Source: Fibrisoma montanum (GTDB lineage Bacteria; Bacteroidota; Bacteroidia; Cytophagales; Spirosomataceae). Taken from it: DNA of 64,000 bases. How positions within the stretch are numbered: the stretch's first letter is position 1; each line of letters starts with the position of its first letter. Shown piece after piece: positions 1 through 64,000 of the stretch. The DNA lies in the NCBI RefSeq assembly GCF_003583365.1, contig NZ_QXED01000018.1:24883-88882 (forward strand), written 5' to 3'. The translations under genes were made by a program, and so were the position numbers. The notes under the pieces were generated by a model. That model was not told the origin of the DNA. It made no database searches and was given only the letters and a program-made list of their open reading frames with translations.

Positions 1-577
1 ATCGTTTTTCAGTCGTTCCCAATTCGGCTTCCTGTTGCAAGGCGATCAGGTATTCCTGCTGTTGGGTAAGCAGGGATTCACTGTATATCTCGTAGAGTAC
101 CTGCCCTTTGCGGATCGGCTGGCCCGTCTCTTTCACGTAGAGTCGTTCAATGCGCCCGGCTACGCGGCTGCTGATAACATCGGTCTGCTGCTGATCGGCG
201 GCTAACCGGGCGTTCAGGACCGTGTTGTTGCCTATACTGCCAGACGACACGGGTTGTACTATTACATTGGCTAGTTGCATCTGGCTGGCACTAAGCACAA
301 TCTCAGCCGCCTTCTCTCCAGTCTTCACCACTGGCACCAGGTCCATGCTACAAATAGGGCAAGTTCCCGGCGACGACTGCACAATTTGCGGGTGCATCGG
401 GCAGGTATAGGTCGTGCCACCTTCTTCATTAGGACTGTGATTATGACCGCTGTGATCGTCGCTGCTGGCAATCTGCGTCGAGTCGGTTCCTTTGGTTGAG
501 GTCGATCCGCCCGATTTGCACCCGGCATTGAGCAGCATCAAGAGTGCCGCCGATCCGTATATCCATCGTCGTATCAT
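1..577 (-). CDS. CusB-type RND efflux periplasmic adaptor (second copy), partial
   Basis: Periplasmic adaptor of a Cus-type copper/silver RND efflux pump. The 3' end lies beyond the left edge, so only about 192 residues are visible. The ATG follows the stop of the upstream adaptor gene by one base, which implies translational coupling. A lipoprotein signal ends at Cys20 (LLNAGC), followed by a His-rich stretch. A heavy-metal-binding domain starts near residue 57 (YTCPMHPQIV, then CPICSMDL). The adaptor proper then begins, with the usual lipoyl half-motif around GQPIRKGQVLYEIYS. It is a paralogue of the gene just upstream, sharing the metal-binding domain but otherwise divergent. Both probably bridge inner pump and outer channel, or hand Cu(I) to them; which adaptor does what cannot be told from the sequence. 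Confidence 0.88.
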   Translation of the reverse strand, partial: MIRRWIYGSAALLMLLNAGCKSGGSTSTKGTDSTQIASSDDHSGHNHSPNEEGGTTYTCPMHPQIVQSSPGTCPICSMDLVPVVKTGEKAAEIVLSASQMQLANVIVQPVSSGSIGNNTVLNARLAADQQQTDVISSRVAGRIERLYVKETGQPIRKGQVLYEIYSESLLTQQQEYLIALQQEAELGTTEKR

Positions 578-578
578 A

Positions 579-2033
579 TCATGGGGTAGCCGAGCGCGGC
601 CCGGCCTGCGTTACGTTGACAAAGCTTTCACTATCAATTAAAAACTGAGCATTTTGGGCCACCGTTTGTTCTTCGGTTAGACCGCTCCGTATGGCAACGG
701 AGTCGCCCGACCGAACACCCGCCTGAACCCGCACGGGGCGGTAGGTGTTCTTTGTCTCACCCTGAACAAACACGACCTGTTCGTTGCCTAAATCCAGCAC
801 GGCAGTTGCTGGTACCCAAAGCCCCTCTGTTGCTTTCCGGCGAATCTGAGCGCGGGCCAGTTGGCCAACGCGCACCGAATTACGGCCTGATAGATAGGCG
901 CGTATGGTCACAAATGGATTGCCATTCTCTACGAAAGGCACTACGAAACTTACCCGCGCCGGACGCGAAGGCCCACCCGTCTGATCAAACGAGATGGTCA
1001 GGGCATCACCGGGTTTGATGCCGACAGCATCACGGGCGTACAGTCGAAATTCGGCCCACAACCGGCTTGAATTTGCTACCCGGAACAGGGTTTGACCGGT
1101 TTGTACGTACTGCCCTTCACGCAACAGCAGCGAACCGCCGATGGTCCCGCCCCCGGTTGAGGGAGACGGTTGAGCAAATGTGATTTCGTCAGTGCCGGTC
1201 GAAGTCATTCCGCCACCACCCATACCTGCCTCTCCGCCACTGCTCATACCACCCGCAGCGGGCGTTGGCGCGGCAGGCGTAGCCGCGTTTTCCTCCACTA
1301 CGTAACCATCGTAGGGGCTGAACATGGCCAGCGAGTAGCTGGGTTTGCGGGTGCGAACGAGGTCGGTAATCTGCCCGTCCGTTACGCCAAGCAATCGAAG
1401 CTTTTGTTTGGCTGCTGCAACAAGGGGACCGTTGTCCGCATCCGCATCAAGCAGGTAGAATAGTTCCCGTTGTGCCGTAACGATGTCGGCGCTATAGAGT
1501 TCCAGCAACTTCTGTCCCTTGCGAATGGGCTGATAATTGAAACGCACGTACAGCTTTTCCACCCTCCCCCCGAACCGAGCCGGAATCGTGTAGAGTTGCC
1601 GGGTGTCGTAGGTTACAATACCGTTGGCTTCTACCGTCACGGCTTCGCTACGTCGTTCAGGATGAACCGTCGCAATGTTGGCTACCACAACCGAGTTGGT
1701 TGGTTGCAGCAGGGCCTTTAGGTCAGCATCAACCACTACGCTATCCCCGCTCATACCCGCTTTCTTCACCAAGTCCATACCGCAAATGGGACAAGAACCG
1801 GGTTTATCCTGCACAATTTGCGGATGCATCGGGCAGGTATAGACTTCCTCTTCATTCGCGTGTCCATGCCCTTCATGACTTGCTACGTTGGGGCGGTCCG
1901 TCGCACGGTTAGCGGGGGTGGTTGACTCCTTGTTCTCATTGCCTGTTTTACAACCAGCAACAAATACCAGAATCAGTACCATTAGCCAAGCCACGGACTG
2001 CAACCACCGTTTATTTCTCCAGTTCTCGTTCAT
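579..2033 (-). CDS. cusB: CusB-type RND efflux periplasmic adaptor subunit
   Basis: Membrane-fusion protein of the copper/silver efflux complex, linking the CusA pump to the CusC channel across the periplasm. I chose the ATG giving MNENWRNK; an upstream TTG in frame would add three residues. The N-terminus is a lipoprotein signal (LVFVAGC). A His-rich linker and a heavy-metal-binding domain follow (YTCPMHPQIVQ, then CPICGMDL), then two lipoyl/barrel halves interrupted by a Gly/Met-rich insert (AGGMSSGGEAGMGGGGM). Such Met-rich inserts commonly bind Cu(I); that role is inferred. The length of about 484 residues is normal for the family. The start overlaps the end of the channel gene by about 23 bases, indicating a tightly packed operon. 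Confidence 0.93.
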   Translation of the reverse strand: MNENWRNKRWLQSVAWLMVLILVFVAGCKTGNENKESTTPANRATDRPNVASHEGHGHANEEEVYTCPMHPQIVQDKPGSCPICGMDLVKKAGMSGDSVVVDADLKALLQPTNSVVVANIATVHPERRSEAVTVEANGIVTYDTRQLYTIPARFGGRVEKLYVRFNYQPIRKGQKLLELYSADIVTAQRELFYLLDADADNGPLVAAAKQKLRLLGVTDGQITDLVRTRKPSYSLAMFSPYDGYVVEENAATPAAPTPAAGGMSSGGEAGMGGGGMTSTGTDEITFAQPSPSTGGGTIGGSLLLREGQYVQTGQTLFRVANSSRLWAEFRLYARDAVGIKPGDALTISFDQTGGPSRPARVSFVVPFVENGNPFVTIRAYLSGRNSVRVGQLARAQIRRKATEGLWVPATAVLDLGNEQVVFVQGETKNTYRPVRVQAGVRSGDSVAIRSGLTEEQTVAQNAQFLIDSESFVNVTQAGPRSATP

Positions 2034-3297
2034 AGCTGACAATCATGCGGTAATAGTCTCCAAGCCGCGTCAGGTAGTCCATCTGCGTCATGTTTAATGT
2101 CTCCCAGGCATCAATCACCACCGGCAATTCGCCCTTGTTTTGCTCGTAGGCGATTACCTGCGTATCGTAATTCTTGCGAAGTGTTGGGATCACCCGCTGT
2201 TCGTAGTTGTCCAACTGCGTCCGCATAGTCCGAATATCGGTCAGCATCTGTGCCACCATGCCCTGCGTTTCGTTGAGCATCCCTTCCCGCTCGTAGCGCA
2301 TGGCTTCGATGTCCTGCTGCATTCCTTTAATTTCAGCCTTGTACATCCGGGAGGCCCAGGGGACAATCGGTATCGAAATCATGCCCATCAGCGTAAACTG
2401 TGTGGGCATCATGCTCTTTACCCCGGCGAATGGCTGCATATGGTCGAAGCGGATGCGGAAGTCGGGCCGGGCCTGCACCTTTTGCGCTTCAATACCTGCC
2501 TGCATACTCAAGATTTGCCGGTCCATCCGCCGAATGTCTGAACGTACCTGACCAATTTCTTCCGTTGTTGGTAAGGCGGGTTGCGGTTCGACAGGCCGGA
2601 GGGTGGTGTCAATGCGGAACGGCTCGGTTCGGGGCCGGTTCATCAGCGTATTCAGGCCGATGCGTTTGCGCTCGATGTCGGCTTCAGTCATCGTGACCAT
2701 GTTGTCCAACTCGTAGAGCCGACCTTCCGCTTTATAGACGTTGCCCAGACTACCCTGCTGGTAGGGGTAGCGGATGTCGGCTAATTTCTTCATCAGTTGC
2801 AGAATGCGCCGGTTTTCGGCCAGCACCACCCGCCGTTTTTCCAGTACCAGCCAGTCGAAATAGAGTTGTTTGGCATCAGAGCGGAGTCGGTTGAGTGTCA
2901 CCCCCCGCCCGGCTTCCTCAACAGCCGCTTTCGACTGCTGAAAGACCCGCGTAGCCCGTTGTTTTACCGGATTGGGAATGTCCTGTTCGACCGAAACCAT
3001 ACCGAAACCTTTATCGCGCTCGTCCATAATCATTTGTGCTGGATAGGGAGCCATGAATGTACCCACACCAACCATTGGGGCCATCCAGCTACGCGCACCC
3101 TCAGCGTAGGCACGGGCGGCAGCGGCCCGGCTTCCAAAGGGTTTAAGCAGTGGGTTATTCAGGTCGATACGGACCAACACACTATCTAAGGGCAGTACGG
3201 GGGCGGTCCCGCTCCGGCGTTCCGGTCGCACGGGTATCTGCCCGTAGCTGCGTATCGTCAGCAGGAAAAGAATAAGTATGAGATTAATGCGAAGCAT
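2011..3297 (-). CDS. cusC: TolC/CusC family outer-membrane efflux channel
   Basis: Outer-membrane factor of the Cus pump, forming the trimeric channel through which metal leaves the cell. It is 428 residues with a Sec signal peptide (LILILFLLTIRSYGQ) and the long alpha-helical coiled-coil segments typical of TolC proteins. These are visible as heptad-rich stretches around residues 120-200 and 330-420 (for example AEIKGMQQDIEAMRYEREGM). Its start overlaps the 3' end of the pump gene by 14 bases and its end overlaps the adaptor gene, so the order along the operon is pump, channel, adaptor, adaptor. Identification rests on overall pattern and neighbours. Confidence 0.9.
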   Translation of the reverse strand: MLRINLILILFLLTIRSYGQIPVRPERRSGTAPVLPLDSVLVRIDLNNPLLKPFGSRAAAARAYAEGARSWMAPMVGVGTFMAPYPAQMIMDERDKGFGMVSVEQDIPNPVKQRATRVFQQSKAAVEEAGRGVTLNRLRSDAKQLYFDWLVLEKRRVVLAENRRILQLMKKLADIRYPYQQGSLGNVYKAEGRLYELDNMVTMTEADIERKRIGLNTLMNRPRTEPFRIDTTLRPVEPQPALPTTEEIGQVRSDIRRMDRQILSMQAGIEAQKVQARPDFRIRFDHMQPFAGVKSMMPTQFTLMGMISIPIVPWASRMYKAEIKGMQQDIEAMRYEREGMLNETQGMVAQMLTDIRTMRTQLDNYEQRVIPTLRKNYDTQVIAYEQNKGELPVVIDAWETLNMTQMDYLTRLGDYYRMIVSYERELEK

Positions 3298-5227
3298 CTA
3301 ATACGTCGAGTTTACCAAACTTGCGTAATTCGTACTCCTTGGTCATCAGGAAGATGAGCGGAGTCACTAACAGAATATGCGTGGAGGAGGTCAACACCCC
3401 CCCGATCATTGGCAGCACGATAGGCAACATGACGTCGCTCCCCACGCCAGCCGCCCACAATACCGGCACTAAGCCGAACAGGGCCACCGATACGGTCATG
3501 ATTTTGGGCCGAAGCCGTTTAGCCGCCCCGTTGATGACGTATTCGCGTAGTTCGTCACGGCTGATAGACTCGCGGGAGTTGCCCCGCTTGGCGACCAGTT
3601 GCTTCATGGCATCGTTGAGGTAGATTACCATCACCACACCTGTTTCAACTGCAATACCGAATAAGGCGATAAAACCCACTGCCACGGCTACTGATAGGTT
3701 TACTCCATAGAAATAGACCATGTACGCCCCGCCGATCAGCGCAAAGGGAATCGTAATCAAACTCAGAAACGCTTCCCGTGCCGAGCCGAAGGCCAGATAC
3801 AGGGAGAGGAAAATGACCACCAGCACGATGGGTGCGATCAGCAGCAGCGTTCGTTGCCCCCGGATGAGGTTTTCGTACTGTCCGCTCCATTCCAGAAAGT
3901 AGCCGTTGGGTAGGGTCAATTCCCGGTTCACTTTGGCGATAGCTTCCTGCACCGTTCCTCCCAAATCGCGGTCACGCACGTTGAACATCACCGCCCCACG
4001 CAAAAGGGCATTGTCCGACGTAATCATCGGTGGACCATCTTCAAAGCGTACCGTCGCCACCGCCGAGAGCGGAACCGTACCGAAAGCGGCCGTAGCGATG
4101 GGAATGCGCCGGATGCGTTCGATGCTGTTGCGGTAGTCTTGCGCCAGCCGCACGTTGATCGAGAACCGCCGTCGCCCCTCGATGGTCTGCCCGATGGGTG
4201 AACCACCAATGGCTGATTCGACTACGCCGTTCACATCGTCCACACTTAGCCCGTAGCGACCCAGCGCGTCGCGGTTCACGTCGATGGTTAAATACTTACC
4301 ACCCGTAACAGGTTCAACGTAGAGGTCTTTCACGCCCGGCACCCCGTTCAAAGCCGCTTTTACCTGTTCCGATACGGCGTAAATGCTGTCGAGTGACTGT
4401 CCGTGTACCTTAATGCCCACGTCGGTACGGATGCCTGTGGAGAGCATATTGATTCGGTTGATGATGGGCTGCGTCCAGCCGTTGACCACGCCCGGAATCT
4501 GAAGTTTGGCATCCAGTTCGTTAATCAGGTCTTTCTTAGTGAGGCCGTCCCGCCACTCGGACTTGGGTTTGAGCATAATGATGGTCTCAATCATGCTGAT
4601 CGGCGAGTTATCCGTAGCCGTCGAAGCCCGTCCCGCTTTCCCCAACACTTTATCGACTTCCGGTACCGACTTAATCAACTTGTCCTGTACCTGCAAAATC
4701 CGTTTAGCTTCTGCGTTCGATACGTCGGGCAACGTCACGGGCATGAACAGAATACTTTGTTCATCCAACGGCGGCATAAACTCCGAACCGAGACTCATCA
4801 GCATCGGTACGCTCACGGCAAGAGCCAGCAGGTTGATACCAATGGTTGTTTTGCGCCAGCGCATTACCCACCGGATGATGGGTTCATAGACCCGCTCTAA
4901 GAAGCGATTAATCGGATTAGCGTGGTCATCCTTGAAGCGGCCCTTCATGAATAGGGACAGCATCACCGGGGCCAGCGTAACCACTAATAGCGCATCAACC
5001 AGCAGGATAAAGGTTTTGGTCCAGGCCAGTGGGTGAAACAACTTTCCTTCCTGCCCGGTTAGCAGAAACACTGGTAGAAATGACGTAATAATGATGATGG
5101 TCGAGTAGAACACTCCCCGCGACACCTGAATACTTGACCGCTCGATGATCGCCAGCCGCTCGTCTTCGGGTATCTCTGCGTAGTTTTTTGGCCCGTAGCC
5201 CAGCCATCTTTTTATCTTCTTCCACAT
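3284..5227 (-). CDS. cusA: CusA-type RND pump, C-terminal half (split gene)
   Basis: C-terminal part of a heavy-metal RND transporter, which uses proton influx to export Cu(I)/Ag(I). It covers transmembrane helix 5 onward (IIIITSFLPVFLLTGQEGKLF), the second periplasmic loop and the last six helices, ending in the usual RND tail. The reading frame is open upstream to 5335, but the ATG at 5227 (MWKKIKRWLGYG) lies only four bases after the stop of the N-terminal half, so I take it as the start. Family members are normally a single chain of about 1,040 residues. Here the break falls in the cytoplasmic loop between helices 4 and 5. Both halves look undamaged, so the two chains may assemble, but a recent frameshift cannot be excluded. 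Confidence 0.85.
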   Translation of the reverse strand: MWKKIKRWLGYGPKNYAEIPEDERLAIIERSSIQVSRGVFYSTIIIITSFLPVFLLTGQEGKLFHPLAWTKTFILLVDALLVVTLAPVMLSLFMKGRFKDDHANPINRFLERVYEPIIRWVMRWRKTTIGINLLALAVSVPMLMSLGSEFMPPLDEQSILFMPVTLPDVSNAEAKRILQVQDKLIKSVPEVDKVLGKAGRASTATDNSPISMIETIIMLKPKSEWRDGLTKKDLINELDAKLQIPGVVNGWTQPIINRINMLSTGIRTDVGIKVHGQSLDSIYAVSEQVKAALNGVPGVKDLYVEPVTGGKYLTIDVNRDALGRYGLSVDDVNGVVESAIGGSPIGQTIEGRRRFSINVRLAQDYRNSIERIRRIPIATAAFGTVPLSAVATVRFEDGPPMITSDNALLRGAVMFNVRDRDLGGTVQEAIAKVNRELTLPNGYFLEWSGQYENLIRGQRTLLLIAPIVLVVIFLSLYLAFGSAREAFLSLITIPFALIGGAYMVYFYGVNLSVAVAVGFIALFGIAVETGVVMVIYLNDAMKQLVAKRGNSRESISRDELREYVINGAAKRLRPKIMTVSVALFGLVPVLWAAGVGSDVMLPIVLPMIGGVLTSSTHILLVTPLIFLMTKEYELRKFGKLDVLDASH

Positions 5228-5231
5228 GATG

Positions 5232-6665
5232 TTAGCGCGTTTGCCGGGTTGGTTTAGCCGAGCGCGGTCCGGGGTCCGATTGCCCGTTGACATAACCCCC
5301 TTGTCCGTTGTTGTTCGTGGCCGATGCCGTGCCATTGACCTGCCCTGGTGGTGAATCAGGCTTTATCCCGTCGCCGGTCCGCTGGTGCGGTTCAGCGGTC
5401 AGTTCTGCCTGCCGAATCGCTAAGTTCTTATAAGCGTTTTCGGCCATGATGATGCCGTTATCGACGATTACCCCGATAGCCAGCGCGATGCCCGTTAGGG
5501 ACATAATGTTTGAGGAAATATCAAAGGCGTTGAGCAGAATAAAGCTCGTGGCGATGGTGATCGGTATCTGAATGATGATGCTGATGGCCGACCGCCAGTG
5601 AAGGAGGAACAGAATTACCACAAGCGACACCACAATCATTTCTTCGATCAACGTGTGCTGAATCGACGCGACCGATTCCTGAATCAGCCCACTACGGTCA
5701 TAGACGATATTGAACGTTACGCCTTTGGGAAGACCCTTGGCGACTTCTTCCATTTTCTTCTTGACGTTGCCAATCACCTCGTCGGCGTTCTCGCCGTAGC
5801 GCATCACCACGATGCCGCCCACAGCCTCACCCTGCCCGTTCAAGTCGAAGATGCCCAGCCGGGTTTCACCCGTCATCTGCACCGTCGCTACGTCGGCTAC
5901 GCGCACGGGAACGCTGCTGATCGTCTTCAGCGGAATGTTCTGAATCTGCTCGACCGATTGCAGATAGCCCGTCGTTTTAATGATGTAGCCGATACCGCTG
6001 AGTTCAAACTTGCGGCCCCCGGCTTCGTTGTTGTTGGCGCGGATAGCCCCGATGACCTGCGGTACGGACAAACCATAGTAGGTCAGTTTGTTGGGGTCAA
6101 GCGTAACCTGGTATTGCTTTTGAAAGCCACCAAACGACGCGATTTCGGCTACGCCCGGCACGTTCTGCAACCCAAACTTGACGTACCAATCCTGTACGGC
6201 CCTCTGTTCGCCGAGGTCCATACCGGGCGCGTCCAACGTGTACCACAGAATATGTCCCACACCTGTTCCGTCGGGACCAAGCGTCGGCGAAACGCCCCCC
6301 GGTAGCAGCCGGGCCGCGTAGTTGAGCCGTTCCAGCACCCGCTCCCTGGCCCAATACACCTCCGTGTCGTCGTTGAAAATGACATAGACGAAACTCATGC
6401 CGAACATAGACGTACCGCGCACGTACTTCACCTGCGGTAACCCCTGGAGGTTCGTCACTAATGGGTAGGTAATCTGGTCTTCGATGAGCTGCGGAGAGCG
6501 CCCCATCCATTCGGTAAAAACGATGACCTGATTCTCCGACAGATCGGGAATCGCGTCGATCTTACTCGTCTTCACCGAATATACCCCCCAGCCGAATAGT
6601 CCCGCTGCAATTAGCAGGACGACGAATCGGTTACGGAGCGAAAATTTTATCAAGCCTTCAATCAT
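5232..6665 (-). CDS. cusA: CusA-type RND pump, N-terminal half (split gene)
   Basis: N-terminal part of the same heavy-metal RND pump: first helix (FVVLLIAAGLFGWGVYSVKT), the first periplasmic porter loop, and helices 2-4 with the conserved helix-4 signature (GVIVDNGIIMAENAYKNLA) that contains the proton-relay Asp. After this motif the protein carries a roughly 60-residue Asn/Gly/Pro-rich, probably disordered tail. It stops where a normal CusA would continue into helix 5; the next gene supplies the rest in another frame. Residues up to the tail look intact. The gene is first in the operon and would be co-transcribed with the C-terminal half, channel and adaptors. Confidence 0.88.
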   Translation of the reverse strand: MIEGLIKFSLRNRFVVLLIAAGLFGWGVYSVKTSKIDAIPDLSENQVIVFTEWMGRSPQLIEDQITYPLVTNLQGLPQVKYVRGTSMFGMSFVYVIFNDDTEVYWARERVLERLNYAARLLPGGVSPTLGPDGTGVGHILWYTLDAPGMDLGEQRAVQDWYVKFGLQNVPGVAEIASFGGFQKQYQVTLDPNKLTYYGLSVPQVIGAIRANNNEAGGRKFELSGIGYIIKTTGYLQSVEQIQNIPLKTISSVPVRVADVATVQMTGETRLGIFDLNGQGEAVGGIVVMRYGENADEVIGNVKKKMEEVAKGLPKGVTFNIVYDRSGLIQESVASIQHTLIEEMIVVSLVVILFLLHWRSAISIIIQIPITIATSFILLNAFDISSNIMSLTGIALAIGVIVDNGIIMAENAYKNLAIRQAELTAEPHQRTGDGIKPDSPPGQVNGTASATNNNGQGGYVNGQSDPGPRSAKPTRQTR

Positions 6666-6740
6666 ACCGATTGGCCGGTGTATCGGTCTGCGCGACCCGG
6701 CCTGTTTAAGTGTCTTATCTGAATAGACAGCTAATGAAAA

Positions 6741-6763
6741 AAGCCGCCTGTGAGTGGCGGCTT
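6741..6763 (-). terminator. Rho-independent terminator after the HMA gene
   Basis: Perfect 8-bp stem (AAGCCGCC / GGCGGCTT) with a 7-base loop, followed on the minus strand by a run of T. It lies downstream of the copper chaperone gene and upstream of the pump operon, so it separates the two transcription units. Confidence 0.75.
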
Positions 6764-6790
6764 TGCAAAAGCGAGGGCTTACCGTATCTG

Positions 6791-7003
6791 TTACGATAGC
6801 AACTCGGCTTTGTAGCCTGCCTGCTGAACGGCAGCTTTGACTGTATCGGCTGTAACCGCTTCCGTCTGCACCGTCAGTATTTTATCGGGGTTCTGCGTAT
6901 CAACCTGCCAGTTACCCGCTCCAACAGATTCGTTTAAAAAAGGCGTTACCGTGGCAATGCAGCCCCCACACTTGATATTGGTTTTTAGTTTAATCGTTTC
7001 CAT
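6791..7003 (-). CDS. HMA-domain copper chaperone
   Basis: Small 70-residue heavy-metal-associated domain protein, probably a cytoplasmic Cu(I) carrier. The metal-binding motif appears as KCGGCIAT near residue 12, and the beta-alpha-beta-beta-alpha-beta length is right for the family. It has no signal peptide. It stands alone between the regulator and the pump operon, with its own terminator, so it is probably a separately expressed partner that delivers copper to the pump or to the AraC regulator. The metal is inferred from context. Confidence 0.9.
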   Translation of the reverse strand: METIKLKTNIKCGGCIATVTPFLNESVGAGNWQVDTQNPDKILTVQTEAVTADTVKAAVQQAGYKAELLS

Positions 7004-7299
7004 GACCGTTTACAGGTTTGTCTAAATTACTCTGCAAAGGTCGCTACTAAACGGGGCGGGTCCGTTATACAATTCCCGCACCCGCTTGCAAGATTTTACC
7101 TAATAAAGCTACCAACCTCCCTTTCAATTAGCGTTTTGATGGCTCTACTCGCTTCGGCCTGACAAGGCGATTGATGAGCGTTCTGCTGCGCCGAGCTACT
7201 GAATGCCGCCAAGCTCAGACAGAAGGGAAGAAAAGCCTGCTAATGAAAGGTTCATACTCCAGTGAGTTAGTGATTGATAGTCAATTAAATGGATGAACC
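7004..7299. other. Intergenic region between AraC regulator and HMA chaperone
   Basis: About 300 bases with no convincing coding sequence. It must hold the promoter of the HMA gene on the minus strand, but I could not place a clear TAnnTTTG element or operator in it. Confidence 0.5.
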
Positions 7300-7866
7300 T
7301 TAAATCCAATCTAATGGATTACGGTCCGCCGTGTTTTGGTTCCGGTAGGTGGCTGGTGTAAGCCCCGTTATCTGCTTAAATTGGTTGGTCAGGTAGGCCA
7401 CGCTGCTATAGCCCAACTGCTTGGCAATATCGCTGATGGGCATTTCGTCGTAGCTCAACAGTTCTTTAGCCCGTTCCACCCGTTGCATAATCCAGAATTT
7501 CTCGATGGTTAAATTCTCCGTCGAGGAAAACAGATGACTTAGATGTGCGTAATCCAACCCGACGTTTTCCGACAAATAATCGGAGAGCGTTGTCCGAAGT
7601 TCGGCAATCCGGCCACTCTGAATTAAGTCGATAATGAGTGTTTTGACCTGATTGACTACGCGAGTAGTTTTATCGGTCAACAGGGCGAAACCATGCCCTT
7701 CCAGCATCGGACGGACGAGGGTGATGTCAACGGCGGGGCTGCTGATAACCACCCGTCCCAATTCTACCTGAGCCACTGAATAGCCGAGCCGTTCCAGTTC
7801 GGTTCGCACGACCCAGATGCAGCGGTCGCACACCATGTTCTTGATAAATAATTCCTGTTGGGCCAT
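7300..7866 (-). CDS. AraC-family regulator with N-terminal HMA-like sensor domain
   Basis: Probable copper-responsive transcription regulator of 188 residues. Residues 1-70 resemble a heavy-metal-associated fold, with FIKNMVCDRCIWVV placing a CxxC pair where HMA proteins bind Cu(I). Residues 90-180 form an AraC/XylS DNA-binding domain (IEKFWIMQRVERAKELL, then ISDIAKQLGYSSVAYLTNQF). The fusion suggests that metal binding directly controls the helix-turn-helix pair. It lies between the chaperone and the DUF3347 gene in a copper cluster, so its targets are likely these genes. Direct evidence for an operator is lacking. Confidence 0.85.
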   Translation of the reverse strand: MAQQELFIKNMVCDRCIWVVRTELERLGYSVAQVELGRVVISSPAVDITLVRPMLEGHGFALLTDKTTRVVNQVKTLIIDLIQSGRIAELRTTLSDYLSENVGLDYAHLSHLFSSTENLTIEKFWIMQRVERAKELLSYDEMPISDIAKQLGYSSVAYLTNQFKQITGLTPATYRNQNTADRNPLDWI

Positions 7867-7959
7867 CGTCTATAGGTGGCCCCGGAAATCGCCTATTCAT
7901 CGGTTCGACCAAAGAAATGAACCATCTCCGGGGCGTTTACTGCCGCTTCGGCGGTTCGA

Positions 7960-8436
7960 TTAAATTTCTTCTTTTACCGATCCACACTTCAGCATTTTGT
8001 CGCCGTAGTAAGGGTTGCGTACTTCGCGCTTGTCGCTGAGCCATGATGCACCTTTGCCCTCAGCGGCCATCGGGCAGAACTGCACGTAGGTTTTAGCGGG
8101 TTTAGTGGCTTTTGCCAGCGCGATCATGCCCATCGAGAGACCCTCAAAGGCTTCGCGCTGCGCGTCCACGTCGGTGCTCTTGCTAATGGCAGTTGCCTTC
8201 GTTTTTGCTGTATTCAGGGCGTTCTTGTCAGTGGCCGAAAGTTTGGCCGCATCCACTTTACCGAGGGCAGCTACCAAAGCCGTTGCTCCGGCTTTAGCTT
8301 TGGCTCCATCGGTGGCCACTAAAGCATCTTTCACGTTGTAGTAGGCCGTGAGTGCGGGGGTGGTTGTCTGTGCCGAAGCGACGAGCGAGAAAAGCGACAG
8401 GCCCAGGGTGGCTACAGTCAATCGAATCGTTTTCAT
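7960..8436 (-). CDS. DUF3347 domain secreted protein
   Basis: Secreted 158-residue protein with a clear Sec signal (SLFSLVASAQ). It matches the DUF3347 pattern: an alanine-rich helical region followed by FCPMAAEGKGASWLS and a terminal KMLKCG. The same domain is often attached to CusB proteins, and the Cys-Pro-Met and His/Met/Cys positions suggest soft-metal binding in the periplasm. It starts the series of envelope proteins that accompany the Cus pump. The exact function of the domain is not known. Confidence 0.85.
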   Translation of the reverse strand: MKTIRLTVATLGLSLFSLVASAQTTTPALTAYYNVKDALVATDGAKAKAGATALVAALGKVDAAKLSATDKNALNTAKTKATAISKSTDVDAQREAFEGLSMGMIALAKATKPAKTYVQFCPMAAEGKGASWLSDKREVRNPYYGDKMLKCGSVKEEI

Positions 8437-8469
8437 TGGTTGTACAGAATTGATTGGTTGAAAATTTGA

Positions 8470-9249
8470 TTAAGAAGTTAATCGAACGGGTTTTCCACCC
8501 GACTTCGCGCGTCGGCGCAAACCGGGTGATGAACCAAAGTAGAGCGTAAACCCTGATGAAATGGTGAGCAATCCCAGCACCGAAAAGGCCCGAAGCAACC
8601 CATTGTTGATGTCGTCGCGGCCTTCGTAATCCATTGTATGCAGCATCCAGAGTACATCGAATACGCGCCAGGGGTCTGTGCGAATGCTTTGCACGGTGCC
8701 CAACTGAGCCGCTACATACACGGTCGCGTGAGCCGGTTGCCGGAACGTAACCGCATAGGCAGGCAGAGGTTTTTCACGGTATTCGTGGTGACCGTTGGTA
8801 CTTGTCAGATACTCGACTTGTTCAACGGTAGATGGCCCGGCAAAGCGTTGTTTGGCTAACGCGGTAGCTTCTGCCTGCGTCAGTTCACCCCTGAGTTGTC
8901 CCGTCGTTGCGTCGGCCAACTGCACGTGCGCCATTGCGTGGCCGTTACTGTGCTGCATCCGGTAGTTTAGTTGGTAAAGAGGCTGATTCAATACGTCGAT
9001 AAGGGCTATGTTCTGGATAGAATCGACACCTTTTTGCTGCAAAGCCCGTAAGGGAGCCGAGGGTGAAACCAGCGACAGCGAAGCCGGAAATGTGGCAGCC
9101 GGGCGTTTGAGGTGGTCGCCGTGAATGTCGTCCAGATTCGACCAACTAAAATACAGCCCGCCCAGCGTCCAGAGCAGAAACTGAATACCGATAAATAGTC
9201 CCAAATACCGGTGGGTTTTGCGAATGCGAAGATGCCAGGCTCGGTTCAT
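8470..9249 (-). CDS. PepSY-domain membrane protein
   Basis: Integral inner-membrane protein of 259 residues with a first helix near residues 15-35 (YLGLFIGIQFLLWTLGGLYF) and a last pair near 205-245. Between them lies a periplasmic PepSY-type region containing repeated His and Met (NYRMQHSNGHAMAHVQ). Related proteins act in metal-chelate or ferric reduction and in peptidase inhibition. In this copper cluster a role in handling or reducing copper at the outer face of the membrane is plausible but inferred. It follows the DUF2231 gene by six bases. Confidence 0.8.
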   Translation of the reverse strand: MNRAWHLRIRKTHRYLGLFIGIQFLLWTLGGLYFSWSNLDDIHGDHLKRPAATFPASLSLVSPSAPLRALQQKGVDSIQNIALIDVLNQPLYQLNYRMQHSNGHAMAHVQLADATTGQLRGELTQAEATALAKQRFAGPSTVEQVEYLTSTNGHHEYREKPLPAYAVTFRQPAHATVYVAAQLGTVQSIRTDPWRVFDVLWMLHTMDYEGRDDINNGLLRAFSVLGLLTISSGFTLYFGSSPGLRRRAKSGGKPVRLTS

Positions 9250-9255
9250 CTGACC

Positions 9256-9984
9256 TTAGTGTTTGTCGTTCGGATGTTTGTGTTCATGCCTGTTACCATC
9301 GGCGGACCCTTCCTCATGCTGTTCGAGGTAAGCTCCGCGTGGTCCAATACCGTACAGGTACGTCAATGCTCCCCCCTGATGCCCGGCCAGCCCCACCGCA
9401 ATACCCGCGCCGACGAGGGCGATAGCTGTAAACCCCTCCAGCCACTTTAAGGGTCGCCAGAGTGTTATTCCTTTCAGCAGTGTACCAGCGAGGCCCAACC
9501 AAACCGTATAGTCAGCGTAGGTTTCGTGGGTTTCCAAAGCCGCCTGTGCTGCATTGCTCAGACCGTCCGTGTGCGGATGTACATACGTACCAGCTACGTA
9601 GGCCCCTACCGTTCCACCGAGTGCAACCACTAAGGTTAGCCAGTTCAGTGGTCCCGATGGCCGGAAGACTGCGACGAGTTGCAGCAGTGCAGCGAGCAGA
9701 AGCAAAACAATTGGAATGTGTACGACCATAGGGTGGTACGTCGGATAGTCATCCAACGGGGCAGGCATAGTTGCCGTGGTCTGAACTTCTACCTTGTTAA
9801 GGCTATCGGTCACTATGCCGGCATGATTTATTGAGTTTGGTTGTACCAAAGCCGAATCGTGCCGAGCGGAAGGCCGCCCCGTCGAGTCCAAACGCCCCTT
9901 TTTTTTGTGACCACCGTGTCCCAATCCAAGTTGTGCCGTAACTAATAGCATCAATAGCACCCATACTGTACGGACGAGCTTCAT
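9256..9984 (-). CDS. DUF2231 multi-helix membrane protein
   Basis: Membrane protein of 242 residues with a signal-like first segment and four further helices, matching DUF2231 (YHPMVVHIPIVLLLLAALLQ, then a His-rich periplasmic loop). The N-terminus after the signal is GHGGHKKKG and the C-terminus ends in a His cluster (RHEHKHPNDKH), both fit for metal binding. The start overlaps the stop of the methyltransferase gene by four bases (ATGA), so the two are translationally coupled. Function is unknown; proteins of this family often sit beside haem or copper proteins. Confidence 0.78.
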   Translation of the reverse strand: MKLVRTVWVLLMLLVTAQLGLGHGGHKKKGRLDSTGRPSARHDSALVQPNSINHAGIVTDSLNKVEVQTTATMPAPLDDYPTYHPMVVHIPIVLLLLAALLQLVAVFRPSGPLNWLTLVVALGGTVGAYVAGTYVHPHTDGLSNAAQAALETHETYADYTVWLGLAGTLLKGITLWRPLKWLEGFTAIALVGAGIAVGLAGHQGGALTYLYGIGPRGAYLEQHEEGSADGNRHEHKHPNDKH

Positions 9985-10634
9985 GATTTCGCGTAATAAA
10001 TGGCCAGTGTGCCAAAGAGTGTATTCACCTGGCCGGTTTGCGTAATTTGTTTAAAGCCCTCATCGTAGAGCATATTCGGAATGAGTCCTTCCACATTAGC
10101 TTTCGTGGTATCGAACCCATCGAAAAGCTGAAGACCGAAAAAGAGCAGCCGCATAAATTCATTAGCGGGTTTGCCCCAATCGGCCAGCATCAGCGTACCA
10201 CCTGATGTGAGTACCCGGCGCATTTCTCCAATGGACTGCTTCTTATCGGTATCCGACAAGTGATGGAGCAATAAGCTACAGGTCACAATATCCATGCTTT
10301 CATCAGGATAGGGGAGGGCTGTAGAAAGACCTTGATCCAGAACGATGGGCCAGCCTACCACAGCGTGTTTCTGTTGGGCAATTGCTAAGGCGGTCTTGTC
10401 GCCATCAAGCCCAAACACACTGGCCTCCGTAAATTGACGATGCAACAGCAAAGCCTGCGTACCGGTGCCGCATCCCACATCCAGCACATACCGGGGTTTG
10501 TGGTTTCGGATCGGTTCGAGCAGTAGCGTCCGAAACCGATCTTCGCGCATGGTCAGTGCCATGACCTGGTCGTAGAACCGGGTCAGACCATTCCAGCGCA
10601 ACGCCGGTTTGTAGGGGGCAGCAGCAGTTTTCAT
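9981..10634 (-). CDS. Class I SAM-dependent methyltransferase
   Basis: Cytoplasmic 217-residue methyltransferase with the SAM-binding motif VLDVGCGTGTQALLL near residue 50 and an acidic loop (GLDGDKTALAIA), followed by the post-motif SLLLHHLSD and LMLADWGKP. It resembles the UbiE/ArsM branch but lacks the Cys residues of arsenite methyltransferases. Its substrate cannot be deduced. Sandwiched in a copper cluster between DUF2231 and DUF2911 genes with almost no spacing, it is a genuine operon member of unclear purpose. Confidence 0.85.
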   Translation of the reverse strand: MKTAAAPYKPALRWNGLTRFYDQVMALTMREDRFRTLLLEPIRNHKPRYVLDVGCGTGTQALLLHRQFTEASVFGLDGDKTALAIAQQKHAVVGWPIVLDQGLSTALPYPDESMDIVTCSLLLHHLSDTDKKQSIGEMRRVLTSGGTLMLADWGKPANEFMRLLFFGLQLFDGFDTTKANVEGLIPNMLYDEGFKQITQTGQVNTLFGTLAIYYAKS

Positions 10635-10637
10635 AAC

Positions 10638-11501
10638 CTACAACTTCTTTTCCCACTCGGCAATGAGCCGATTATTGATGGTCACGTAGTCAGTAAACTT
10701 TTCCTGTTGAGCAGCCTGAGCTGATTTTTGAGCAGCAGCGATGGCCCCTTTGTAATCGCCCGCACGGGCCAGTAGCTTCGCTTGCAGATGCAGGTAATTG
10801 AAAGCGGGCTTCAACTCGACTGACTTTGTTGCCCAGCTAAGAGCCTGCTTTGTATCCTTCTCTTGATCGAAATAATATAGAGCTGCCTGGTAATACAGTC
10901 CGGGCTTGTCCTCTTTCTTGACGTTGATGCGGTCCATGATTTCAGCCGTAATACGTTCGTCGGCGTTACTCACGATAGGAAAATGCACCGATGTATTCGC
11001 CCAATTCAGGTAGATGGTAGCCTGATTCCTGACCAAATCCTGTATTTCGATAGTGAATGATTCATAGAATCGGGCCGATGAATCAGCTTTGACGGTGAAC
11101 CGCATCACATCACTCTTCTCGTCGTAGCCATCCAATCCATGCCCCCCCACGTGCTTGTTCAGGATGACTGTCCAATCAGCCCGGTTAGGGATTGTGAACA
11201 GGGAATAACTACCAGCGGCCAGAGGTTTACCAGCCAGTGTAACCGGGTCCGTTAGCGTCAGGATGGTAGCATCCGACGCGCCAGTACGCCAGATTTTTCC
11301 GTAAGGGACCAATCCACCGAAAATAGTGCGCCCTTTTACTGCCGGGCGTGAGTAATCAATGGTTAGGTCCGTAAAGCCTATTTTCTGCCTGATCGTCGTT
11401 GGGGGCGACGGTTCGGGCAAACTAAGCTGTGCCCGAACGGGCTGCGTTATCAGCCCCGCCAGCAGCGTGAGCGATGCGATTGATTTGAACAATGCATTCA
11501 T
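10638..11501 (-). CDS. DUF2911 domain secreted protein with TPR-like tail
   Basis: Secreted protein of 287 residues with a signal peptide (LLAGLITQPVRAQ). Residues 30-180 match DUF2911: TIRQKIGFTDLTIDYSRPAVKGR, then GKIWRTGASDATILTL and GSYSLFTIPN. The remaining helical part (about 195-287) looks like tetratricopeptide repeats. DUF2911 proteins are common in Bacteroidota and their function is unknown. The gene is followed closely by the methyltransferase and preceded by the YncE-like gene, consistent with a single leftward operon of envelope proteins. Confidence 0.82.
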   Translation of the reverse strand: MNALFKSIASLTLLAGLITQPVRAQLSLPEPSPPTTIRQKIGFTDLTIDYSRPAVKGRTIFGGLVPYGKIWRTGASDATILTLTDPVTLAGKPLAAGSYSLFTIPNRADWTVILNKHVGGHGLDGYDEKSDVMRFTVKADSSARFYESFTIEIQDLVRNQATIYLNWANTSVHFPIVSNADERITAEIMDRINVKKEDKPGLYYQAALYYFDQEKDTKQALSWATKSVELKPAFNYLHLQAKLLARAGDYKGAIAAAQKSAQAAQQEKFTDYVTINNRLIAEWEKKL

Positions 11502-11513
11502 GCCGGAAAGGAT

Positions 11514-12617
11514 TTAGTATTTCAGTACGATGCCATTCGGTTTCTTGCCCACCGCGATGTCCTTGATTTTGGTGCGTTTTGCTACGTCCACTACTGATAC
11601 GGTTGCCGCTCCCTGATTGGTAACATAGGCCGTTGCCCCATCTTTAGTGAAGGTGATGGCATGAGCATCGAGACCCGTTTGTACCTCGCCCATCTTCATC
11701 CATGCTCCGTTCATACGCTCGAAGATGACTACCTTCGTGCCGGTACCGGCCTGGCTAACCCAGAGTTCATTGCGGGTAGGATGGTAAGCCGCGTAGCCGG
11801 GCGTAAAGCCCAGCTTGACCGTTTCTACTACAGCCAGCGTGTTTACATCAATGACACTGATGCTTTGCCCCTTCTCGTTATCCACGTACATTCGGCCATC
11901 GGCTCCAGGCCACGCACCGACCGGATCATCGCCTACAGGAATTGTCTTCACAACAGATTTATCAGATACCCGAATGACCGAGACCGTGTTGCTCATACCG
12001 TTGGCCACGAACGCATATTGACCATTAGCCGACATCGTTACCTCGGCGGGTTCCATGCCAACTGTAATCGTATTCTTTAGGGCCATTGTACTGGCATTGT
12101 ACACCAGTATCTTACCAGCTTCGTCCATCTGTGAGGTCCAGATTTCAGAACCATCAGGCGAGAACACCGCGTTATGATTCATCACCGGTGTTTGCTGATT
12201 GACAGAGGTTGCTCCCGTCTTCGGGTCCACGACCAGTACCCGGCCCTTCATGCCCGATGTGCCACCGGCGTGGCCCGCGCTGAGGTCCATGCCCGGAACG
12301 CCTATCCCCAGTTTACTTCCATCGGGTGAGAGGTAAATATGGTGCGGCCACATGACCATATCGGCCGTGTTCATACTGCCGTGTCCGCCTGACGTTTCGC
12401 CAAACGAGATGGTTTCCTTCACCTGTTGGCTCGACAAGTCAATGACAGATAGACTATTACCCTCAGCATTCACCACGTAAGCAGCCGGGTAATTGATGTT
12501 TAGTTCAGGCTGCATGGACGACATATCGTGCGAGTTGCAGCCCCACAGGGTTAGAAGCGGAAGTACCGTGGCAAGTGACCACACTGAACGCGGCCCGGCG
12601 GTAATACGGTTATTCAT
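11514..12617 (-). CDS. YncE-like YVTN beta-propeller lipoprotein
   Basis: Extracytoplasmic beta-propeller of about 367 residues. I chose the ATG at 12617 (MNNRITAG) because it gives a lipoprotein signal (LPLLTLWGC); the open frame runs upstream but without signal-like character. Repeats of the YVTN type recur (YVVNAEGNSLSVIDLSS, FVANGMSNTVSVIRVSD, YVTNQGAATVSVVDVAK). His/Met-rich patches such as GHGSMNTADMVMWPHH fit soft-metal binding. Members have been linked to iron or copper homeostasis; here the role is inferred from the Cus neighbourhood. It is the first gene of the leftward run ending at the DUF3347 gene. Confidence 0.82.
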   Translation of the reverse strand: MNNRITAGPRSVWSLATVLPLLTLWGCNSHDMSSMQPELNINYPAAYVVNAEGNSLSVIDLSSQQVKETISFGETSGGHGSMNTADMVMWPHHIYLSPDGSKLGIGVPGMDLSAGHAGGTSGMKGRVLVVDPKTGATSVNQQTPVMNHNAVFSPDGSEIWTSQMDEAGKILVYNASTMALKNTITVGMEPAEVTMSANGQYAFVANGMSNTVSVIRVSDKSVVKTIPVGDDPVGAWPGADGRMYVDNEKGQSISVIDVNTLAVVETVKLGFTPGYAAYHPTRNELWVSQAGTGTKVVIFERMNGAWMKMGEVQTGLDAHAITFTKDGATAYVTNQGAATVSVVDVAKRTKIKDIAVGKKPNGIVLKY

Positions 12618-12849
12618 AGAAATATATAGTTTGGTGAAAAATGTACGTAGGGGCGACCTTCCGCTATGCGATATGTGGTCTCTTGTGGAGAGACTAAACG
12701 GATCAGGCCGAAACAGAACCGTTGAGGCAAATCCGTGCGACAAGATGAAACCGCATCGGCGGAACGTACAGAAAGCTCGCCAACCGGGACGTTTGAATCC
12801 GTCCGTCAGCGAGTGGCGGTCATACAGTCGGACCGCCGAAGCGTTTGGC

Positions 12850-13296
12850 TCAAATCAGCCAGGTACAGAGGGAGGTAAGCCGGAAACGCCCCGTTCGATG
12901 AAGTGGGGTGTCGGCAGTCGGTAGACTATGTTGGGCCGAAGCGGGCGGAAAGAGAGCCGCCAGCAGGAACTGAAATTGCGGATTAGGCAGAAATGCCGCT
13001 GGGCTGGGTGTTGGCAGCGGGTGATAATCGGCCACAAAGCTGCTCACATCGAGGTGTTCGTAAGTGAGCGTGGTTTTGCAGCAGGGTTGTTTTTTCAGGA
13101 CCGGGCCACCTGAAACGGGGGCCTCTGGTTCATCTACCTGGCAGGGTTTGGGACACTCTTTCTGAGCTGCCAGCAGGGTTTTCGTATGTCCACGCATCTG
13201 ACACCAATGTTCCACCATACCAAAGCCCGTACTACTCAGCAAGACCAGGATGGCCAGCCAGCAGCAGAAGAGTCGGGTATGAAGGGGTGTTCGCAT
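12850..13296 (-). CDS. HYC_CC_PP family small envelope protein
   Basis: A 148-residue protein of the Bacteroidota family named after conserved HYC, CC and PP motifs. Here they read VEHWCQMRG, QPCCKTT and LFPPA. The N-terminal hydrophobic segment (LFCCWLAILVLLSSTGFG) should anchor or export it. Conserved Cys pairs suggest metal binding or disulphides. It diverges from the copper-storage gene across a short intergenic region with a palindrome, so both may answer to the same regulator. Molecular function is unknown. Confidence 0.72.
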   Translation of the reverse strand: MRTPLHTRLFCCWLAILVLLSSTGFGMVEHWCQMRGHTKTLLAAQKECPKPCQVDEPEAPVSGGPVLKKQPCCKTTLTYEHLDVSSFVADYHPLPTPSPAAFLPNPQFQFLLAALFPPASAQHSLPTADTPLHRTGRFRLTSLCTWLI

Positions 13297-13430
13297 CAGG
13301 ATACACGTTTACATCAACAAAGGTAAAGGCTTTGAAACAGGAATGTTTTACAGGATTCAGAGGGGCAATTACAAAATTTATGGAAGTACGGCAAAATGAT
13401 AGCAACTGACAAAGTCTATTCAACCTATCT

Positions 13431-13443
13431 ACTGATTATCAGT
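13431..13443. promoter_or_regulatory. 13-bp palindrome in divergent promoter region
   Basis: Perfect palindrome ACTGATTATCAGT, flanked by weaker TTCAAC / GTTGAA half-sites, centred between the HYC_CC_PP gene and the copper-storage gene. The position fits an operator for a regulator of both genes; the binding protein is not known. Confidence 0.45.
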
Positions 13444-13475
13444 TGAACTAAAGGTAAACCAAACCAAAACTCTTT

Positions 13476-13832
13476 ATGGCAACTGCCTTAATGCCCCAAC
13501 AGTATCAGGATTGTATCGAAGCCTGTCAGGATTGCGCCATTAGTTGCGATGCCTGCGCCGAAGCCTGCCTGGGCGAACAGGACGTAATGATGATGGTTGA
13601 CTGCATCCGGCTCGACCGTGATTGTGCCAAAATGTGCTACATGTCCGTAACGTTTATGGCCAGTGGTAGCCAGTTTGCCAGGCAGGTTTGTGAATTGTGC
13701 GCTAAAATGTGCGATGCCTGCGCCGAGGAGTGCGAAAAACACGCGGCTCACATGGACCACTGTAGGCAGTGCGCCGAAGCCTGCCGTCGTTGTGCCGAGG
13801 CTTGTCGGAACATGATGAGTATGGCGGCTTAA
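13476..13832 (+). CDS. Four-helix-bundle copper-binding protein (Csp/DUF326)
   Basis: Cys-rich 118-residue protein of the Csp copper-storage type. Cysteines recur in CxxxC/CxxC spacing along the helices (CIEACQDCAISCDACAEAC, CELCAKMCDACAEECEKH, CRQCAEACRRCAEAC), the arrangement that lines the inside of the bundle and holds many Cu(I) ions. No signal peptide is visible, so it should be cytosolic, as in Csp3 proteins. It is the only rightward gene in the copper cluster and diverges from the HYC_CC_PP gene. It likely buffers copper that has escaped export. Confidence 0.93.
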   Translation: MATALMPQQYQDCIEACQDCAISCDACAEACLGEQDVMMMVDCIRLDRDCAKMCYMSVTFMASGSQFARQVCELCAKMCDACAEECEKHAAHMDHCRQCAEACRRCAEACRNMMSMAA

Positions 13833-13844
13833 TAACAACTGTTT

Positions 13845-13882
13845 ATCACAAGCCCATGTAGTGTTATTCATGGGTTTGTGAT
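13845..13882. terminator. Bidirectional terminator
   Basis: A 14-bp stem (ATCACAAGCCCATG against CATGGGTTTGTGAT, one G-T pair) with a 10-base loop sits between two convergent genes. It can stop transcription of the copper-storage gene from the left and of the BNR-repeat gene from the right. Confidence 0.7.
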
Positions 13883-13885
13883 TTA

Positions 13886-14938
13886 CTACAAGTGGACCGT
13901 GGTAGTCATTACCTGTCCGTCCATTTCCCATACACATACCGCCGATTGATTGGTCAGCGCGACGCTCGGTAGCTGGCCTTTGCCAAGGTTGATCGGATCA
14001 TTGCTGTTACGCTTTAGCCAAACCATACCATCATCATCCCAAACTACAGCAGTATCTGATGGGCTGGTTGAGGCCGTTACATTCCGACCTGTTCCAATAG
14101 CTTGTTCGGATTGACCCGGTCGGCAGGTAAACAAGGTACGCTCTCGTCGCCAGACAGTCAGTGGCTGACCTGATGACGACAGCGTCACCGCACCGCCATC
14201 CATTGGACATGCGTTCAGTTGCCAAGTGCCTGAACCAAGTTTTTGCGCTGGAGCGAAGGTTGCTCCGCCATCGGCTGAATGAGAAAGATAAAGGTCACGG
14301 GAGCTATTAAGCCAGTTTCGGAATTGAATGTACACATTGTTGTCCTTCGCGGCAATTGAGACTTTGCAGCATTCACAAACGGTTCCGCTGGGTGAACGAT
14401 ACACCACCCGGTTGGCCGACCAGGTGCGCCCTCCATCGCGGGAAGTGGCCATTACGATTTTGTTCCGTTTGTCCGCACGTAGGTCGAGCCAAGTAGCTTG
14501 AAATACGTTAGGCGACGCACTGGCTATCGCCTGGAACCCTTCTTTGGCGACTTCCGGTACATCATTGATTCGCACCGCAGACGACCATCTGCCACTTTTC
14601 CGATCAAGCGAATAGGCGAACAGATTACCCGCTCGATTGACGGCGGTGATGACAACGTATTTTTCAGTCGATGCTATCTGTGGCCCTCGTTTGGCCCCTG
14701 CTACCAATTGCGATAAGGTCGTAATTGCAACCGGTTGACTAAATTGAGCGCGTTTTTTAGTGGCTACAGCATAGAAAATAGTCGAATCCTGACCATAGAC
14801 CAAATGTACCATTCCTGTTTCATCAGAAACGACGACTGGTAGGTGACAAGAAGCTACCCGTTCACTGACCTCAAAAGGCAGATGTTGGGTAGTTAAAAAG
14901 CTGACAATTGAAACAACAAACGAGATTAACCACATCAT
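13886..14938 (-). CDS. Secreted BNR/Asp-box repeat beta-propeller protein
   Basis: Exported 350-residue protein with an N-terminal hydrophobic signal (WLISFVVSIVSFL) and repeats of the sialidase Asp-box type (SRDGGRTWSANRVV, SADGGATFAPAQ). No sialidase active-site Arg triad or nucleophile was recognised, so an enzymatic function is doubtful. Two unusual cysteine motifs, TVCECCKVS and NACPMDGGAV, could bind copper. Its place at the end of the copper cluster, facing the copper-storage gene, supports that reading. Confidence 0.7.
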   Translation of the reverse strand: MMWLISFVVSIVSFLTTQHLPFEVSERVASCHLPVVVSDETGMVHLVYGQDSTIFYAVATKKRAQFSQPVAITTLSQLVAGAKRGPQIASTEKYVVITAVNRAGNLFAYSLDRKSGRWSSAVRINDVPEVAKEGFQAIASASPNVFQATWLDLRADKRNKIVMATSRDGGRTWSANRVVYRSPSGTVCECCKVSIAAKDNNVYIQFRNWLNSSRDLYLSHSADGGATFAPAQKLGSGTWQLNACPMDGGAVTLSSSGQPLTVWRRERTLFTCRPGQSEQAIGTGRNVTASTSPSDTAVVWDDDGMVWLKRNSNDPINLGKGQLPSVALTNQSAVCVWEMDGQVMTTTVHL

Positions 14939-15050
14939 ACAAGAAGGTTATCGGCCTTTAGTTTTCCTTATCTGATTATGCACCACCGAGTCATTATATT
15001 TTGGTATTTCTTGCCCGGTTCCTTTTGCGTTGTTTGATTCTTACCCTGAC

Positions 15051-15410
15051 TTAAGTCCGATCAATTTCGTAAGCAGCAGTTATAATTGCTGATAAAACAT
15101 TGGCAACAACGGGAGATAGGGCCGAATCAGACCGGACTAAATTAATGATTTGTCCCTGAGAGTAATACTGGCCTATCTGTTGGACAGTTTGTGTTGGATC
15201 GGAATAGCTAAAGAATTGTTCAGGTTTCACGTTAAGCCAGTTACATATACGCAAGAAAACAGCCATATCTGGACACTTGCCTACCTCCAGGCGGTGTAGA
15301 GTCGAAGCACTCACATCACCAATTTCATCGGCCACCTCCCGGAGCGGGCGATTCGCTCGTTGCCCCCGTACCATTGTAGCCAACTTTTTGGTATCTAACT
15401 CGTAGCTCAT
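15051..15410 (-). CDS. XRE-family helix-turn-helix regulator
   Basis: Small DNA-binding protein of 119 residues. The helix-turn-helix is in the first 65 residues (PLREVADEIGDVSASTLHRLEVGKC, then FLRICNWLNVKPEQFF), like phage and plasmid repressors. The C-terminal third is helical and without recognisable function. Its ATG overlaps the stop of the preceding small gene (ATGA), so the two are made together. It is a candidate regulator for the palindromes upstream of the DUF6166 and DUF932-like genes. Confidence 0.82.
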   Translation of the reverse strand: MSYELDTKKLATMVRGQRANRPLREVADEIGDVSASTLHRLEVGKCPDMAVFLRICNWLNVKPEQFFSYSDPTQTVQQIGQYYSQGQIINLVRSDSALSPVVANVLSAIITAAYEIDRT

Positions 15411-15610
15411 GCGGATAAATTTTCTAAAGGTGAGTTGGTAGTAGGATATACAGTTGCATAGCTGAAGAATTTTTGCTGACCAGCGTACCGGGGGTTTCGG
15501 CCCTGTTGGACAGGCGAAAAGTCAATAGGGTATGGAAACACCGACTCAATCGCATCTGCCATCATCTTGACTTCTTCGGCTGTTTCGCCTTCTAATCGTA
15601 ACCTGACCAT
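15407..15610 (-). CDS. Small protein resembling DUF3970
   Basis: 67-residue protein beginning MVRLRLEGETAEEVKMMADA, a start that recalls small DUF3970 proteins. Its stop overlaps the start of the XRE regulator by four bases. The tight coupling argues that it is a real gene, perhaps a partner of the regulator. No function can be assigned. Confidence 0.6.
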   Translation of the reverse strand: MVRLRLEGETAEEVKMMADAIESVFPYPIDFSPVQQGRNPRYAGQQKFFSYATVYPTTNSPLENLSA

Positions 15611-15649
15611 GCTGCTATGAACTAAATGCTGATGTGATGAGGAGTGAGT

Positions 15650-16429
15650 CTACCGAAATACGTTCATAAATACACCCCGTCGCCAGTCGGCATATAAATA
15701 ACTGACCGACCTAAATGAATAAGTAAAGCCATCGGCATGATACAGGAATTGCAGGTAGCTATCCTGATCCTCTATGCTAAAGCCGCCTAAGTCATCACCC
15801 GCTTCTGTGATAATACTGATACCGCCCCCTTCGTAACATTCGTACACCACTGCCCGACTACCGGCCGGACTATCCAAAAAGGCGGCTGTCGTTTGCACGA
15901 CATCACCTATTTGGTATTGGCTGGTTGGCTTTGGCTGAAGGGGTCGAACTACACTTGGAGACCTAAACTCAACTGGAGGAATCAGGACGTTATGAGCTTC
16001 CTCGACCAATTCCCAGCTTTTCCATTCGTCTTCCTCTGTTTCCCGAATCAGAGCCTGCTGAAGCGTTATCCGGTTGTCTATTAAGAAGTCTGCAACGTCG
16101 ATGGTTACTGTAAAGGGTCTTTTTTGGGGTTCCCACCCGGCGACGAAGGCCCTCTTAAACTGTTGATATAGGGCTTCAGCAACGTGAGAATTTTGGAAGA
16201 TATGCAGGCAGATAGCCAACGCACTCTGTGCCGGACCTGATCCGCCGTAACCCCAGTTAAAGCCGCACGGCGAGTGATTGCGAATGGATAAGCTATCAGC
16301 CAGCGACAGCTCCTGTCCATCTACAAACAGACGACATTGCTCATCAATATCGTGGTCGTAATCACCAGGTTGGTAAGTCCCTTCAATTACGAAAGAGGTT
16401 TTAGCTAAGTTGAAGCGAGCGAATTCCAT
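15650..16429 (-). CDS. DUF6166 domain protein
   Basis: Hypothetical plasmid protein of 259 residues. I start at the ATG giving MEFARFNLAK; the longer frame would place the start inside a large palindrome. Residues 1-130 fit DUF6166 (HSPCGFNWGYGGSGPAQSALA, then FKRAFVAGW). Residues 170-259 form a second, beta-rich module (YQIGDVVQTTAAFL, FTYSFRSVSYLYADW). DUF6166 genes are common on plasmids and phages, but I know of no established activity. Confidence 0.72.
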   Translation of the reverse strand: MEFARFNLAKTSFVIEGTYQPGDYDHDIDEQCRLFVDGQELSLADSLSIRNHSPCGFNWGYGGSGPAQSALAICLHIFQNSHVAEALYQQFKRAFVAGWEPQKRPFTVTIDVADFLIDNRITLQQALIRETEEDEWKSWELVEEAHNVLIPPVEFRSPSVVRPLQPKPTSQYQIGDVVQTTAAFLDSPAGSRAVVYECYEGGGISIITEAGDDLGGFSIEDQDSYLQFLYHADGFTYSFRSVSYLYADWRRGVFMNVFR

Positions 16430-16460
16430 ACCTAAAAATACACCACAAGTTAGATTAAGC

Positions 16461-16526
16461 AAAGTTTTATAATCATTATTTTGTAATTGTGTTTTTCTAA
16501 TTACAAAATAATGATTATAAAACTTT
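16461..16526. promoter_or_regulatory. Perfect 28-bp inverted repeat upstream of DUF6166 gene
   Basis: Two perfect 28-base arms, starting AAAGTTTTATAATCATTATT, flank a 10-base centre. It ends 31 bases before the DUF6166 start codon and follows the stop of the DUF932-like gene. It shares AATTAGAAAAA with the palindrome before the next gene upstream, so it is more likely an operator than only a terminator. Confidence 0.6.
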
Positions 16527-16549
16527 AACGTAATTCGACAAACGCCTAA

Positions 16550-17578
16550 TTAGTTTTCAGTTAATGCTAAGGTTGCCAAATCATGGAAAATCGCTTCGTC
16601 TTGGCGATAACGGTCGTTGATCGACAGTGAAGCCTGTGCGCCGAACAGGATGAAGTTAGCCGCATTATAAAGCAGCCATAAGTTTGATTCGCTCGATAGG
16701 AGCCGTTCTTCCTCAGCCATCCGCGCCATTGCTTGACGGGCTAACATCTTGGGCAGTTTGGCTTCAACAAGCAGTTTCTCAGCCCGTTCATTAGTGATCG
16801 GCTGTTTAGCCATCTGCTCATACACCTTTAAGGTCAATCCATTTTTCTGGCTTAAAAACTGTCCGATAACTTTCTCCAAATATTGCTCGAAATGAGCCAC
16901 GTTCAGTCCCTTATGGTGGAACTTGCGGGATAGGGCCAAGTCAGATTCCTCCCCGATGCGTTCCTGATAGGTGTAAGCCTCCTGGAATGAAGTCTTCACT
17001 TCTTTAGCGTTTTTATACTTCTTAGGCTTGCCCTTCAATAACCAATTCAGGTAATCGTCCAGATTCATGAACTCATCCGACCAGCCCATTAGCCCATTGG
17101 AACAAACTTGGCGATAATAACTGATCCGCATCCGCGCTTCCTGATGTTTCTCGACGGTGGTTGTATTGACAACTGTACCCTGTACCTTGAAGGGCATTTT
17201 ACCGTTGTACGAATTGTTGAAGACAAGGGAGCGGCTTAACGTATCAGTCTGCTTACCAATCTTAAAGGTCTCTCCTGGCACAATGACATTGATGGCGAAT
17301 TCACCGTTAGGGGTATAGCGTATATCCAACTTGTAGTCGGTAACCAATTTGTCCACCACTCCCCGCAGCATCGAATTGTCAATAATGCTGTACTCATTGC
17401 TTTGAACGGCGAAGATGACGGGTTTTCGGCCAGCCGGCTCGCCGACAACCAGTTGTTGGCGGTCAGTAGCTACCAACTCGTAATCAGGGACAAGATTGGT
17501 AAAAGGAGTCGTATAAATGGGGTAACATACGTCCTCCCAGGCGGAGGTAATTATAGGGCGATTGCTAACAGAAGCCAT
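16550..17578 (-). CDS. DUF932-like plasmid protein
   Basis: 342-residue protein resembling phage/plasmid DUF932 proteins. Visible features are the central CSNGLMGWSDEF block and the C-terminal SNLWLLYNAANFILFGAQ with a polar tail. No catalytic motif was seen. Such genes lie near replication and transfer functions on many mobile elements; function is unknown. It has its own long palindrome 35 bases upstream of the start codon. Confidence 0.7.
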   Translation of the reverse strand: MASVSNRPIITSAWEDVCYPIYTTPFTNLVPDYELVATDRQQLVVGEPAGRKPVIFAVQSNEYSIIDNSMLRGVVDKLVTDYKLDIRYTPNGEFAINVIVPGETFKIGKQTDTLSRSLVFNNSYNGKMPFKVQGTVVNTTTVEKHQEARMRISYYRQVCSNGLMGWSDEFMNLDDYLNWLLKGKPKKYKNAKEVKTSFQEAYTYQERIGEESDLALSRKFHHKGLNVAHFEQYLEKVIGQFLSQKNGLTLKVYEQMAKQPITNERAEKLLVEAKLPKMLARQAMARMAEEERLLSSESNLWLLYNAANFILFGAQASLSINDRYRQDEAIFHDLATLALTEN

Positions 17579-17613
17579 AGTAGCTGTAATTATGGATTTG
17601 CAATTACGTAAAG

Positions 17614-17649
17614 GTAATTACATTTTTCTAATTAGAAAAATGTAATTAC
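17614..17649. promoter_or_regulatory. 36-bp perfect palindrome upstream of DUF932-like gene
   Basis: A continuous 36-bp palindrome, with half-site GTAATTACATTTTTCTAA, ends 35 bases before the start codon. It is related to the 28-bp-arm repeat upstream of the DUF6166 gene and similarly placed, which points to one DNA-binding protein regulating both genes. Confidence 0.62.
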
Positions 17650-17719
17650 AGATTAAATCAATAATTGTGCACTGATTTTGGAGTGACCACGAGAAGTGAA
17701 TTTAGACTGGTTGGAGAGA

Positions 17720-18175
17720 TTACGGCTTATTTATCTCTATCCAGAAACTGTAGTCCTCGTTGCTTAAATTCATCCGCATGAATTCATCCATACCGAAATC
17801 ATTACGCTCCAATACGTAGCGACGAAACGGCCAGCTTCGTTTAGCCGCTTCGAGTCCCCCGGCTCGTTCGCCTTCCCGAAACCCTTCGTTCGGTAGGCCG
17901 TCCAAGTATTCCTTGAAGTAAATCTGCAACAATTCGTTGGCTGATCTATTCTCCTGTTTGGTCGTTAAGCGTTCTTCGAGCCATTCGATTAAATCTTCTG
18001 GTACGTTGGCAGATTCATTACTCGTCAAGCCCGCCACGTCGTTGAATTGATGCTGGTAACAGTAAGCAGCATTGCCGATCCGAAACTGACGTGCCCAGAA
18101 CTCACGCTCTTCTGGAGCAAAGTTGGCCAACTGCTCGGCCTGTATCTGATTGTATTTTTCAATAGGATGCCGCAT
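17720..18175 (-). CDS. Hypothetical protein
   Basis: 151-residue, acidic, mainly helical protein with no recognised domain, signal or membrane segment. Aromatic-rich stretches (EREFWARQF, KRSWPFRRYVLERND) suggest a folded globular protein. It is one of three consecutive unknown genes transcribed leftwards from the recombinase, with short gaps, and probably part of a plasmid accessory operon. Confidence 0.6.
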   Translation of the reverse strand: MRHPIEKYNQIQAEQLANFAPEEREFWARQFRIGNAAYCYQHQFNDVAGLTSNESANVPEDLIEWLEERLTTKQENRSANELLQIYFKEYLDGLPNEGFREGERAGGLEAAKRSWPFRRYVLERNDFGMDEFMRMNLSNEDYSFWIEINKP

Positions 18176-18201
18176 CGTGTAACAAGTTCTCTACTCATTC
18201 A

Positions 18202-18780
18202 TTAAAAAAGAGGTATGCCGAAATCGTATCCGGCTTCATCTTCATGCTTAATAAGCTGTCGTAGTAGGAGTTCAGGATCAATCAGTGATAAGATATAATC
18301 CCCCCAATTAGCCGAATTACCAAATCGCTTATCCTCAGCGGGTAGCTCATCCAACTTTATGTGGTTGGAAGGTTGTGCGTTGATGCCGTAATTCTCAAAG
18401 AATTTAAGCAACTGATGCAGTTGCAGCGCTTTGGCGGGAGGGCGACCTGCTAGCCTAAAGACAGGATTCCGTAATGCCGTACCCACGTACTCTTCATCCT
18501 GCCAGTCACGAATGCCCCAAAAATGGAGCAGGTTAATTTGACGATAATGAGGCAGGTTCAGGTAAAACAAGCCGAAGTGACGCTCTTTACTGTACCATTG
18601 GTTGCGAAAGTGCTGACGAAGGTCCTTCATGGCATTTTCATCCTCACCCAACACAACGGGCGATATAGCTCGTAAATGAGCAAAACCATCTTCTAAAGGC
18701 ATTTGCTCCAGAGTCCGGTAGGCGCGGATGAAATGCAGAATCTCATCCACAGGTATAGGTTTAATGGGCTGTTTGATCAT
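18202..18780 (-). CDS. Hypothetical protein
   Basis: 192-residue soluble protein without a recognised family. It has many aromatic and charged residues (FRNQWYSKERHFGLFYLNLP, HFWGIRDWQDEE) and no signal. The gene is followed after 26 bases by another unknown gene. Coding potential is supported by length and by its place in an ordered leftward run. Confidence 0.6.
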   Translation of the reverse strand: MIKQPIKPIPVDEILHFIRAYRTLEQMPLEDGFAHLRAISPVVLGEDENAMKDLRQHFRNQWYSKERHFGLFYLNLPHYRQINLLHFWGIRDWQDEEYVGTALRNPVFRLAGRPPAKALQLHQLLKFFENYGINAQPSNHIKLDELPAEDKRFGNSANWGDYILSLIDPELLLRQLIKHEDEAGYDFGIPLF

Positions 18781-18817
18781 AGCAATCTATTAAGATACTA
18801 GTTAATTTACTGTATGA

Positions 18818-19204
18818 TTATCCGTCGTTGAGGGGCGGCATTTTTAGTTTTGACGAATCGTTGTAAAGAATCCAGTCGTCGGCAAACTTTGGCTTTTCCT
18901 CATGATGAAACCGCTTCAATGACCAGATTTGAGCATACTCGATTCGGATGCGTTCGTGTTCAGCCGGTAGTTTATTTTTCAAAATGACATCAATTAGCAT
19001 CGCGTTATCCTCGAAAACGGGATTCCATAGCGCATCGTAATCAATATACAAAGGTGCTTGCCACCAACGGGTTAGGTTACGGTCAGTAGGTGGCAAAACA
19101 TCGAAATAATTCGAGTACAGCCAATAACCGCATTGTGGATCTTTGATATCCTCAATCATTTGCTTCAATAAACCCGGCAGTGCTGATTCGTCGGTGGTTG
19201 TCAT
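18818..19204 (-). CDS. Hypothetical protein
   Basis: 128-residue acidic protein rich in Trp and Tyr (WLYSNYFDVLPPTDRNLTRWW). No recognised domain. It begins 19 bases after the stop of the recombinase gene, so it may be co-transcribed with it, and it shares the small soluble character of the next two unknown genes. Confidence 0.58.
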   Translation of the reverse strand: MTTTDESALPGLLKQMIEDIKDPQCGYWLYSNYFDVLPPTDRNLTRWWQAPLYIDYDALWNPVFEDNAMLIDVILKNKLPAEHERIRIEYAQIWSLKRFHHEEKPKFADDWILYNDSSKLKMPPLNDG

Positions 19205-19223
19205 TCGGTAAAAGCGGTGATCG

Positions 19224-20195
19224 TTATAGTCCTAACTTCATAGCGGCATTATGCTTGACGACCTGCTGCACTCTTGTATAACGGTCGATCATCGTTCGGG
19301 TTCGGTGTTTGGTCTGCTGCATGATCTGCGAGTCATCGGCCCCGTTGAGTTTGGCGATGGTCACGAACGAGGCCCGATGCGAGTGCGCCGAATACTCATC
19401 GCCGATATATTCTTTAGTTGTTCTGGCTACCTGTTTGTCCGACAGCCGGACGGTCGTCACCCGCTCCCCTTTTCGGATTCGGACGAATAACGGCCCTATC
19501 TGACGATCCAGTAGATTGATATAATCCTGCAACGCTCTAACCGGACACGTATCCGGGTCAGGGCTAAAGAATAAGGCTTTTTGCTCCGTTTTACCGTACT
19601 GGTTGGTTTTGCTGCCCTGGTAGGTTAGCACGGCACCATCACGGGTAAACTGTACGCCCTCTACGTTAAGAGCGACTAACTCGGATCGGCGAAAGGCACC
19701 GGCAAAGCAGACCAGCAACAACGCCCGGTCACGTATTCCTGATGGTGTCGCTGGAATGTGCCGAATTCTATCTTTATACGCTGTAATGTCGAAAGCCGCA
19801 GCCTGATTCGGTTCAGTCCCGATACTCCGCTTAATCCCTTCCAATACGACTTTGACGGCCTCCTCCCCGCCCGGATCAGGATGCTGGTGCAGCCGGTGCC
19901 ACTTGCGGATGGTGGCCAGTCGGCGGGATACGGTTGCCCATTTATGACGGGTGGCCAGGTCCGACAGATAAGTAGCTAATGTCGCTGGTGTTAGCGGCAG
20001 CATTGGCAGACTATGTTGGGTCAACCAACTTTCCAAGTGTTCAATATCGGAGACATAAGCGGTTTGGGAATTGGTCGCACCTTCAATCCCTTTTTTAAAG
20101 AAGGCGGCCGTTTGCCCAGCTAATTCCTCCTTTGTGCGTAGAATAGTCAGTTCTTTCGGGCTACGTCCACGAGTGAAAATACGAGTATCGCTCAT
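19224..20195 (-). CDS. Tyrosine recombinase (phage-integrase family)
   Basis: Site-specific recombinase of 323 residues. The N-terminal SAM-like core-binding domain spans about 25-110. The catalytic domain follows, with Arg169 (GAFRRSEL), Lys196, His271-Arg274 (HSHRASF), His297 (TKHRT) and Tyr306 (IDRYTR), so the active site is complete. Its place beside the replication initiator and the iteron origin suggests plasmid dimer resolution rather than integration. A 16-bp inverted repeat immediately upstream of the start codon may be its binding site or operator. Confidence 0.9.
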   Translation of the reverse strand: MSDTRIFTRGRSPKELTILRTKEELAGQTAAFFKKGIEGATNSQTAYVSDIEHLESWLTQHSLPMLPLTPATLATYLSDLATRHKWATVSRRLATIRKWHRLHQHPDPGGEEAVKVVLEGIKRSIGTEPNQAAAFDITAYKDRIRHIPATPSGIRDRALLLVCFAGAFRRSELVALNVEGVQFTRDGAVLTYQGSKTNQYGKTEQKALFFSPDPDTCPVRALQDYINLLDRQIGPLFVRIRKGERVTTVRLSDKQVARTTKEYIGDEYSAHSHRASFVTIAKLNGADDSQIMQQTKHRTRTMIDRYTRVQQVVKHNAAMKLGL

Positions 20196-20219
20196 CTTGG
20201 GTCAAAGATAATGATAAAC

Positions 20220-20256
20220 TATTACGTCCGATAATGTTTAATTATTGGACGTAATA
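20220..20256. promoter_or_regulatory. Inverted repeat upstream of recombinase gene
   Basis: Sixteen-base arms (TATTACGTCCGATAAT and its complement with one mismatch) separated by five bases, 25 bases before the recombinase start. This could be a recombinase core site (two arms, short spacer) or an autoregulatory operator. Confidence 0.5.
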
Positions 20257-20294
20257 ATCTGATTGTGGGTAAGCGCGTTCCTTTTTCTTCCCTT

Positions 20295-21449
20295 CTATTC
20301 TTCCCGAGTCTGTTCAGTTCTTTGTGATGATTGGTTAGCTTTCTCTATTCCTTTCTTCTTGTAATTAAAAACGCTTTGCGCTACATAGGCTTCAGGGTCT
20401 TTGTCGGCAAAACCATATTCTGCATACAAGTTAGCCCGAAGAAACGCTTTCAATAGTTCGCCATTTTGGAGAACTGATTTTTTCTGTTGGTGCGTGAACG
20501 AGGGGTAGTACTGACTCAACTGATTGCCGGCATAGGATATGACTTCGGCAATATCCAACTGCATCAACTCATCTAAGCGTTGTTTCATCTCTGCCTTCTT
20601 GGTCTCTTTCTCTAACTCGTCAGGTGGGGTTTTCGTCTGAATTCTAAATTCGATACCAGCCACGGCCCTGCCCTGCATTACTGGTTCATACGTTACTGTC
20701 AGATTTGTGTGTTCGTTGATCTGCCGTAATGACAAATCGATCACGCGCGTTCGGAACGCTGAGTAATTCGCATAGGATTTCTCATGAGCACCAATAAGCT
20801 GCCGGAGTTCGACCAAACCGATGCGCCAGATGCCCGTATTCCGAAAACGAGCCAGGTTGGTAAATAACAACTGTGCATATTCACTACTGAGGATTAACGC
20901 ATCTTCATATCCATATTGCGCGTATCCGCTGCCCAGATACAGAAAGACAGGTATGACAGCATGGTACATCGTTAGTTCAATCACGCCTTTCTTTGGCCAG
21001 TACTCAGCCATCGGAAATACGACTACGTTCGTGTATTTGCCACTCTCATCCTCCCAATTAATTTTTCGCTTCTGGATCAGTTCAACTACCTTTTTTATGG
21101 ATGAGTTGGGATGGCCCTTGATAACCTCGGAGTAATGAAACCTGAATTTGAGTTCCTCATAAGGCTTGATCTTCACTTTATCGACAGCCTGAATGTTGCG
21201 AATTTCACGCAGGACAAGCCAGTAGAGACGACGCTCGAAGAAACCAAACTCGGTCGTGCTGGTTAAAAGTTTCAGCGGTTCCCGGATCAGAATTGTCTTG
21301 TTGTTCGGTGTCCGAAGCACAATAGTTTCGGGATTCACCTCAACAGGAGCCGTTATGGTAGTACTCTCGAAAACTAACGAGAGCTGGTTATTAGAGAGTT
21401 GGAGCGACTGGGCGGCATTCCGCTGATTGGGATTTGATTGCTTACGCAT
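20295..21449 (-). CDS. repB: Rep_3 family plasmid replication initiator
   Basis: Initiator protein of 384 residues that binds iterons and recruits the host replication machinery. It carries the two winged-helix layout of Rep_3/RepB proteins: an N-terminal half with TEFGFFERRLYWLVLREI, a central RNTGIWRIGLVELRQLIG, and the second wing around SAFRTRVIDLSLRQINEHT. The C-terminal 100 residues are charged and coiled. An array of eight 17-bp repeats and a DnaA box lie just upstream, which fixes the function as origin-specific. The gene probably represses itself through the repeats, as is usual in iteron plasmids. Confidence 0.9.
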   Translation of the reverse strand: MRKQSNPNQRNAAQSLQLSNNQLSLVFESTTITAPVEVNPETIVLRTPNNKTILIREPLKLLTSTTEFGFFERRLYWLVLREIRNIQAVDKVKIKPYEELKFRFHYSEVIKGHPNSSIKKVVELIQKRKINWEDESGKYTNVVVFPMAEYWPKKGVIELTMYHAVIPVFLYLGSGYAQYGYEDALILSSEYAQLLFTNLARFRNTGIWRIGLVELRQLIGAHEKSYANYSAFRTRVIDLSLRQINEHTNLTVTYEPVMQGRAVAGIEFRIQTKTPPDELEKETKKAEMKQRLDELMQLDIAEVISYAGNQLSQYYPSFTHQQKKSVLQNGELLKAFLRANLYAEYGFADKDPEAYVAQSVFNYKKKGIEKANQSSQRTEQTREE

Positions 21450-21603
21450 TGCCTAACAAATTATAGCTGATACAAGGTAAAGGGTTTTATGTTCCTAACA
21501 AACACTTTTTCAGTTGTTATAGATAAATGACTGATTTACAGCATATTTATCCTAAAGTATTCTTGAAAACATAGGTTAAATCACTCACTTTCAGTTCGTT
21601 TTC

Positions 21604-21902
21604 GACTATTATCTGTTAGGGTAAATGTGTTATTTGACGTCAGTACCAATACTTACGCACAGAGTTTGTAGGTTATTTCTGTGTTTTGTCTAATTTTTTA
21701 GAGTCTTGGTAATATATAAAGACAAAGACCAGTATGAAGTAGGTACGCTGTTTTTCGACTATCATCTGTTAGGCTCAAGACTATTATCTGTTAGGGTGAT
21801 GACTATAATCTGTTAGGTTCGGGACTACTATTTGTTAGGCTACGACTATTGTTTGTTAGGCTTCTGCTATTATCTGTTAGGCTACGACTATTATCTGTTA
21901 GG
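21604..21902. repeat. Iteron array of the replication origin (oriV)
   Basis: Eight direct repeats of GACTATTATCTGTTAGG, with few changes, start at 21604, 21757, 21779, 21801, 21823, 21844, 21865 and 21886. The last seven are spaced 21-22 bases apart, two helical turns, so they lie on one face of the DNA. The first stands 153 bases away. They are the expected binding sites of the adjacent Rep_3 protein. Confidence 0.93.
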
Positions 21903-22177
21903 GATAGCCAAGTTATCCACATACAATACATTAATTTACAGATAGTTACGACAGATTTCCACAATCTATAATATCTTATTATCTAATCTATCATTCTAAA
22001 ATGATTTTTATAATTTAAATATAAGTAAGATTATAAGGTCATGTAGGGGTAAAAACAGAACTGCCATTACTGAAATAAGGCTGGAAATTGAAAAATCATA
22101 AAAATAATTAGTGGAGAAAAGATTTAAGTTTCCCTTAAAGGGAAATATATTTGCATTAAACCTTTTGCTAAACTAAC
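21903..22177. other. Origin flank: DnaA box and AT-rich unwinding region
   Basis: A consensus DnaA box TTATCCACA lies at 21913-21921, eleven bases after the last iteron. Beyond it come about 200 bases of very AT-rich DNA, suitable as the duplex-unwinding element. A 17-bp palindrome (TTTCCCTTAAAGGGAAA, 22129-22145) lies 32 bases before the next gene and may be its operator. Confidence 0.75.
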
Positions 22178-22990
22178 ATGGAAGAACAACCCTCACATAC
22201 CAAACGGAAGCATTACGATCCGCAGACCTACGCTCGTTTGCTGGCAGAGTTCACACAACTAATGGAAGAAGTCCCGAAGCTAAGGCCAGACCGTGATGCC
22301 TGGGATATTGAAGGTGACTGGGCGGCCACCGGTACTATCTTCTTTGTCGATGCCATTCATCAGCCTTTATTTGAGACGATTCGCAGATTTGATTGTCGGA
22401 CGATCAAGTTAGTCAACTTTGGCCAACCGGCTGTGCGTATCACATTTTACCGTAAGCATCGGTATTGGTTGTTAAAGGACAAAGATTTACCAACAGACAA
22501 AAAGATAGAGCAGATTCAGGCTCATATCAATGACCTTACTGTCAAGGCTGAGGTTTTAAAGTCGAAGCTTGACAAAATGCCAGCCCCTAAACGAGCCGAA
22601 TCGAAAGGGCAGATAGGACTGTATTGGGAGCAGGTTAGTACGTGGCGTAACATCCTGGCCAGCCCGGAACAATATGAGGTCGCCGTATCCAACTATAGTC
22701 GGCAACACTTCTACGTCACGGTCAATTATAAATACCGACTACCATCGGGTGATTATACAAATGAACAGGAACATTTGCTCAACACGCAACGAGACCGATT
22801 AGGCAATATCACGCAGGTCCGTTACAATATTCTGTTTGTTGATCCAGTCGAGATTTTTCGTGAACACCCCTACCAGAACCGGGAGGTTGAAGGTTATTTG
22901 AACAATTTTTCAATTAAATCGGAAGGTGGTAGGCATACTATTTATGCTCGGCTACGGCCTGAAACTGATGCAATAAATACATTTTTGTAA
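22178..22990 (+). CDS. Hypothetical protein beside the origin
   Basis: 270-residue soluble protein of unknown family, reading away from the origin. It has a predicted coiled region (KIEQIQAHINDLTVKAEVLKS) in the middle and beta-rich ends. Its position next to the unwinding region and its own palindromic promoter suggest a replication or copy-control function, but this is inferred only from location. Confidence 0.65.
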   Translation: MEEQPSHTKRKHYDPQTYARLLAEFTQLMEEVPKLRPDRDAWDIEGDWAATGTIFFVDAIHQPLFETIRRFDCRTIKLVNFGQPAVRITFYRKHRYWLLKDKDLPTDKKIEQIQAHINDLTVKAEVLKSKLDKMPAPKRAESKGQIGLYWEQVSTWRNILASPEQYEVAVSNYSRQHFYVTVNYKYRLPSGDYTNEQEHLLNTQRDRLGNITQVRYNILFVDPVEIFREHPYQNREVEGYLNNFSIKSEGGRHTIYARLRPETDAINTFL

Positions 22991-23039
22991 ATTATTTTTC
23001 TGTGATAATAATTAATTACTATCACAGTAAAATAATTTA
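22988..23039. terminator. AT-rich hairpin after the origin-proximal gene
   Basis: Twenty-base arms with one mismatch (TAAATTATTTTTCTGTGATA and its complement) and a 12-base loop begin inside the stop codon. The position at the gene end suits a terminator, although the stem lacks GC pairs and a T-run, so an operator role is possible. Confidence 0.5.
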
Positions 23040-23138
23040 TCAATGTTTTGTGATAACATTATCATTTCAATGTATGGTGTTTTCAGCGGAATTACCCTAT
23101 TTACTGGTATGGCCCTCCCATCAAAACAGGGTAAAATC

Positions 23139-24119
23139 TTAGCCAGATAACTCATCGTCGGGGCCTTCTTCCTTACGCAACCGCTCCTCGATTTCCTCGA
23201 TAGATGGTAGTGTGCTTTTGAGATTGTCGGGTAGGGACTCCATTAACCGATACTCGGTGATACCAATTGGTTTGTGAAAATCCCGTAACGCATATTCGGC
23301 AATCAACTTGTCGTGTCGGCGGCAGATAAGCAGGCCGATAGTCGGATTGTCGAACTCACCCCGAAGCTGATCGTCCACCGCCGACAGATAGAAGTTCAAT
23401 TTACCGACGAATTCTGGCTCGAACTCGACCACTTTCAGGTCGATGACTAAGTAGGAGCGCAGTTTGAGGTGATAGAACAACAAGTCGATGGCAAATTCCC
23501 GATCTGAAACTTCGATTGGGTATTGCCGACCAACGAAAGAAAATCCTTTGCCAAGTTCCAGTAGAAAACTCGTGATGTGGTTGACCAATCCTTCCTCCAG
23601 ATCGCGTTCCTTGTATTTTTCAGTCAAGGTGAGAAAATCGAACAGGTACGGGTTTTTCAGCGATTGTTGCGCCAGATCTGACAGCGGTTCGGGCAGGGTG
23701 CGGTCAAAGTTTGTAATTGCTTTCCGCGACCGTTGCCGGTAGCCTGACTCAATTTGCTGTACCATCACGTCCCTCGACCAGCCGTTTTCGACGGTTGCCT
23801 GTATGTAAAATTGCCGTTCTGCGGGGTCTTTTACCTTGTCCAGTAAGGTGAGGTGATGATACCAAGTCAATTTTGCAAGCGGCACTTGCAAAATTGGCTT
23901 TTCACCAAACGGATCGTCAGGATAGGCAGCCGCGAACGATTTCATATACCGCAGATTCCGGGGCGACATACCCTTCATGTTCGGAAATTCTGCTTTGAGA
24001 TCGGCTACTAAGCGGACGACGACCTTCTGCCCCCACCCCTGCTGTTTTTCCTGCTCCAGTATGATTTTACCGATTCGCCAGTACAGGGCATAACCAAACA
24101 AAAAGGGTAAATCTTTCAC
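23139..24119 (-). pseudogene. DUF1016/YhcG-like PDDEXK nuclease, 5'-truncated by insertion
   Basis: Remaining C-terminal 312 codons of a DUF1016 (YhcG-type) nuclease. From LYWRIGKIILEQEKQQGWG onward the sequence is intact. It includes the catalytic PD-(D/E)xK region (FAIDLLFYHLKL, then VIDLKV) and GKLNFYLSAVDDQL. The first residues (GTG start, KDLPFLFGYA) do not belong to the family; they are encoded by the terminal inverted repeat of the 16.3-kb element that split the gene. The missing 42 N-terminal codons lie at 40376-40507. Reconnecting both ends through one copy of the direct repeat restores a continuous 354-codon gene. The fragment may still be translated from the repeat-derived start. 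Confidence 0.85.
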
Positions 24120-24123
24120 TTGT
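24086..24123 (+). repeat. Left terminal inverted repeat of the 16.3-kb element
   Basis: 38 bases beginning GGGCATAACC; pairs with 40346-40383 with mismatches only at positions 23 and 28. On the minus strand it provides the GTG start and first ten codons of the truncated nuclease fragment. Confidence 0.85.
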
Positions 24124-24610
24124 GCCCAATAATCAAAAATGGCACACTTAATTCATCACCATAGCAAATAAAACGAATGTTATAGAGCGCTATTTCGTCT
24201 CACAAACTCAGCTAAAATGAGAGATTTTTGGTTTGATTAGTGATATGACATTTTGAGACTTAATCTAGTATGGATTGTCTTGGCCAAGACAATCAAACTC
24301 CATGTCTCTTTAAATGGGCGTTTAAAGAGACACATAGAGATTAATTGATCTGTTAAAAGACTATCAAATTTTTAGTTTTGTTGTAGCTGGTCGAAAAATA
24401 CTTATCGCTTCAACGCTCAGATTCAAACTGCTACGATCGGTGCACTTGGTTAGGGCTATGGAAAGTTATGGTTGGGTTTCTTTCCGTAAACAGGTAAGAT
24501 ATAGTCGAACGAGCGATTCCTATTGAATTTCACACGAATACTAAATTAATCGTAACTTTACGATGAAAACCAATTTTGTGTTTGTAAGTGATAATTTATA
24601 AGACTGTGCT
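24124..24610. other. Left-end intergenic region with palindromes and ArsR box
   Basis: No gene seen. It holds a 22-bp perfect palindrome (half-site GATTGTCTTGG, 24273-24294), a 12-bp-arm hairpin with loop TGGGCG (24303-24332), and an ArsR-type box ATCGTAACTTTACGAT at 24549-24564, 46 bases before the first arsenic gene. The palindromes resemble recombinase or regulator sites; their role is unknown. Confidence 0.55.
24549..24564. promoter_or_regulatory. ArsR operator copy 1
   Basis: Imperfect palindrome ATCGTAACTTTACGAT before the secreted ArsC-like gene. It matches the boxes before arsR (25337) and arsM (25736), which supports co-regulation by the local ArsR. Confidence 0.65.
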
Positions 24611-25318
24611 ATGAAGCTTTTCAGCCTACTTCCAATAAGCTTACTATTTATAACCGCCATTTTGTTGGGTAATGCTCCCGACAAAAAGACGGAATTGAAT
24701 GGTCCTTTAGTGACCTATATCAATGGCATCAAACAAGATTTTTCAAAAATCCCGCAAGACCGCAAAGCTGAATTGGACAAAATAGTGGAGTTTATTCAAC
24801 TCAAAGTAAACGCCAAAGAGCCTGTCCAATTAACCTACATCTGTACGCACAATTCCCGACGCAGCCATTTTGGCCAATTGTGGGCAGCCACAGCCGCTGC
24901 TTACTATGGCGTGCCCAGGGTGAAAACCTTCTCAGGCGGAACCGAAGTCAGTGCCTTTAATGAACGAGCGATTGCGGCTTGCAAACGAGCGGGATTCGAC
25001 ATTGCCAAAGTGTCGGAAGGGCCAAACCCGACCTATGCCGTCAATTACGCGTCTGGCATAGAACCCATCAAAGCATTCTCAAAAAAATACGATGACGCTA
25101 GCAATCCCCAAAGCAATTTCCTGGCGATTATGACTTGCTCACAGGCCGACAAGGCATGTCCCATCGTGAAAGGCGCAGCGGTACGGGTAGCGACGCCCTA
25201 CGACGATCCCAAAGCCTTCGATGGTACTCCCCAGGAAACCGCCAAATATGACGAGCGGTGCAAGCAAATTGCCACGGAAACTTTTTACGTTTTCTCCAAA
25301 GTGAAGGTGGCGATCTAA
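24611..25318 (+). CDS. Secreted ArsC-like (LMW-phosphatase fold) protein
   Basis: 235-residue protein with a Sec signal (LLPISLLFITAILLG) and a low-molecular-weight-phosphatase/arsenate-reductase fold. The P-loop is ICTHNSRRSHF, a CX5R motif with the nucleophilic Cys in place. The resolving cysteines expected of thioredoxin-coupled ArsC are present as CSQADKAC (CX6C), and an acidic loop (PYDDPKAFDG) follows. It therefore looks like a working arsenate reductase or phosphatase, but located outside the cytoplasm, which is unusual for ArsC. It leads the ars cluster behind an ArsR box, ahead of arsR. Its natural substrate is unproven. Confidence 0.82.
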   Translation: MKLFSLLPISLLFITAILLGNAPDKKTELNGPLVTYINGIKQDFSKIPQDRKAELDKIVEFIQLKVNAKEPVQLTYICTHNSRRSHFGQLWAATAAAYYGVPRVKTFSGGTEVSAFNERAIAACKRAGFDIAKVSEGPNPTYAVNYASGIEPIKAFSKKYDDASNPQSNFLAIMTCSQADKACPIVKGAAVRVATPYDDPKAFDGTPQETAKYDERCKQIATETFYVFSKVKVAI

Positions 25319-25330
25319 TCGACAAAAAAT

Positions 25331-25374
25331 TTATTCATCGTAATATTGCAATGAATAAAAACCTGCTACCTTTG
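25331..25374 (+). promoter_or_regulatory. arsR promoter with overlapping ArsR operator (copy 2)
   Basis: A 28-bp imperfect palindrome (TTATTCAT...ATGAATAA, core ATCGTAATATTGCAAT at 25337-25352) overlaps a Bacteroidota promoter: TTG near 25347 and TACCTTTG (TAnnTTTG) at 25367-25374. The arsR ATG follows four bases later, so the mRNA may be nearly leaderless. Bound ArsR would cover the upstream promoter element. Confidence 0.68.
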
Positions 25375-25378
25375 GGGC

Positions 25379-25705
25379 ATGGGACTGACCAAAACCGAAA
25401 TATTCACTGAAGAGCAAAACCGCATCGCGGATCTGGCGAAAGCATTTGCGCATCCTGCACGGGTGGCCATTCTGCAATTGCTGATTGCCAAGAAAGCCTG
25501 CGTTTGTGGTGATCTGGTGGACGAGCTGAATTTGGCCCAAGCGACCGTATCCCAGCATTTGAAAGAACTGAAACGCATCGGCATCATTCAGGGCGAAATC
25601 AATCCACCCCGCGTATGCTACTGCATCAATCCCCCCGTATGGGAGGAAGCCCAACGCGCATTCGGGGCCTTGTTTGACACGTTTGTGCCTGTGACCTGCT
25701 GCTAG
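25379..25705 (+). CDS. arsR: ArsR-family arsenic-responsive repressor
   Basis: Winged-helix metalloregulator of 108 residues. The DNA-recognition region reads DELNLAQATVSQHLKELKRIG, preceded by a CVC motif (KKACVCGDL) at the start of helix 3 that commonly binds As(III). A further CC pair ends the protein (VPVTCC), and another Cys lies in VCYC. It would dissociate from its boxes when arsenite binds. Operators of the same pattern precede this gene, the secreted ArsC-like gene and arsM. Confidence 0.93.
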   Translation: MGLTKTEIFTEEQNRIADLAKAFAHPARVAILQLLIAKKACVCGDLVDELNLAQATVSQHLKELKRIGIIQGEINPPRVCYCINPPVWEEAQRAFGALFDTFVPVTCC

Positions 25706-25735
25706 TCAACGGCAGGTATTTTTTTGCCTGAATCA

Positions 25736-25751
25736 ATCGTAATATTACAAT
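25736..25751. promoter_or_regulatory. ArsR operator copy 3 (before arsM)
   Basis: ATCGTAATATTACAAT, nearly identical to the box before arsR, 18 bases before the arsM start codon. It suggests that arsM and the following genes form a second ArsR-controlled unit. Confidence 0.65.
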
Positions 25752-25769
25752 ATACCAATAGGAAAGCAT

Positions 25770-26642
25770 ATGGAAACCGCCGAGCAAATCAAAGAAGTCG
25801 TGCGCCAGAAATACGGTGCGATTGCTGAACAACCGACCGACGGCCCGGCCGATGCCAATGGCTGCTGTGGCCCCACCTCTTGCTGTGGGCCTGAAACCGT
25901 CGCCAGCGTGCCCATTGATATGACCGTGGGCTATGACGAGCTGAAAGGTTACGTCGCCGAAGCCGATTTGGGATTGGGTTGCGGCTTGCCCACGCAATTC
26001 GCGCAAATCAAGCCAGGTGACACCGTGGTGGATCTGGGATCGGGCGCAGGCAATGACTGCTTTGTGGCCCGTGCCGAAACCGGCGAAACGGGCCGCGTGA
26101 TCGGCCTGGACATGACCCCGGCCATGATCGACCGTGCCCGCAAAAACACCAAGACGCTCGGATTTACCAACGTCGAGTTCGTCTATGGCGACATCGAGGA
26201 CATGCCATTGCCGAGCAATCTGGCTGACGTGGTGGTGAGCAATTGCGTGATGAACCTAGTTCCCGACAAACAAAAAGCCGTGGCCGAAACCTTCCGCATT
26301 TTAAAGCCCGGTGGTCATTTCAGCATCTCCGATATCGTGCTGAAAGGGGAGCTGCCCGCAGGCTTGCAACAGGACGCCGAACTCTATGTGGGTTGCGTCT
26401 CGGGTGCCATCCAGAAGAGCGAGTATTTGCAGCTCATCCAGGAGAACGGTTTTACCAACATCACCGTGCAGAAAGAGCGGGAAATCGCCTTGCCGGATGA
26501 TGTGCTGAAAAACTATCTGTCGGCCGACGAAATCGCCGATTACCGCCAACAGGACAAAGGTATCTACAGCGTCACGGTGTTTGCTCAAAAGCCCGAAGAA
26601 GCGGCCAAAGCGGCTTGCTGCCCTCCCGGTTGCTGCAACTAA
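25770..26642 (+). CDS. arsM: Arsenite S-adenosylmethionine methyltransferase
   Basis: Methylates As(III) to volatile or less retained methylarsenicals in the cytoplasm. It is 290 residues: an N-terminal Cys-rich segment (NGCCGPTSCCGPE), SAM motif I VVDLGSGAGNDCF, and the arsenite-binding cysteines within NCVMNL and YVGCVSGA. A Cys-rich tail (KAACCPPGCCN) is typical of ArsM. It is followed after 16 bases by the cytoplasmic arsC gene. All key residues appear present. Confidence 0.95.
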   Translation: METAEQIKEVVRQKYGAIAEQPTDGPADANGCCGPTSCCGPETVASVPIDMTVGYDELKGYVAEADLGLGCGLPTQFAQIKPGDTVVDLGSGAGNDCFVARAETGETGRVIGLDMTPAMIDRARKNTKTLGFTNVEFVYGDIEDMPLPSNLADVVVSNCVMNLVPDKQKAVAETFRILKPGGHFSISDIVLKGELPAGLQQDAELYVGCVSGAIQKSEYLQLIQENGFTNITVQKEREIALPDDVLKNYLSADEIADYRQQDKGIYSVTVFAQKPEEAAKAACCPPGCCN

Positions 26643-26658
26643 ATCCAATCAATCAGCC

Positions 26659-27099
26659 ATGAAAAAAATCCTAGTGCTTTGCACGGGCAATTCCGCCCGC
26701 TCTCAATTGGCCCAAGGTTACCTGCAATATTTTGCCGGTGATCGGGCGGAAGTTCTCAGTGCCGGAGTGAACCCCAAAGGGGTGAATCCGCTGGCCGTTC
26801 AAGTGATGGCCGAAGACGGCATCGACATTTCGCATCACACATCGAATCATGCCGACGAGTACGTGCATATTCCCTTCGATTACGTCATCACCGTTTGCGA
26901 CAATGCCCGCGAGCAATGCCCGTTTTTCCCCACAGTGGGCGAACGCATTCACCAGAGCTTTCTCGATCCTGGCCACACCGCGCCGGCGGACCGGCCAGGC
27001 GAAGACGCATTGACCTCCTTCCGCCGGGTGCGGGATCTGATCAAAACCTACAGTCAGGAATTCATCGCCAGCCGTTTGGGCGAAGCCGTCCCGCAATAA
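26659..27099 (+). CDS. arsC: Cytoplasmic arsenate reductase (thioredoxin-coupled type)
   Basis: Reduces arsenate to arsenite, the form used by ArsM and the Acr3 exporter. 146 residues from ATG MKKILVLCTGN; an open frame upstream overlaps arsM and is not used. The P-loop VLCTGNSARSQ carries the nucleophile, and VCDNAREQCPFF gives the CX6C redox pair. The following acidic loop DPGHTAP is also as in the family. Its stop touches the next start codon, so translation is probably coupled to arsN. Confidence 0.94.
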   Translation: MKKILVLCTGNSARSQLAQGYLQYFAGDRAEVLSAGVNPKGVNPLAVQVMAEDGIDISHHTSNHADEYVHIPFDYVITVCDNAREQCPFFPTVGERIHQSFLDPGHTAPADRPGEDALTSFRRVRDLIKTYSQEFIASRLGEAVPQ

Positions 27100-27540
27100 A
27101 TGATGGCCATGCAGATCGAACCCGCGCAACTGGCCGATACTGAGGCCGTCATTGCCCTGCTAGAGCAAGGGCACCTATTGACCGAGGATTTGCCAACCGG
27201 CCTTCCTGGTTTTGTCATTGCGAAATACGAGCAAACCCCCGTTGGGGTGGCTGGTCTGGAACGCTTCGGCCCGGTGGGCCTGCTGCGTTCGGTGGCGGTC
27301 GATCCGCATCACCAGGGCAAGCAGATAGCCGCCCAACTGGTCGGCCGTTTGCTGGAATCCGCCCAGGCATCCAGCCTGCAAGAAGTGTATCTCATCACTA
27401 ATACGGCCGACCACTATTTCGAGCGGCATGGTTTCCAAACCGTCAACCGCCAGGAAGTGCCTGCGGCCATCCAACAGACGCAGCAATTCAGCGAACTATG
27501 TCCGTCATCGGCCATCGTCATGAAGCGCAGCTTAAACTAA
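27100..27540 (+). CDS. arsN2: Arsenic-associated GNAT acetyltransferase (ArsN2-like)
   Basis: N-acetyltransferase of 146 residues with the GNAT acetyl-CoA site (LLRSVAVDPHHQGKQIAAQLV) and a C-terminal LCPSSAIVMKRS that is characteristic of ArsN2-type proteins. ArsN1 proteins acetylate organoarsenical antibiotics; the substrate of ArsN2 proteins is not firmly established. The gene begins directly at the arsC stop. Start could also be nine bases downstream (MQIEPAQ). Confidence 0.85.
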   Translation: MMAMQIEPAQLADTEAVIALLEQGHLLTEDLPTGLPGFVIAKYEQTPVGVAGLERFGPVGLLRSVAVDPHHQGKQIAAQLVGRLLESAQASSLQEVYLITNTADHYFERHGFQTVNRQEVPAAIQQTQQFSELCPSSAIVMKRSLN

Positions 27541-27547
27541 ATCCGCC

Positions 27548-28282
27548 ATGAAATGCACATTGATTGCCCTTCTTCTTCTCGGTGGCATTGGCCTGTTGGC
27601 CTTCCGTCTGCCTTTGAATTCCAGGCCCCAAGCCAAGCTTTACCCCGCTTTGGCGGAGTACCTGAAGAGTGCCAAAAAGGATCTGGAAACGATACCCGCG
27701 TCACGGCGTGCCGAGCTGGATAAAATTGCGCTGTTCATTCAGAACAAACGCATCATGGATAAGAATGCGAACCTGCTTTTCGTGAGTGGGGACAATGCCC
27801 GCCGTAGCCTGCTGGCCCAGGTATGGGCGCAGGTTGCCGCCGATTATTTGGGCGTCGAAAACGTACATGCATTTTCGGGTGGCAACATCGCTTCCACGGT
27901 TGCCCCGACGATTCAAAAAACACTGGAAAAAATTGGTTTCCAGGTCAACCCGGTGACCTTGAGCGGGCAACCAGCTTATGAATTGCGATTCGATGAAAAG
28001 CAGCCTGCTTTGACGCTGTTCTCGAAAGTCTATACCGACCAGGCCAACCCCAAAAATAACTTCGGGCTGATTCTCACCTGCGATCATACGGAATGCCCTG
28101 GCCCGGATGGGCCAACCGACCGCATCGCCAAATCCACGGTGCAAGGCCCCGCTTTTAAAATCACCCTGCCCTACACGCCCCCACGCACGGCGGAAGGGCA
28201 AGCCAACGAAGCCGCTGTCTATGATGCCCTGAACCGGCAGATAGCCACCGAAATGCTGTATTTGTTTAGCAACGTTCATTAA
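27548..28282 (+). CDS. Secreted ArsC-like protein lacking the catalytic cysteine
   Basis: 244-residue exported paralogue of the ArsC-like protein at the start of the cluster: signal peptide (LIALLLLGGIGLLAFRL), same fold and length, shared DKIALFIQNK and NNFGLILTC regions. At the P-loop the sequence reads LLFVSGDNARRSLL, so Ser replaces the nucleophilic Cys while the Arg is kept. The later redox pair is altered to CDHTEC (CX4C instead of CX6C). It cannot use the normal ArsC chemistry and may bind arsenate or phosphate, or act as a partner of the active paralogue; this is inference. Confidence 0.8.
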   Translation: MKCTLIALLLLGGIGLLAFRLPLNSRPQAKLYPALAEYLKSAKKDLETIPASRRAELDKIALFIQNKRIMDKNANLLFVSGDNARRSLLAQVWAQVAADYLGVENVHAFSGGNIASTVAPTIQKTLEKIGFQVNPVTLSGQPAYELRFDEKQPALTLFSKVYTDQANPKNNFGLILTCDHTECPGPDGPTDRIAKSTVQGPAFKITLPYTPPRTAEGQANEAAVYDALNRQIATEMLYLFSNVH

Positions 28283-28293
28283 CCCACGGAGCC

Positions 28294-28320
28294 AGGTCGG
28301 TGCATAGCCGACCTTTTTTT
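28294..28320 (+). terminator. Intrinsic terminator/attenuator before acr3
   Basis: Stem AGGTCGG / CCGACCT with a seven-base loop followed by TTTTTTT, immediately before the acr3 start. As the exporter gene has the same orientation, the hairpin probably sets lower or separate expression of the downstream genes. Confidence 0.7.
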
Positions 28321-28322
28321 AT

Positions 28323-29411
28323 ATGAATCCAACTATTGTTCCCCCAGTTAACCGGCCAAAGCTTTCCTTTCTGGATAGCTACCTGACGCTGTGGATTTTC
28401 CTGGCCATGCTGATCGGTGTGGGCATCGGGTATTTCTTCCCGCAGTCGCAGAGCTTCATCAACCAATTCAATTCGGGATCGACCAATGTGCCTCTCGCCG
28501 TTGGCCTGGTGCTAATGATGTATCCACCTTTGGCAAAGGTGCGTTATGACGAGCTGCCCAAGGTATTTGCCAACACCAAAATATTGGGCCTTTCACTCGT
28601 ACAAAACTGGATCGTCGGCCCTTTGCTCATGTTCGGTCTAGCGGTCATTTTCCTACCCGACAAGCCCGAATACATGACCGGCCTTATCATGATCGGCATT
28701 GCCCGATGCATTGCGATGGTGATTGTCTGGAACGACCTGGCGGGCGGTGATGGGCTGTACGCGGCTGGGCTGGTTGCCTTCAACAGCATTTTCCAAGTGC
28801 TGTTCTATTCGGTCTATGCCTGGCTGTTCATCACGGTGCTACCGCCCCTGTTCGGACTGCACGGATACGAGGTGAATATCACCATCGGCGAAGTGGCCAA
28901 AAGCGTGTTCATTTATTTGGGTGTACCCTTCCTGGCAGGCATGTTTTCGCGGATCATTCTCACCCGTTTGAAAAGCCTTCACTGGTACGAGCAGACGTTT
29001 TTGCCTGCCATCAGTCCCATCACCCTTATCGCACTTCTGTTTACGATCGTGGTCATGTTCAGCCTGAAAGGCCAACTGATCGTGTCCATTCCGCTCGATG
29101 TGCTGCGCATCGCCATTCCCCTGACGATCTATTTTGCCATCATGTTCTTTTCGGCCTTCTATCTCTCGAAGCGAGCCGGTGCGGATTACGCGAAATCTAC
29201 CTCGCTCGCTTTCACCGCAGCCGGGAATAATTTCGAGCTGGGCATTGCCGTTGCCATCGCCGTTTTTGGCATCAATTCGGGTGCTGCCTTTGCCGCTGTG
29301 GTGGGGCCACTGATCGAAGTGCCGGTGCTAATTCTGATGGTCAATTTTGCCCTGAAACAACAACACAAATTCGATCTCCACTACAAAAAGACGTTTCAAA
29401 AACACGCATGA
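28323..29411 (+). CDS. acr3: Acr3-type arsenite efflux transporter
   Basis: Inner-membrane exporter of As(OH)3, 362 residues and about ten helices ([17 protein letters not shown] first). The conserved cysteine of Acr3 proteins is seen in [17 protein letters not shown], and a second signature lies at [20 protein letters not shown]. Acr3 is the energy-dependent exit route for the arsenite produced by ArsC. A four-base overlap (ATGA) couples it to the phosphoesterase gene. Confidence 0.95.
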
Positions 29412-30208
29412 AAATTGCCCTGTTTTCCGACATTCACGCCAACTTGCCCGCACTGGAAGCGGTGTTGGCCGACATTGACAGCCGCCAGCCTGACGCGGTG
29501 TATTGTTTAGGTGATCTGGTCGGCTACAACATTTGGCCGAACGAAGTCATCGCCACCATTCGCCAACGTGGGATTCCCACCATCGCCGGGAATTACGATT
29601 ACGGCATCGGCCGCAGCAGTGACGATTGCGGATGTGCCTACCGTGAAGAAGACGAAAAGGCGATGGGCAAAGTCTCTATTGCCTACACCAACAAAACCGT
29701 GGGTGATTCTGAACGGCAGTATCTACGCACCTTGCCGACCCATATTCGGGTCGAATTCGAGTTGGGCAACGATCCGGCCCACCTCTGGCAACAACAAACC
29801 CCGGTGACTTTGTTGCTGGTACATGGAAGCCCCCGACGCGTGAATGAATATCTGTTCGAGGATCGGGGCGACCGGAGTTTGGGGCGTGTGCTGGAAGGAG
29901 CCAGTGCCGACATTCTATGCTTCGGACATACGCACAAACCCTTTCACAAAGTGGTCAGTGCCGAAGCTACAGGCGCAGAAACTTATTGGCGTCATGCCAT
30001 CAATATCGGATCGGTAGGCAAGCCAAAGGACGGCGACCCCCGCGCCTGCTATGTCATCCTGACGATTGACGAAACCGCCCGCCCTGGTTCAGCGGATGGA
30101 GTTCAAGTGGAATTCGTGCGGGTTGCCTACGATGTGGAGAAAGCCGCCCGTGCGGTCGAGGAAAGTGAATTGCCCGATCCTTACGCGGACATGCTGCGCC
30201 GTGGTTAA
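29408..30208 (+). CDS. Calcineurin-like metallophosphoesterase of the ars operon
   Basis: Soluble 266-residue phosphoesterase with the metal-site motifs FSDIHAN, GDLVGY, GNYDYG, LVHGSPR and FGHTHKPF, an intact di-metal centre apart from Tyr in place of His in GN(H/Y)D. Metallophosphoesterase genes are repeatedly linked to ars operons, but the substrate is not known. It is translationally coupled to acr3 and is the last ars gene; the IS begins 13 bases beyond its stop. Confidence 0.85.
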
Positions 30209-30220
30209 TTACCCGAAAAT

Positions 30221-31530
30221 ACATGAGTCATCCCGAAGTTTGGGTGATGGTTTGGTAAGTAGTTAGTAGAGCCGCCAAGGCGGCTCGTAGTCGATAAAGC
30301 GGTGTCAGTGCAGACTGGCACCGCTTTCCGGTTCGATGGCACCAACTTCGTAGCAAAGCCAGGCGATAAGCATGCTGGTCGATCACCAGCAAGGACAGCA
30401 GGAAGGCATACACCAGAGCCACCATCATCATCAGCTTGAGCCGGTTTTCCCAGAACCAGAGCCGGGGCGACTGAAGGGCCAGTTCACTCTTGGAAAAGCG
30501 CCAGCAGGCCTCAATCTGCCACCGACGTGCGTAGGCCAGCACAACTGACCATACTACATCCGCCTGATCACAGGCTTGATTGGTCAGCAGATACCAAGGC
30601 TCCCGGCCCTTGCCCAGTCGGGAGACGACTAGCCACAAGGCTTGGTCGGGGTAGTCAGCATGAGTAACGGCCAGCGCCAGCGCTGAGCCTTGCCGCCACT
30701 GCTGTTGATGGGCATCCCACACCCGGCGACGAACCTGTGTGGCCCGCCCCCGGGCGATCTGCCAGGCCGCCCGCCGACCCTTTTCGTCGACTAACTGATA
30801 GCGTTTGGGCCAGCGGAGGACAAAGCCCACCCGCTGGGTAAGTAACTCCCCCAGCCAGCGTTTACCGGCATAGCCCCGGTCGAATACATGCCAGAGTTGC
30901 CTGCCAAAAGCAGTTATGGACTGCATTAACAAGGCCGACTGTAGACTGAAGCGGTCCTGAGCGTACTCACCCCGGGTGGTATACCAGCGAAAGAAAGCAA
31001 TCATGGGATGGGTCTTCAAGCCCGCCAGTAACAGCCCCATCCACTCGAAGCCGGGTACGTGCACGGGGCGTCCGCCGGGTGGATTGAAAAACCCCGGCTT
31101 GAGCCGCTTGAGCCGTTTGGCTTTGCTACTACGGACGGCACATAGCCCTTGGGCTTTAAGACTTTCAGGCTTTTCAAGCACACTTTCATCCCAGAGTATG
31201 ATACAGGTCTGTTGCTGATCCTGGAGTTGTTGGGCCCGTTGCTGAGCCTTTTCCAGCAGGAAGGTCTCGATCAGGGTGTGCTCCCAGGTCTTGGATCTGA
31301 GCAGGTTACTGATTCGTTTGGTGCCCGCCGGGGCGTGTTGTTCACCGAGCAGTTTTCCTCCTAACTCGCTCAGCAACAACCCCATACTGTTATGGCGAAA
31401 GCGCATCAGGCAACCTAGTAGCCCCCAAAAGATGTTGACCAGTCGTCGGTCTGCCTGCTGATCAAGCCGATCCAGTAGGGGTTGGACAAAATCGGGTAGT
31501 TTTGCCGTTTCGTACAAAATCCGTCACTTG
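30221..31530 (-). mobile_element. IS4-type insertion sequence
   Basis: Element with one transposase gene. The ends are inferred from sequence shared with a short inverted derivative at 31743-31958: a 37-base upstream end (31494-31530, minus strand begins CAAGTGACGGATTTTG) and a 22-base downstream end (30221-30242, ACATGAGTCATCCCG). The two ends resemble each other only weakly (5 of the first 8 terminal bases). No clear target duplication was found. Confidence 0.65.
30228..31517 (-). CDS. IS4-family DDE transposase
   Basis: 429-residue transposase. The RNase-H-like catalytic core is visible: first Asp in IILWDESVLEKPES, second in WHVFDRGYAGKRWL, and the Y-(2)-R-(3)-E signature in YARRWQIEACWRFSKSEL that holds the catalytic Glu and defines the IS4 family. 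It looks full-length. The stop codon lies in the downstream end of the IS. This is the only recognised transposase in the 16.3-kb resistance segment and appears unrelated to that segment's ends. Confidence 0.9.
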   Translation of the reverse strand: MYETAKLPDFVQPLLDRLDQQADRRLVNIFWGLLGCLMRFRHNSMGLLLSELGGKLLGEQHAPAGTKRISNLLRSKTWEHTLIETFLLEKAQQRAQQLQDQQQTCIILWDESVLEKPESLKAQGLCAVRSSKAKRLKRLKPGFFNPPGGRPVHVPGFEWMGLLLAGLKTHPMIAFFRWYTTRGEYAQDRFSLQSALLMQSITAFGRQLWHVFDRGYAGKRWLGELLTQRVGFVLRWPKRYQLVDEKGRRAAWQIARGRATQVRRRVWDAHQQQWRQGSALALAVTHADYPDQALWLVVSRLGKGREPWYLLTNQACDQADVVWSVVLAYARRWQIEACWRFSKSELALQSPRLWFWENRLKLMMMVALVYAFLLSLLVIDQHAYRLALLRSWCHRTGKRCQSALTPLYRLRAALAALLTTYQTITQTSG

Positions 31531-31742
31531 GACGGCCTTAACTATACAACATATTGATTGTCAACTAATTTAGGTAAGAAAGTCGGTTTCATAAAACAAA
31601 ATTCAAAATGGTTAATGAACCTACTTTTTGGCCCTATTTTTTGGCTTAATCCGAATAGTCAAGTTGCTAATTAACTGTGGTTCAGAAAGGTGTGACTTTT
31701 TGAACCTTGACTTTTAAAAGCCGTTTAGTCAATCAAATCAGT

Positions 31743-31958
31743 CAAGTGACGGATTTTGTACGAAACGGCAAAACTACCCAAAATCATGGAGCAGGTCATA
31801 AAAATAGCCTGCCTGTTGCTTGACATCGTCGGAGGTAGGTCCGACTTTTACAGCGTCTTTGGACATAAGAAAACCTTCCGGTTAGTAGTTCGCACCACTA
31901 AACTCGGAAGGTTTTTGCTTTTAAGCCAGCTCCCATCAAACTCCGGGATGACTCATGT
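31743..31958 (+). mobile_element. Short non-autonomous derivative of the IS (MITE-like)
   Basis: 216 bases carrying the same 37-base upstream end (perfect) and the same downstream end (21 of 22 bases) as the neighbouring IS, in inverse orientation, around an unrelated core of about 150 bases. The first eight transposase codons are kept (MYETAKLP), after which the frame leads into foreign sequence. Such end-only copies can be moved by the transposase of a full element. Confidence 0.68.
31871..31914. terminator. Terminator-like hairpin in the IS derivative
   Basis: Ten-bp stem AAACCTTCCG / CGGAAGGTTT with an inner TTAGT / ACTAA pairing, followed by a T-run on the plus strand. It may insulate the downstream metal genes from read-through. 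Confidence 0.6.
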
Positions 31959-32007
31959 GTAGGATTGTCCCGAACTTTCGCCGAAAGATTCTCTAGTTTT
32001 ACGAACG

Positions 32008-32343
32008 ATGCTGATCCCCGTTTTAAAATCCATTTTAGTGTTTATCCTGGCGGGACTTTGCGAGATCGGAGGTGGTTACCTGGTCTGGCAATGGATGAAG
32101 GAAGGGAAACCAATCTGGTACGGTATTGTCGGCGGGATTATCCTGGCAGGCTATGGTATCGTGGCCACATTCCAACCCGCCGGATTTGGGCGCGTGTACG
32201 CCACCTACGGTGGATTCTTTATTGTCATGGCCCTGCTTTGGGCTTGGAAGGTAGATGGATTCCGCCCAGACAGATACGATATTATCGGCGCGCTCATTGC
32301 GTTAATTGGGGTATGCATCATCTATTACGCACCCCGGAATTAA
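32008..32343 (+). CDS. YnfA/UPF0060 family membrane protein
   Basis: Four-helix membrane protein of 111 residues with the family hallmarks AGLCEIGGGYLVWQWMKEGK and FGRVYATYGGFFIVMALLWAW. It belongs to the small-multidrug-resistance-like superfamily; members have been implicated in efflux. The gene stands at the start of the mer-like block and opposite the secreted protein gene, with ends 15 bases apart. A link to metals is inferred from context only. Confidence 0.9.
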   Translation: MLIPVLKSILVFILAGLCEIGGGYLVWQWMKEGKPIWYGIVGGIILAGYGIVATFQPAGFGRVYATYGGFFIVMALLWAWKVDGFRPDRYDIIGALIALIGVCIIYYAPRN

Positions 32344-32357
32344 TTTCAAAGGCCAGC

Positions 32358-32792
32358 CTAACGAACGGTGCGCTTATCGAGTTTGTCGAGTTCCATCACC
32401 AGATAGACCATTTCCTTGGTTTCGACTGAATCGCCCATCTCCAGAGAAATCGGCCCTTCTTCAGGCTGAAAGGTCAGGTGCAACACTAGCCACGGGCAGC
32501 AGAGCCGCTCGAATTTGATGAATTCGGCTAGGTCGCCAATGATGGCACTATCTGTTCCCTGAAATACTAGCTCGTAGCTCTTGGTATGCTCCACGGCACG
32601 CGACACCTTTTTAAAAAGCGTCTGGTGTAATTCATTCATTCGCTTGATCTGGTCTTTGTCCGTGAGCTTGCAGGCCAGGGCGATTTTCTTTTTTAAAGCA
32701 GTTTCGGTTTCCATCGACTTAGTTGTTTTTGCTTGAGCCAAGCAGACCAGCGCGAGTAACCAGGCGAACCCAGTAAGCAGGAGTGATTTCAT
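32358..32792 (-). CDS. Small secreted protein controlled by divergent MerR
   Basis: 144-residue exported protein from ATG MKSLLLTGF (signal LLTGFAWLLALVCLAQA); a longer frame upstream would cross the MerR promoter and is rejected. The conserved part reads EFIKFERLCCPWLVLHLTF, a pattern found in short proteins associated with MerR regulators; the CC pair may bind the metal. It is divergent from merR across a typical MerR promoter, so it is the probable main target of that regulator. Function otherwise unknown. Confidence 0.72.
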   Translation of the reverse strand: MKSLLLTGFAWLLALVCLAQAKTTKSMETETALKKKIALACKLTDKDQIKRMNELHQTLFKKVSRAVEHTKSYELVFQGTDSAIIGDLAEFIKFERLCCPWLVLHLTFQPEEGPISLEMGDSVETKEMVYLVMELDKLDKRTVR

Positions 32793-32806
32793 GGTTTTTC
32801 TGGTAA

Positions 32807-32837
32807 ATTTAAACGGTGGAGTATAGTCCACTGTCAA
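32807..32837 (-). promoter_or_regulatory. MerR-type promoter with 19-bp spacer
   Basis: On the minus strand TTGACA (32832-32837) and TTAAAT (32807-32812) are 19 bases apart, and the spacer holds a dyad GTGGACTATACTCCAC. An overlong spacer with a central dyad is the hallmark of promoters that MerR activators untwist on metal binding. Confidence 0.78.
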
Positions 32838-32858
32838 GCGTTTCACCGAAAAATAATT

Positions 32859-33254
32859 ATGCTCATCGGAATCATTGCCCATGAATCGGGCTTTTCCCGC
32901 GACACGATCCGGTATTACGAAAAAATCGGTTTGCTACGCTTGCCCAAACGAGCTAGACGAGAAAACAACTACAAGGAATATTCACCGGCTATTTTATCCC
33001 GGCTTCGGGCGATCAAGGAATTAAAGAATATTGGCTACACGCTGGCAGAAATTCAGCAGGTCATTATGTCCTATGAAACCGGTGGTCTGGACTGCCTCGC
33101 CGGTAAAGCCCAAGTGCTAGAAAAAGTCCGGCTGATCGACCAGCAAATCACTCAACTGTTAGCGATTAAACAACAGTTGTTGGAAGCCGTTGTCGATTGT
33201 CCCAATCATTGCAAAATCACCGCTATTCTGGATAATACCCTAATAGGTATTTAA
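32859..33254 (+). CDS. MerR-family metal-responsive regulator
   Basis: 131-residue activator with an N-terminal winged helix (GFSRDTIRYYEKIGLL), a long dimerisation helix and a C-terminal metal site. Cysteines at positions 79, 114 and 118 (GGLDCLAG, VVDCPNHCK) are placed as in Zn/Hg/Pb-sensing members. The metal cannot be named from sequence alone. It diverges from the secreted-protein gene over a 19-bp-spacer promoter and precedes the SmtB/ArsR-type regulator. Confidence 0.9.
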   Translation: MLIGIIAHESGFSRDTIRYYEKIGLLRLPKRARRENNYKEYSPAILSRLRAIKELKNIGYTLAEIQQVIMSYETGGLDCLAGKAQVLEKVRLIDQQITQLLAIKQQLLEAVVDCPNHCKITAILDNTLIGI

Positions 33255-33255
33255 G

Positions 33256-33277
33256 AATTTGCTTAAATAAGCAAATT
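33256..33277. promoter_or_regulatory. SmtB/ArsR-type operator
   Basis: Perfect inverted repeat AATTTGCTTA-AA-TAAGCAAATT, 18 bases before the start of the ArsR/SmtB gene. Arm length and spacing fit an autoregulatory site of that repressor family, different from the boxes of the arsenic operon. Confidence 0.72.
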
Positions 33278-33295
33278 GCTTAGCTTTGTTTCGAA

Positions 33296-33679
33296 ATGGA
33301 AAATTCGTCAAACTGTGTCCGCGTTTTTGCCGATCAAGAACAGATTCGCCAATGCACCGAGAAAATAAAACAGGCCGAGCCGGTCTTTGACCGATTGGCT
33401 CAGGTGCTGAATTTGGCAGGCAATGCCAACCGGCTCAAAATTATTTACCTGCTGCAGGAAGAAAGCAATTTGTGCGTTTGCGATTTGAGCGACATTTTGG
33501 GCATGAGCATTCCCGCTGTTTCCCAGCATTTGCGCAAGCTCAAAGATGCGCAGTTGATCCAGGCTCGCAAAGTCGGCCAAACCGTTTTTTATTCCTTACG
33601 GGAAGAATCAACCGGCATCTTACATTCTCTGTTAGAACACCTCGAAACGATGCAAACCACCCCTTTGTTGGCTGCTTAG
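33296..33679 (+). CDS. ArsR/SmtB-family metal repressor
   Basis: 127-residue winged-helix repressor with the metal-site motif NLCVCDLSDIL in helix 3 and recognition helix SIPAVSQHLRKLKDA. An N-terminal Cys and further Cys (QIRQCTEK) may add to the site. It heads the block MerTP-GDCCVxC with a perfect operator just before it, so it likely represses itself and those genes until metal (Hg, Cd, Zn or Pb) binds. Confidence 0.9.
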   Translation: MENSSNCVRVFADQEQIRQCTEKIKQAEPVFDRLAQVLNLAGNANRLKIIYLLQEESNLCVCDLSDILGMSIPAVSQHLRKLKDAQLIQARKVGQTVFYSLREESTGILHSLLEHLETMQTTPLLAA

Positions 33680-33704
33680 TCCAGGGCAATAACGATCATA
33701 AGCT

Positions 33705-34295
33705 ATGAAACTCGCCGGATTGACCGGGCTACTCACTGCCTTTGTTTCTTCTCTCTGTTGTACCGTCCCTTTGCTCACTTTGCTGGTGGGTGCCACTGGA
33801 TCGGCTGGTGGATGGGCCTGGTTGGAACCTTTGCGGCCTTACAGTATCGCGCTCACGGTGGGCGCGTTGGGTTGGGCCTGGTACGAACAACTAAAACCCC
33901 AAAAAACGATGGCATGTCATTGCGAAACGAAGAAAACCGCCTTTTGGCAAACCAAAACCTTTTTGGGGGTAGTAACAGGTATGGCATTGCTGCTGCTGGC
34001 TTTCCCGTCCTACTCGAACTTCCTATATCAGGATAAGAATCAAGCGACCGTGCAGCCCGCGCAGGCAGGCCCGCAACAAGTGGCGTATGTGACCATCAAG
34101 GGCATGTCCTGCGAAGGTTGTGAGCATCACATCAAGCAGGAAGTTACCAAGATCAAGGGAGTTTCGGCGGTGGATGTGTCGTACCAGAAAGGCGCGGCAA
34201 CCGTGAAATACGACAGCAAAAAAACTTCCCTCGCCGACATCAAAAAAGCGGTGGATGCCACTGGCTACAAAGTCACCAGCACCAAAACGCTCTAA
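33705..34295 (+). CDS. merTP: MerTP: fused mercuric transporter and binding domain
   Basis: 196-residue fusion of a MerT-like membrane part and a MerP-like HMA domain. Residues 1-110 hold three helices with the Cys pair FVSSLCCTVPLL in the first and a cytoplasmic loop CHCETKK. Residues 125-196 are an HMA domain with GMSCEGCEHH. In known mer systems such proteins pass Hg(II) inward to the reductase MerA, but no merA is present in this window, so the metal and direction are uncertain. Confidence 0.88.
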   Translation: MKLAGLTGLLTAFVSSLCCTVPLLTLLVGATGSAGGWAWLEPLRPYSIALTVGALGWAWYEQLKPQKTMACHCETKKTAFWQTKTFLGVVTGMALLLLAFPSYSNFLYQDKNQATVQPAQAGPQQVAYVTIKGMSCEGCEHHIKQEVTKIKGVSAVDVSYQKGAATVKYDSKKTSLADIKKAVDATGYKVTSTKTL

Positions 34296-34298
34296 GGC

Positions 34299-34508
34299 AT
34301 GACCGTCACACTCGAATCCGTGATTACCTGCCCAAATTGTGGCCACCAGGCAACGGAGATCATGCCGACTGATGCTTGCACCTATTTTTATGAATGCACC
34401 TCCTGCCACACCCTTCTAAAGCCGCTGGCGGGGGATTGTTGCGTATTCTGCTCCTACGGGTCAGCGAAGTGCCCCCCGATCCAAGAGCAAAAGAGCTGTT
34501 GCGCCTGA
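34299..34508 (+). CDS. GDCCVxC domain protein
   Basis: 69-residue Cys-rich protein with CPNCGH, ECTSCH and the signature GDCCVFCSYGSAKCPP that names the family (a selenoprotein in some lineages; here a cysteine form). It starts three bases after merTP, which it commonly follows in Bacteroidota. It probably binds a soft metal in the cytosol; no enzymatic function is known. Confidence 0.88.
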   Translation: MTVTLESVITCPNCGHQATEIMPTDACTYFYECTSCHTLLKPLAGDCCVFCSYGSAKCPPIQEQKSCCA

Positions 34509-34541
34509 ATGAGAAAACCCGCGAAAGCGGGTTTTCTCATT
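34508..34541. terminator. Terminator after GDCCVxC gene
   Basis: Fifteen-bp perfect stem (AATGAGAAAACCCGC / GCGGGTTTTCTCATT) with a GAAA loop, overlapping the stop codon. It is a strong end for the mer-like operon. Confidence 0.8.
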
Positions 34542-34545
34542 CCTC

Positions 34546-34585
34546 AAGTGTTCAACTATAAACGGGCGTTTATAGTTGAACACTT
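34546..34585. repeat. 17-bp-arm hairpin with CGGGCG loop
   Basis: Perfect arms AAGTGTTCAACTATAAA and complement around CGGGCG. The loop and adjoining AAA/TTT match the hairpin at 24303-24332 (loop TGGGCG) near the left end of the element, although the stems differ. Function unknown. Confidence 0.6.
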
Positions 34586-34606
34586 CTTTTAAAGGATATT
34601 GACCTT

Positions 34607-34777
34607 GTCTCAAGAAAGGCTCGTGGCTGTTGCACAACTCACTAAAAGTCGGAAATGCCGTTCAAACAGTGGACTTCATGGACTTAATGATAAAGTTTTC
34701 AAGGCTTTAGCTGTGCTTATTAGCCATCGAAGTCAGCGGTTTGAGAGTTGTGCAACAGCCACGCTCCTCCTTGAGAC
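34607..34777. mobile_element. MITE-like element
   Basis: 171-base structure with perfect 19-base inner arms (CGTGGCTGTTGCACAACTC at 34622-34640 and complement at 34745-34763) and outer arms GTCTCAAG / CTTGAGAC. No credible coding sequence. Size and terminal symmetry fit a miniature inverted-repeat transposable element; the parent family was not identified. The rest of the gap up to the P-type ATPase gene shows nothing. Confidence 0.6.
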
Positions 34778-34920
34778 GAGGAAATGTTCATGAATCGGCT
34801 CCCGCATGAGACGAAGAAGTATTCAAATATCTACTCATTAATTCGGGCATTTTAAGCGATGGACATTCAATAAATCAAATACCTACTTAAAGCCGCAGGC
34901 GAATATGCTTGACCTGATGC

Positions 34921-36903
34921 TTAGAATTTCATGTTTTGAATTCGTACAGCGTTTAAAATAGCTAACATGGCTACACCCACATCGGCAAACACGGCTTCCC
35001 ACATAGTTGCTAGCCCACCAGCGCCTAGCAGGAGCACAATGGCTTTGACAACCATTGACAAGGTGATGTTTTGCCAGACAATCCGGCGGGTAGCCCGGCC
35101 AATCTCGACTGCCGTGGCGATTTTGGCCGGTTCGTCGTTCTGAATTATCACGTCGGCAGTTTCGATGGTGGCATCCGAGCCGAGTCCGCCCATCGCCATT
35201 CCGACATCGGCCAGCGCGACCACCGGCGCGTCGTTCACACCATCACCGACAAAAGCTAACTTTGCTTTTGGGTTAGTGCCTTGTTCACCTTTTAACCGCT
35301 CGACCTCACGAACCTTGTCTTCAGGTAACAAATCGCCGTGCCATTCGTCTACGCCTACCTGTTTGGCGACGGCTTCCACAACTGCCGCTTTATCGCCCGA
35401 CAGCATCACAGTGCGAATTCCATCGGCTTTCAGGCGTTTGACGGCATCAGTGGCATCGGCTTTTACTTCGTCGGCGATTGTGAAATAGCCCGCAAACGTT
35501 CCATTTATTGCCGTCATGACGATTGTAAACGGAATTTGTGTGAGGGCTTCATTAAATGATACATTAAATTTGCGAAGTAGTTTAGCATTACCGGCTAATA
35601 CCTCTTTCCCTTCGACGGTTCCTTTCAGTCCATGTCCGGAAATTTCCTCTACGTTTTCAACGGTCGCGGTTTCGTACCCTTTTCCAGCATAGTCAATGAT
35701 GGCAGTGGCAACCGGGTGGGTCGATTTGCTTTCCAGCGCGGCTGTTAACCGGGCCAGTTCTGCTGCGTCCATGCCAACGGGTTTGACTTCCTGAACCTTA
35801 AAAACGCCTTTAGTTAGCGTACCCGTCTTATCTATGACGACGGTTTTGACTTGTGTCATCAAGTCCAGAAACACAGAACCTTTGAACAGAATACCCTGCT
35901 TTGATCCGGCACCAATACCGCCGAAGTAACCCAGTGGAATAGAGATCACCAGCGCACACGGACAACCGATGACCAAAAAGACCAAACCCCGATACAACCA
36001 GTCGCGGAATTGATAGTCGGCGACGAAGAAATACGGTACAATGGTAACTAGTAAAGCCAGTGCACAGATAGCTGGGGTATAGACTTTGGCGAAGCGGGCA
36101 ATAAACTCCTGGGTCTGCGCTTTCCGGCCTGTGGCCTGTTGCACCAGCTTCAGAATCCGAGACAGCTTTGAATCCTGATAGGGCGTAGTCACATCCATCT
36201 CGACTAATGACTGCCGGTTAATCATACCTGCCAGTACCGCTTCGCCTTTCTCAATGGTGCGGGGCACGCTTTCCCCCGTCAGGGCTGCCGTATCGAACGT
36301 ACCTGAGGGAGAACGCATGGTGCCATCTAGCCCTACTTTTTCGCCTGCTTTGATCTGAATCACATCGCCAACGGCCACTGTTGCGGCTTTTACGGTTTGC
36401 GCCTGCCCGTTTTTGAGTACCGTCACCTCGTCGGGACGTACATCCAGCAGGGCTTTGATACTGCGACGTGCCCGCAGTACGGCGGCATCCTGAAACAACT
36501 CGCCGATGGTATAAAACAGCATGACAGCCACGCCTTCAGGATATTCGCGGATACCAAACGCGCCGAGCGTGGCCACGCCCATCAGGAAAAATTCGGTAAA
36601 TACATCACCGTTCAGAATGCTACTCCAAGCCCGTTTTAGCACCGGCCAGCCAACGGGCAGGTAGGCCGCCACGTACCAGATAAGCCGGATAGGATCTTTA
36701 AACCAGCTTAATTTGACAGAATCCAGCGCAATGCCGCCCAGCAACAGTACCAGACTGATAGCAGCCGGGGCGTAGGTACGCCAGGTTTGTTCAGGGCCTT
36801 TTTTAGTCGGAGCTGCGTCGGCTGCGGGCGTGGTGCCTTTCTCGATCAGTTCCACATCATCATGGTTGTGACCGTCTTCGTCGTGGGTATGATCGTGTGC
36901 CAT
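34921..36903 (-). CDS. P-type heavy-metal ATPase (Zn/Cd/Pb/Co type)
   Basis: ATP-driven exporter of soft divalent cations, about 660 residues from ATG MAHDHTHDEDG; the frame upstream of this is not used. The N-terminus is a His/Asp-rich metal-binding tail instead of an HMA domain. All core motifs are present: ALTGESVPRT (actuator), IGCPCALVISIP (transport site), DKTGTLTKG (phosphorylation), KSTHPVA and GDGVNDAPVVALAD. The CPC site with a His-rich tail suits Zn, Cd or Co. It follows the cation-exporter-like gene by seven bases. Confidence 0.93.
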   Translation of the reverse strand: MAHDHTHDEDGHNHDDVELIEKGTTPAADAAPTKKGPEQTWRTYAPAAISLVLLLGGIALDSVKLSWFKDPIRLIWYVAAYLPVGWPVLKRAWSSILNGDVFTEFFLMGVATLGAFGIREYPEGVAVMLFYTIGELFQDAAVLRARRSIKALLDVRPDEVTVLKNGQAQTVKAATVAVGDVIQIKAGEKVGLDGTMRSPSGTFDTAALTGESVPRTIEKGEAVLAGMINRQSLVEMDVTTPYQDSKLSRILKLVQQATGRKAQTQEFIARFAKVYTPAICALALLVTIVPYFFVADYQFRDWLYRGLVFLVIGCPCALVISIPLGYFGGIGAGSKQGILFKGSVFLDLMTQVKTVVIDKTGTLTKGVFKVQEVKPVGMDAAELARLTAALESKSTHPVATAIIDYAGKGYETATVENVEEISGHGLKGTVEGKEVLAGNAKLLRKFNVSFNEALTQIPFTIVMTAINGTFAGYFTIADEVKADATDAVKRLKADGIRTVMLSGDKAAVVEAVAKQVGVDEWHGDLLPEDKVREVERLKGEQGTNPKAKLAFVGDGVNDAPVVALADVGMAMGGLGSDATIETADVIIQNDEPAKIATAVEIGRATRRIVWQNITLSMVVKAIVLLLGAGGLATMWEAVFADVGVAMLAILNAVRIQNMKF

Positions 36904-36910
36904 AGTATGT

Positions 36911-37537
36911 TTAGAATTCAATAAAAAAGTTAAGTACTGCCAGCCCAAAAAGCGTCAGACCGGTAATCAGGTTTTCGTTATGTTCAAACCAATGTGGGTT
37001 AATCTGTTGTAAACTCCGTCGTCCTAGGGTCACCATCAGAAGCATCCCCGTTAAGGTAACCACGTTATAGATCAGCGCGACCAACAAGACTACCTCCCAG
37101 CCTTTTGCTCCCGCACTAAGAAAATAGGCTTCAATTTCCAGACAGGGCGATAGAAACATGGCTAGCCCCAGCGACAAAAGCAGTGCTGAAAATGAACGTG
37201 CCTTGCGTACCAATCCGGCGTCGATGTGGTCATGTACATGACGATGGCGCAGATGTTGCATCAAATACCATACACCCAACGCGAGCAGGAGCAAAGGAAT
37301 GGCCTTTTCCGAAAGGTCGTGGTAATTCTCCGCCAACTGCCATCCCGCCAAACTTACCAATACGCCCAGCAGCGTTGTGCTGACGGTATGCGCCAGTCCC
37401 GCAATAGCCGTTATGATCAACGTTTGCTGAAGACTCCACCGTTCCGTTTGGCCGATGGTTACAAATGGAAGCCAATGGCTGGGAATCAATGCATGAAGCA
37501 GGCTAAGCGTCAAACTGCCCATAACAAGTGCTTCCAT
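36911..37537 (-). CDS. Six-helix cation-exporter-like membrane protein
   Basis: 208-residue membrane protein with about six helices and a His-rich cytoplasmic loop (HLRHRHVHDHIDAG) between helices 3 and 4. The first helix carries LLHALIPSHWLP and the fourth AMFLSPCLEIEAYFL, reminiscent of the NiCoT/RcnA/UreH-like transporters. Together with the P-type ATPase and the TonB receptor it suggests a module for transition-metal movement. Assignment to a named family is tentative. Confidence 0.72.
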   Translation of the reverse strand: MEALVMGSLTLSLLHALIPSHWLPFVTIGQTERWSLQQTLIITAIAGLAHTVSTTLLGVLVSLAGWQLAENYHDLSEKAIPLLLLALGVWYLMQHLRHRHVHDHIDAGLVRKARSFSALLLSLGLAMFLSPCLEIEAYFLSAGAKGWEVVLLVALIYNVVTLTGMLLMVTLGRRSLQQINPHWFEHNENLITGLTLFGLAVLNFFIEF

Positions 37538-37551
37538 GATTAGATTGAGCT

Positions 37552-39759
37552 TTAATGGAGAAATAATTTAAGCCCACCATTGGCCACGAATCCTTCTAAA
37601 GGGGCCCATACCTCCCGGAAGGAAGGTCGGTTGAGGGGAGGGAGAATGACAGCCTGGTAACGATCCTGACGGATATCAAGCATGTTTTCAAAGTTGACAA
37701 ACACGCTAAAGTGCTTCCATCGGCGTTCACCCATGAGGCCCATCAGCCAGTAAGAACGCGAAGTCTCCCCGGTCGAAAGCGGTTTGGGACCAATGTAGTA
37801 GGCTTCCAGGCCTAACCGAAATTTACCTTCCAATTCGTACACCGCAACCAGATTCACCCGGTGTTTGGCCGTTAGCGGAATGGCACTATTAAATTCGGCC
37901 CCGCTGTAACGTCTACGCGTATCCACCAAACTATAGCCAGCATAAAGCTTAAAGGCTTCATAGCTCAGGCGCAGATTGGTTTCCAGCCCCCGACTGTCGA
38001 TTGGCCCGTTGGCGTTGGTGAATTGATACCCGGCCGTACTTGGTCCAGGTGTAATAATGGCCGGAATATCCAGCACTAGGGCATGATTCAGCTTGGTATA
38101 AAAGAAAAGCTGATTGATCGACACATCGATGATATCGAACAAGGTCGTGCGATAATTTACATCAAAATTACCCCCAATGGACGTTTCTGCCTGAGCAGTA
38201 GCTTGATCAATCGGGCGTACGTTGCGAAAGGCGACGCTTTCGGCATCTTCGGTAAAGATGGTCGGTGCTTTATAACCCAACCCCCCACCAAGCCGGGAGG
38301 TCAAACGGTCGGACAGTTTGAACAGGGCTGACACCCTTGGCAGCGCAAAGAAGCCGAATCGGTTATGATAGTCTCCCCGCAATCCCGTTTCTAATGTAAG
38401 CCAGGGACGCACCGTGTAATCATTTTGGGCGAAGGCTCCCATCGTCACGTATTGGTAATTGCGTCCCAGGCTGGATGCCCCCTGCCCGGCCCCATCTTCG
38501 GTAAACTGTTCGGTCCAGAGATTGCCCCCTCCGATCCATTCCGCCCGCGTACCGGTATGGGTGTAACTGGCTTCCGTGAAGCTGGCCACCTGGTGACCGG
38601 CAAAGCGATAATCGGGTTGCGAAATAACCCGGTTGAAGTAACTCACGCTGTTTTTTAGCGTCAGAATAGAACGCTCAAAACGCTTATCGAATTGGAGCTG
38701 TGAGGCCAGCCGATCCGAACGGTTACGCTCGAAATATTGATGGGTGTTATCGGTTCGGCCATCAAGCACTTGCATATCTCCGCCGATGCGGTTTTCCCAA
38801 TTACCCATTGCCCCCACCGTCAGCGTAGCCGTAGGATTGAGGTAGACGTAAAGCCGGGGATTGACCGTATAGCGCTCGTAGTTAGGCAAAGCGGAAAATC
38901 CGGTTTTGCCGGGATCGTACTCGCGTTGGGTGTTGCGGGCCGTGAACATGGTTACGCCAATCTTTTCCCACTTCTGACCCCAAAAACCGCTCAGGTCGAG
39001 GCCCCGCGCCGTGGTGCCATTGAGCATAAAACTAAGCTCCCGTTCGGCGGTTGGTCGTTTGGTAATCAGGTTGACCAGGCCCGCAATGGCCCCGCCCCCG
39101 TAGAGCGTCGATGCCGAGCCTTTGATGACTTCGACCTGCCGCAGATTTAGCGGAGGAATTTGTAAAATGCTCAAGCCAGCGGCAAAGCCAGAATAGAGTG
39201 GCAAACCATCCTGTAAAATCTGGGTGTACCGCCCATCCAAGCCCTGAATGCGAATGTTCGCGTTCGCTGATACGGGCGAAGTTTGCTGTACCTGAATGCC
39301 AGTGCTTTCGTTGAGCTGCATCCGAATGTCACCCGGTCGCATATTAGCCTTTTCTTCCAGTTCTTCGCCGGTAATGGCTTCGATCCGGGTGGGAATGTCA
39401 TTAATGCTGCGATTGCTGCGCGTCGAAGTCACCACCACTTCTTCGAGTTCTTCCCCTTCGACTTGCCGGAGTTTCACGACCAGGGAATCATTACCGGGAA
39501 GCGTCAGGCTATCGGTTTGGCTTTCATAGCCGACAAAGGAACAGGTGAGCGCATAGCGCCCCGCTGTTGGGACGGCCAGCACCAGCCGCCCGGAGGTATC
39601 CGCAGCGGCCCCGATCCGGCCAGGATTTAGCAGGGCGGTTGCCCCGATCAAGGGTTTGTGGGTTTCGGCATCCTGAATCAAAACGCGCAGGGAGCTTTGC
39701 CCCCAGGCTATGGGTATTGTGGAGAGTGTCAACCAGAGTGACACAATGAGCGATTTCAT
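37552..39759 (-). CDS. TonB-dependent outer-membrane receptor
   Basis: 735-residue receptor with a signal peptide (LTLSTIPIAWGQ), a carboxypeptidase-regulatory-like domain (about 24-95), a probable TonB box EEVVVTSTR, a plug domain (115-225, with GLDGRYTQILQDGLPLYSG and GSASTLYGGGAIAGLVNLIT) and the beta-barrel to the C-terminus. The substrate is unknown; association with metal efflux genes suggests a metal or metallophore. It starts the leftward unit that continues with the membrane protein and the P-type ATPase. Confidence 0.93.
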   Translation of the reverse strand: MKSLIVSLWLTLSTIPIAWGQSSLRVLIQDAETHKPLIGATALLNPGRIGAAADTSGRLVLAVPTAGRYALTCSFVGYESQTDSLTLPGNDSLVVKLRQVEGEELEEVVVTSTRSNRSINDIPTRIEAITGEELEEKANMRPGDIRMQLNESTGIQVQQTSPVSANANIRIQGLDGRYTQILQDGLPLYSGFAAGLSILQIPPLNLRQVEVIKGSASTLYGGGAIAGLVNLITKRPTAERELSFMLNGTTARGLDLSGFWGQKWEKIGVTMFTARNTQREYDPGKTGFSALPNYERYTVNPRLYVYLNPTATLTVGAMGNWENRIGGDMQVLDGRTDNTHQYFERNRSDRLASQLQFDKRFERSILTLKNSVSYFNRVISQPDYRFAGHQVASFTEASYTHTGTRAEWIGGGNLWTEQFTEDGAGQGASSLGRNYQYVTMGAFAQNDYTVRPWLTLETGLRGDYHNRFGFFALPRVSALFKLSDRLTSRLGGGLGYKAPTIFTEDAESVAFRNVRPIDQATAQAETSIGGNFDVNYRTTLFDIIDVSINQLFFYTKLNHALVLDIPAIITPGPSTAGYQFTNANGPIDSRGLETNLRLSYEAFKLYAGYSLVDTRRRYSGAEFNSAIPLTAKHRVNLVAVYELEGKFRLGLEAYYIGPKPLSTGETSRSYWLMGLMGERRWKHFSVFVNFENMLDIRQDRYQAVILPPLNRPSFREVWAPLEGFVANGGLKLFLH

Positions 39760-39831
39760 GAAAGAGATGTTTTTTAGTTAGCAATAGTCGCCCGGCCAGT
39801 CAGAGGCCGACCAGAACGAACAAAAAGAGAG

Positions 39832-40140
39832 CTAACCCAAACGGGGAGGTTGCCAGATCCGCCCCGGTACATCGAGCGTATGCGGAGCCTGGTAAGAAGT
39901 CAGCACTGCCAGAATGAAGGGTGAAACGGCCATGATTGCACCGATTAATTGCGGAGCTTGCGGCAGGGTGCAGCCTGGACAGGTAGCACAGAGGCAGAAG
40001 GGCGAACAACCGGCATCATGGCGATGATCGTCTGCGGGTAAAGTTTGTTCAGTGGTGGGCTCATCGGAGCAAAAAGCTTCGCAGGGTAGCCCTGAAAGCA
40101 CCAGCACATATATTGCCCATATAATCCGCCACAATTTCAA
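39832..40140 (-). CDS. DUF6660 family small envelope protein
   Basis: About 102 residues, start taken at TTG (KLWRIIWAIYVLVLSGLPCEAFC). The open frame extends 37 codons further upstream, but that part crosses a perfect 22-bp-arm inverted repeat and is not protein-like. After the signal come DDHRHDAGCSPFCLCATCPGC, a His/Cys motif typical of the family, and a C-terminal hydrophobic segment. Genes of this family often precede TonB receptors of metal clusters, as here; function unknown. Confidence 0.7.
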   Translation of the reverse strand: MKLWRIIWAIYVLVLSGLPCEAFCSDEPTTEQTLPADDHRHDAGCSPFCLCATCPGCTLPQAPQLIGAIMAVSPFILAVLTSYQAPHTLDVPGRIWQPPRLG

Positions 40141-40175
40141 GGCGCAAAGATACGAACGATAGCCGGAAAGGAACA

Positions 40176-40221
40176 GTCTTTTGTTCACATGTATACGCTC
40201 GTATACATGTGAACAAAAGAC
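40176..40221. promoter_or_regulatory. 22-bp-arm inverted repeat upstream of DUF6660 gene
   Basis: Two perfect 22-base arms (beginning GTCTTTTGTTCACATGTATA) separated by two bases, 36 bases before the TTG start. The location fits an operator for the DUF6660-TonB-ATPase unit; it also lies 125 bases from the right end of the 16.3-kb element. Confidence 0.6.
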
Positions 40222-40345
40222 GAGATTACGCTTTCTTAAGCAAGTAACCATCTACTTACTTATTCTCAAATTACGCTCGTTTGTATAAACTATTTAAAGA
40301 CAACGCGTCCAAGCTAATTAAGTAGTCGATTCTTGTTTTTTAGGT

Positions 40346-40383
40346 ACAAGTGAAAAATTTGCCCTTTTTGTTTGGTTATGCCC
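40346..40383 (-). repeat. Right terminal inverted repeat of the 16.3-kb element
   Basis: Complement begins GGGCATAACC; 36 of 38 bases match the left end. The direct repeat CCAGTACAGG overlaps its outer edge. Read on the minus strand it puts a stop codon (GCA TAA) directly after the interrupted nuclease fragment. Confidence 0.85.
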
Positions 40384-40507
40384 AGTACAGGCCCAGAAAT
40401 TCGGCGTTGGCTGCTATAGTTGCCCGTAGTTGGGTTGTACGAATCTCGCTTTTCAGCTTTTCAAGTAGCTCGATGTAATCGCCTGGCTGGTTTGTGGCTG
40501 GAAGCAT
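40376..40507 (-). pseudogene. 5' fragment of the interrupted DUF1016/YhcG-like gene
   Basis: Encodes MLPATNQPGDYIELLEKLKS and on to AEFLGLYWA, then a stop contributed by the terminal repeat. The first 42 residues are the N-terminal start of a DUF1016 protein and join in frame to LYWRIGKIILEQ at 24080. Too short to act alone. It marks the right-hand insertion junction. Confidence 0.85.
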
Positions 40508-40542
40508 TAGGGTTCTAAACGGTCGTATTTAAGTTTAAATAT

Positions 40543-40572
40543 ACCAGTTAACTGGTAAACTGGTATACCAGT
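40543..40572. promoter_or_regulatory. Twin 14-bp palindromes
   Basis: ACCAGTTAACTGGT (40543-40556) and ACTGGTATACCAGT (40559-40572) are both perfect and 16 bases apart centre to centre. They share the half-site ACCAGT, so a dimeric DNA-binding protein probably occupies both. They lie between the nuclease fragment and ardC; possible operator or partition site. Confidence 0.55.
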
Positions 40573-40604
40573 ATCATAAAATTTTGCGGACGGTGTGAAG
40601 TGTA

Positions 40605-40668
40605 CCGTCGCCCCGGAAAGGGGCCACGGCGAGAAATAGGACGCGCCAGGCCGAAAAGGCCCCGCGCG
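40605..40668. other. Pair of GC-rich hairpins upstream of ardC
   Basis: Two stems in an otherwise AT-rich leader: CCGTCGCCCC / GGGGCCACGG with loop GGAAA (40605-40629), and CGCGCCAGGCC / GGCCCCGCGCG with loop GAAAA (40642-40668). No protein is encoded. Position ahead of an antirestriction gene suggests a role on single-stranded plasmid DNA or in the mRNA leader; neither is shown. The rest of 40673-40800 is AT-rich promoter-like sequence. Confidence 0.5.
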
Positions 40669-40800
40669 GATGTTCGTTTTTGTTATAGAATTGAAGGGAA
40701 GAAAAAGACCAGCTTTATCGTTATACTGCTATTTCAATATATTATTATAATGATATAATGCGTAAATTAGTCCTGTAGTCAACGCAGAAACAACAGCATT

Positions 40801-41691
40801 ATGAGCGCACAGAAAGAAGCCAAATTTGACATTTATGAATTCATCAATGAACAGGTAGTTAAGCAATTAGAGAAAGGCGTTTTGCCCTGGCGCAAGCCGT
40901 GGAAAGTGGCTATTGTAGAAGGACAGCAATACACCGTACCCCACAACTACGCAACGAAACGCCCTTATACCGGCGTTAACGCTTTCCTATTGGCTCTTAC
41001 CCCCTACCGTACACCGATGTTTCTGACCTTCAATCAAGTAAAGGAGTTGGGCGGCATGGTAAAAACAGGGGCAGCCAGTTTACCCATTGTTTTCTGGAAA
41101 CCAATCAGGGTGAAAGGGGAAAAGGGCAAGGAAGAGGATAAATTGGTACTACGGTACTACCGAGTGTTCAATATTGAGGATACCACGCTACCCGTAGAGA
41201 TTAAAGACCCGGAACAGAAGCCGGAGCCGGTTGTCATTGATGCGTGTCAGCGAATTGTTGACCAGATGCCAAACTGCCCCCATGTGGTGAGTAATGACCC
41301 GGCGCGGTGCTACTACACGCCGTTTTTAGATGTGGTGAACATGGCCCCCGCGCAGAACTTCAAGAAAGCAGAGGATTATTACAGTGTCCTATTTCATGAA
41401 CTGGTACACGCAACCGGCCACAGCAGCCGATTAAACCGGGCCGAGATTTCCGAAATGGCTTCATTCGGTTCGCAGACGTACAGCAAAGAAGAGTTAACCG
41501 CCGAGTTAGGCGCGGCTTACCTCTGTGGCGTTACCGGCATCAGTGCCATTACCATCGACAACAGTAGTGCCTATATTAGTGGCTGGCTGAACAAGCTACG
41601 GGGAGACAAACGGTTTTTCTTTGAAGCCGCCCAGAAAGCACAGAAGGCCGCTAACTACATTCAGAACCTCAACCCGCAATACGAAGCCTAA
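40801..41691 (+). CDS. ardC: ArdC-type antirestriction protein (zincin-like)
   Basis: 296-residue anti-restriction protein, expected to act in the new host just after transfer. The N-terminal ssDNA-binding ArdC_N region spans about 8-130 (GVLPWRKPWK, RPYTGVNAFLL). The C-terminal metallopeptidase-like domain carries HELVHATGH with a later Glu in YSKEELTAELGAAYLCG. It begins a rightward run into mobilisation genes, the usual leading-region arrangement, and follows two GC-rich hairpins. Confidence 0.92.
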   Translation: MSAQKEAKFDIYEFINEQVVKQLEKGVLPWRKPWKVAIVEGQQYTVPHNYATKRPYTGVNAFLLALTPYRTPMFLTFNQVKELGGMVKTGAASLPIVFWKPIRVKGEKGKEEDKLVLRYYRVFNIEDTTLPVEIKDPEQKPEPVVIDACQRIVDQMPNCPHVVSNDPARCYYTPFLDVVNMAPAQNFKKAEDYYSVLFHELVHATGHSSRLNRAEISEMASFGSQTYSKEELTAELGAAYLCGVTGISAITIDNSSAYISGWLNKLRGDKRFFFEAAQKAQKAANYIQNLNPQYEA

Positions 41692-41749
41692 ACCTCTCCC
41701 CTACTGCCTGCCTTTTCAGAGGTGGGCAGTAGGACAAATTTTTAGAACA

Positions 41750-42100
41750 ATGGAACAGTACAACATGAAATTCATTGCCCCAAATCGGTATCCGAGCGAA
41801 TGCCAGATTACCATTTATCGGCAATCGGGCATTGTGATCGCAACAGACATCGACAAAGGCATGAGCGTTACGAACGCCTGTGCCGAGATTGCTAACGAGG
41901 TGGTCAGGCAATACGGAATCAATCCGCAACGGATGATTTTTATCGAGCAATACCGTCCCGGTCGGCCAGATCAGACGACTGATTTGGTTAGGTTCGACTT
42001 TGCCGATGGCAAGGCTTTTCGGCATCCCGATTGGACGCATATACCCCCGGACGACTTTAAAAAAATGATTCAGATTGCTGAAGAAACTGAGGAGACGTAG
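41750..42100 (+). CDS. Hypothetical leading-region protein
   Basis: 116 residues starting at ATG (MEQYNMKF); the longer frame overlaps ardC out of phase and is discarded. Conserved-looking patches are TNACAEIANEVVRQYG and VRFDFADGKAFRHPDW. No recognised family. A hairpin with stem CCTACTGCC lies between it and ardC, and a 16-bp-arm hairpin follows it. Confidence 0.6.
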   Translation: MEQYNMKFIAPNRYPSECQITIYRQSGIVIATDIDKGMSVTNACAEIANEVVRQYGINPQRMIFIEQYRPGRPDQTTDLVRFDFADGKAFRHPDWTHIPPDDFKKMIQIAEETEET

Positions 42101-42106
42101 CCGTTT

Positions 42107-42150
42107 TATGCTAAGATAGTATAATATTGTTATCATACTATCTTAGCATA
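42107..42150. terminator. 16-bp-arm hairpin after the leading-region gene
   Basis: Perfect arms TATGCTAAGATAGTAT and complement with a 12-base loop, seven bases after the stop codon; followed by a T-rich stretch. Likely a terminator of the ardC unit. Confidence 0.6.
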
Positions 42151-42286
42151 CTATTATATTTTTTAATCATTTTACTCCGTTTAGGTAACGTTATAACAAG
42201 AAAAATACCGTTTAAACGATTTAAACAAAGGGTTTACGTGATTTTGTCTGTTCTTTACAGTTCCAAATCACTAATCTTTGCTGTTC

Positions 42287-42730
42287 ATGCTAACGGCTGT
42301 TTCCCCCGTCAAGCGTAAATTAATTGATATTGTCAGAACCTATCAGGGTTTATTGAAGCGGGTTGATGGCTATTTGAAACAGGATTTGGAACACCCAGAA
42401 ATAGCCGCTTATTTAGGATTGAGCCTAACCAACTACTACACAAAACGGCGGGGTGAGCGGAGGTTTTCGTATCAGGATGTTCGCTTACTTCTTGAGCGAT
42501 TCGGTACCCAAGAGGAAATGACACAGTACAGAGAATTCATTGAGGTGCGGGATAACATTTATAACTGCCTACAGGATTCACACGTACCGTTAGTTCAATA
42601 CCGCCGACTACTAAATCTGCAACATTACCGGGATTTGGCCCGACGACGAGACCACCCGGATACCTGGCGGATAGAAGACCTGGAGTTAGTTGGGCAGTTC
42701 ATGGAGTCAATAGCGTATTGCATCGACTAA
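42287..42730 (+). CDS. Hypothetical helical protein
   Basis: 147 residues from ATG (MLTAVSPVKRKL). Mostly alpha-helical; AAYLGLSLTNYYTKRRGERRFSYQDV looks like a possible DNA-binding helix-turn-helix with a basic stretch. It stands alone between the ardC region and the mobilisation genes. A regulatory role in mobilisation is conceivable but unproven. Confidence 0.55.
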   Translation: MLTAVSPVKRKLIDIVRTYQGLLKRVDGYLKQDLEHPEIAAYLGLSLTNYYTKRRGERRFSYQDVRLLLERFGTQEEMTQYREFIEVRDNIYNCLQDSHVPLVQYRRLLNLQHYRDLARRRDHPDTWRIEDLELVGQFMESIAYCID

Positions 42731-42994
42731 ACACGGGTGTTTACTTTCACGCGCTACCCGTTTCAGTAAATCATCAAATTCATGTAATTTCGTTAGCCTA
42801 TTGAGTCAATAGGAGCAGTAGCTATTTTGCTTTTTTGTCGATAGCAAGATAGAAACTCATAACCCATTGATTGCCAAATCAATAGACGACTCAATATTTT
42901 AAAATAGTGTACAGATAATATATTAAGCTGCTGTCATACAGTTAGTTATCTTATCGAAGTTGTACACTTTACACCGTAAGTGCCTGATTTTTAG
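42731..42994. other. Intergenic region, candidate oriT
   Basis: 264 bases without a gene, directly upstream of the mobilisation genes. Contains a 17-bp palindrome CCTATTGAGTCAATAGG (42797-42813) and further short inverted repeats (TTGATT / AATCAA near 42866). Transfer origins usually lie at this position and contain such repeats; the nick site cannot be assigned. Confidence 0.45.
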
Positions 42995-43519
42995 ATGGAG
43001 CGAGAAACTGTGAAGATTGACGCGGAAGTGGCTCAACGCGCCCGCGATCAGGTCAAGAAATTAAACCAGAAGTTGGCCCGAAAAAAAGGGCCAGGCAAAC
43101 CTCAAAAAATTACGCTCAACGAGTATCTAAGCAAGGCCGTTGACCATTACATCGAGTTAGGATACGACCCCAGCCGGGAGGACGACAAGAACCCGTTGAA
43201 GGAAACCGTCGTCCGCACCACCGACCGGATCATTACGTATCTGCAAAGCCACGAAAAGTGGTACATGGAACCGGTCAGGCAGCATCTTGAAAAAGTAGAT
43301 GCTCGCTTGGAGCAGTCGGAATTGCCCGGTGCAGCAGAGCCACCGACCGATCTAAAATTTATCAAAGAGATGAGTTTGTTCAGTTACCTGACGAGTGATT
43401 TGGTGCTGAATCTTCTGTTTCATCAGTACCGCGATGCCCCCGACGATTTAGCCGAAATCCAGACGTGGGCGGCTAAACGGTATCAGGAGCGGTACGACGA
43501 ATTGATGCAGAAATATTGA
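42995..43519 (+). CDS. BfmA/BtgA-family mobilisation protein
   Basis: Relaxosome accessory protein of 174 residues. The N-terminus (VKIDAEVAQRARDQVKKLN and ITLNEYLSKAVDHYIE) looks like a ribbon-helix-helix DNA-binding segment. The C-terminal half is helical with a conserved LFSYLTSDLVLNLLFH. It probably binds oriT and helps the relaxase encoded 68 bases downstream. Confidence 0.85.
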   Translation: MERETVKIDAEVAQRARDQVKKLNQKLARKKGPGKPQKITLNEYLSKAVDHYIELGYDPSREDDKNPLKETVVRTTDRIITYLQSHEKWYMEPVRQHLEKVDARLEQSELPGAAEPPTDLKFIKEMSLFSYLTSDLVLNLLFHQYRDAPDDLAEIQTWAAKRYQERYDELMQKY

Positions 43520-43587
43520 TACACTATGATACTGTACTGTTGAATTATTAAAATATTGGTATCACAGTAAAATGATATACTAATTGC

Positions 43588-44787
43588 ATGGTGATTCGTG
43601 TACTGCCAGCCAGTAAGGGAGGCATCTACTCAAATGCTGGCTCGTCCCATTTTTTAGTCAACTATCTCGAACACGAAACGCGGGAAGAAAAGCAGTCGGA
43701 TAAGGCTATCTTTTTCGACCAGCAACGCGAGGGTATCCGAGCCGAGGAAGTTCAGGAACGCATCGACGCAAACGTAAAAGGAGTGCAGAAAGGCAAACCC
43801 CTGTTTCATTCCTTAGTCATTTCGCCAAGCCAGGATGAGATAAGGCATCTGAACGATGATCCCGACAAGTTGCAGGTGTACACCCGTCAGGTGATGGAAA
43901 ACTACGCGGCCAACTTTACCCGGAAGCGTAGAGAGCCGTTGACGAGTGACAACCTTGTCTGGTACGCGACTATTCATAGGAGCCGCCATTATTCAGGGTT
44001 GGACGATGCCGTACAGACAGGGCAAGCGCAATCCCGGCAGCGAAAGGAGGGGGAGCAAACGCACATTCATGTCATCGTATCGGCGCGGGATAAAACCATG
44101 AGCAGATCACTACATCCTGATGCCGGCAGTAGCCAGTTTAATTACAAAGCCTGGCTTCAAAAGAATCACAGGGACTTTGAGCAAACGTTTGGCTACAAGA
44201 CAACGGTAACAGAGAAACAACATCAGGAGCGGTTAGAAAAGCAGATCGCCCGGCTGGATCGAGCGGGCTTGTCTCTTGACCGCGAACGAATGATGGCCAT
44301 TGGCCGACACCATGCGTATTCAACTGATTTCTGGAAAGGCATGAGTCAGGTAGAGCGGGGGATAAAGCAGGGGAGCATCTTTACGGCTAACCAGGCATAT
44401 GACCGGCTGAATTCAGCGACTGAGCCGAAATCAAAAAACGCCCGGCATCAGGCAGGAGATAGACAGGCTATTCAATCGTATATCCCAACCATTGGAACTC
44501 AATCTGAACGAGCTACGAACCGTCAGTCAGTATCGACAAAACTAATTGCCCCAGTTGAAGAAAAAACCAGACGGGTTAACACTGCTTCAGCCGAACCGAA
44601 GCCGTTGGCCAGTAATTCAGCCAAAACAGAACTAACGAAATCAACCAACAAACAGGAAGTTAAACCAAGCCGTACCGACCTAAGCCCGCTGATCAGTGCG
44701 CTCCGATTCGAGGGTGTACCGGAAACAGGGGAACACGCCCGCACTCAGGACGACGATTACCGTCGGCGATTGAAACGTCGGCGATAA
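43588..44787 (+). CDS. Relaxase (BtgB/MobB-like, DUF5712)
   Basis: 399-residue DNA-nicking protein for plasmid transfer. Residues 1-220 match the relaxase domain of the Bacteroidota BtgB/DUF5712 type, with LFHSLVISPSQDEI and the metal-binding HxH of GEQTHIHVIVSARDK. The catalytic Tyr is probably in ENYAANF or LVWYATIH, but I cannot decide which. The C-terminal 150 residues are Ser/Thr/Lys-rich and probably flexible. Confidence 0.87.
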   Translation: MVIRVLPASKGGIYSNAGSSHFLVNYLEHETREEKQSDKAIFFDQQREGIRAEEVQERIDANVKGVQKGKPLFHSLVISPSQDEIRHLNDDPDKLQVYTRQVMENYAANFTRKRREPLTSDNLVWYATIHRSRHYSGLDDAVQTGQAQSRQRKEGEQTHIHVIVSARDKTMSRSLHPDAGSSQFNYKAWLQKNHRDFEQTFGYKTTVTEKQHQERLEKQIARLDRAGLSLDRERMMAIGRHHAYSTDFWKGMSQVERGIKQGSIFTANQAYDRLNSATEPKSKNARHQAGDRQAIQSYIPTIGTQSERATNRQSVSTKLIAPVEEKTRRVNTASAEPKPLASNSAKTELTKSTNKQEVKPSRTDLSPLISALRFEGVPETGEHARTQDDDYRRRLKRRR

Positions 44788-44844
44788 AGTCTCGTTTTGC
44801 CAAGTGCTACCTACACTGATACGCTTGACCCAACAAATGATTCG

Positions 44845-46746
44845 ATGAACCAGAACCGTAACGCCGTACTATTATTGGTCTCCCTCGTCGCCCTGCTGAT
44901 AGGAGGGGAATACTTTTTACTCTTGCACGTTGCGCCGAGTGATGCAGCCTGGTACACCAAATTGTTGAATCTATACATGAAAGGCGGTTGGCTCTTTCGG
45001 ATGCTGTTTGCCTTGGTGATCCCGATGGCCTTCGCCTTACCCGACGACACTAAAAGCTACCGAGAATTACGAAAGGACAAACGCCCGTCGATGAAAGTAC
45101 AGCTCGTGGCACTGTTAGGCTACCTTGTCGGTGTAGCCCTGTTGGGTATGGCACACCGGTTTCCGTACCAATTCGCTTACATTGTGCCGGTAGGGGCGGG
45201 GGTAAGCACCCTGTTTGGCATCGGTGTCGGGTTCTGGCTATTGCGCCCACAGCCCAAGCGACCGATTACTGAAGACCGGAAAGCCGGTGTATCAAAAAAA
45301 GGGTTCCAGTTTCGCACGATGTCGGGCGGCTGGATCAAAATACCTAACCCATTTCGGGGAGTGTTCATTACGGGTGGTCCCGGTTCCGGGAAATCGGAGT
45401 CGTTGGCCAAGCCGTTTATCCGGCAGGCCCTCGCGCAGAACTATTGCGGTATCCTTTACGATGTCAAGTTTCCTGAGCTGACAAAGTATGCCTACCACTA
45501 CCGCAAGCTGAACCCTACTGCAACGACGCGCTTCTGTATCCTCAATTTTCAGGATATGAACCGGACGCACCGGCTCAACCCGATTGCGCCGGATAACTTG
45601 CCGACTATCACCTACGCAGAAGAATACGCTCTCGCATTGCTCAAAAATCTGCAACAAGAAATCATAGAGAAGCAAGACTTTTGGTCGCGTTCCTGCACGG
45701 CGGTCTTAACGGGTCTGATTTGGTACTTACGAAAGCACCATCCGGCCCAATGTACTTTACCGCATGTGGTAACGCTAATCACAAAAATGCCCTATGACAA
45801 ACTGATGACTCTTCTCGGAAGCGACTCAGAATGTTTGAGCTATGTAATGAGTGTTATTACAGCTATCGGTAACAAGTCCGCCGATCAGCTATCAGGAGTT
45901 GTAGGTACGTTGCAGAACACACTGGCAAAGCTGGCCACGCCCGAAGTGTTCTGGGTCATGTCGGCTACTGACGAGGGATTCAGCATGGACCTCAACAACC
46001 CCGATAAGCCAATTTTCCTGTGTTTGGGTGGCGACCGCGAAGTGATGGATTCACTACGGCCATTATTGGGGCTATACAGTACGGTCGCCCTGAAGCGCAT
46101 GAACCGGCAGGGCAAGCACCATTCTATTCTGTTGCTGGACGAGGCCCCTACCATCTACATACCCAACTTCGAGCAGATCCCCGCTACGGGCCGTAGTTCG
46201 CAGATTGCGACGGTATATATGTGTCAGGATTTATCGCAGGTTCGCAAGTACTACGGCGAGAAGGAAAGCCAGATGATTTTGGGAACCCTCAGCAACCAGT
46301 TCTATGGAGCTGTGTCGAGCGCAGAAACCGCCAAATACGTCAGTCAGTTGATCGGCAAACATGAGGTTATCACGCCGGAAGAATCCCGTGACAATAGCCC
46401 TGCGTTTGACCTCGGCAGCCTGTTCGACGGGCGACACCAGCCGCAACGGGGCCGCAGCACCATCAGTTACCGCAAACAAGAACGCCCGATTGTCAACCCC
46501 GAAGACTTGCATGAATTTGACAAAGGCGAATTTATCGGCTTCACCGTCGAGTCGAAGCAGGGCCGTTTTTGGGGACGGATCGCACTCGAACCAGATGAGC
46601 AGCCTATCAAAAACCTACCCAATTTCTCCGGGCAGCACGATTTACAGTTGAACATGGATAGCATTGTGCTGGATTGCGCGACGATTTTAGGTCTTGATGA
46701 TGTTGCAGTCGCCAACCTGCTTTCTGTTGAAAAAACCATTAGCTAA
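44845..46746 (+). CDS. Type IV coupling protein (TraG/VirD4-like)
   Basis: Inner-membrane ATPase that hands the relaxase-DNA complex to the secretion channel; about 633 residues from ATG MNQNRNAV (a TTG 48 bases upstream is less likely). About four N-terminal helices, then Walker A FITGGPGSGKSESL and Walker B SILLLDEAPTIY, plus conserved YMCQDLSQVRKYYG. The ATG lies 57 bases after the relaxase stop, so relaxase and coupling protein form one mobilisation operon. Confidence 0.92.
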   Translation: MNQNRNAVLLLVSLVALLIGGEYFLLLHVAPSDAAWYTKLLNLYMKGGWLFRMLFALVIPMAFALPDDTKSYRELRKDKRPSMKVQLVALLGYLVGVALLGMAHRFPYQFAYIVPVGAGVSTLFGIGVGFWLLRPQPKRPITEDRKAGVSKKGFQFRTMSGGWIKIPNPFRGVFITGGPGSGKSESLAKPFIRQALAQNYCGILYDVKFPELTKYAYHYRKLNPTATTRFCILNFQDMNRTHRLNPIAPDNLPTITYAEEYALALLKNLQQEIIEKQDFWSRSCTAVLTGLIWYLRKHHPAQCTLPHVVTLITKMPYDKLMTLLGSDSECLSYVMSVITAIGNKSADQLSGVVGTLQNTLAKLATPEVFWVMSATDEGFSMDLNNPDKPIFLCLGGDREVMDSLRPLLGLYSTVALKRMNRQGKHHSILLLDEAPTIYIPNFEQIPATGRSSQIATVYMCQDLSQVRKYYGEKESQMILGTLSNQFYGAVSSAETAKYVSQLIGKHEVITPEESRDNSPAFDLGSLFDGRHQPQRGRSTISYRKQERPIVNPEDLHEFDKGEFIGFTVESKQGRFWGRIALEPDEQPIKNLPNFSGQHDLQLNMDSIVLDCATILGLDDVAVANLLSVEKTIS

Positions 46747-46801
46747 AACCTAAAAATGTCTCTATTTAGGTGTAATTTTGGGTTTTAAATCAATCGACTT
46801 T

Positions 46802-47011
46802 ATGGAGAATATACAAGGAGATAAGTTAGGACCGCACGTCACGGTAACGCCCGAAGCCCTTGTAGTGGACTTCGATGCCATTCGGGAGGAAACCATTGAG
46901 CGGTACGGCTTCGCCGAGAAACCTGCTGAAGAGCCGTGGATTATAGGCAAGTTGAGCCGCGAAGATTTTGCCATTATGAAGGAAGAAGAGGAGAGAGAAG
47001 AAGGCAATTAG
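46802..47011 (+). CDS. Small acidic hypothetical protein
   Basis: 69-residue protein (MENIQGDKLGPHV) ending in a run of Glu. Unknown function. Placed between the coupling protein and the NTase-primase fusion with small gaps, so likely an operon member. Confidence 0.55.
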   Translation: MENIQGDKLGPHVTVTPEALVVDFDAIREETIERYGFAEKPAEEPWIIGKLSREDFAIMKEEEEREEGN

Positions 47012-47031
47012 CAACAGCACCGAATTAATCA

Positions 47032-48945
47032 ATGACCCGCGATCAGGAGGAGTTTTTGCAGGTGCTCAATAGGCACCAAGTGGAGTATGTTGTCATCGGG
47101 GGAAAAGCAGTCCAATCCTACGGTAGTACCCGCAAGGCCGATGACATTGATGTTTGGATAAATCCATCGGCTGACAACGCCAATAAGATGGTATCGTCGG
47201 TTAAAGAGTTCTTGGGGGCCAATATGCACCCCCGCGATTTTACCGATGATAAAATTGTGTATTTCGGGCGAAACCCGTATCGGATCGACATTCACAAGGA
47301 CGTACCGGGTCTGGGTCAGTTTCCCGACCATCACCCAAACCGTGTTCCGGCCCGCACTAAAGACGGCACCGACTACACGGTTGTTTCGCCCCACGATCTG
47401 GTTGCCAGTAAGAAAGCTGCCGGGCGACCGAAAGACTTACAGGACATTGCGTATATAGAGGAGCGTGTATTGGGAATCGCTCGTCAGCCAGAGCGGTCGA
47501 AGACAGACCAGACAACTTATGAACCGCGCAAGGTTGACTTTGAGGAGTTTAAGCAGCGTATCAACTTAGTCGAATACGCAATGGATCAGGGCTATATCAA
47601 AGACCGGCAACGTAGTGGGGGCAATTCAGTATCTCTGTATAAAGACGACGCTGGTGGACGTGAGCGGATTGTGGTCAACAAAAATCAGCGGGGTGGAGTG
47701 GATCTCTATTTTAACCCCAATGATGGCTATGATAAAGGGTCGGTCGTGCAGTTTCAGCATCGGCGCGGTACAGGAGAGTGGAAAGACACCATCGAAACCC
47801 TGCAACGTTACTTGGGCGAGATGCCTCAGCAGCAACGCCCGGCGCGTGGCAGCGGTCAACCGTCCACCCCACCGCCTGCCGATCAACCGGCACCTACCCG
47901 CGAACAGGCCGTTGTGCGTAGTTTCGACCTGAAGCCGCTAACTGACGACACATACCTGAGAGGACGGGGGCTGTCACCGGCGACGGTTAACGCACCGGAG
48001 TTTGAGAACGCAGTATTCAACCGATCATACTTCGACCGCAGCCGGGGCAAGCAGTACACTAATACTGTATTCCCAATCAAGAATGAGCAGGGAACGGTGG
48101 CCATCATCGTGCGGAACGATGGGTTGAAAATGGTTGAAGGGCCGCGCGGTGACGGTATCTGGATTTCTAATCCGAAGGTCATCGAACCCGGTGGCCGCGC
48201 GGACCGGATGGTCATCGCTGAAAACCCTATTGACGCAATGAGCTTTCACCAGCTAAAACCATCGGTAGAAGGGGAAAAAAGGTTGTACATTGGTACAGCA
48301 GGTCAACTGTCAACGGGCGCACCCGATACAGTGCAGAAGCTAATCGACCGTTACCAGCCCAAACAGATTGTGATGGCCAACGACAACGATAACGGCGGTT
48401 TTCGCAACAACATCAACCTCGTTGGCCGGTTGCGGTATCCGGGTGTTGAAGAGAGCAACAATATTCAGGCGCAATTGTCCATGCCGACACCGAGCCAGTT
48501 ACGGTTAACGGTGTCAGTCAGCTACCCCGATCAGGCGACGGGTAAACAGCAGGTGCAGCAACTTACCGAGCGGTTTTCGACGGCCCTCAACAAAAATACT
48601 CCAGACGATGAGCCGGAGGCCCGCATCAGCGTAAAGGGGTGGCAGGGGAACCGTACCGAGTTTGAAGTTTCGATGCCCAATACCCGACAGAACCTGATCC
48701 GGACACAAAACGAATTAGTAGCGGCCAAAGGCTTGAACGAGGTGATTGCCATAAAGCTACCCGTCCATAAGGACTTCACGGAGGACGTACAACGGAATGA
48801 AAAACTGACACTACCCGCCCTGCCCGGCGAAGCCAAACAGCAGGTGGCGCAGAACCAACCCGCCGAAAGCCCGAAGATGATGCCCAAATTCGATATGCCT
48901 GTTTTGTCGAACGGCCATAATACTCCAACCGGAATGAAGCGATGA
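47032..48945 (+). CDS. Nucleotidyltransferase fused to DUF3991/Toprim primase-like protein
   Basis: 637-residue fusion. Residues 1-150 form a minimal nucleotidyltransferase: YVVIGGKAVQSYG, DxD in DDIDVWI (38/40), third Asp in RIDIHKD, and the family tail KKAAGRPKDLQDIAYIE. Residues 165-265 resemble the DUF3991 N-terminal part of plasmid primases (VDLYFNPNDGYDKGSVVQF), then a Pro-rich linker. A Toprim domain follows at about 295-460, with Glu397 in VIAENPIDAMSFHQL and DxD in VMANDNDNGG. The last 170 residues are unassigned. Toprim proteins of this kind prime or process plasmid DNA in transfer; the added NTase could modify nucleotides, tRNA or protein. Confidence 0.82.
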   Translation: MTRDQEEFLQVLNRHQVEYVVIGGKAVQSYGSTRKADDIDVWINPSADNANKMVSSVKEFLGANMHPRDFTDDKIVYFGRNPYRIDIHKDVPGLGQFPDHHPNRVPARTKDGTDYTVVSPHDLVASKKAAGRPKDLQDIAYIEERVLGIARQPERSKTDQTTYEPRKVDFEEFKQRINLVEYAMDQGYIKDRQRSGGNSVSLYKDDAGGRERIVVNKNQRGGVDLYFNPNDGYDKGSVVQFQHRRGTGEWKDTIETLQRYLGEMPQQQRPARGSGQPSTPPPADQPAPTREQAVVRSFDLKPLTDDTYLRGRGLSPATVNAPEFENAVFNRSYFDRSRGKQYTNTVFPIKNEQGTVAIIVRNDGLKMVEGPRGDGIWISNPKVIEPGGRADRMVIAENPIDAMSFHQLKPSVEGEKRLYIGTAGQLSTGAPDTVQKLIDRYQPKQIVMANDNDNGGFRNNINLVGRLRYPGVEESNNIQAQLSMPTPSQLRLTVSVSYPDQATGKQQVQQLTERFSTALNKNTPDDEPEARISVKGWQGNRTEFEVSMPNTRQNLIRTQNELVAAKGLNEVIAIKLPVHKDFTEDVQRNEKLTLPALPGEAKQQVAQNQPAESPKMMPKFDMPVLSNGHNTPTGMKR

Positions 48946-49091
48946 TGAACCTGTCGATTCTCCTGCAAATGAACGTAGCAGAACGCATTGAGAAGGCCGC
49001 AATGCCTTATCTGTTAGGATTTTTACTGCTCGTGCTATTGTGGTTTGGTGGACGGATTTTGCTCGATTTTTTGTTAAGAAAGAGAGGATAA
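48942..49091 (+). CDS. 49-residue single-helix membrane protein
   Basis: MMNLSILLQMNVAERIEKAA, then a 20-residue hydrophobic helix (YLLGFLLLVLLWFGGRILL) and a basic end LLRKRG. The start overlaps the stop of the fusion gene by four bases (ATGA), and the exonuclease gene begins six bases later. Too small for standard gene callers, but coupling and composition support it. Function unknown. Confidence 0.62.
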   Translation: MMNLSILLQMNVAERIEKAAMPYLLGFLLLVLLWFGGRILLDFLLRKRG

Positions 49092-49097
49092 TCCGCT

Positions 49098-49694
49098 ATG
49101 ACCTACTTAATCATCGACACCGAAACCAACGGCCTGCCGCAGTCGTATCACCTACCTGTAACTGACCTGACCAACTGGCCCCGGCTTATTTCCGTAGCCT
49201 GGGGATTGTATGAGGAGGATGGTAAGGAACTATGCCGGCACTATGCGTTGGTGAAACCTGATGGCTACCGCTGGAATAAAGTAGCGCAGCAGATTCACCG
49301 CATAACGCCGGAGCAGGCCGAAACGAAAGGGCAGCCATTGACCGACGTGCTGAATCAGCTACGCCCGGCTATGGAACGAGCCGATGCCTGGGTAGGACAC
49401 AATATAGATTTGGACTACGGCGTAATTGGAGCCGAGTTTATACGGGCTGAACGATTGCAACCCGGACTGGATAGTCCGGGTCGGGTAGGAGAGTTCCCCA
49501 CCAGGCCGGTGCTCTGCACGATGGATGCCAGTGCGAAGGTAACGCCCAACCGGGAGCCAGTACGGTTAGACGAACTGTACCAGTTGCTGACGGGCAAAAA
49601 AATGAAAGGAATGCACGACGCTTCAGCCGATATGCTGGCTACAGTTCGCTGCTTTTTTGGACTTAAACAACGAGGATACTTTGAAACATCATAG
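49098..49694 (+). CDS. DnaQ-like 3'-5' exonuclease
   Basis: 198-residue DEDD-family nuclease. ExoI motif YLIIDTETNGLP, ExoII AWVGHNIDLDYGVI and ExoIII MHDASADMLATVRCFFGL (DEDDh type) are all present. Likely to trim or proofread DNA during transfer replication. Located in the mobilisation operon after the small membrane gene. Confidence 0.9.
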   Translation: MTYLIIDTETNGLPQSYHLPVTDLTNWPRLISVAWGLYEEDGKELCRHYALVKPDGYRWNKVAQQIHRITPEQAETKGQPLTDVLNQLRPAMERADAWVGHNIDLDYGVIGAEFIRAERLQPGLDSPGRVGEFPTRPVLCTMDASAKVTPNREPVRLDELYQLLTGKKMKGMHDASADMLATVRCFFGLKQRGYFETS

Positions 49695-50166
49695 ATTGAC
49701 TGGCCTGATCGTGGCCAGCTCAATTACATTAGCTGTGGCTGGATGCAACCAGGACGGTCCCACGCCCGATTTCCCGACGACGCGGGCCTACTACTCATTC
49801 CGTGTCTTTCGGCCTACTGATCCGCGCCAGCCCCGCAACGAAATTGGCTTCGATACGCTGACCTACCGTGCCGAGGATGGCAGCACCCGCACCCTGACGA
49901 ACCGGACAGTCTATTTCACGAACGAGTACGACACGACCATCTACGCCAACGTACCCGCCGACCGGGTACTGGAGGGCTATTTGTCGGCCCGCAAAGCGCA
50001 GAACGTCACTATCGAGGTGGGCCTAATCGACAAGTCAGGAGCGAAGCAGAAGCAAGATTACCGCTTAGTGGGCACCAACAATCAGGACCCGGCTGCGCTG
50101 GTGCCTGTTCGGGTGAGGGTGCGGAAGGAGGTTCCGTTAACGGATATAAATACTTTGAATCAGTGA
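49681..50166 (+). CDS. Putative lipoprotein of the transfer region
   Basis: About 161 residues with start taken at TTG 49681 (MKHHRLTGLIVASS), overlapping the exonuclease stop by 14 bases; a TTG further upstream gives a less plausible signal. The lipobox is LAVAGC. The rest is beta-rich and basic, with no recognised family. Possibly an outer-membrane component of conjugation, for example entry exclusion; this is a guess from size and place. Confidence 0.6.
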   Translation: MKHHRLTGLIVASSITLAVAGCNQDGPTPDFPTTRAYYSFRVFRPTDPRQPRNEIGFDTLTYRAEDGSTRTLTNRTVYFTNEYDTTIYANVPADRVLEGYLSARKAQNVTIEVGLIDKSGAKQKQDYRLVGTNNQDPAALVPVRVRVRKEVPLTDINTLNQ

Positions 50167-50174
50167 GATAGGTC

Positions 50175-51572
50175 TTACATGAAAAACTTGAATTCATAAG
50201 GGCGATTTCCCAGCTTAGGTAGACTTTTTAGTGTACTGGCTAATGTAGTTGCATACCCCAATGTTACTGGTAGGCGATCATAGATCGCATCGTGGTTCCA
50301 GTTCATTTTAGTTAAGCCCATAATAATATTACAGTGTTCATACCAACTGTCAGAGCCTGCAAACTGGACGATATGTAATGGGCTGGGAATACCTTTAGCT
50401 TCTTTATAAAAACTCCAGTTATCTGATTGAATAAGCCCCTGTGTCCACAGAAGAATTTCGTTCGGCTCAACTTGGAGGAAAGTTCCTCGATTGACAGGGT
50501 AATTTGAGACTTGTTTTGGATAATCTAACTTAATCGCTCTCCAAGGTGTACTCTGTTTAATCTGTAATAACTCTATTTGAGTGTTAGGAAACGCATCAAA
50601 ACAGCCTTCAATCTCATCTGCTTTAAATGGGGTGGTCTTATGAACAATGATTCGCTTTAGCGTCCTACCCGGATGCCGACTCAAATAAAGTTCTAAACTA
50701 CGCTGCATTACTCGACGCATCTCGTACCTGCTTAAAAAAGGATTTTCACCTTGCGTTGAATATTCATCTGCTTGATACGCTATAAATTCTAATCCAGTGC
50801 CATCTGAATCGAATACTTGGCTACAACACGTCAAAAACTGGGGTTTATCCGTAACGGCATCCATTCTCATGGCATAACTTAAGCCGATAACAGCGGTATC
50901 TTCGTCGTAAGTATTTAATCGCCAAGGTATTCCACCTGATTTTACATAGGTAGCGATGGACAAACGCCAAGCAACACTACACCGGCACCTGTACTTTATC
51001 GCGCTGTTTTCACGTATTATCTGAGTGGGAATCCGAAAACTGGCTGTAATGGCTTTCAAGTAATCATGCAAGTCAAAACCTTCTTCCGAATTTTGAAAGC
51101 CAGAATTCCACAACTCTGGGAGGTATATGTAAAGCACATCAAATTCAAGTATGAACTTACTCATTTGACGGATCGCCTTTACTAATTCTTGGCTTAAAAC
51201 GATATGTGGAAGGGGTACGTTTTTTATAAGGTTAACGGGTAAGCTGAGACAGTTTTGTTCATCCAACAGATCTAAAGACTTTTTAAAAACAGATTTGAAG
51301 CCAGGATACTGTTTCAGGTAACCTTTTCGCTCAACCGGTTGGTGGTTATTATTTAACTCTGAGATTAAGTTTCTGATAGTCTGATAACAACCTTCGGGAT
51401 AAATAGCTGCTATACGTATCGTCTCCAAAAATTCATGACCGCCCAAGTTTTGGCTGAATGGCCCGAAACTTAATAACCCTTCCAAAGGATGAATACTGAC
51501 GGCTCCTGGGTTTTGAGCACTAAATAGAAGTTTAGGCTCTGTGATTCTACTGTTGCCTGAAAACTCTCTCAT
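50175..51572 (-). CDS. Short prokaryotic Argonaute (MID-PIWI)
   Basis: 465-residue short pAgo. The N-terminal MID signature IHPLEGLLSFGPFS is seen at about 28-40 and a guide-end pocket region at 195-220 (AWRLSIATYVKSGGIPW). The PIWI core begins near 228. The first catalytic Asp of PIWI (G-I/L-D) is replaced (VIGLSYAM), so it is a non-slicing, guide-directed sensor, as in all short pAgos. It ends in the family tail YEFKFFM. The start overlaps the stop of the SIR2-APAZ gene (ATGA), the standard SPARSA arrangement. It should bind a small guide RNA and target DNA and trigger the partner NADase. Confidence 0.93.
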   Translation of the reverse strand: MREFSGNSRITEPKLLFSAQNPGAVSIHPLEGLLSFGPFSQNLGGHEFLETIRIAAIYPEGCYQTIRNLISELNNNHQPVERKGYLKQYPGFKSVFKKSLDLLDEQNCLSLPVNLIKNVPLPHIVLSQELVKAIRQMSKFILEFDVLYIYLPELWNSGFQNSEEGFDLHDYLKAITASFRIPTQIIRENSAIKYRCRCSVAWRLSIATYVKSGGIPWRLNTYDEDTAVIGLSYAMRMDAVTDKPQFLTCCSQVFDSDGTGLEFIAYQADEYSTQGENPFLSRYEMRRVMQRSLELYLSRHPGRTLKRIIVHKTTPFKADEIEGCFDAFPNTQIELLQIKQSTPWRAIKLDYPKQVSNYPVNRGTFLQVEPNEILLWTQGLIQSDNWSFYKEAKGIPSPLHIVQFAGSDSWYEHCNIIMGLTKMNWNHDAIYDRLPVTLGYATTLASTLKSLPKLGNRPYEFKFFM

Positions 51573-53347
51573 AGATAACGGCTGAACGATGTTACGTTAC
51601 TGATTGTAAATGAAGCGTCAATGCCGGATAGTTCGCCAAAAGAATAAAACGATTTTTCTTGAATGGTTTTACTCCCAAATAGAATTTCGATCCAAGCTTG
51701 AAGAATTAAGTTGTAAGGGCCATTCAGCCGTTTTGCCATTGCTTCTTTAACAAAAGCTGCACTTTTAAACCGGAGTTCAGTATCTAAAACTCTTGCTACC
51801 CGGATTGTAGGTTCAAGTACTAAGTAGATAGATTTCTGTTTTCGAGTAATTGTTATATGTAAAGCATCTACCCATTGTAACCGGGTGTCAGGTATATAAC
51901 CATTAGTGGCATGCTTGACGGGTTTATTATATGAGCTATAAGTAAGATTATTCAGCGAATCTAACTCTTTGTGTTTCAGTTGACGTGGGTCTAATACAAT
52001 GTAATAGTTGCTTCGCTTCCTTATCCATCGTAGCGGACGATTCCTTGTTAGCGCATTAAGAAGAGCCTCGGTTACCAAATTCTTAATGGATGAATCATCA
52101 AAAGAAAAATGTTTTTCTTCAATTGGATAAATGCTTTTGCGGTTTTTAGGAAAAACTCTGTCGAACTCCCTATCATCTCCAAATCCTACAACCCCCTGCT
52201 GTTTTCGGATGCACAATATGTTGGCTTTTGCTTGCTTGACGGCTTCCAGGATTTCTTTAGTGTTACCACATTCGCATTCAATAAGTCGCGCAATACTTGG
52301 GTAATCTTTTATTTCAAGAGCGTTCAGCCGGAGGATAGGGTTATGTTTGCCTTTATTGGCTATAGGCTGATGTATTAATCTTCGATTACTGTTCTCTAAA
52401 AGTTTTTTAGAGTCCTCAGGTACGTTTTGTAAAAATTTAATAATAGAGGAGAAACACTCCTCAAATGATTCGATCTCAACTAAATACGTTGATACACCTT
52501 TTGTTGAAGCTGCTTCCAGAAATGAGGCTACTCTTTCGATTACTTTGTTTCCAGTTCTGACAAACCAGAATATACCAGCGGGAAAGGGAGATGTCGTTTT
52601 TAAAGCTTCTTCAAGTACCTCCATAATGGAATTGTCTCGGCCACTATATCCTATGAAAGCAAATCCATAATTCTCACAGGTATTTTTAAAGGCTAATCGA
52701 AGCTTCTCATCTTGTTGTTGTAATTCTTCTACGGTATTTTTCATGAAAAGTGAATGAAAATCCCCGTGAAGTTTTAATAAAGCCGGTGTCCTCTGACCTT
52801 GTATATATGGCAATCCTTGGTAGTTATTGTCAATCGAGGCAACATGTAATTTTGAAGTACTTTCGTAGGCGAGAGCCGCAGCGTCTTCAATTAAACGGTC
52901 AAAATTTGTGGTTAATACAAACCGTAACATTGACATTCTCATTAAAACAGCCATCACCTTATAGCCATAAGTGGGCTTGGCATTTGCTAACTTTCGCTCA
53001 ATGTATTCGCTCCGAAGTGCGATATCAGGATATGCCCGCTGAAAATAATAGGAGTACTCATCCAAACTATCCTCTAAGGGTGGATCATTGGGGTTATTAC
53101 TTGTTCGTTGACTATTAAAGTAACTCTGAATTTTGCTTTTTATACCAGGAGTTAAATTACTGTACTGAGAAATGGGTGTGTTTTGCTCTGTGCAGAATAT
53201 GCTTCGTTTGAAGTCCCAAGTCATATCATAAGCAGAAGGAAGACCTGCTGCAACGGAAGCCCCTGCCCCAGTAAACCAAGCTATATTTTGTCCTCTTAGG
53301 CTGAAAATTCTAATAAATTCAGCAGTCTGTAAAGTTGTAACAGCCAA
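51569..53347 (-). CDS. SIR2-APAZ effector of a SPARSA defence system
   Basis: 592-residue effector. SIR2 domain at 20-250: GAGAS (27-31), TTNFD (146-150), LHGD with His194, and FIGYSGRD (232-238), so the NAD-binding and catalytic residues are intact. The C-terminal half (about 300-592) is the APAZ region, the Argonaute-docking module that replaces the N and PAZ domains. In characterised SPARSA systems, target recognition by the pAgo leads this domain to degrade NAD(P)+ and stop growth of the invaded cell. The likely start is TTG (no in-frame ATG in the N-terminal region), with an in-frame stop shortly upstream. Confidence 0.92.
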   Translation of the reverse strand: MAVTTLQTAEFIRIFSLRGQNIAWFTGAGASVAAGLPSAYDMTWDFKRSIFCTEQNTPISQYSNLTPGIKSKIQSYFNSQRTSNNPNDPPLEDSLDEYSYYFQRAYPDIALRSEYIERKLANAKPTYGYKVMAVLMRMSMLRFVLTTNFDRLIEDAAALAYESTSKLHVASIDNNYQGLPYIQGQRTPALLKLHGDFHSLFMKNTVEELQQQDEKLRLAFKNTCENYGFAFIGYSGRDNSIMEVLEEALKTTSPFPAGIFWFVRTGNKVIERVASFLEAASTKGVSTYLVEIESFEECFSSIIKFLQNVPEDSKKLLENSNRRLIHQPIANKGKHNPILRLNALEIKDYPSIARLIECECGNTKEILEAVKQAKANILCIRKQQGVVGFGDDREFDRVFPKNRKSIYPIEEKHFSFDDSSIKNLVTEALLNALTRNRPLRWIRKRSNYYIVLDPRQLKHKELDSLNNLTYSSYNKPVKHATNGYIPDTRLQWVDALHITITRKQKSIYLVLEPTIRVARVLDTELRFKSAAFVKEAMAKRLNGPYNLILQAWIEILFGSKTIQEKSFYSFGELSGIDASFTISNVTSFSRYL

Positions 53348-53436
53348 TGGGTGTTTTGTTAGAGTCTACGAAAGTTGATCAGAAGGTTGGACGATTAGCA
53401 ATTGATCACTAAACATCTGATAATTATACAAAAATA

Positions 53437-53458
53437 GCCGACAAATTAGTTTGTCGGC
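53437..53458. terminator. Terminator between tra operon and SPARSA operon
   Basis: Nine-bp stem GCCGACAAA / TTTGTCGGC, loop TTAG, with T-rich sequence on both sides. It ends the leftward transfer operon before the SIR2-APAZ promoter, indicating that the defence genes are an independent unit. Confidence 0.78.
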
Positions 53459-53464
53459 CATTTT

Positions 53465-54136
53465 TTACCTCGAATAAGTCAACCCTAATCGCCATTGCTC
53501 TTTCTCGTACACCAGCGGCTGATAGCGTTTTTCTTCCCTTCCATTCTCGTAGCGCAAGGCTACCTCAATGACGACTGAATCGGGGGTGACTTCGCGCAGG
53601 CCCACTGATTCGGCACCGGTAATGGTGCCACCGTATGTGGCGGTTTGCATCGAGAGGGGCAGCAGGCCCGGCAACTGACGAACTTCTTTACGGAACGCCC
53701 GAGAAAGATAAGGGTGGAGGTTAGTGCCGTTGTTCCGGGCGTACTGGTTGGCCACGAAGAAGGCTTCCTCAGCCATGCGCTTTGCTTTCCAATTCTTGCC
53801 CTGGTAAAATGTCTTGAACAGCACGACGACCAGCAGCACCGCCAGCAGCCCACCGATGGTCTGGAATGGATATTTGGCGATATAAGCCGAAACCTTTGCA
53901 GATAGAATCTGAGCTGGTTTCAGGTCCTCTTTCTGTTCAGGTATTGCAGCCGGTCGAGTGCGTTCGTCGGTGCTACGTTGGTTGGTGTTCCCGGTCGGTC
54001 GTGATTGTTTCGGACGCTCTGCTTCTTGCGTTGTCCCCTCAGCCGGGCGCGTCGAGCCGTTCCGTTTTGTCCGGTTCGTTGGTCCGGTTCCATTTGGGCT
54101 GACAGGCGGAAACTGATCGTTGTTATTGTCTTTCAT
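53465..54136 (-). CDS. Single-helix transfer-region protein
   Basis: 223 residues. A long polar, Pro/Thr/Arg-rich cytoplasmic N-terminus (1-90), one helix near 95-112 (TIGGLLAVLLVVVLFKTF) and a beta-rich periplasmic domain of about 110 residues. The layout resembles VirB8-like or pilus-assembly anchoring proteins, but the family is not recognised. Last gene of the tra operon, one base after the upstream gene. Confidence 0.65.
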   Translation of the reverse strand: MKDNNNDQFPPVSPNGTGPTNRTKRNGSTRPAEGTTQEAERPKQSRPTGNTNQRSTDERTRPAAIPEQKEDLKPAQILSAKVSAYIAKYPFQTIGGLLAVLLVVVLFKTFYQGKNWKAKRMAEEAFFVANQYARNNGTNLHPYLSRAFRKEVRQLPGLLPLSMQTATYGGTITGAESVGLREVTPDSVVIEVALRYENGREEKRYQPLVYEKEQWRLGLTYSR

Positions 54137-54137
54137 C

Positions 54138-55352
54138 TTACAGCGAGAGGTCTAAGTACCGGTACGATTCCTGCATATATGAGCGTGCTCGTTTCATCTC
54201 CAGCACCTGTTGTAGCGGTGTTTTCTCTAATGCTTCTTCCATCAGTTTATCGCCCTTCTGCCGGTATTCGACCGATTGCGAGGCCATGTCCATCGCGGAT
54301 TTTTGCAGCGATGCCCGTTCTCCAGTACTCAGGCGCAGACCGCGAGGGGCAGCCTGATCGGCGAAATAGCCCATATCAGGTGAGTTTGGGTTGAACATCG
54401 GTGTACTTTGAAACGCACCGTCCATGCTTGACAGGAAACTTTGCGCGTCGTTGTTCACCTGTTCGATCATGCTCTGAAGCTGACTCTGCATTTCAGCGGG
54501 GAAACTGCTCAGATCACCGAGTGACATCAGATCAAAGCCGGAGCCGATGTTGGGCGGGTCGGCGATCAACTGCTGAATGCTGGATTCGGTCATACGCTGT
54601 AACACCGTTTGCCGTAGTCGGCGGGCGATGTCGATGGCTGTGCCGTTCTGCTCATCGTTCAGGGCGTTATTCAACGTAACCGATTGCGCGTAGAGTTCGT
54701 CGGCCAGTTTGTAATACAGTAACGATTGGACGATTTTCTTTTTCTGCGCGGCCGTCTGGAATTGCAGCAGGTGTTGGGCTTCCTCACCCCGCGCCGTGCC
54801 GAGGTCGGTCAGGTTGGCGGGTTGCCGGGCATCGAGGCCCGACTTACCGAAGAACATATCGTAAATCTGACCGCCGTTGTCCTGAGCTAACGGATAGTTA
54901 CGGGCTGCACCGTCGGCGATCTGCTTTTCCAACTGTTGCAGAAACAGGGCGGGTACGTAGCCGCTCAGATACTGATTCACTTCCTGCTGAATCTGGTTGA
55001 AGACAACCAGGTCGTTGAATTTGATTTGCCCGTCTCGCGACCGGATTGCTTTCAGTTCCGATACCGAGCGCATCAGGTCTTCGACACTCCGGGCAATCTC
55101 CAACTGTGCCTGTGTGTAGAGTTCGGTGCCCTGGCTGCTTTCATCAATCCGAGCCAGTTTGCCGAGTTGCTTTTTGTTCTTGTCCAGAATCTTTTTCAAT
55201 TCCAGTAAACGCGCTTTGGCATAAGGGTCTTTACCGCCTTTGAGACCCAGCAGTGATAGCCCCAGATTGATGATGGTTTCGACCTGGCTATTGCCCGGCA
55301 CCGGCACGATCAGCAGAATGGCCAGCAGGGTTAGAAGAATTGTCTTTTTCAT
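54138..55352 (-). CDS. Secreted helical protein of the transfer operon
   Basis: 404 residues with signal peptide (LLTLLAILLIVPVPGNSQ), then long helical segments with many Gln and Leu (LLELKKILDKNKKQLGKL). Could take the place of VirB5/TraI-like pilus-tip proteins, which are secreted and helical. Its ATG overlaps the TraM stop by four bases. No sequence signature proves the assignment. Confidence 0.65.
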   Translation of the reverse strand: MKKTILLTLLAILLIVPVPGNSQVETIINLGLSLLGLKGGKDPYAKARLLELKKILDKNKKQLGKLARIDESSQGTELYTQAQLEIARSVEDLMRSVSELKAIRSRDGQIKFNDLVVFNQIQQEVNQYLSGYVPALFLQQLEKQIADGAARNYPLAQDNGGQIYDMFFGKSGLDARQPANLTDLGTARGEEAQHLLQFQTAAQKKKIVQSLLYYKLADELYAQSVTLNNALNDEQNGTAIDIARRLRQTVLQRMTESSIQQLIADPPNIGSGFDLMSLGDLSSFPAEMQSQLQSMIEQVNNDAQSFLSSMDGAFQSTPMFNPNSPDMGYFADQAAPRGLRLSTGERASLQKSAMDMASQSVEYRQKGDKLMEEALEKTPLQQVLEMKRARSYMQESYRYLDLSL

Positions 55353-56683
55353 TTGACTGGGACAAAAAACACTTTAAAACCATCCTGTAAATTCAGTTTC
55401 TGACGCACCTCCCTTCGTCGGCCCGTCGTTGCCGCCGAAGCCAGACCCGCGCCAAGCGATGCCAGTGCATTGCCGGCCACTGGTACACGGGTTGCCTGAT
55501 TGATCGAGTAGCCCGCAGACCAGGCGGCTTGACTCGCTGCCTGACTCATGGCACTACCGGTAGCCTGATCGACTTGCTGCCGAGAGGGTTTATCTGATTG
55601 TAGGGCTAATCCCTCGTTCATATCCGGGTCTAACGCCCGCAGCCGCACCGGTACGGCTTCACCCGTACTGAGTCGTAGGGTGGTGATGTTGAATATGGCC
55701 CGGTTGCTGCCGACCTGCGCGAAACCCACCAAAATTGAGCCTTTAGGAGCGAAGCGGTCACGGATTTTGGCATCGGCCAGCGTTCGGAACATTACCCGCG
55801 TTCCATTCATGATGGTTTGGTCTCCACTGACCACGCCCGGTATCGGCTCGTTATCCTCTAACTCAACGGTGGCCAGCGACGGGGGCGGCAATGTCTGCTG
55901 CCCGGCATATGAGTTGTTGTTATTACCTTCTGCCTTTACGGTGTTGAAGCCCGCCCGTAGTAGCAAGTCCTCCCGCGTAGGGTTGGCATGATACGGATCG
56001 CCATAAGCCGATGAACGGCCCGAGTAGTCAGAGCCATACGAATCGGTTTGGTAGCGACGCTTTGGCGCAGCACCGTAAGAACTACCCGATGTGTTTCGCC
56101 GATTGCCTGACTGCCGCGTTAATTGCTGAGAGCGGTTCAACTCACGCTGAACGGATGGATTCTGATGAACCGAATCTTTCGACATCCGATTGGCTTGCTG
56201 TTGTTTGAGAGCGAGGCCATATATATTGTTTACACCATCGTAGTTCATCGTCCGCATCTGTTCTTCATCGGCGTAATCGGTGGGCTGGTTTTTCCGGTTG
56301 CTTTCCCGTTCGGCTACGTCGATTGGCTCGGTAGGTACTGGAGCCTTAAAACCATTAGTCGAGATCGTCATTTTCCAGAGGAGACCGACGATGCCCAATA
56401 CGGCTATTAGCCCTACCAACACTCCGATAACGAACCGCTTGCGCTTCGATAAGTCAGCTTTGCCCGATGCCGAATCCTGTTGTGTCGATGCTAATTCATC
56501 TGAATCATCATCGCCTAATTCGTCGTATTCTTCATCGACCTCATCAATTTCTTCGGCAGGTTCATTGCCTGTCAATGCCGCAGGATGTTCATTGCCAAAC
56601 TGATCGGCCGGAGCGTCGGCCTGGCCGAAAGCGCCGAAAGCATCGTCGTCTAAGCGGGCTTCTGGTTTCTTCTTTTTGCTCAT
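55349..56683 (-). CDS. traM: TraM (VirB10-like) secretion channel protein
   Basis: 444 residues: acidic cytoplasmic N-terminus, one helix near 84-105 (FVIGVLVGLIAVLGIVGLLW), a long Gln/Ser/Tyr-rich periplasmic linker and a conserved C-terminal domain (VELEDNEPIPGVVSGDQTIM, then LADAKIRDRFAPKGSILVGF). Matches Bacteroidota TraM, the VirB10 equivalent spanning both membranes. The gene is preceded by TraN with a four-base overlap, reversing the M-N order of CTnDOT. Confidence 0.9.
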   Translation of the reverse strand: MSKKKKPEARLDDDAFGAFGQADAPADQFGNEHPAALTGNEPAEEIDEVDEEYDELGDDDSDELASTQQDSASGKADLSKRKRFVIGVLVGLIAVLGIVGLLWKMTISTNGFKAPVPTEPIDVAERESNRKNQPTDYADEEQMRTMNYDGVNNIYGLALKQQQANRMSKDSVHQNPSVQRELNRSQQLTRQSGNRRNTSGSSYGAAPKRRYQTDSYGSDYSGRSSAYGDPYHANPTREDLLLRAGFNTVKAEGNNNNSYAGQQTLPPPSLATVELEDNEPIPGVVSGDQTIMNGTRVMFRTLADAKIRDRFAPKGSILVGFAQVGSNRAIFNITTLRLSTGEAVPVRLRALDPDMNEGLALQSDKPSRQQVDQATGSAMSQAASQAAWSAGYSINQATRVPVAGNALASLGAGLASAATTGRRREVRQKLNLQDGFKVFFVPVK

Positions 56684-57705
56684 TTTCGTAGCAGGGTCAG
56701 GATGGATTCTGTCTCAAAAAAACGTCCCTTAAAAAGTGGATTTCGGTGCGGAGTGGCTTTGCGCCGGGCGTACAATACCTCGCGCATTGGTAGGCTCAGT
56801 GTGACATTTCGGGTGCCGGTTTTCTCGCGGACATTGATAACGAACCGGCTGCGGCTCTGTGGGGCAAATTGGGGCAGTAAGAACCGTAGTCGTGTTTCCT
56901 GACCCGCTTCGATTCGTTCCGGTATCGTCTCGAATACAGGTTCCATCGGGTAGGTTTCCCCGTCGAGGTAAGCCCCCTTGCGCTTTTTGGCCTGGTGCTG
57001 ATACCAGAAACTAACCTGATCGAGCAGGAACGGCATGGCCGTTTTGTTGTTCACTGTTAGTTGAATGTACGTGTTCGTCGAGTCGTGCATCAGGTGGGTC
57101 AATTTGACCGAAATCCCGCTGTTTCGCTCCCGGTCATGATGCGTAGCGGAGCCACTCAGTAGCGAGTCCATTCGCACCTGCAACGCATTTTTGACAGTGC
57201 TTACAGGTACATTTACCACAGTTGGGCGGTCCTCAACGGGTGAAGTCACGCCCGTTAGCGGGTTCAGAGATGCGAGTAACGGCCCATTGTAAGGAAAGGC
57301 TATTTGAGTAGCGGGCGCAGTACGCTGAATGGACTGCCCGGCTATGGCTGTACCACCACTACCCGGTTTAGGGGTCGGCGGGTTAAGCAACTTAGCGACT
57401 TCGACAAAGGCCGGAGGTGTTTTACCTGATACGCTCAGATAGCCGAGGTATGTGCCGTTATCCGTCCGAACAAAGAATGGCGACTTACGGGCCGACGTTA
57501 ATCGGGGCCGGATAAACACGATGTTGCCAGATTCGATCTTTACCAGATACTCCGGGCTGATGTCCACCAAAGCGACTTTCGAGGGGAAAATAAGATAGGT
57601 CGTCGTCAGGCGGTTTACCCGGATCGTATCAGGCAGGTAAGTTTGTGCATGGCTGAGTCGGGAAAGCCCGAACGCCAATAGTAGGGGAATGAAGTGCTTT
57701 TTCAT
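56680..57705 (-). CDS. traN: TraN (DUF4138, VirB9-like) secretion protein
   Basis: 341 residues from ATG (MKKHFIPLLLAFG), signal ending at SHAQ. The N-terminal DUF4138 part has TTTYLIFPSKVALVDIS and IRPRLTSARKSPFFVRTDNG, and the C-terminal beta-domain AGQETRLRFLLPQF. VirB9-type proteins form the outer-membrane-proximal ring of the channel. A linker of about 80 residues rich in Thr/Pro separates the domains. Confidence 0.88.
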   Translation of the reverse strand: MKKHFIPLLLAFGLSRLSHAQTYLPDTIRVNRLTTTYLIFPSKVALVDISPEYLVKIESGNIVFIRPRLTSARKSPFFVRTDNGTYLGYLSVSGKTPPAFVEVAKLLNPPTPKPGSGGTAIAGQSIQRTAPATQIAFPYNGPLLASLNPLTGVTSPVEDRPTVVNVPVSTVKNALQVRMDSLLSGSATHHDRERNSGISVKLTHLMHDSTNTYIQLTVNNKTAMPFLLDQVSFWYQHQAKKRKGAYLDGETYPMEPVFETIPERIEAGQETRLRFLLPQFAPQSRSRFVINVREKTGTRNVTLSLPMREVLYARRKATPHRNPLFKGRFFETESILTLLRK

Positions 57706-57727
57706 CGTAAATGTTGCTAAGGATATG

Positions 57728-58354
57728 CTACTTATTTGAGCGGGAGCCATCGGGAGCCGGACGACGGTATTCGATAAAGTTGAACCCGTCGATCAGCAGA
57801 CCGTAAGGGTTAATGTCTGATCGGAGTTGGCGCGATAGTGTGAACCGGGCAGCAACGGGCTGTACAGCAATCTGGTTGTCATAAACCACTTCCTGCGCTC
57901 CCCACACGATGCCCCGGTACGGCTCGACGCTCATATCGACCGATACTGAATCGCACGTCCAGTTGGTGTGCGAATTATACCGGTGGTAGTTTTCGAGCAC
58001 CTGCCCACGCTTGAATGTTTCGTAGATAGCGCGTCCATCGTTGTGATCAACCAGCTTCATACCGTGATTGACCCGTTCGCGGAAGGTGCTGGCATCGTGC
58101 TGAAACATCAGGTCCATGAACGACCGCACTAAGTTCCGGGCCTCGTATTGAGTAGGTTGTACCTGACCGGCTGCAATAGCCGAGGTGGTTCCGTTATCGG
58201 TGGTCACATAGACCCGTTCAGCGTTCTGGCTTGTTTCCCGCACGTAGGCGTACAGCCAGGCGACGTTGCTCAGAGCCAGTGCCATAATCAGTCCTAAGCA
58301 AATGAATTTTAAGGATTTGATTAGGGTTGTAACGTTGTTTGCTTGCTGCATCAT
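57728..58354 (-). CDS. traK: TraK (VirB8-like) inner-membrane protein
   Basis: 208 residues with one N-terminal helix (FICLGLIMALALSNVAWLY) and a periplasmic domain of the VirB8/TraK type (RNLVRSFMDLMFQHDASTF, SVDMSVEPYRGIVWGAQEVV). It nucleates assembly of the secretion complex at the inner membrane. Located between TraJ and TraN with small gaps. Confidence 0.88.
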   Translation of the reverse strand: MMQQANNVTTLIKSLKFICLGLIMALALSNVAWLYAYVRETSQNAERVYVTTDNGTTSAIAAGQVQPTQYEARNLVRSFMDLMFQHDASTFRERVNHGMKLVDHNDGRAIYETFKRGQVLENYHRYNSHTNWTCDSVSVDMSVEPYRGIVWGAQEVVYDNQIAVQPVAARFTLSRQLRSDINPYGLLIDGFNFIEYRRPAPDGSRSNK

Positions 58355-58357
58355 GGT

Positions 58358-59506
58358 TTAAACAAAAGAATAGTCATCGTAACGGTCATCATCGGCTCTC
58401 CGCTGGCCTTCATTCAGGGCCGGTGCATCGTAGCTTGGTTCTGGTTCTGCCTGACGGCCGACGCGGGCTTCGTAGCTTTCTTCCCGTTCGGCCCGAGATG
58501 TGTTCTTCGCCGTTTTTTCAGTACTGGCCTTGCTGGTATTATTGGTCGAGTTGCCAGAACGTGAATTGTTGCCGCTCGAACTGTTCCGGCTCATAGATTG
58601 TCCCGTCCGCATGGCTTCGCCCGGCAGATTGGCCCCTTTGTTAGCTGCCCAGCCTGCCAGACCACCCGCCGAGGTAATGCCCCCGATAAACGTATTGGTC
58701 AAGAAGGGCGTGGCTAAATAGGCACCCATGACGCAGTAATGCACGACGACTAAATTGAAGATGGCTCCGAATCGCTGTTCGAGCGTGGCGTTGTTCATCA
58801 TGTTGTCGATGTGCGAATCCACGAGATTATCCACGTAGAAATTGACGATATTGTCAAGTACACCGATGGTCATCGCCCAGAACTTGGCATGGAGCAGGTT
58901 ACGAAACCAATAGGCCATTGCACCCTGAAAGCCGGGAATCATCGAGATTAGGATGGCAATTGGGCCGGTGATCGCCAGAAAGACGACGACCAAAACCTGC
59001 ATCTTAGCCACGAATGCCCGAACCAGCAGCGTCAGTCCCTCAGCCACTAACCGTACCAGCTTTAGAATGACCATCTCCATTGAATTGCTCATTACGCCCA
59101 ACACAATGTCGATGTCTTTCTTCATCTGATCGGTGTCCCATTTCAGGTCGAAATCTTTCCAGAGGTTGGAATTAGCCGTTGTGAAGGCCCCATCCACTTT
59201 AGCGGTCATCGCTTTGAGCGAAGCCAGCACCTCTTGTGGGTCTTTCGGCGAAAACAAACTCGCCACATAATCAATCATGCCGGTGGCAATAGACAGGAGG
59301 TCGCTGTAAAGCGTCAGTACAATGGTCAGGATGATTGCCCGAATGACCGGCGTGTAATCAGTCGTCAAATCTGACGATACCAGAAACGTTCGGCCCAATG
59401 CCCAAAGGAAATTGATGAGCATGAGCGCAGCCGCCAGCCCCAATACTTTGGTACGGATCAGGTCGCCGTTATTGGCCATCAGGAAGCCAAACGAGGTTTC
59501 ATTCAT
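58358..59506 (-). CDS. traJ: TraJ (VirB6-like) polytopic membrane protein
   Basis: 382 residues with about six helices (for example VLGLAAALMLINFLWALGRTF, LVVVFLAITGPIAILISMIP), then a Ser/Asn-rich cytoplasmic tail. VirB6-type proteins line the inner-membrane part of the translocation path. The order TraG-TraJ-TraK is as in CTnDOT, although no TraH/I was seen between G and J. Confidence 0.9.
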   Translation of the reverse strand: MNETSFGFLMANNGDLIRTKVLGLAAALMLINFLWALGRTFLVSSDLTTDYTPVIRAIILTIVLTLYSDLLSIATGMIDYVASLFSPKDPQEVLASLKAMTAKVDGAFTTANSNLWKDFDLKWDTDQMKKDIDIVLGVMSNSMEMVILKLVRLVAEGLTLLVRAFVAKMQVLVVVFLAITGPIAILISMIPGFQGAMAYWFRNLLHAKFWAMTIGVLDNIVNFYVDNLVDSHIDNMMNNATLEQRFGAIFNLVVVHYCVMGAYLATPFLTNTFIGGITSAGGLAGWAANKGANLPGEAMRTGQSMSRNSSSGNNSRSGNSTNNTSKASTEKTAKNTSRAEREESYEARVGRQAEPEPSYDAPALNEGQRRADDDRYDDYSFV

Positions 59507-59518
59507 ACGTAAAAGGGT

Positions 59519-61975
59519 TTAGATGATGCCAGCCGCCCTGTCTTCGTTGAACTGCCTAACCGCGTACACAATGTTGCCCCGATATTCCTGGGTGAGGTCG
59601 CGCAGGTATTCGCGTTCGGCGGGCTTCGAGGTCAGCAGTGGGTAGATGTTCGGAGCTGCTTCGAGCCGATAGACCTTACCATATTCGCCCTGCCGGATGA
59701 ATATTTCCCGCCAGGTCTTCGACACCCGGATCGAGCGCATCTTGTCCAACTCATGCTTGGTGAAGCCCAGCACTGCCGATACACGGTCAAGCTGTTTGGT
59801 GTCCTGATGGTTAAGGATGATTTTGGTATCCGCGTTGGCCACAATCACCGGACCGACTGCCGAATCTTCGATTTCCTTAACCCCCTGCGTAATGATGCAC
59901 ATCGACCCATTGTTCTTCCGAATCGTCCGGTACATCATTTCCACGAAGTCGCCCATCCCTTCCGAAAGCATTGACCAGGCTTCATCCATATAGAGGTACT
60001 TCACATCTTTCGGATAGCGACGAATCACATCTAACGACAGTTCGGTAATCAGCATCGTGACCACCGATTTCAGTAATTCATTGTCTTTGATTCGGGCCAT
60101 ATCGAAGCAGACGAGCCGGTAGCCGCTGATGTCTTCATTCTCCCCAGCATCCAGCACGTCGCGATAATGACCCACTACGAACGGTTCCAGACAGGTGAAG
60201 AATTCGGCAAAATCAAACGCTTTGTTCCAACGAACCAACTCTTCAGTGCTTTCATTTTCTTTCAGGTATTGGTACAAAAAGTCATAGAAACCGACCAGAC
60301 TCGGCACCGGTGTCGGCGGGTTGCCGGGGTCGCGTTCAATCCGGGTGTTATACCACTCGTAGTACATCGGAATCAACCGAACCAGCACCGACCGTTCAGC
60401 CTGACGCACCGGACGTTTGTAGCCTTTCCAGATGATAGCCAGCAGCGTGGACAGAAAGTTGATCTTGTCACCATCCGGCACGTACTGGCCAGCACTGTTC
60501 ACTAAAATCCCGAACGGGTTGAACTTGATTGGGTTCTGGGGGTCGTATTGGTAGTAGCGACCACCGAGGGCTGTCATGAGTGAGTAGTACGTACCGCCCA
60601 CGTCGATGATGATCTGCCTGCGCCCGGCTTCATACCGTTGCAGCATAAAATAGCCCATCGTGAACGACTTACCCGAACCCGTTGGCCCTACCACGACGCT
60701 ATTCTGATTGTTTAAATCAGTATTGAACAGGTTGACCAATATTGGATTCCCATAGCGGTCAGATAAAAGTTCGCCCTGATTGGCCGTGCGGTAGTTCGTC
60801 GCGCAGTTGAGGTAACAGGCCGCGTTATCGCCCGACATTAACAGCCAGCGATAATTCTGATAGCCATTGCCTGGAGCCAGCGCAAAGAACAGGTTCGTCG
60901 TGTCCATCGTCTCGACAAATACGTCGGCCCCACCCATCGCCCGGAAAGAAGCAATACCCCGCTGCACCAGTCCTTCTCGTAATTTGTTATCAGTGCTCCA
61001 GACCACGAGCGACAGATTGACGCTGATCAGGCTTTTGTTGTCCGTCCGCAATCCGTCGATGTAGTCCTCCAGTTCGAGCATCTTGATCTTGTTCTCGTGG
61101 GTCATCAGGAAATCAAGGTTGCGGTTGATTTTCTGCTCGAACTCCAAAGAGCCAATTACCTTTTCGGTATCCTCGATTAGGAAGCTCGTTATCAGCAGAT
61201 GCGGTACTTGCAGGTCCAATGCCAGATTCGACACGAACGGAGCATCGACACCTGTCCGGGCTGGTTGGGTGTTGTAGATGACCGAAGGCTGACCCGTCAT
61301 GGTCAGAATGTTAATCTTCTTTTCGCCCAAGCCCACGAAGGTTGCGTCAGGCTGTACGGAACGATTCAGGGTCGTTGGTTGCCGGTTGAATTCCAGATTG
61401 AAGTACTGGAAATACAGATTTTCCAATCCTTCGCTATCCAGGCGGGTAAGGCGAAGCCGCCCCAGTGAAATACTCTGTGTAAATTCCTCAGCCGCCCGTT
61501 CAGCACGCTCGACCAGTGCGTCTATACCCTCGAACGGGTCTTTGAGCATCGGCAGGCCCAGCCGTGCCCAGAGTGTGTTGGCCGCATTCGTGCGCGGTTG
61601 CCGCTCATTGCCAAACGAAATGAACAGATAGGCCGCGTGGTGCAGTACTGACCGCTCCTGCAAATGCCCATGTTGCTGTTGTGTAAACGGCGCGTTTGTT
61701 TGCTCCTTTACACCCTTCGGCATCCGGTGACGTTCGGTATAGTACGCATCCATCCGCTGAATGACTGTACCAATCGGTAACGTCCGGGTAGCTCGGTAGA
61801 AGGCCGACCCCAGCGCATCATACTCCCCGCTCGTAATGCTTTCAGCTTCGACCCCCTCGAACCGATAGCCAATAGCTATCCGTCCATCTTTCAGCACAGC
61901 GACCGCCCCGCCATCGCGGTTATCTTCGATGCTGAAGACGGGAAATATTGCGTCGTAATTGACCGTCTTTGCCAC
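59519..61975 (-). CDS. traG: TraG (VirB4-like) secretion ATPase
   Basis: 818-residue ATPase that powers pilus biogenesis and substrate transfer. Walker A VVGPTGSGKSFTMGYFML (about 430-447), Walker B KYLYMDEAWSMLSEG, and a conserved ITQGVKEIED loop identify VirB4. The N-terminal 400 residues are the usual membrane-associated part. The ATG overlaps the end of TraF by 56 bases. Confidence 0.95.
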   Translation of the reverse strand: MAKTVNYDAIFPVFSIEDNRDGGAVAVLKDGRIAIGYRFEGVEAESITSGEYDALGSAFYRATRTLPIGTVIQRMDAYYTERHRMPKGVKEQTNAPFTQQQHGHLQERSVLHHAAYLFISFGNERQPRTNAANTLWARLGLPMLKDPFEGIDALVERAERAAEEFTQSISLGRLRLTRLDSEGLENLYFQYFNLEFNRQPTTLNRSVQPDATFVGLGEKKINILTMTGQPSVIYNTQPARTGVDAPFVSNLALDLQVPHLLITSFLIEDTEKVIGSLEFEQKINRNLDFLMTHENKIKMLELEDYIDGLRTDNKSLISVNLSLVVWSTDNKLREGLVQRGIASFRAMGGADVFVETMDTTNLFFALAPGNGYQNYRWLLMSGDNAACYLNCATNYRTANQGELLSDRYGNPILVNLFNTDLNNQNSVVVGPTGSGKSFTMGYFMLQRYEAGRRQIIIDVGGTYYSLMTALGGRYYQYDPQNPIKFNPFGILVNSAGQYVPDGDKINFLSTLLAIIWKGYKRPVRQAERSVLVRLIPMYYEWYNTRIERDPGNPPTPVPSLVGFYDFLYQYLKENESTEELVRWNKAFDFAEFFTCLEPFVVGHYRDVLDAGENEDISGYRLVCFDMARIKDNELLKSVVTMLITELSLDVIRRYPKDVKYLYMDEAWSMLSEGMGDFVEMMYRTIRKNNGSMCIITQGVKEIEDSAVGPVIVANADTKIILNHQDTKQLDRVSAVLGFTKHELDKMRSIRVSKTWREIFIRQGEYGKVYRLEAAPNIYPLLTSKPAEREYLRDLTQEYRGNIVYAVRQFNEDRAAGII

Positions 61976-62264
61976 GAAATTTGATGGTTACGTGATTGAC
62001 CCGCTTTGGTTGAAGCCAGGCCCAAGAAATCATTGAAATCAGAAAGGAGGGGTGCTTATGTCGTTCACCCCATCGAAGCACCAGCCAAGACAGTACCAGC
62101 AGAATGAGAATGACCGCATACACAGCGCGGGGAACCGGGACGATAGTCCGTGCCAGCGAAGCCAACGTAATCAGCCCGATAAGCAGACAGACGTACAGCC
62201 CCAGTTCCTGCATCCGCATTCCTAGAATCCGCGTCGGCTTCTCCAAGGATTTTTGCACTTTCAT
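61920..62264 (-). CDS. traF: TraF (DUF4133, VirB3-like) membrane protein
   Basis: 114 residues with two adjacent helices (LYVCLLIGLITLASLA, VYAVILILLVLSWLVL), typical of VirB3-like DUF4133 proteins. Starts two bases after TraE and runs 56 bases into traG. Confidence 0.88.
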   Translation of the reverse strand: MKVQKSLEKPTRILGMRMQELGLYVCLLIGLITLASLARTIVPVPRAVYAVILILLVLSWLVLRWGERHKHPSFLISMISWAWLQPKRVNHVTIKFRGKDGQLRRNISRLQHRR

Positions 62265-62266
62265 AC

Positions 62267-62599
62267 CTATCGCGTCAAGGTATAGCCGCCCGTCGAACCG
62301 CCCGACGTTGTTTGTACGTCGTTGACGATCAGGTTGAACCCGAACCAGATGATAGCTCCAACGACGAGGTACAGCAGATTTCTAACCGAGTTCGGCGAGT
62401 TACTGATGAAGGCCGAAACCACCTTCACTACACCAATGACCATCAGGATACCAAAGATGACGTTACCAATGGTAACGATAGTGTTGTAATAGCCCGTCAG
62501 GGCCTGCGAAACTTGCCCGCTGCTACCCGGCTGGGCCAGCAGATTCATTGATACAAGGCACAATAGTGCCGTAGTCGTAAAGATTACCGACTTTTTCAT
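62267..62599 (-). CDS. traE: TraE (DUF4134, VirB2-like) pilin-related protein
   Basis: 110 residues: signal (LLCLVSMNLLAQ) followed by two helices (VTIGNVIFGILMVIGVVKVV, LLYLVVGAIIWFGFNLIV). The pattern fits DUF4134, the VirB2-type pilin of Bacteroidota transfer systems. First gene of the E-F-G-J-K-N-M run. Confidence 0.9.
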   Translation of the reverse strand: MKKSVIFTTTALLCLVSMNLLAQPGSSGQVSQALTGYYNTIVTIGNVIFGILMVIGVVKVVSAFISNSPNSVRNLLYLVVGAIIWFGFNLIVNDVQTTSGGSTGGYTLTR

Positions 62600-62652
62600 C
62601 GTAAGCGATTTGTTTTAGGTTATGTAATTGGTTGTTTGATGCTGTTCTAAAA

Positions 62653-62667
62653 GCCTCATTTTGAGGC
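62653..62667 (-). terminator. Small terminator-like hairpin
   Basis: Stem GCCTCA / TGAGGC with a three-base loop, followed on the minus strand by TTTT. It lies between the 146-residue membrane protein gene and traE and may lower read-through into the tra operon. The remaining 130 bases of this gap show no clear gene. Confidence 0.55.
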
Positions 62668-62796
62668 ATGGCTTTCCCTTACGTATAGGTATATACGTCT
62701 AACTCGTTGGTAGTGCGGCTGATGGCAACCACACCCAAGTTTTAGGAATTGGAATTGTCCGTTAAGACAAGGGCGGACGGGAGAGGTACTTTTTCA

Positions 62797-63237
62797 TCAT
62801 AGCTGACTGTTACGGTTGTATATATCCTTAAACTGGTCGGCCGCATCCTGCAAGGCTGCAAACCTCGATTGACCGGCACTCCGGCTACGCTTTACTGTCT
62901 CAGTAGTTGTCGAATTTTTGTCCAGCGTCAACGCTGAACCTAAGTCTTCACCAAAGCCACTTTCGATTGGCTCTTCAGAAGCCGGAGCGGGCCGGGTTTC
63001 TTCAGGTGGTTTCACCCGTTCGGGCGGTTTGGACTCCGGTTCGCTTTTTAGTCGGTTTCGTCGGTCAGCTACTGCCTTCCGTTGACCTTCTAACAATGAC
63101 GTTCGGTCTGTCCGTAGTGGCACCGTTATTGGCTTTTGTATTGGCTGGTTAGATTTCTTATAGTTCCGATAGGAAAACAAGACTAATAGGCCAAAAAAAA
63201 GACTTGTACCCAAGTATGCGGCTGTTTCGAGCATCAT
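62797..63237 (-). CDS. Membrane-anchored hypothetical protein upstream of tra operon
   Basis: About 146 residues from ATG (MMLETAAYLGT); a TTG eight codons upstream is possible. One N-terminal helix (AAYLGTSLFFGLLVLFSY), then a charged Pro/Glu/Arg-rich tail. No recognised family. Placed where CTnDOT-like systems carry small TraC/D-type genes. Confidence 0.6.
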   Translation of the reverse strand: MMLETAAYLGTSLFFGLLVLFSYRNYKKSNQPIQKPITVPLRTDRTSLLEGQRKAVADRRNRLKSEPESKPPERVKPPEETRPAPASEEPIESGFGEDLGSALTLDKNSTTTETVKRSRSAGQSRFAALQDAADQFKDIYNRNSQL

Positions 63238-63291
63238 CTTGAGTACAAATCTAAAACACAAAACCTAAAAACGTCCCTATTCAGAGACAAA

Positions 63292-63630
63292 TTATAGTTT
63301 ATTTTTTTCGAGTAAAGCGACCATATTCTGAACTCGCGGATCAGCGGCAAGAGCTTCGGAAGCTATCTCCCTGATTTCTATGCCATAATGCACCGAAGCC
63401 ATTTTCAGTAGCCGATGTACCGACCGACGGATGGTAATGACCTGGTAGCCTTCTTCATCCCTTTCTTTTTTTACCTCGGCTACCGGTTGAGGAGCAGTTT
63501 CAACGGCAGGTGGCTCCGGTGCAGCTTCCTGGCCTGGTAACTGAGCAGGGGCGTGTAGGGCTTCCTGTACCGCTTTGTTGGTATCTGGATTCTCCAAAAA
63601 CGAGGAGAAGGGGCGTTTATTTTTTGCCAT
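63292..63630 (-). CDS. ParB/TraB-like small DNA-binding candidate
   Basis: 112 residues. The N-terminal 50 are Pro/Ala-rich; the C-terminus (QVITIRRSVHRLLKMASVHYG, then IREIASEALAADPRVQN) resembles ribbon-helix-helix proteins. It begins three bases after the ParA-like gene, the usual place of a partition or TraB partner (DUF3408-like). Assignment is tentative. Confidence 0.6.
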   Translation of the reverse strand: MAKNKRPFSSFLENPDTNKAVQEALHAPAQLPGQEAAPEPPAVETAPQPVAEVKKERDEEGYQVITIRRSVHRLLKMASVHYGIEIREIASEALAADPRVQNMVALLEKNKL

Positions 63631-63633
63631 GAC

Positions 63634-64000
63634 TTACGTGATTTGGTATCGCTGTTTAAATTCCTGATAGAACGCTTTGTATACCTCGGCAATGCTCGAA
63701 TAATCGGATGGGCAGTCGATGGTTCCTACGCGCATGAAGTCGGCCCGGTTAGGTAGAGCATTGTCAAAGATGGTAATGTCGAGCATTTCGGCATACCGGT
63801 TTATGTCGTTGTTTTCGCGCAGGTTGGGTTGCCGGAAGTTCTGAACCCCGAAGATGTTAAAGTCGAACCCCCGTTCCCGGCGAATGTCACCCATCTTTTT
63901 AGCTGCCTTGATAAACTCGAAAGCGGATAGTACGTCGGAGTCGCCAAGGCGAATTGGGACAAGGATACTGTCACAAAAGGTGAGCGCCATCACCGCTTCG
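63634..64000 (-). CDS. ParA/TraA-like ATPase, C-terminal part (cut by window edge)
   Basis: The last 121 residues of a ParA-type ATPase; the frame stays open to the edge (EAVMALTFCDSILVPIRLGD). The conserved beta-strand and ATP-proximal segment before the C-terminal helices is visible (TFCDSILVPIRLGDSDVLSAF), whereas the Walker A motif lies outside the window. It would serve plasmid partition or, as TraA in CTnDOT, precede the transfer operon. Confidence 0.78.
   Translation of the reverse strand, partial: EAVMALTFCDSILVPIRLGDSDVLSAFEFIKAAKKMGDIRRERGFDFNIFGVQNFRQPNLRENNDINRYAEMLDITIFDNALPNRADFMRVGTIDCPSDYSSIAEVYKAFYQEFKQRYQIT

Follow-up and report, generated by a model that had tools for sequence, protein, structure and literature searches.

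How a 16.3-kb block of predicted resistance genes, framed by long inverted repeats and with no recognizable transposase of its own, came to lie inside a nuclease-family gene is the question raised by this locus. The window, that is, the whole 64,000-nucleotide stretch of Fibrisoma montanum DNA that was analysed, probably contains, at 24086-40383, a large non-autonomous Tn3-type transposon, likely moved in trans. We infer the family of the acting transposase, its action in trans and the resolution of the cointegrate from outside the element.

Borders of the element and the interrupted gene

The element spans 16,298 bp, its edges reading GGG...CCC. The earlier note had placed it at 24078..40391; the element is real, and that wider span takes in flank bases. 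The inverted arms were found computationally (77 nt including flank, 83% identity), and their terminal 38 bp agree at 36 positions, as had been counted before. Likeness between the arms goes beyond these 38 bp, with 21/30 matches in the next 30 bp (letter-shuffle p = 3e-5), and arm positions 69-110 match at 8 of 42. The features at the borders are as follows.

23139..24085, minus strand: 3' part of the DUF1016/YhcG_C nuclease-family gene that the element interrupts (Pfam PF06250, PF17761; empty-site join)
24080..24085: target-site duplication AGTACA, left copy (6-bp length from related transposons)
24086..24123, plus strand: left 38-bp terminal inverted repeat, GGGCATAACC...TCACTTGT (36/38 to the right end; Tn3-family-like)
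24086..24196: left arm, ahead of the homology to Spirosoma sp. 48-14 (L137), which begins at 24197
40154..40383: right arm, beyond the homology to Spirosoma telluris (L139), which stops at 40153
40346..40383, minus strand: right 38-bp terminal inverted repeat (36/38 to the left end; Tn3-family-like)
40384..40389: target-site duplication AGTACA, right copy (flank comparison)
40390..40507, minus strand: 5' part of the DUF1016 gene (first ~39 codons; empty-site join)

The symmetry of the flanks by itself fits a duplication of 6, 8 or 10 bp, in agreement with the earlier reading. By analogy, 6 bp is favoured, because related Tn3-family transposons and a 286-bp miniature element inside the segment show symmetric 6-bp duplications; AGTACA, 6 bp next to the GGG ends, is then of the 5- or 6-bp length of Tn3-type target duplications. 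In silico excision that keeps one AGTACA yields the open 354-codon DUF1016 frame that had been claimed, and the 354-aa product of the rejoined gene aligns with an intact homologue (L040) at 44%, without gaps across the junction (residue ~40). Arms of ~111 and 230 bp abut the cargo directly, and in the stretches compared such cargo occurs elsewhere without these ends.

Cargo and nested insertions

The cargo consists, as judged by protein families, of predicted arsenic- and heavy-metal-resistance genes. Pfam and NCBIfam assignments give an ars cluster, MerTP, a heavy-metal P-type ATPase and a receptor, which bears out the first description of it as ars, mer-like, P-ATPase and TonB receptor genes.

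24611..25318, plus strand: weakly ArsC-like protein (curated cut-offs not reached)
25379..25705, plus strand: ArsR/SmtB-type metalloregulator (NF033788 above cut-off)
25770..26642, plus strand: arsenite methyltransferase, ArsM (NF008823 above cut-off)
26659..27099, plus strand: predicted ArsC-type arsenate reductase (inner ATG of the ORF from 26581; name from two homologous Spirosoma plasmids, where "arsenate reductase ArsC" is one of several names under the match)
27100..27540, plus strand: ArsN2 acetyltransferase (NF040501 above cut-off)
28323..29411, plus strand: ACR3 arsenite efflux transporter (TIGR00832 above cut-off)
29408..30208, plus strand: metallophosphoesterase (PF12850)
30221..31958, minus strand: IS4-like insertion sequence with its own 22-bp ends (ORF 30228-31517)
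31494..31779: TIME-like miniature element within the IS4-like copy (286 bp; perfect 37-bp inverted repeat; AAAATC duplication)
32859-33254: MerR-family regulator (PF13411)
33296-33679: ArsR-family regulator (PF01022)
33705..34295, plus strand: MerTP mercuric transport protein (NF033556 above cut-off)
34921..36948, minus strand: heavy-metal P-type ATPase (TIGR01525 above cut-off)
37552..39759, minus strand: TonB-dependent receptor (PF07715, PF00593)

The inner transposase, previously called IS4-type with differing ends, is indeed IS4-like, scoring below the cut-off in NCBIfam (best 47 bits, cut-off 152) and just below it in Pfam (22.9, cut-off 23 bits), and the ends of its element, ACATGAGTCATCCC, differ from those of the 16.3-kb element. 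No target duplication was seen around the IS4-like element at 30221-31958. Movement of the 16.3-kb element by this insertion sequence was rejected on account of its different ends and because no such duplication is seen.

An addition to the earlier reading is that the IS4-like copy is itself interrupted by the 286-bp element. The latter has the features of a TIME, being within 50-500 bp, transposase-free, bounded by Tn3-type ends and a 5-6-bp duplication, and accompanied by related copies; three relatives that were checked measure 297, 287 and 285 bp, two of them with 6-bp duplications. Since this Tn3-type miniature, flanked by a 6-bp duplication of its own, lies inside the large element, the replicon has likely undergone Tn3-type insertion in trans.

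Tn3-family character of the ends

On sequence grounds, the ends of the large element are best read as Tn3-family, because their scores beat shuffled controls over 30 Tn3 ends and because a 93% match to them in another genome (G229) adjoins a tnpA relic. The comparison set comprised 28 regions with a Tn3 tnpA, of which 15 had paired ends matching at 32/38 or better and 14 were testable for duplication. Symmetric 6-bp duplications outside GGG/GGC ends were found in eight of these 14 and none in four, while one of the other two has a 6-bp duplication if its ends are shifted by one base (L094) and the last a 5-bp one. The window ends likewise form a GGG-initial, Tn3-like inverted repeat of ~38 bp. 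Set against every one of the 30 ends from these 15 transposons, the window ends had a higher summed score than their 2000 dinucleotide shuffles (p 0.0005 left, 0.001 right), and did so with the leading GGG held fixed (p 0.001 for both). Taken individually, 11/30 Tn3 ends for the left and 12/30 for the right reached p <= 0.01, the likeness to those that score being 20-26/38 bases and the best of them the right end of L042 (24 and 26 of 38); 18-19 of the 30 were not matched at this level, including every end of L082, L083, L087, L088, L094, L097, L233 and L234. A smaller shuffle test against 13 hand-picked ends, one of which (L080) had been picked up through its resemblance to the window motif, gave the same outcome.

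The match in G229 is 42 bp long, and the tnpA relic beside it (residues 372-971) reads toward the match, just as intact tnpA genes read toward their own outer end in L042 (~70 bp away) and L229 (41 bp). Among the matches listed, the plasmid TnpAs closest to this relic are from Hymenobacter (52-53%), and the ends of those Hymenobacter plasmid transposons have AAACAAAnAGGGTAAA in common, in register with the left end of the window element.

Mobilization in trans and the alternatives

The window's contig was searched by tblastn with nine queries (six TnpAs, two serine resolvases and a TnpA fragment). No hit was better than E 0.66 and neither resolvase query had a credible match; no similarity to a tnpA (DDE_Tnp_Tn3), such as an autonomous Tn3 element would carry, turned up between the element's ends. 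The earlier proposal of either mobilization in trans or loss of the transposase is supported, and the finding of no TnpA or resolvase remnant on the contig leans toward mobilization in trans. The F. montanum genome has one tnpA, which is broken and on another contig, and 222 genomes of the family yielded no cognate transposase in intact form. Among the places compared, a window-like end has a tnpA at most 3 kb inward only in G229, as the relic, and in G001, where it is the intact gene of L042; the latter has different ends of its own, with the window-like motif ~310 bp outside them. The relic fragment had no relative in the viral contig collection.

Under the preferred reading, a Tn3-family TnpA from elsewhere in the cell would bind both 38-bp ends and copy the 16.3-kb segment in full into the DUF1016 gene, producing the 6-bp AGTACA duplication, and the cointegrate would be resolved by a resolvase or by recombination from outside the element. 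Mobile insertion cassettes carry cargo between IS-type ends and are mobilized in trans. The earlier note had likened the segment to such a cassette, and the idea of trans mobilization stands; however, the cassettes use IS ends, whereas the ends here are Tn3-like and the cargo is much larger. The closer analogy is the Tn3-derived TIME group, whose members likewise have 38-bp Tn3-type ends, no transposase and 5- or 6-bp duplications, and use a Tn3 TnpA in trans, although the non-autonomous elements in PMC4133298 measure 262 to 3,892 bp, as against 16.3 kb. Ends of 38 bp starting GGG and a 6-bp duplication are shared by the autonomous Tn3-family transposons known here from Spirosomataceae and Hymenobacter (L042, L082, L083, L229), but these carry inside their ends a TnpA of ~1,030 aa, which the 16.3-kb element lacks; a recombinase-family gene lies within the transposon in L229-L231 and L233. 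If the preferred reading is true, a Tn3 transposase encoded elsewhere can mobilize over 16 kb of transposase-less DNA in one piece, and TIME-type mobilization extends to Bacteroidota. Such blocks would easily be overlooked in annotation, as nothing inside them resembles a Tn3 transposon. A full-text literature search for Tn3, Spirosoma and transposon found no paper, and a broader one (Bacteroidetes/Bacteroidota/Hymenobacter) gave, among its top matches and by title, none on TIME-type mobilization there.

Somewhat unlikely, in our estimate, is an autonomous past, in which the segment, then a Tn3-family transposon with its own tnpA/tnpR core, made its last move and afterwards had that core deleted or replaced. 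Its Tn3-type ends are consistent with such a history, as is G229, where a decaying tnpA still adjoins a similar end, but the finding of no TnpA or resolvase remnant in the 16.3 kb, and the joining of the two short arms to cargo that occurs elsewhere without these ends, argue against it. A TIME-COMP, in which two inverted miniature Tn3 elements carry the DNA between them, is very unlikely. TIME-COMPs are likewise non-autonomous, with resistance cargo between Tn3-type ends and a core without a transposase gene; TIMEs are known, as are TIME-COMPs of up to 11,421 bp in the table of PMC13367494 (a size that the window element would exceed), a TIME-like element is present inside, and the similarity of the arms extends past 38 bp. 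A TIME-COMP, however, has a whole TIME at each end, and the element here is not one in the strict sense because each of its ends is a single arm with no inner repeat: a second copy of the end would be needed in each arm, yet other sites in the window score at most 2.9 bits, against 52-53 at the ends. The missing inner ends largely refute the strict form, unless both have decayed. Still less likely is that the ends are those of a different DDE transposase family, with its enzyme not nearby and the likeness to Tn3 due to convergence; an intact TnpA enclosed directly by such ends was not identified and the likeness to the Tn3 ends that score is limited to 20-26/38, but the relic beside the 93% end, the common 6-bp duplication length and the shuffle controls point to Tn3.

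The occurrence of the end in relatives bears on a further alternative. In Spirosoma-group genomes it is mostly single, without a partner, and so could be a dispersed repeat. Partners were sought ~2.5 to 18 kb inward of each end, with a position-weight matrix (window, 14 loci, L040-L043) and, for 18 oriented ends, through similarity combined with a 6-bp duplication; the two ends in the window were the only ones to pair up (36/38), while each of the other 16 had a best partner matching at 14-19/38. The nearest upstream ORF is on the same strand for 9 of the 12 ends listed, mostly at most 50 bp away, and in weaker subfamilies of the end conservation extends beyond the motif. One inward-facing pair 14.3 kb apart (G061:C14, 223533+/237799-) was not counted as a border of this kind, its subfamilies being conserved outside the motif too. 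An exact 27-base end pattern had no match in the genome contig collection and a 30-base pattern none in the viral contig collection, while in the plasmid collection one Spirosoma record matches the ends over 27-29 bases, the rest being at chance level. An Rfam scan of the window gave nothing at gathering score and one sub-threshold match (E 0.034), and the folding z of the left arm is -0.49 (175 nt) and -2.23 (255 nt), which makes a structured-RNA reading of this arm weak. An end occurring only as a dispersed, unpaired repeat had been named beforehand as an observation against the element, and this applies in part, since in the relatives the end is mainly of that kind. In the window itself pairing, duplication and gene interruption all hold. 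Least likely of all is that the segment is no transposon but came by recombination, its ends being a dispersed structured repeat, as the unpaired copies, the same-strand ORFs and the subfamilies might suggest, given the exact 6-bp duplication at both outer edges and the gaplessly restored gene. A different and distinctly unlikely conjecture is that the Spirosoma group is a reservoir of loose single Tn3-type ends, any inverted pair of which on a plasmid would make an instant transposon for a passing Tn3 transposase, the 16.3-kb element being one such product.

Borders, target duplication and interrupted gene

The inverted arms of the element were detected by an unbiased repeat search, and place it at 24086-40383 (16,298 bp), with AGTACA at either flank and 38-bp ends that are identical to each other at 36 of 38 positions. 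Over the next 30 bp inward, 21/30 bases still agree between the arms (p = 3e-5 in a letter-shuffle test); at arm positions 69-110 the figure is only 8/42. The earlier note held that excision restores an open DUF1016 gene, and the flanks with one AGTACA do encode a 354-codon protein, which shows 44% identity, with no gap across the junction, to an intact homologue carried by a different contig of this genome. The reading frame taken alone leaves the duplication length free in three-base steps, and flank symmetry is compatible, as had been proposed, with 6, 8 or 10 bases; because 6-bp duplications prevail among Tn3 transposons with paired ends, the target duplication is read as 6 bp (AGTACA). 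Three places (window 23139-24085 and the compared loci L040:7602-9592 and L231:10829-11830) have a DUF1016/PDDEXK nuclease gene at a Tn3-type end or resolvase, or close to one. Within the element, perfect palindromes at 40176-40221 and 34546-34585 (arms of 22 and 19 bp) are candidate terminator-like or recombination-site-like features.

Kinship of the ends and search for a transposase

For comparison, 28 Tn3-type tnpA regions were used: 20 from genomes of the family, seven from plasmids, and L042, a Tn3-family transposon locus in genome G001. An end pair matching at 32/38 or better surrounds tnpA in 15 of these and none such was found in 13; the pair of L092 lies at contig ends, and the other 14 were tested for duplication. 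Eight (L042, L082, L083, L088, L095, L229, L231, L233) have GGG/GGC ends flanked by a symmetric 6-bp duplication, and L094 shows a 6-bp one once its ends are moved by one base; L087 has a 5-bp duplication, and L084, L097, L230 and L234 are without one. With the full set of 30 ends from the 15 pairs as reference, the summed scores of the window ends exceeded those of 2000 dinucleotide shuffles (p 0.0005 left, 0.001 right), also with the leading GGG held fixed (p 0.001 for both). Individually, p <= 0.01 was reached by 11/30 Tn3 ends against the left window end and 12/30 against the right, those of L042, L092, L095 and L229-L231 together with the right end of L084; the remaining ends did not reach it.

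An end in genome G229, matching the right window end at 93% over 42 bp, adjoins a broken tnpA whose 3' part points toward it. Among the matches listed, the plasmid TnpAs closest to this relic are those of Hymenobacter (52-53%), whose transposons have ends reading GGGTGTTGTTAAACAAATAGGGTAAA...; these and the left window end have AAACAAAnAGGGTAAA in common at corresponding positions. TnpA relatives of the relic fragment occur in 36/222 family genomes, the best beyond G229 reaching 46% over most of the fragment, and comparison of tnpA sites with end-model sites in the same genomes places a tnpA within 3 kb inward of a window-type end only in G229 and G001. On the whole contig no match better than E 0.66 was obtained with nine queries (six TnpAs, two serine resolvases and the relic fragment), in keeping with the earlier view that the element has no recognisable transposase of its own. 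A Pfam search of the genome found one Tn3 DDE domain, on contig C28, where tnpA is split in two overlapping pieces corresponding to residues 1-506 and 604-1027 of the intact, 1049-aa TnpA of L042, from the sister species. The L042 ends share only 21-26/38 bases with the window ends; about 310 bp beyond L042's own right end, and facing it, is a weaker copy of the window-type end.

The end sequence is dispersed, with 24 places in 17/222 family genomes by DNA search (E <= 0.01; some match other query parts) and 56 places, many weak, in 35/222 by the end model. Of the 20 places at E < 1e-6, the two in the window are the sole pair facing each other on one contig within 20 kb, and two methods found no partner for the others within the flanking DNA examined. 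The possibility raised earlier of a dispersed repeat without paired orientation thus describes most copies in relatives, but the window's two ends face each other with a duplication. Further pieces of 51-104 bp from the initial 250 bp of the left arm recur (70-86%) in the unpaired copies L123, L126 and L130; the weaker end subfamilies have conserved sequence at either side of the motif, and a Fibrella plasmid site matching the end of L132 has drifted to 26 bits vs 52 in L132. We read the unpaired copies as probable old or partial Tn3 ends; one-ended insertion, loss by deletion or another kind of repeat may instead account for them. Scattered single GGGCATAACC ends (L120-L132, L228, L261-L266) frequently lie just 3' of a gene, and some have hairpin-like inserts mid-motif.

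Cargo and internal elements

Spirosoma sp. 48-14 (L137) has an ars part at 94% identity from 24197 on, without the terminal 111 bp, and homology to S. telluris (L139) stops at 40153; module order in both differs from that of the element, and no window-type end (<=11 mismatches) was found in the 62 loci examined. Given these boundaries and the failure to find such ends in the compared loci, resistance modules known also without them are set directly inside the short arms. Two smaller elements lie within it:

30221-31958, IS4-like element with 22-bp ends, without target duplication
31494-31779, TIME-like unit of 286 bp, perfect 37-bp inverted repeat, AAAATC on either side

The smaller unit, a TIME (miniature Tn3 element) judged by anatomy, has ends resembling those of Tn3 transposon L083, and interrupts the IS4-like copy, which is therefore itself damaged. 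It is single in its genome; similar DNA, often just the ends, occurs in 26/222 family genomes, and the three best relatives, on checking, measure 297, 287 and 285 bp, two of the three with exact 6-bp duplications. Spirosoma-group genomes hold a TIME-like family of roughly 290 bp (the window unit, L267, L268, L269). Homology of L137 and L139 to the window breaks off at 30186-30189, near the IS4-like element, which, lacking a duplication, may therefore mark a recombination joint.

Proposed mode of transposition, and replicon

For the element, the ends, borders, duplication and interrupted gene are established, and no Tn3 gene was detected. Replicative transposition is the mode of the Tn3 family; we infer that a Tn3-family TnpA acting in trans would bind both ends, that replicative transposition would insert the element in the DUF1016 gene, and that a resolvase or recombination from elsewhere would separate the cointegrate. 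As described in two papers, TIMEs and TIME-COMPs (composites with a whole TIME at each end) have 38-bp Tn3 ends, 5- or 6-bp duplications and a transposase in trans, and TIME-type composites reach up to 11,421 bp (PMC4133298, PMC13367494). The element would work like these, with Tn3-type ends and a transposase from outside, and, measured against those descriptions, it is a variant of them, new in its single arms, larger size and Bacteroidota host; a full-text literature search found no paper joining Tn3, Spirosoma and transposon.

The contig, 88,882 bases long, belongs to a genome of 7.79 Mb and 39 contigs, and the window covers its positions 24883-88882. The contig is likely a plasmid, because the window holds plasmid-type genes:

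20295-21449, Rep3 initiator
40801-41691, ArdC
44797-46746, T4SS coupling protein
59519-61975, TraG-type ATPase

On the reverse strand at 50175-53347, a gene for a short Piwi-domain protein (Pfam match below threshold) adjoins one for a SIR2-domain protein; the pair looks like a short Argonaute/SIR2 defence pair on the element's replicon, presumably of the type named SPARSA.
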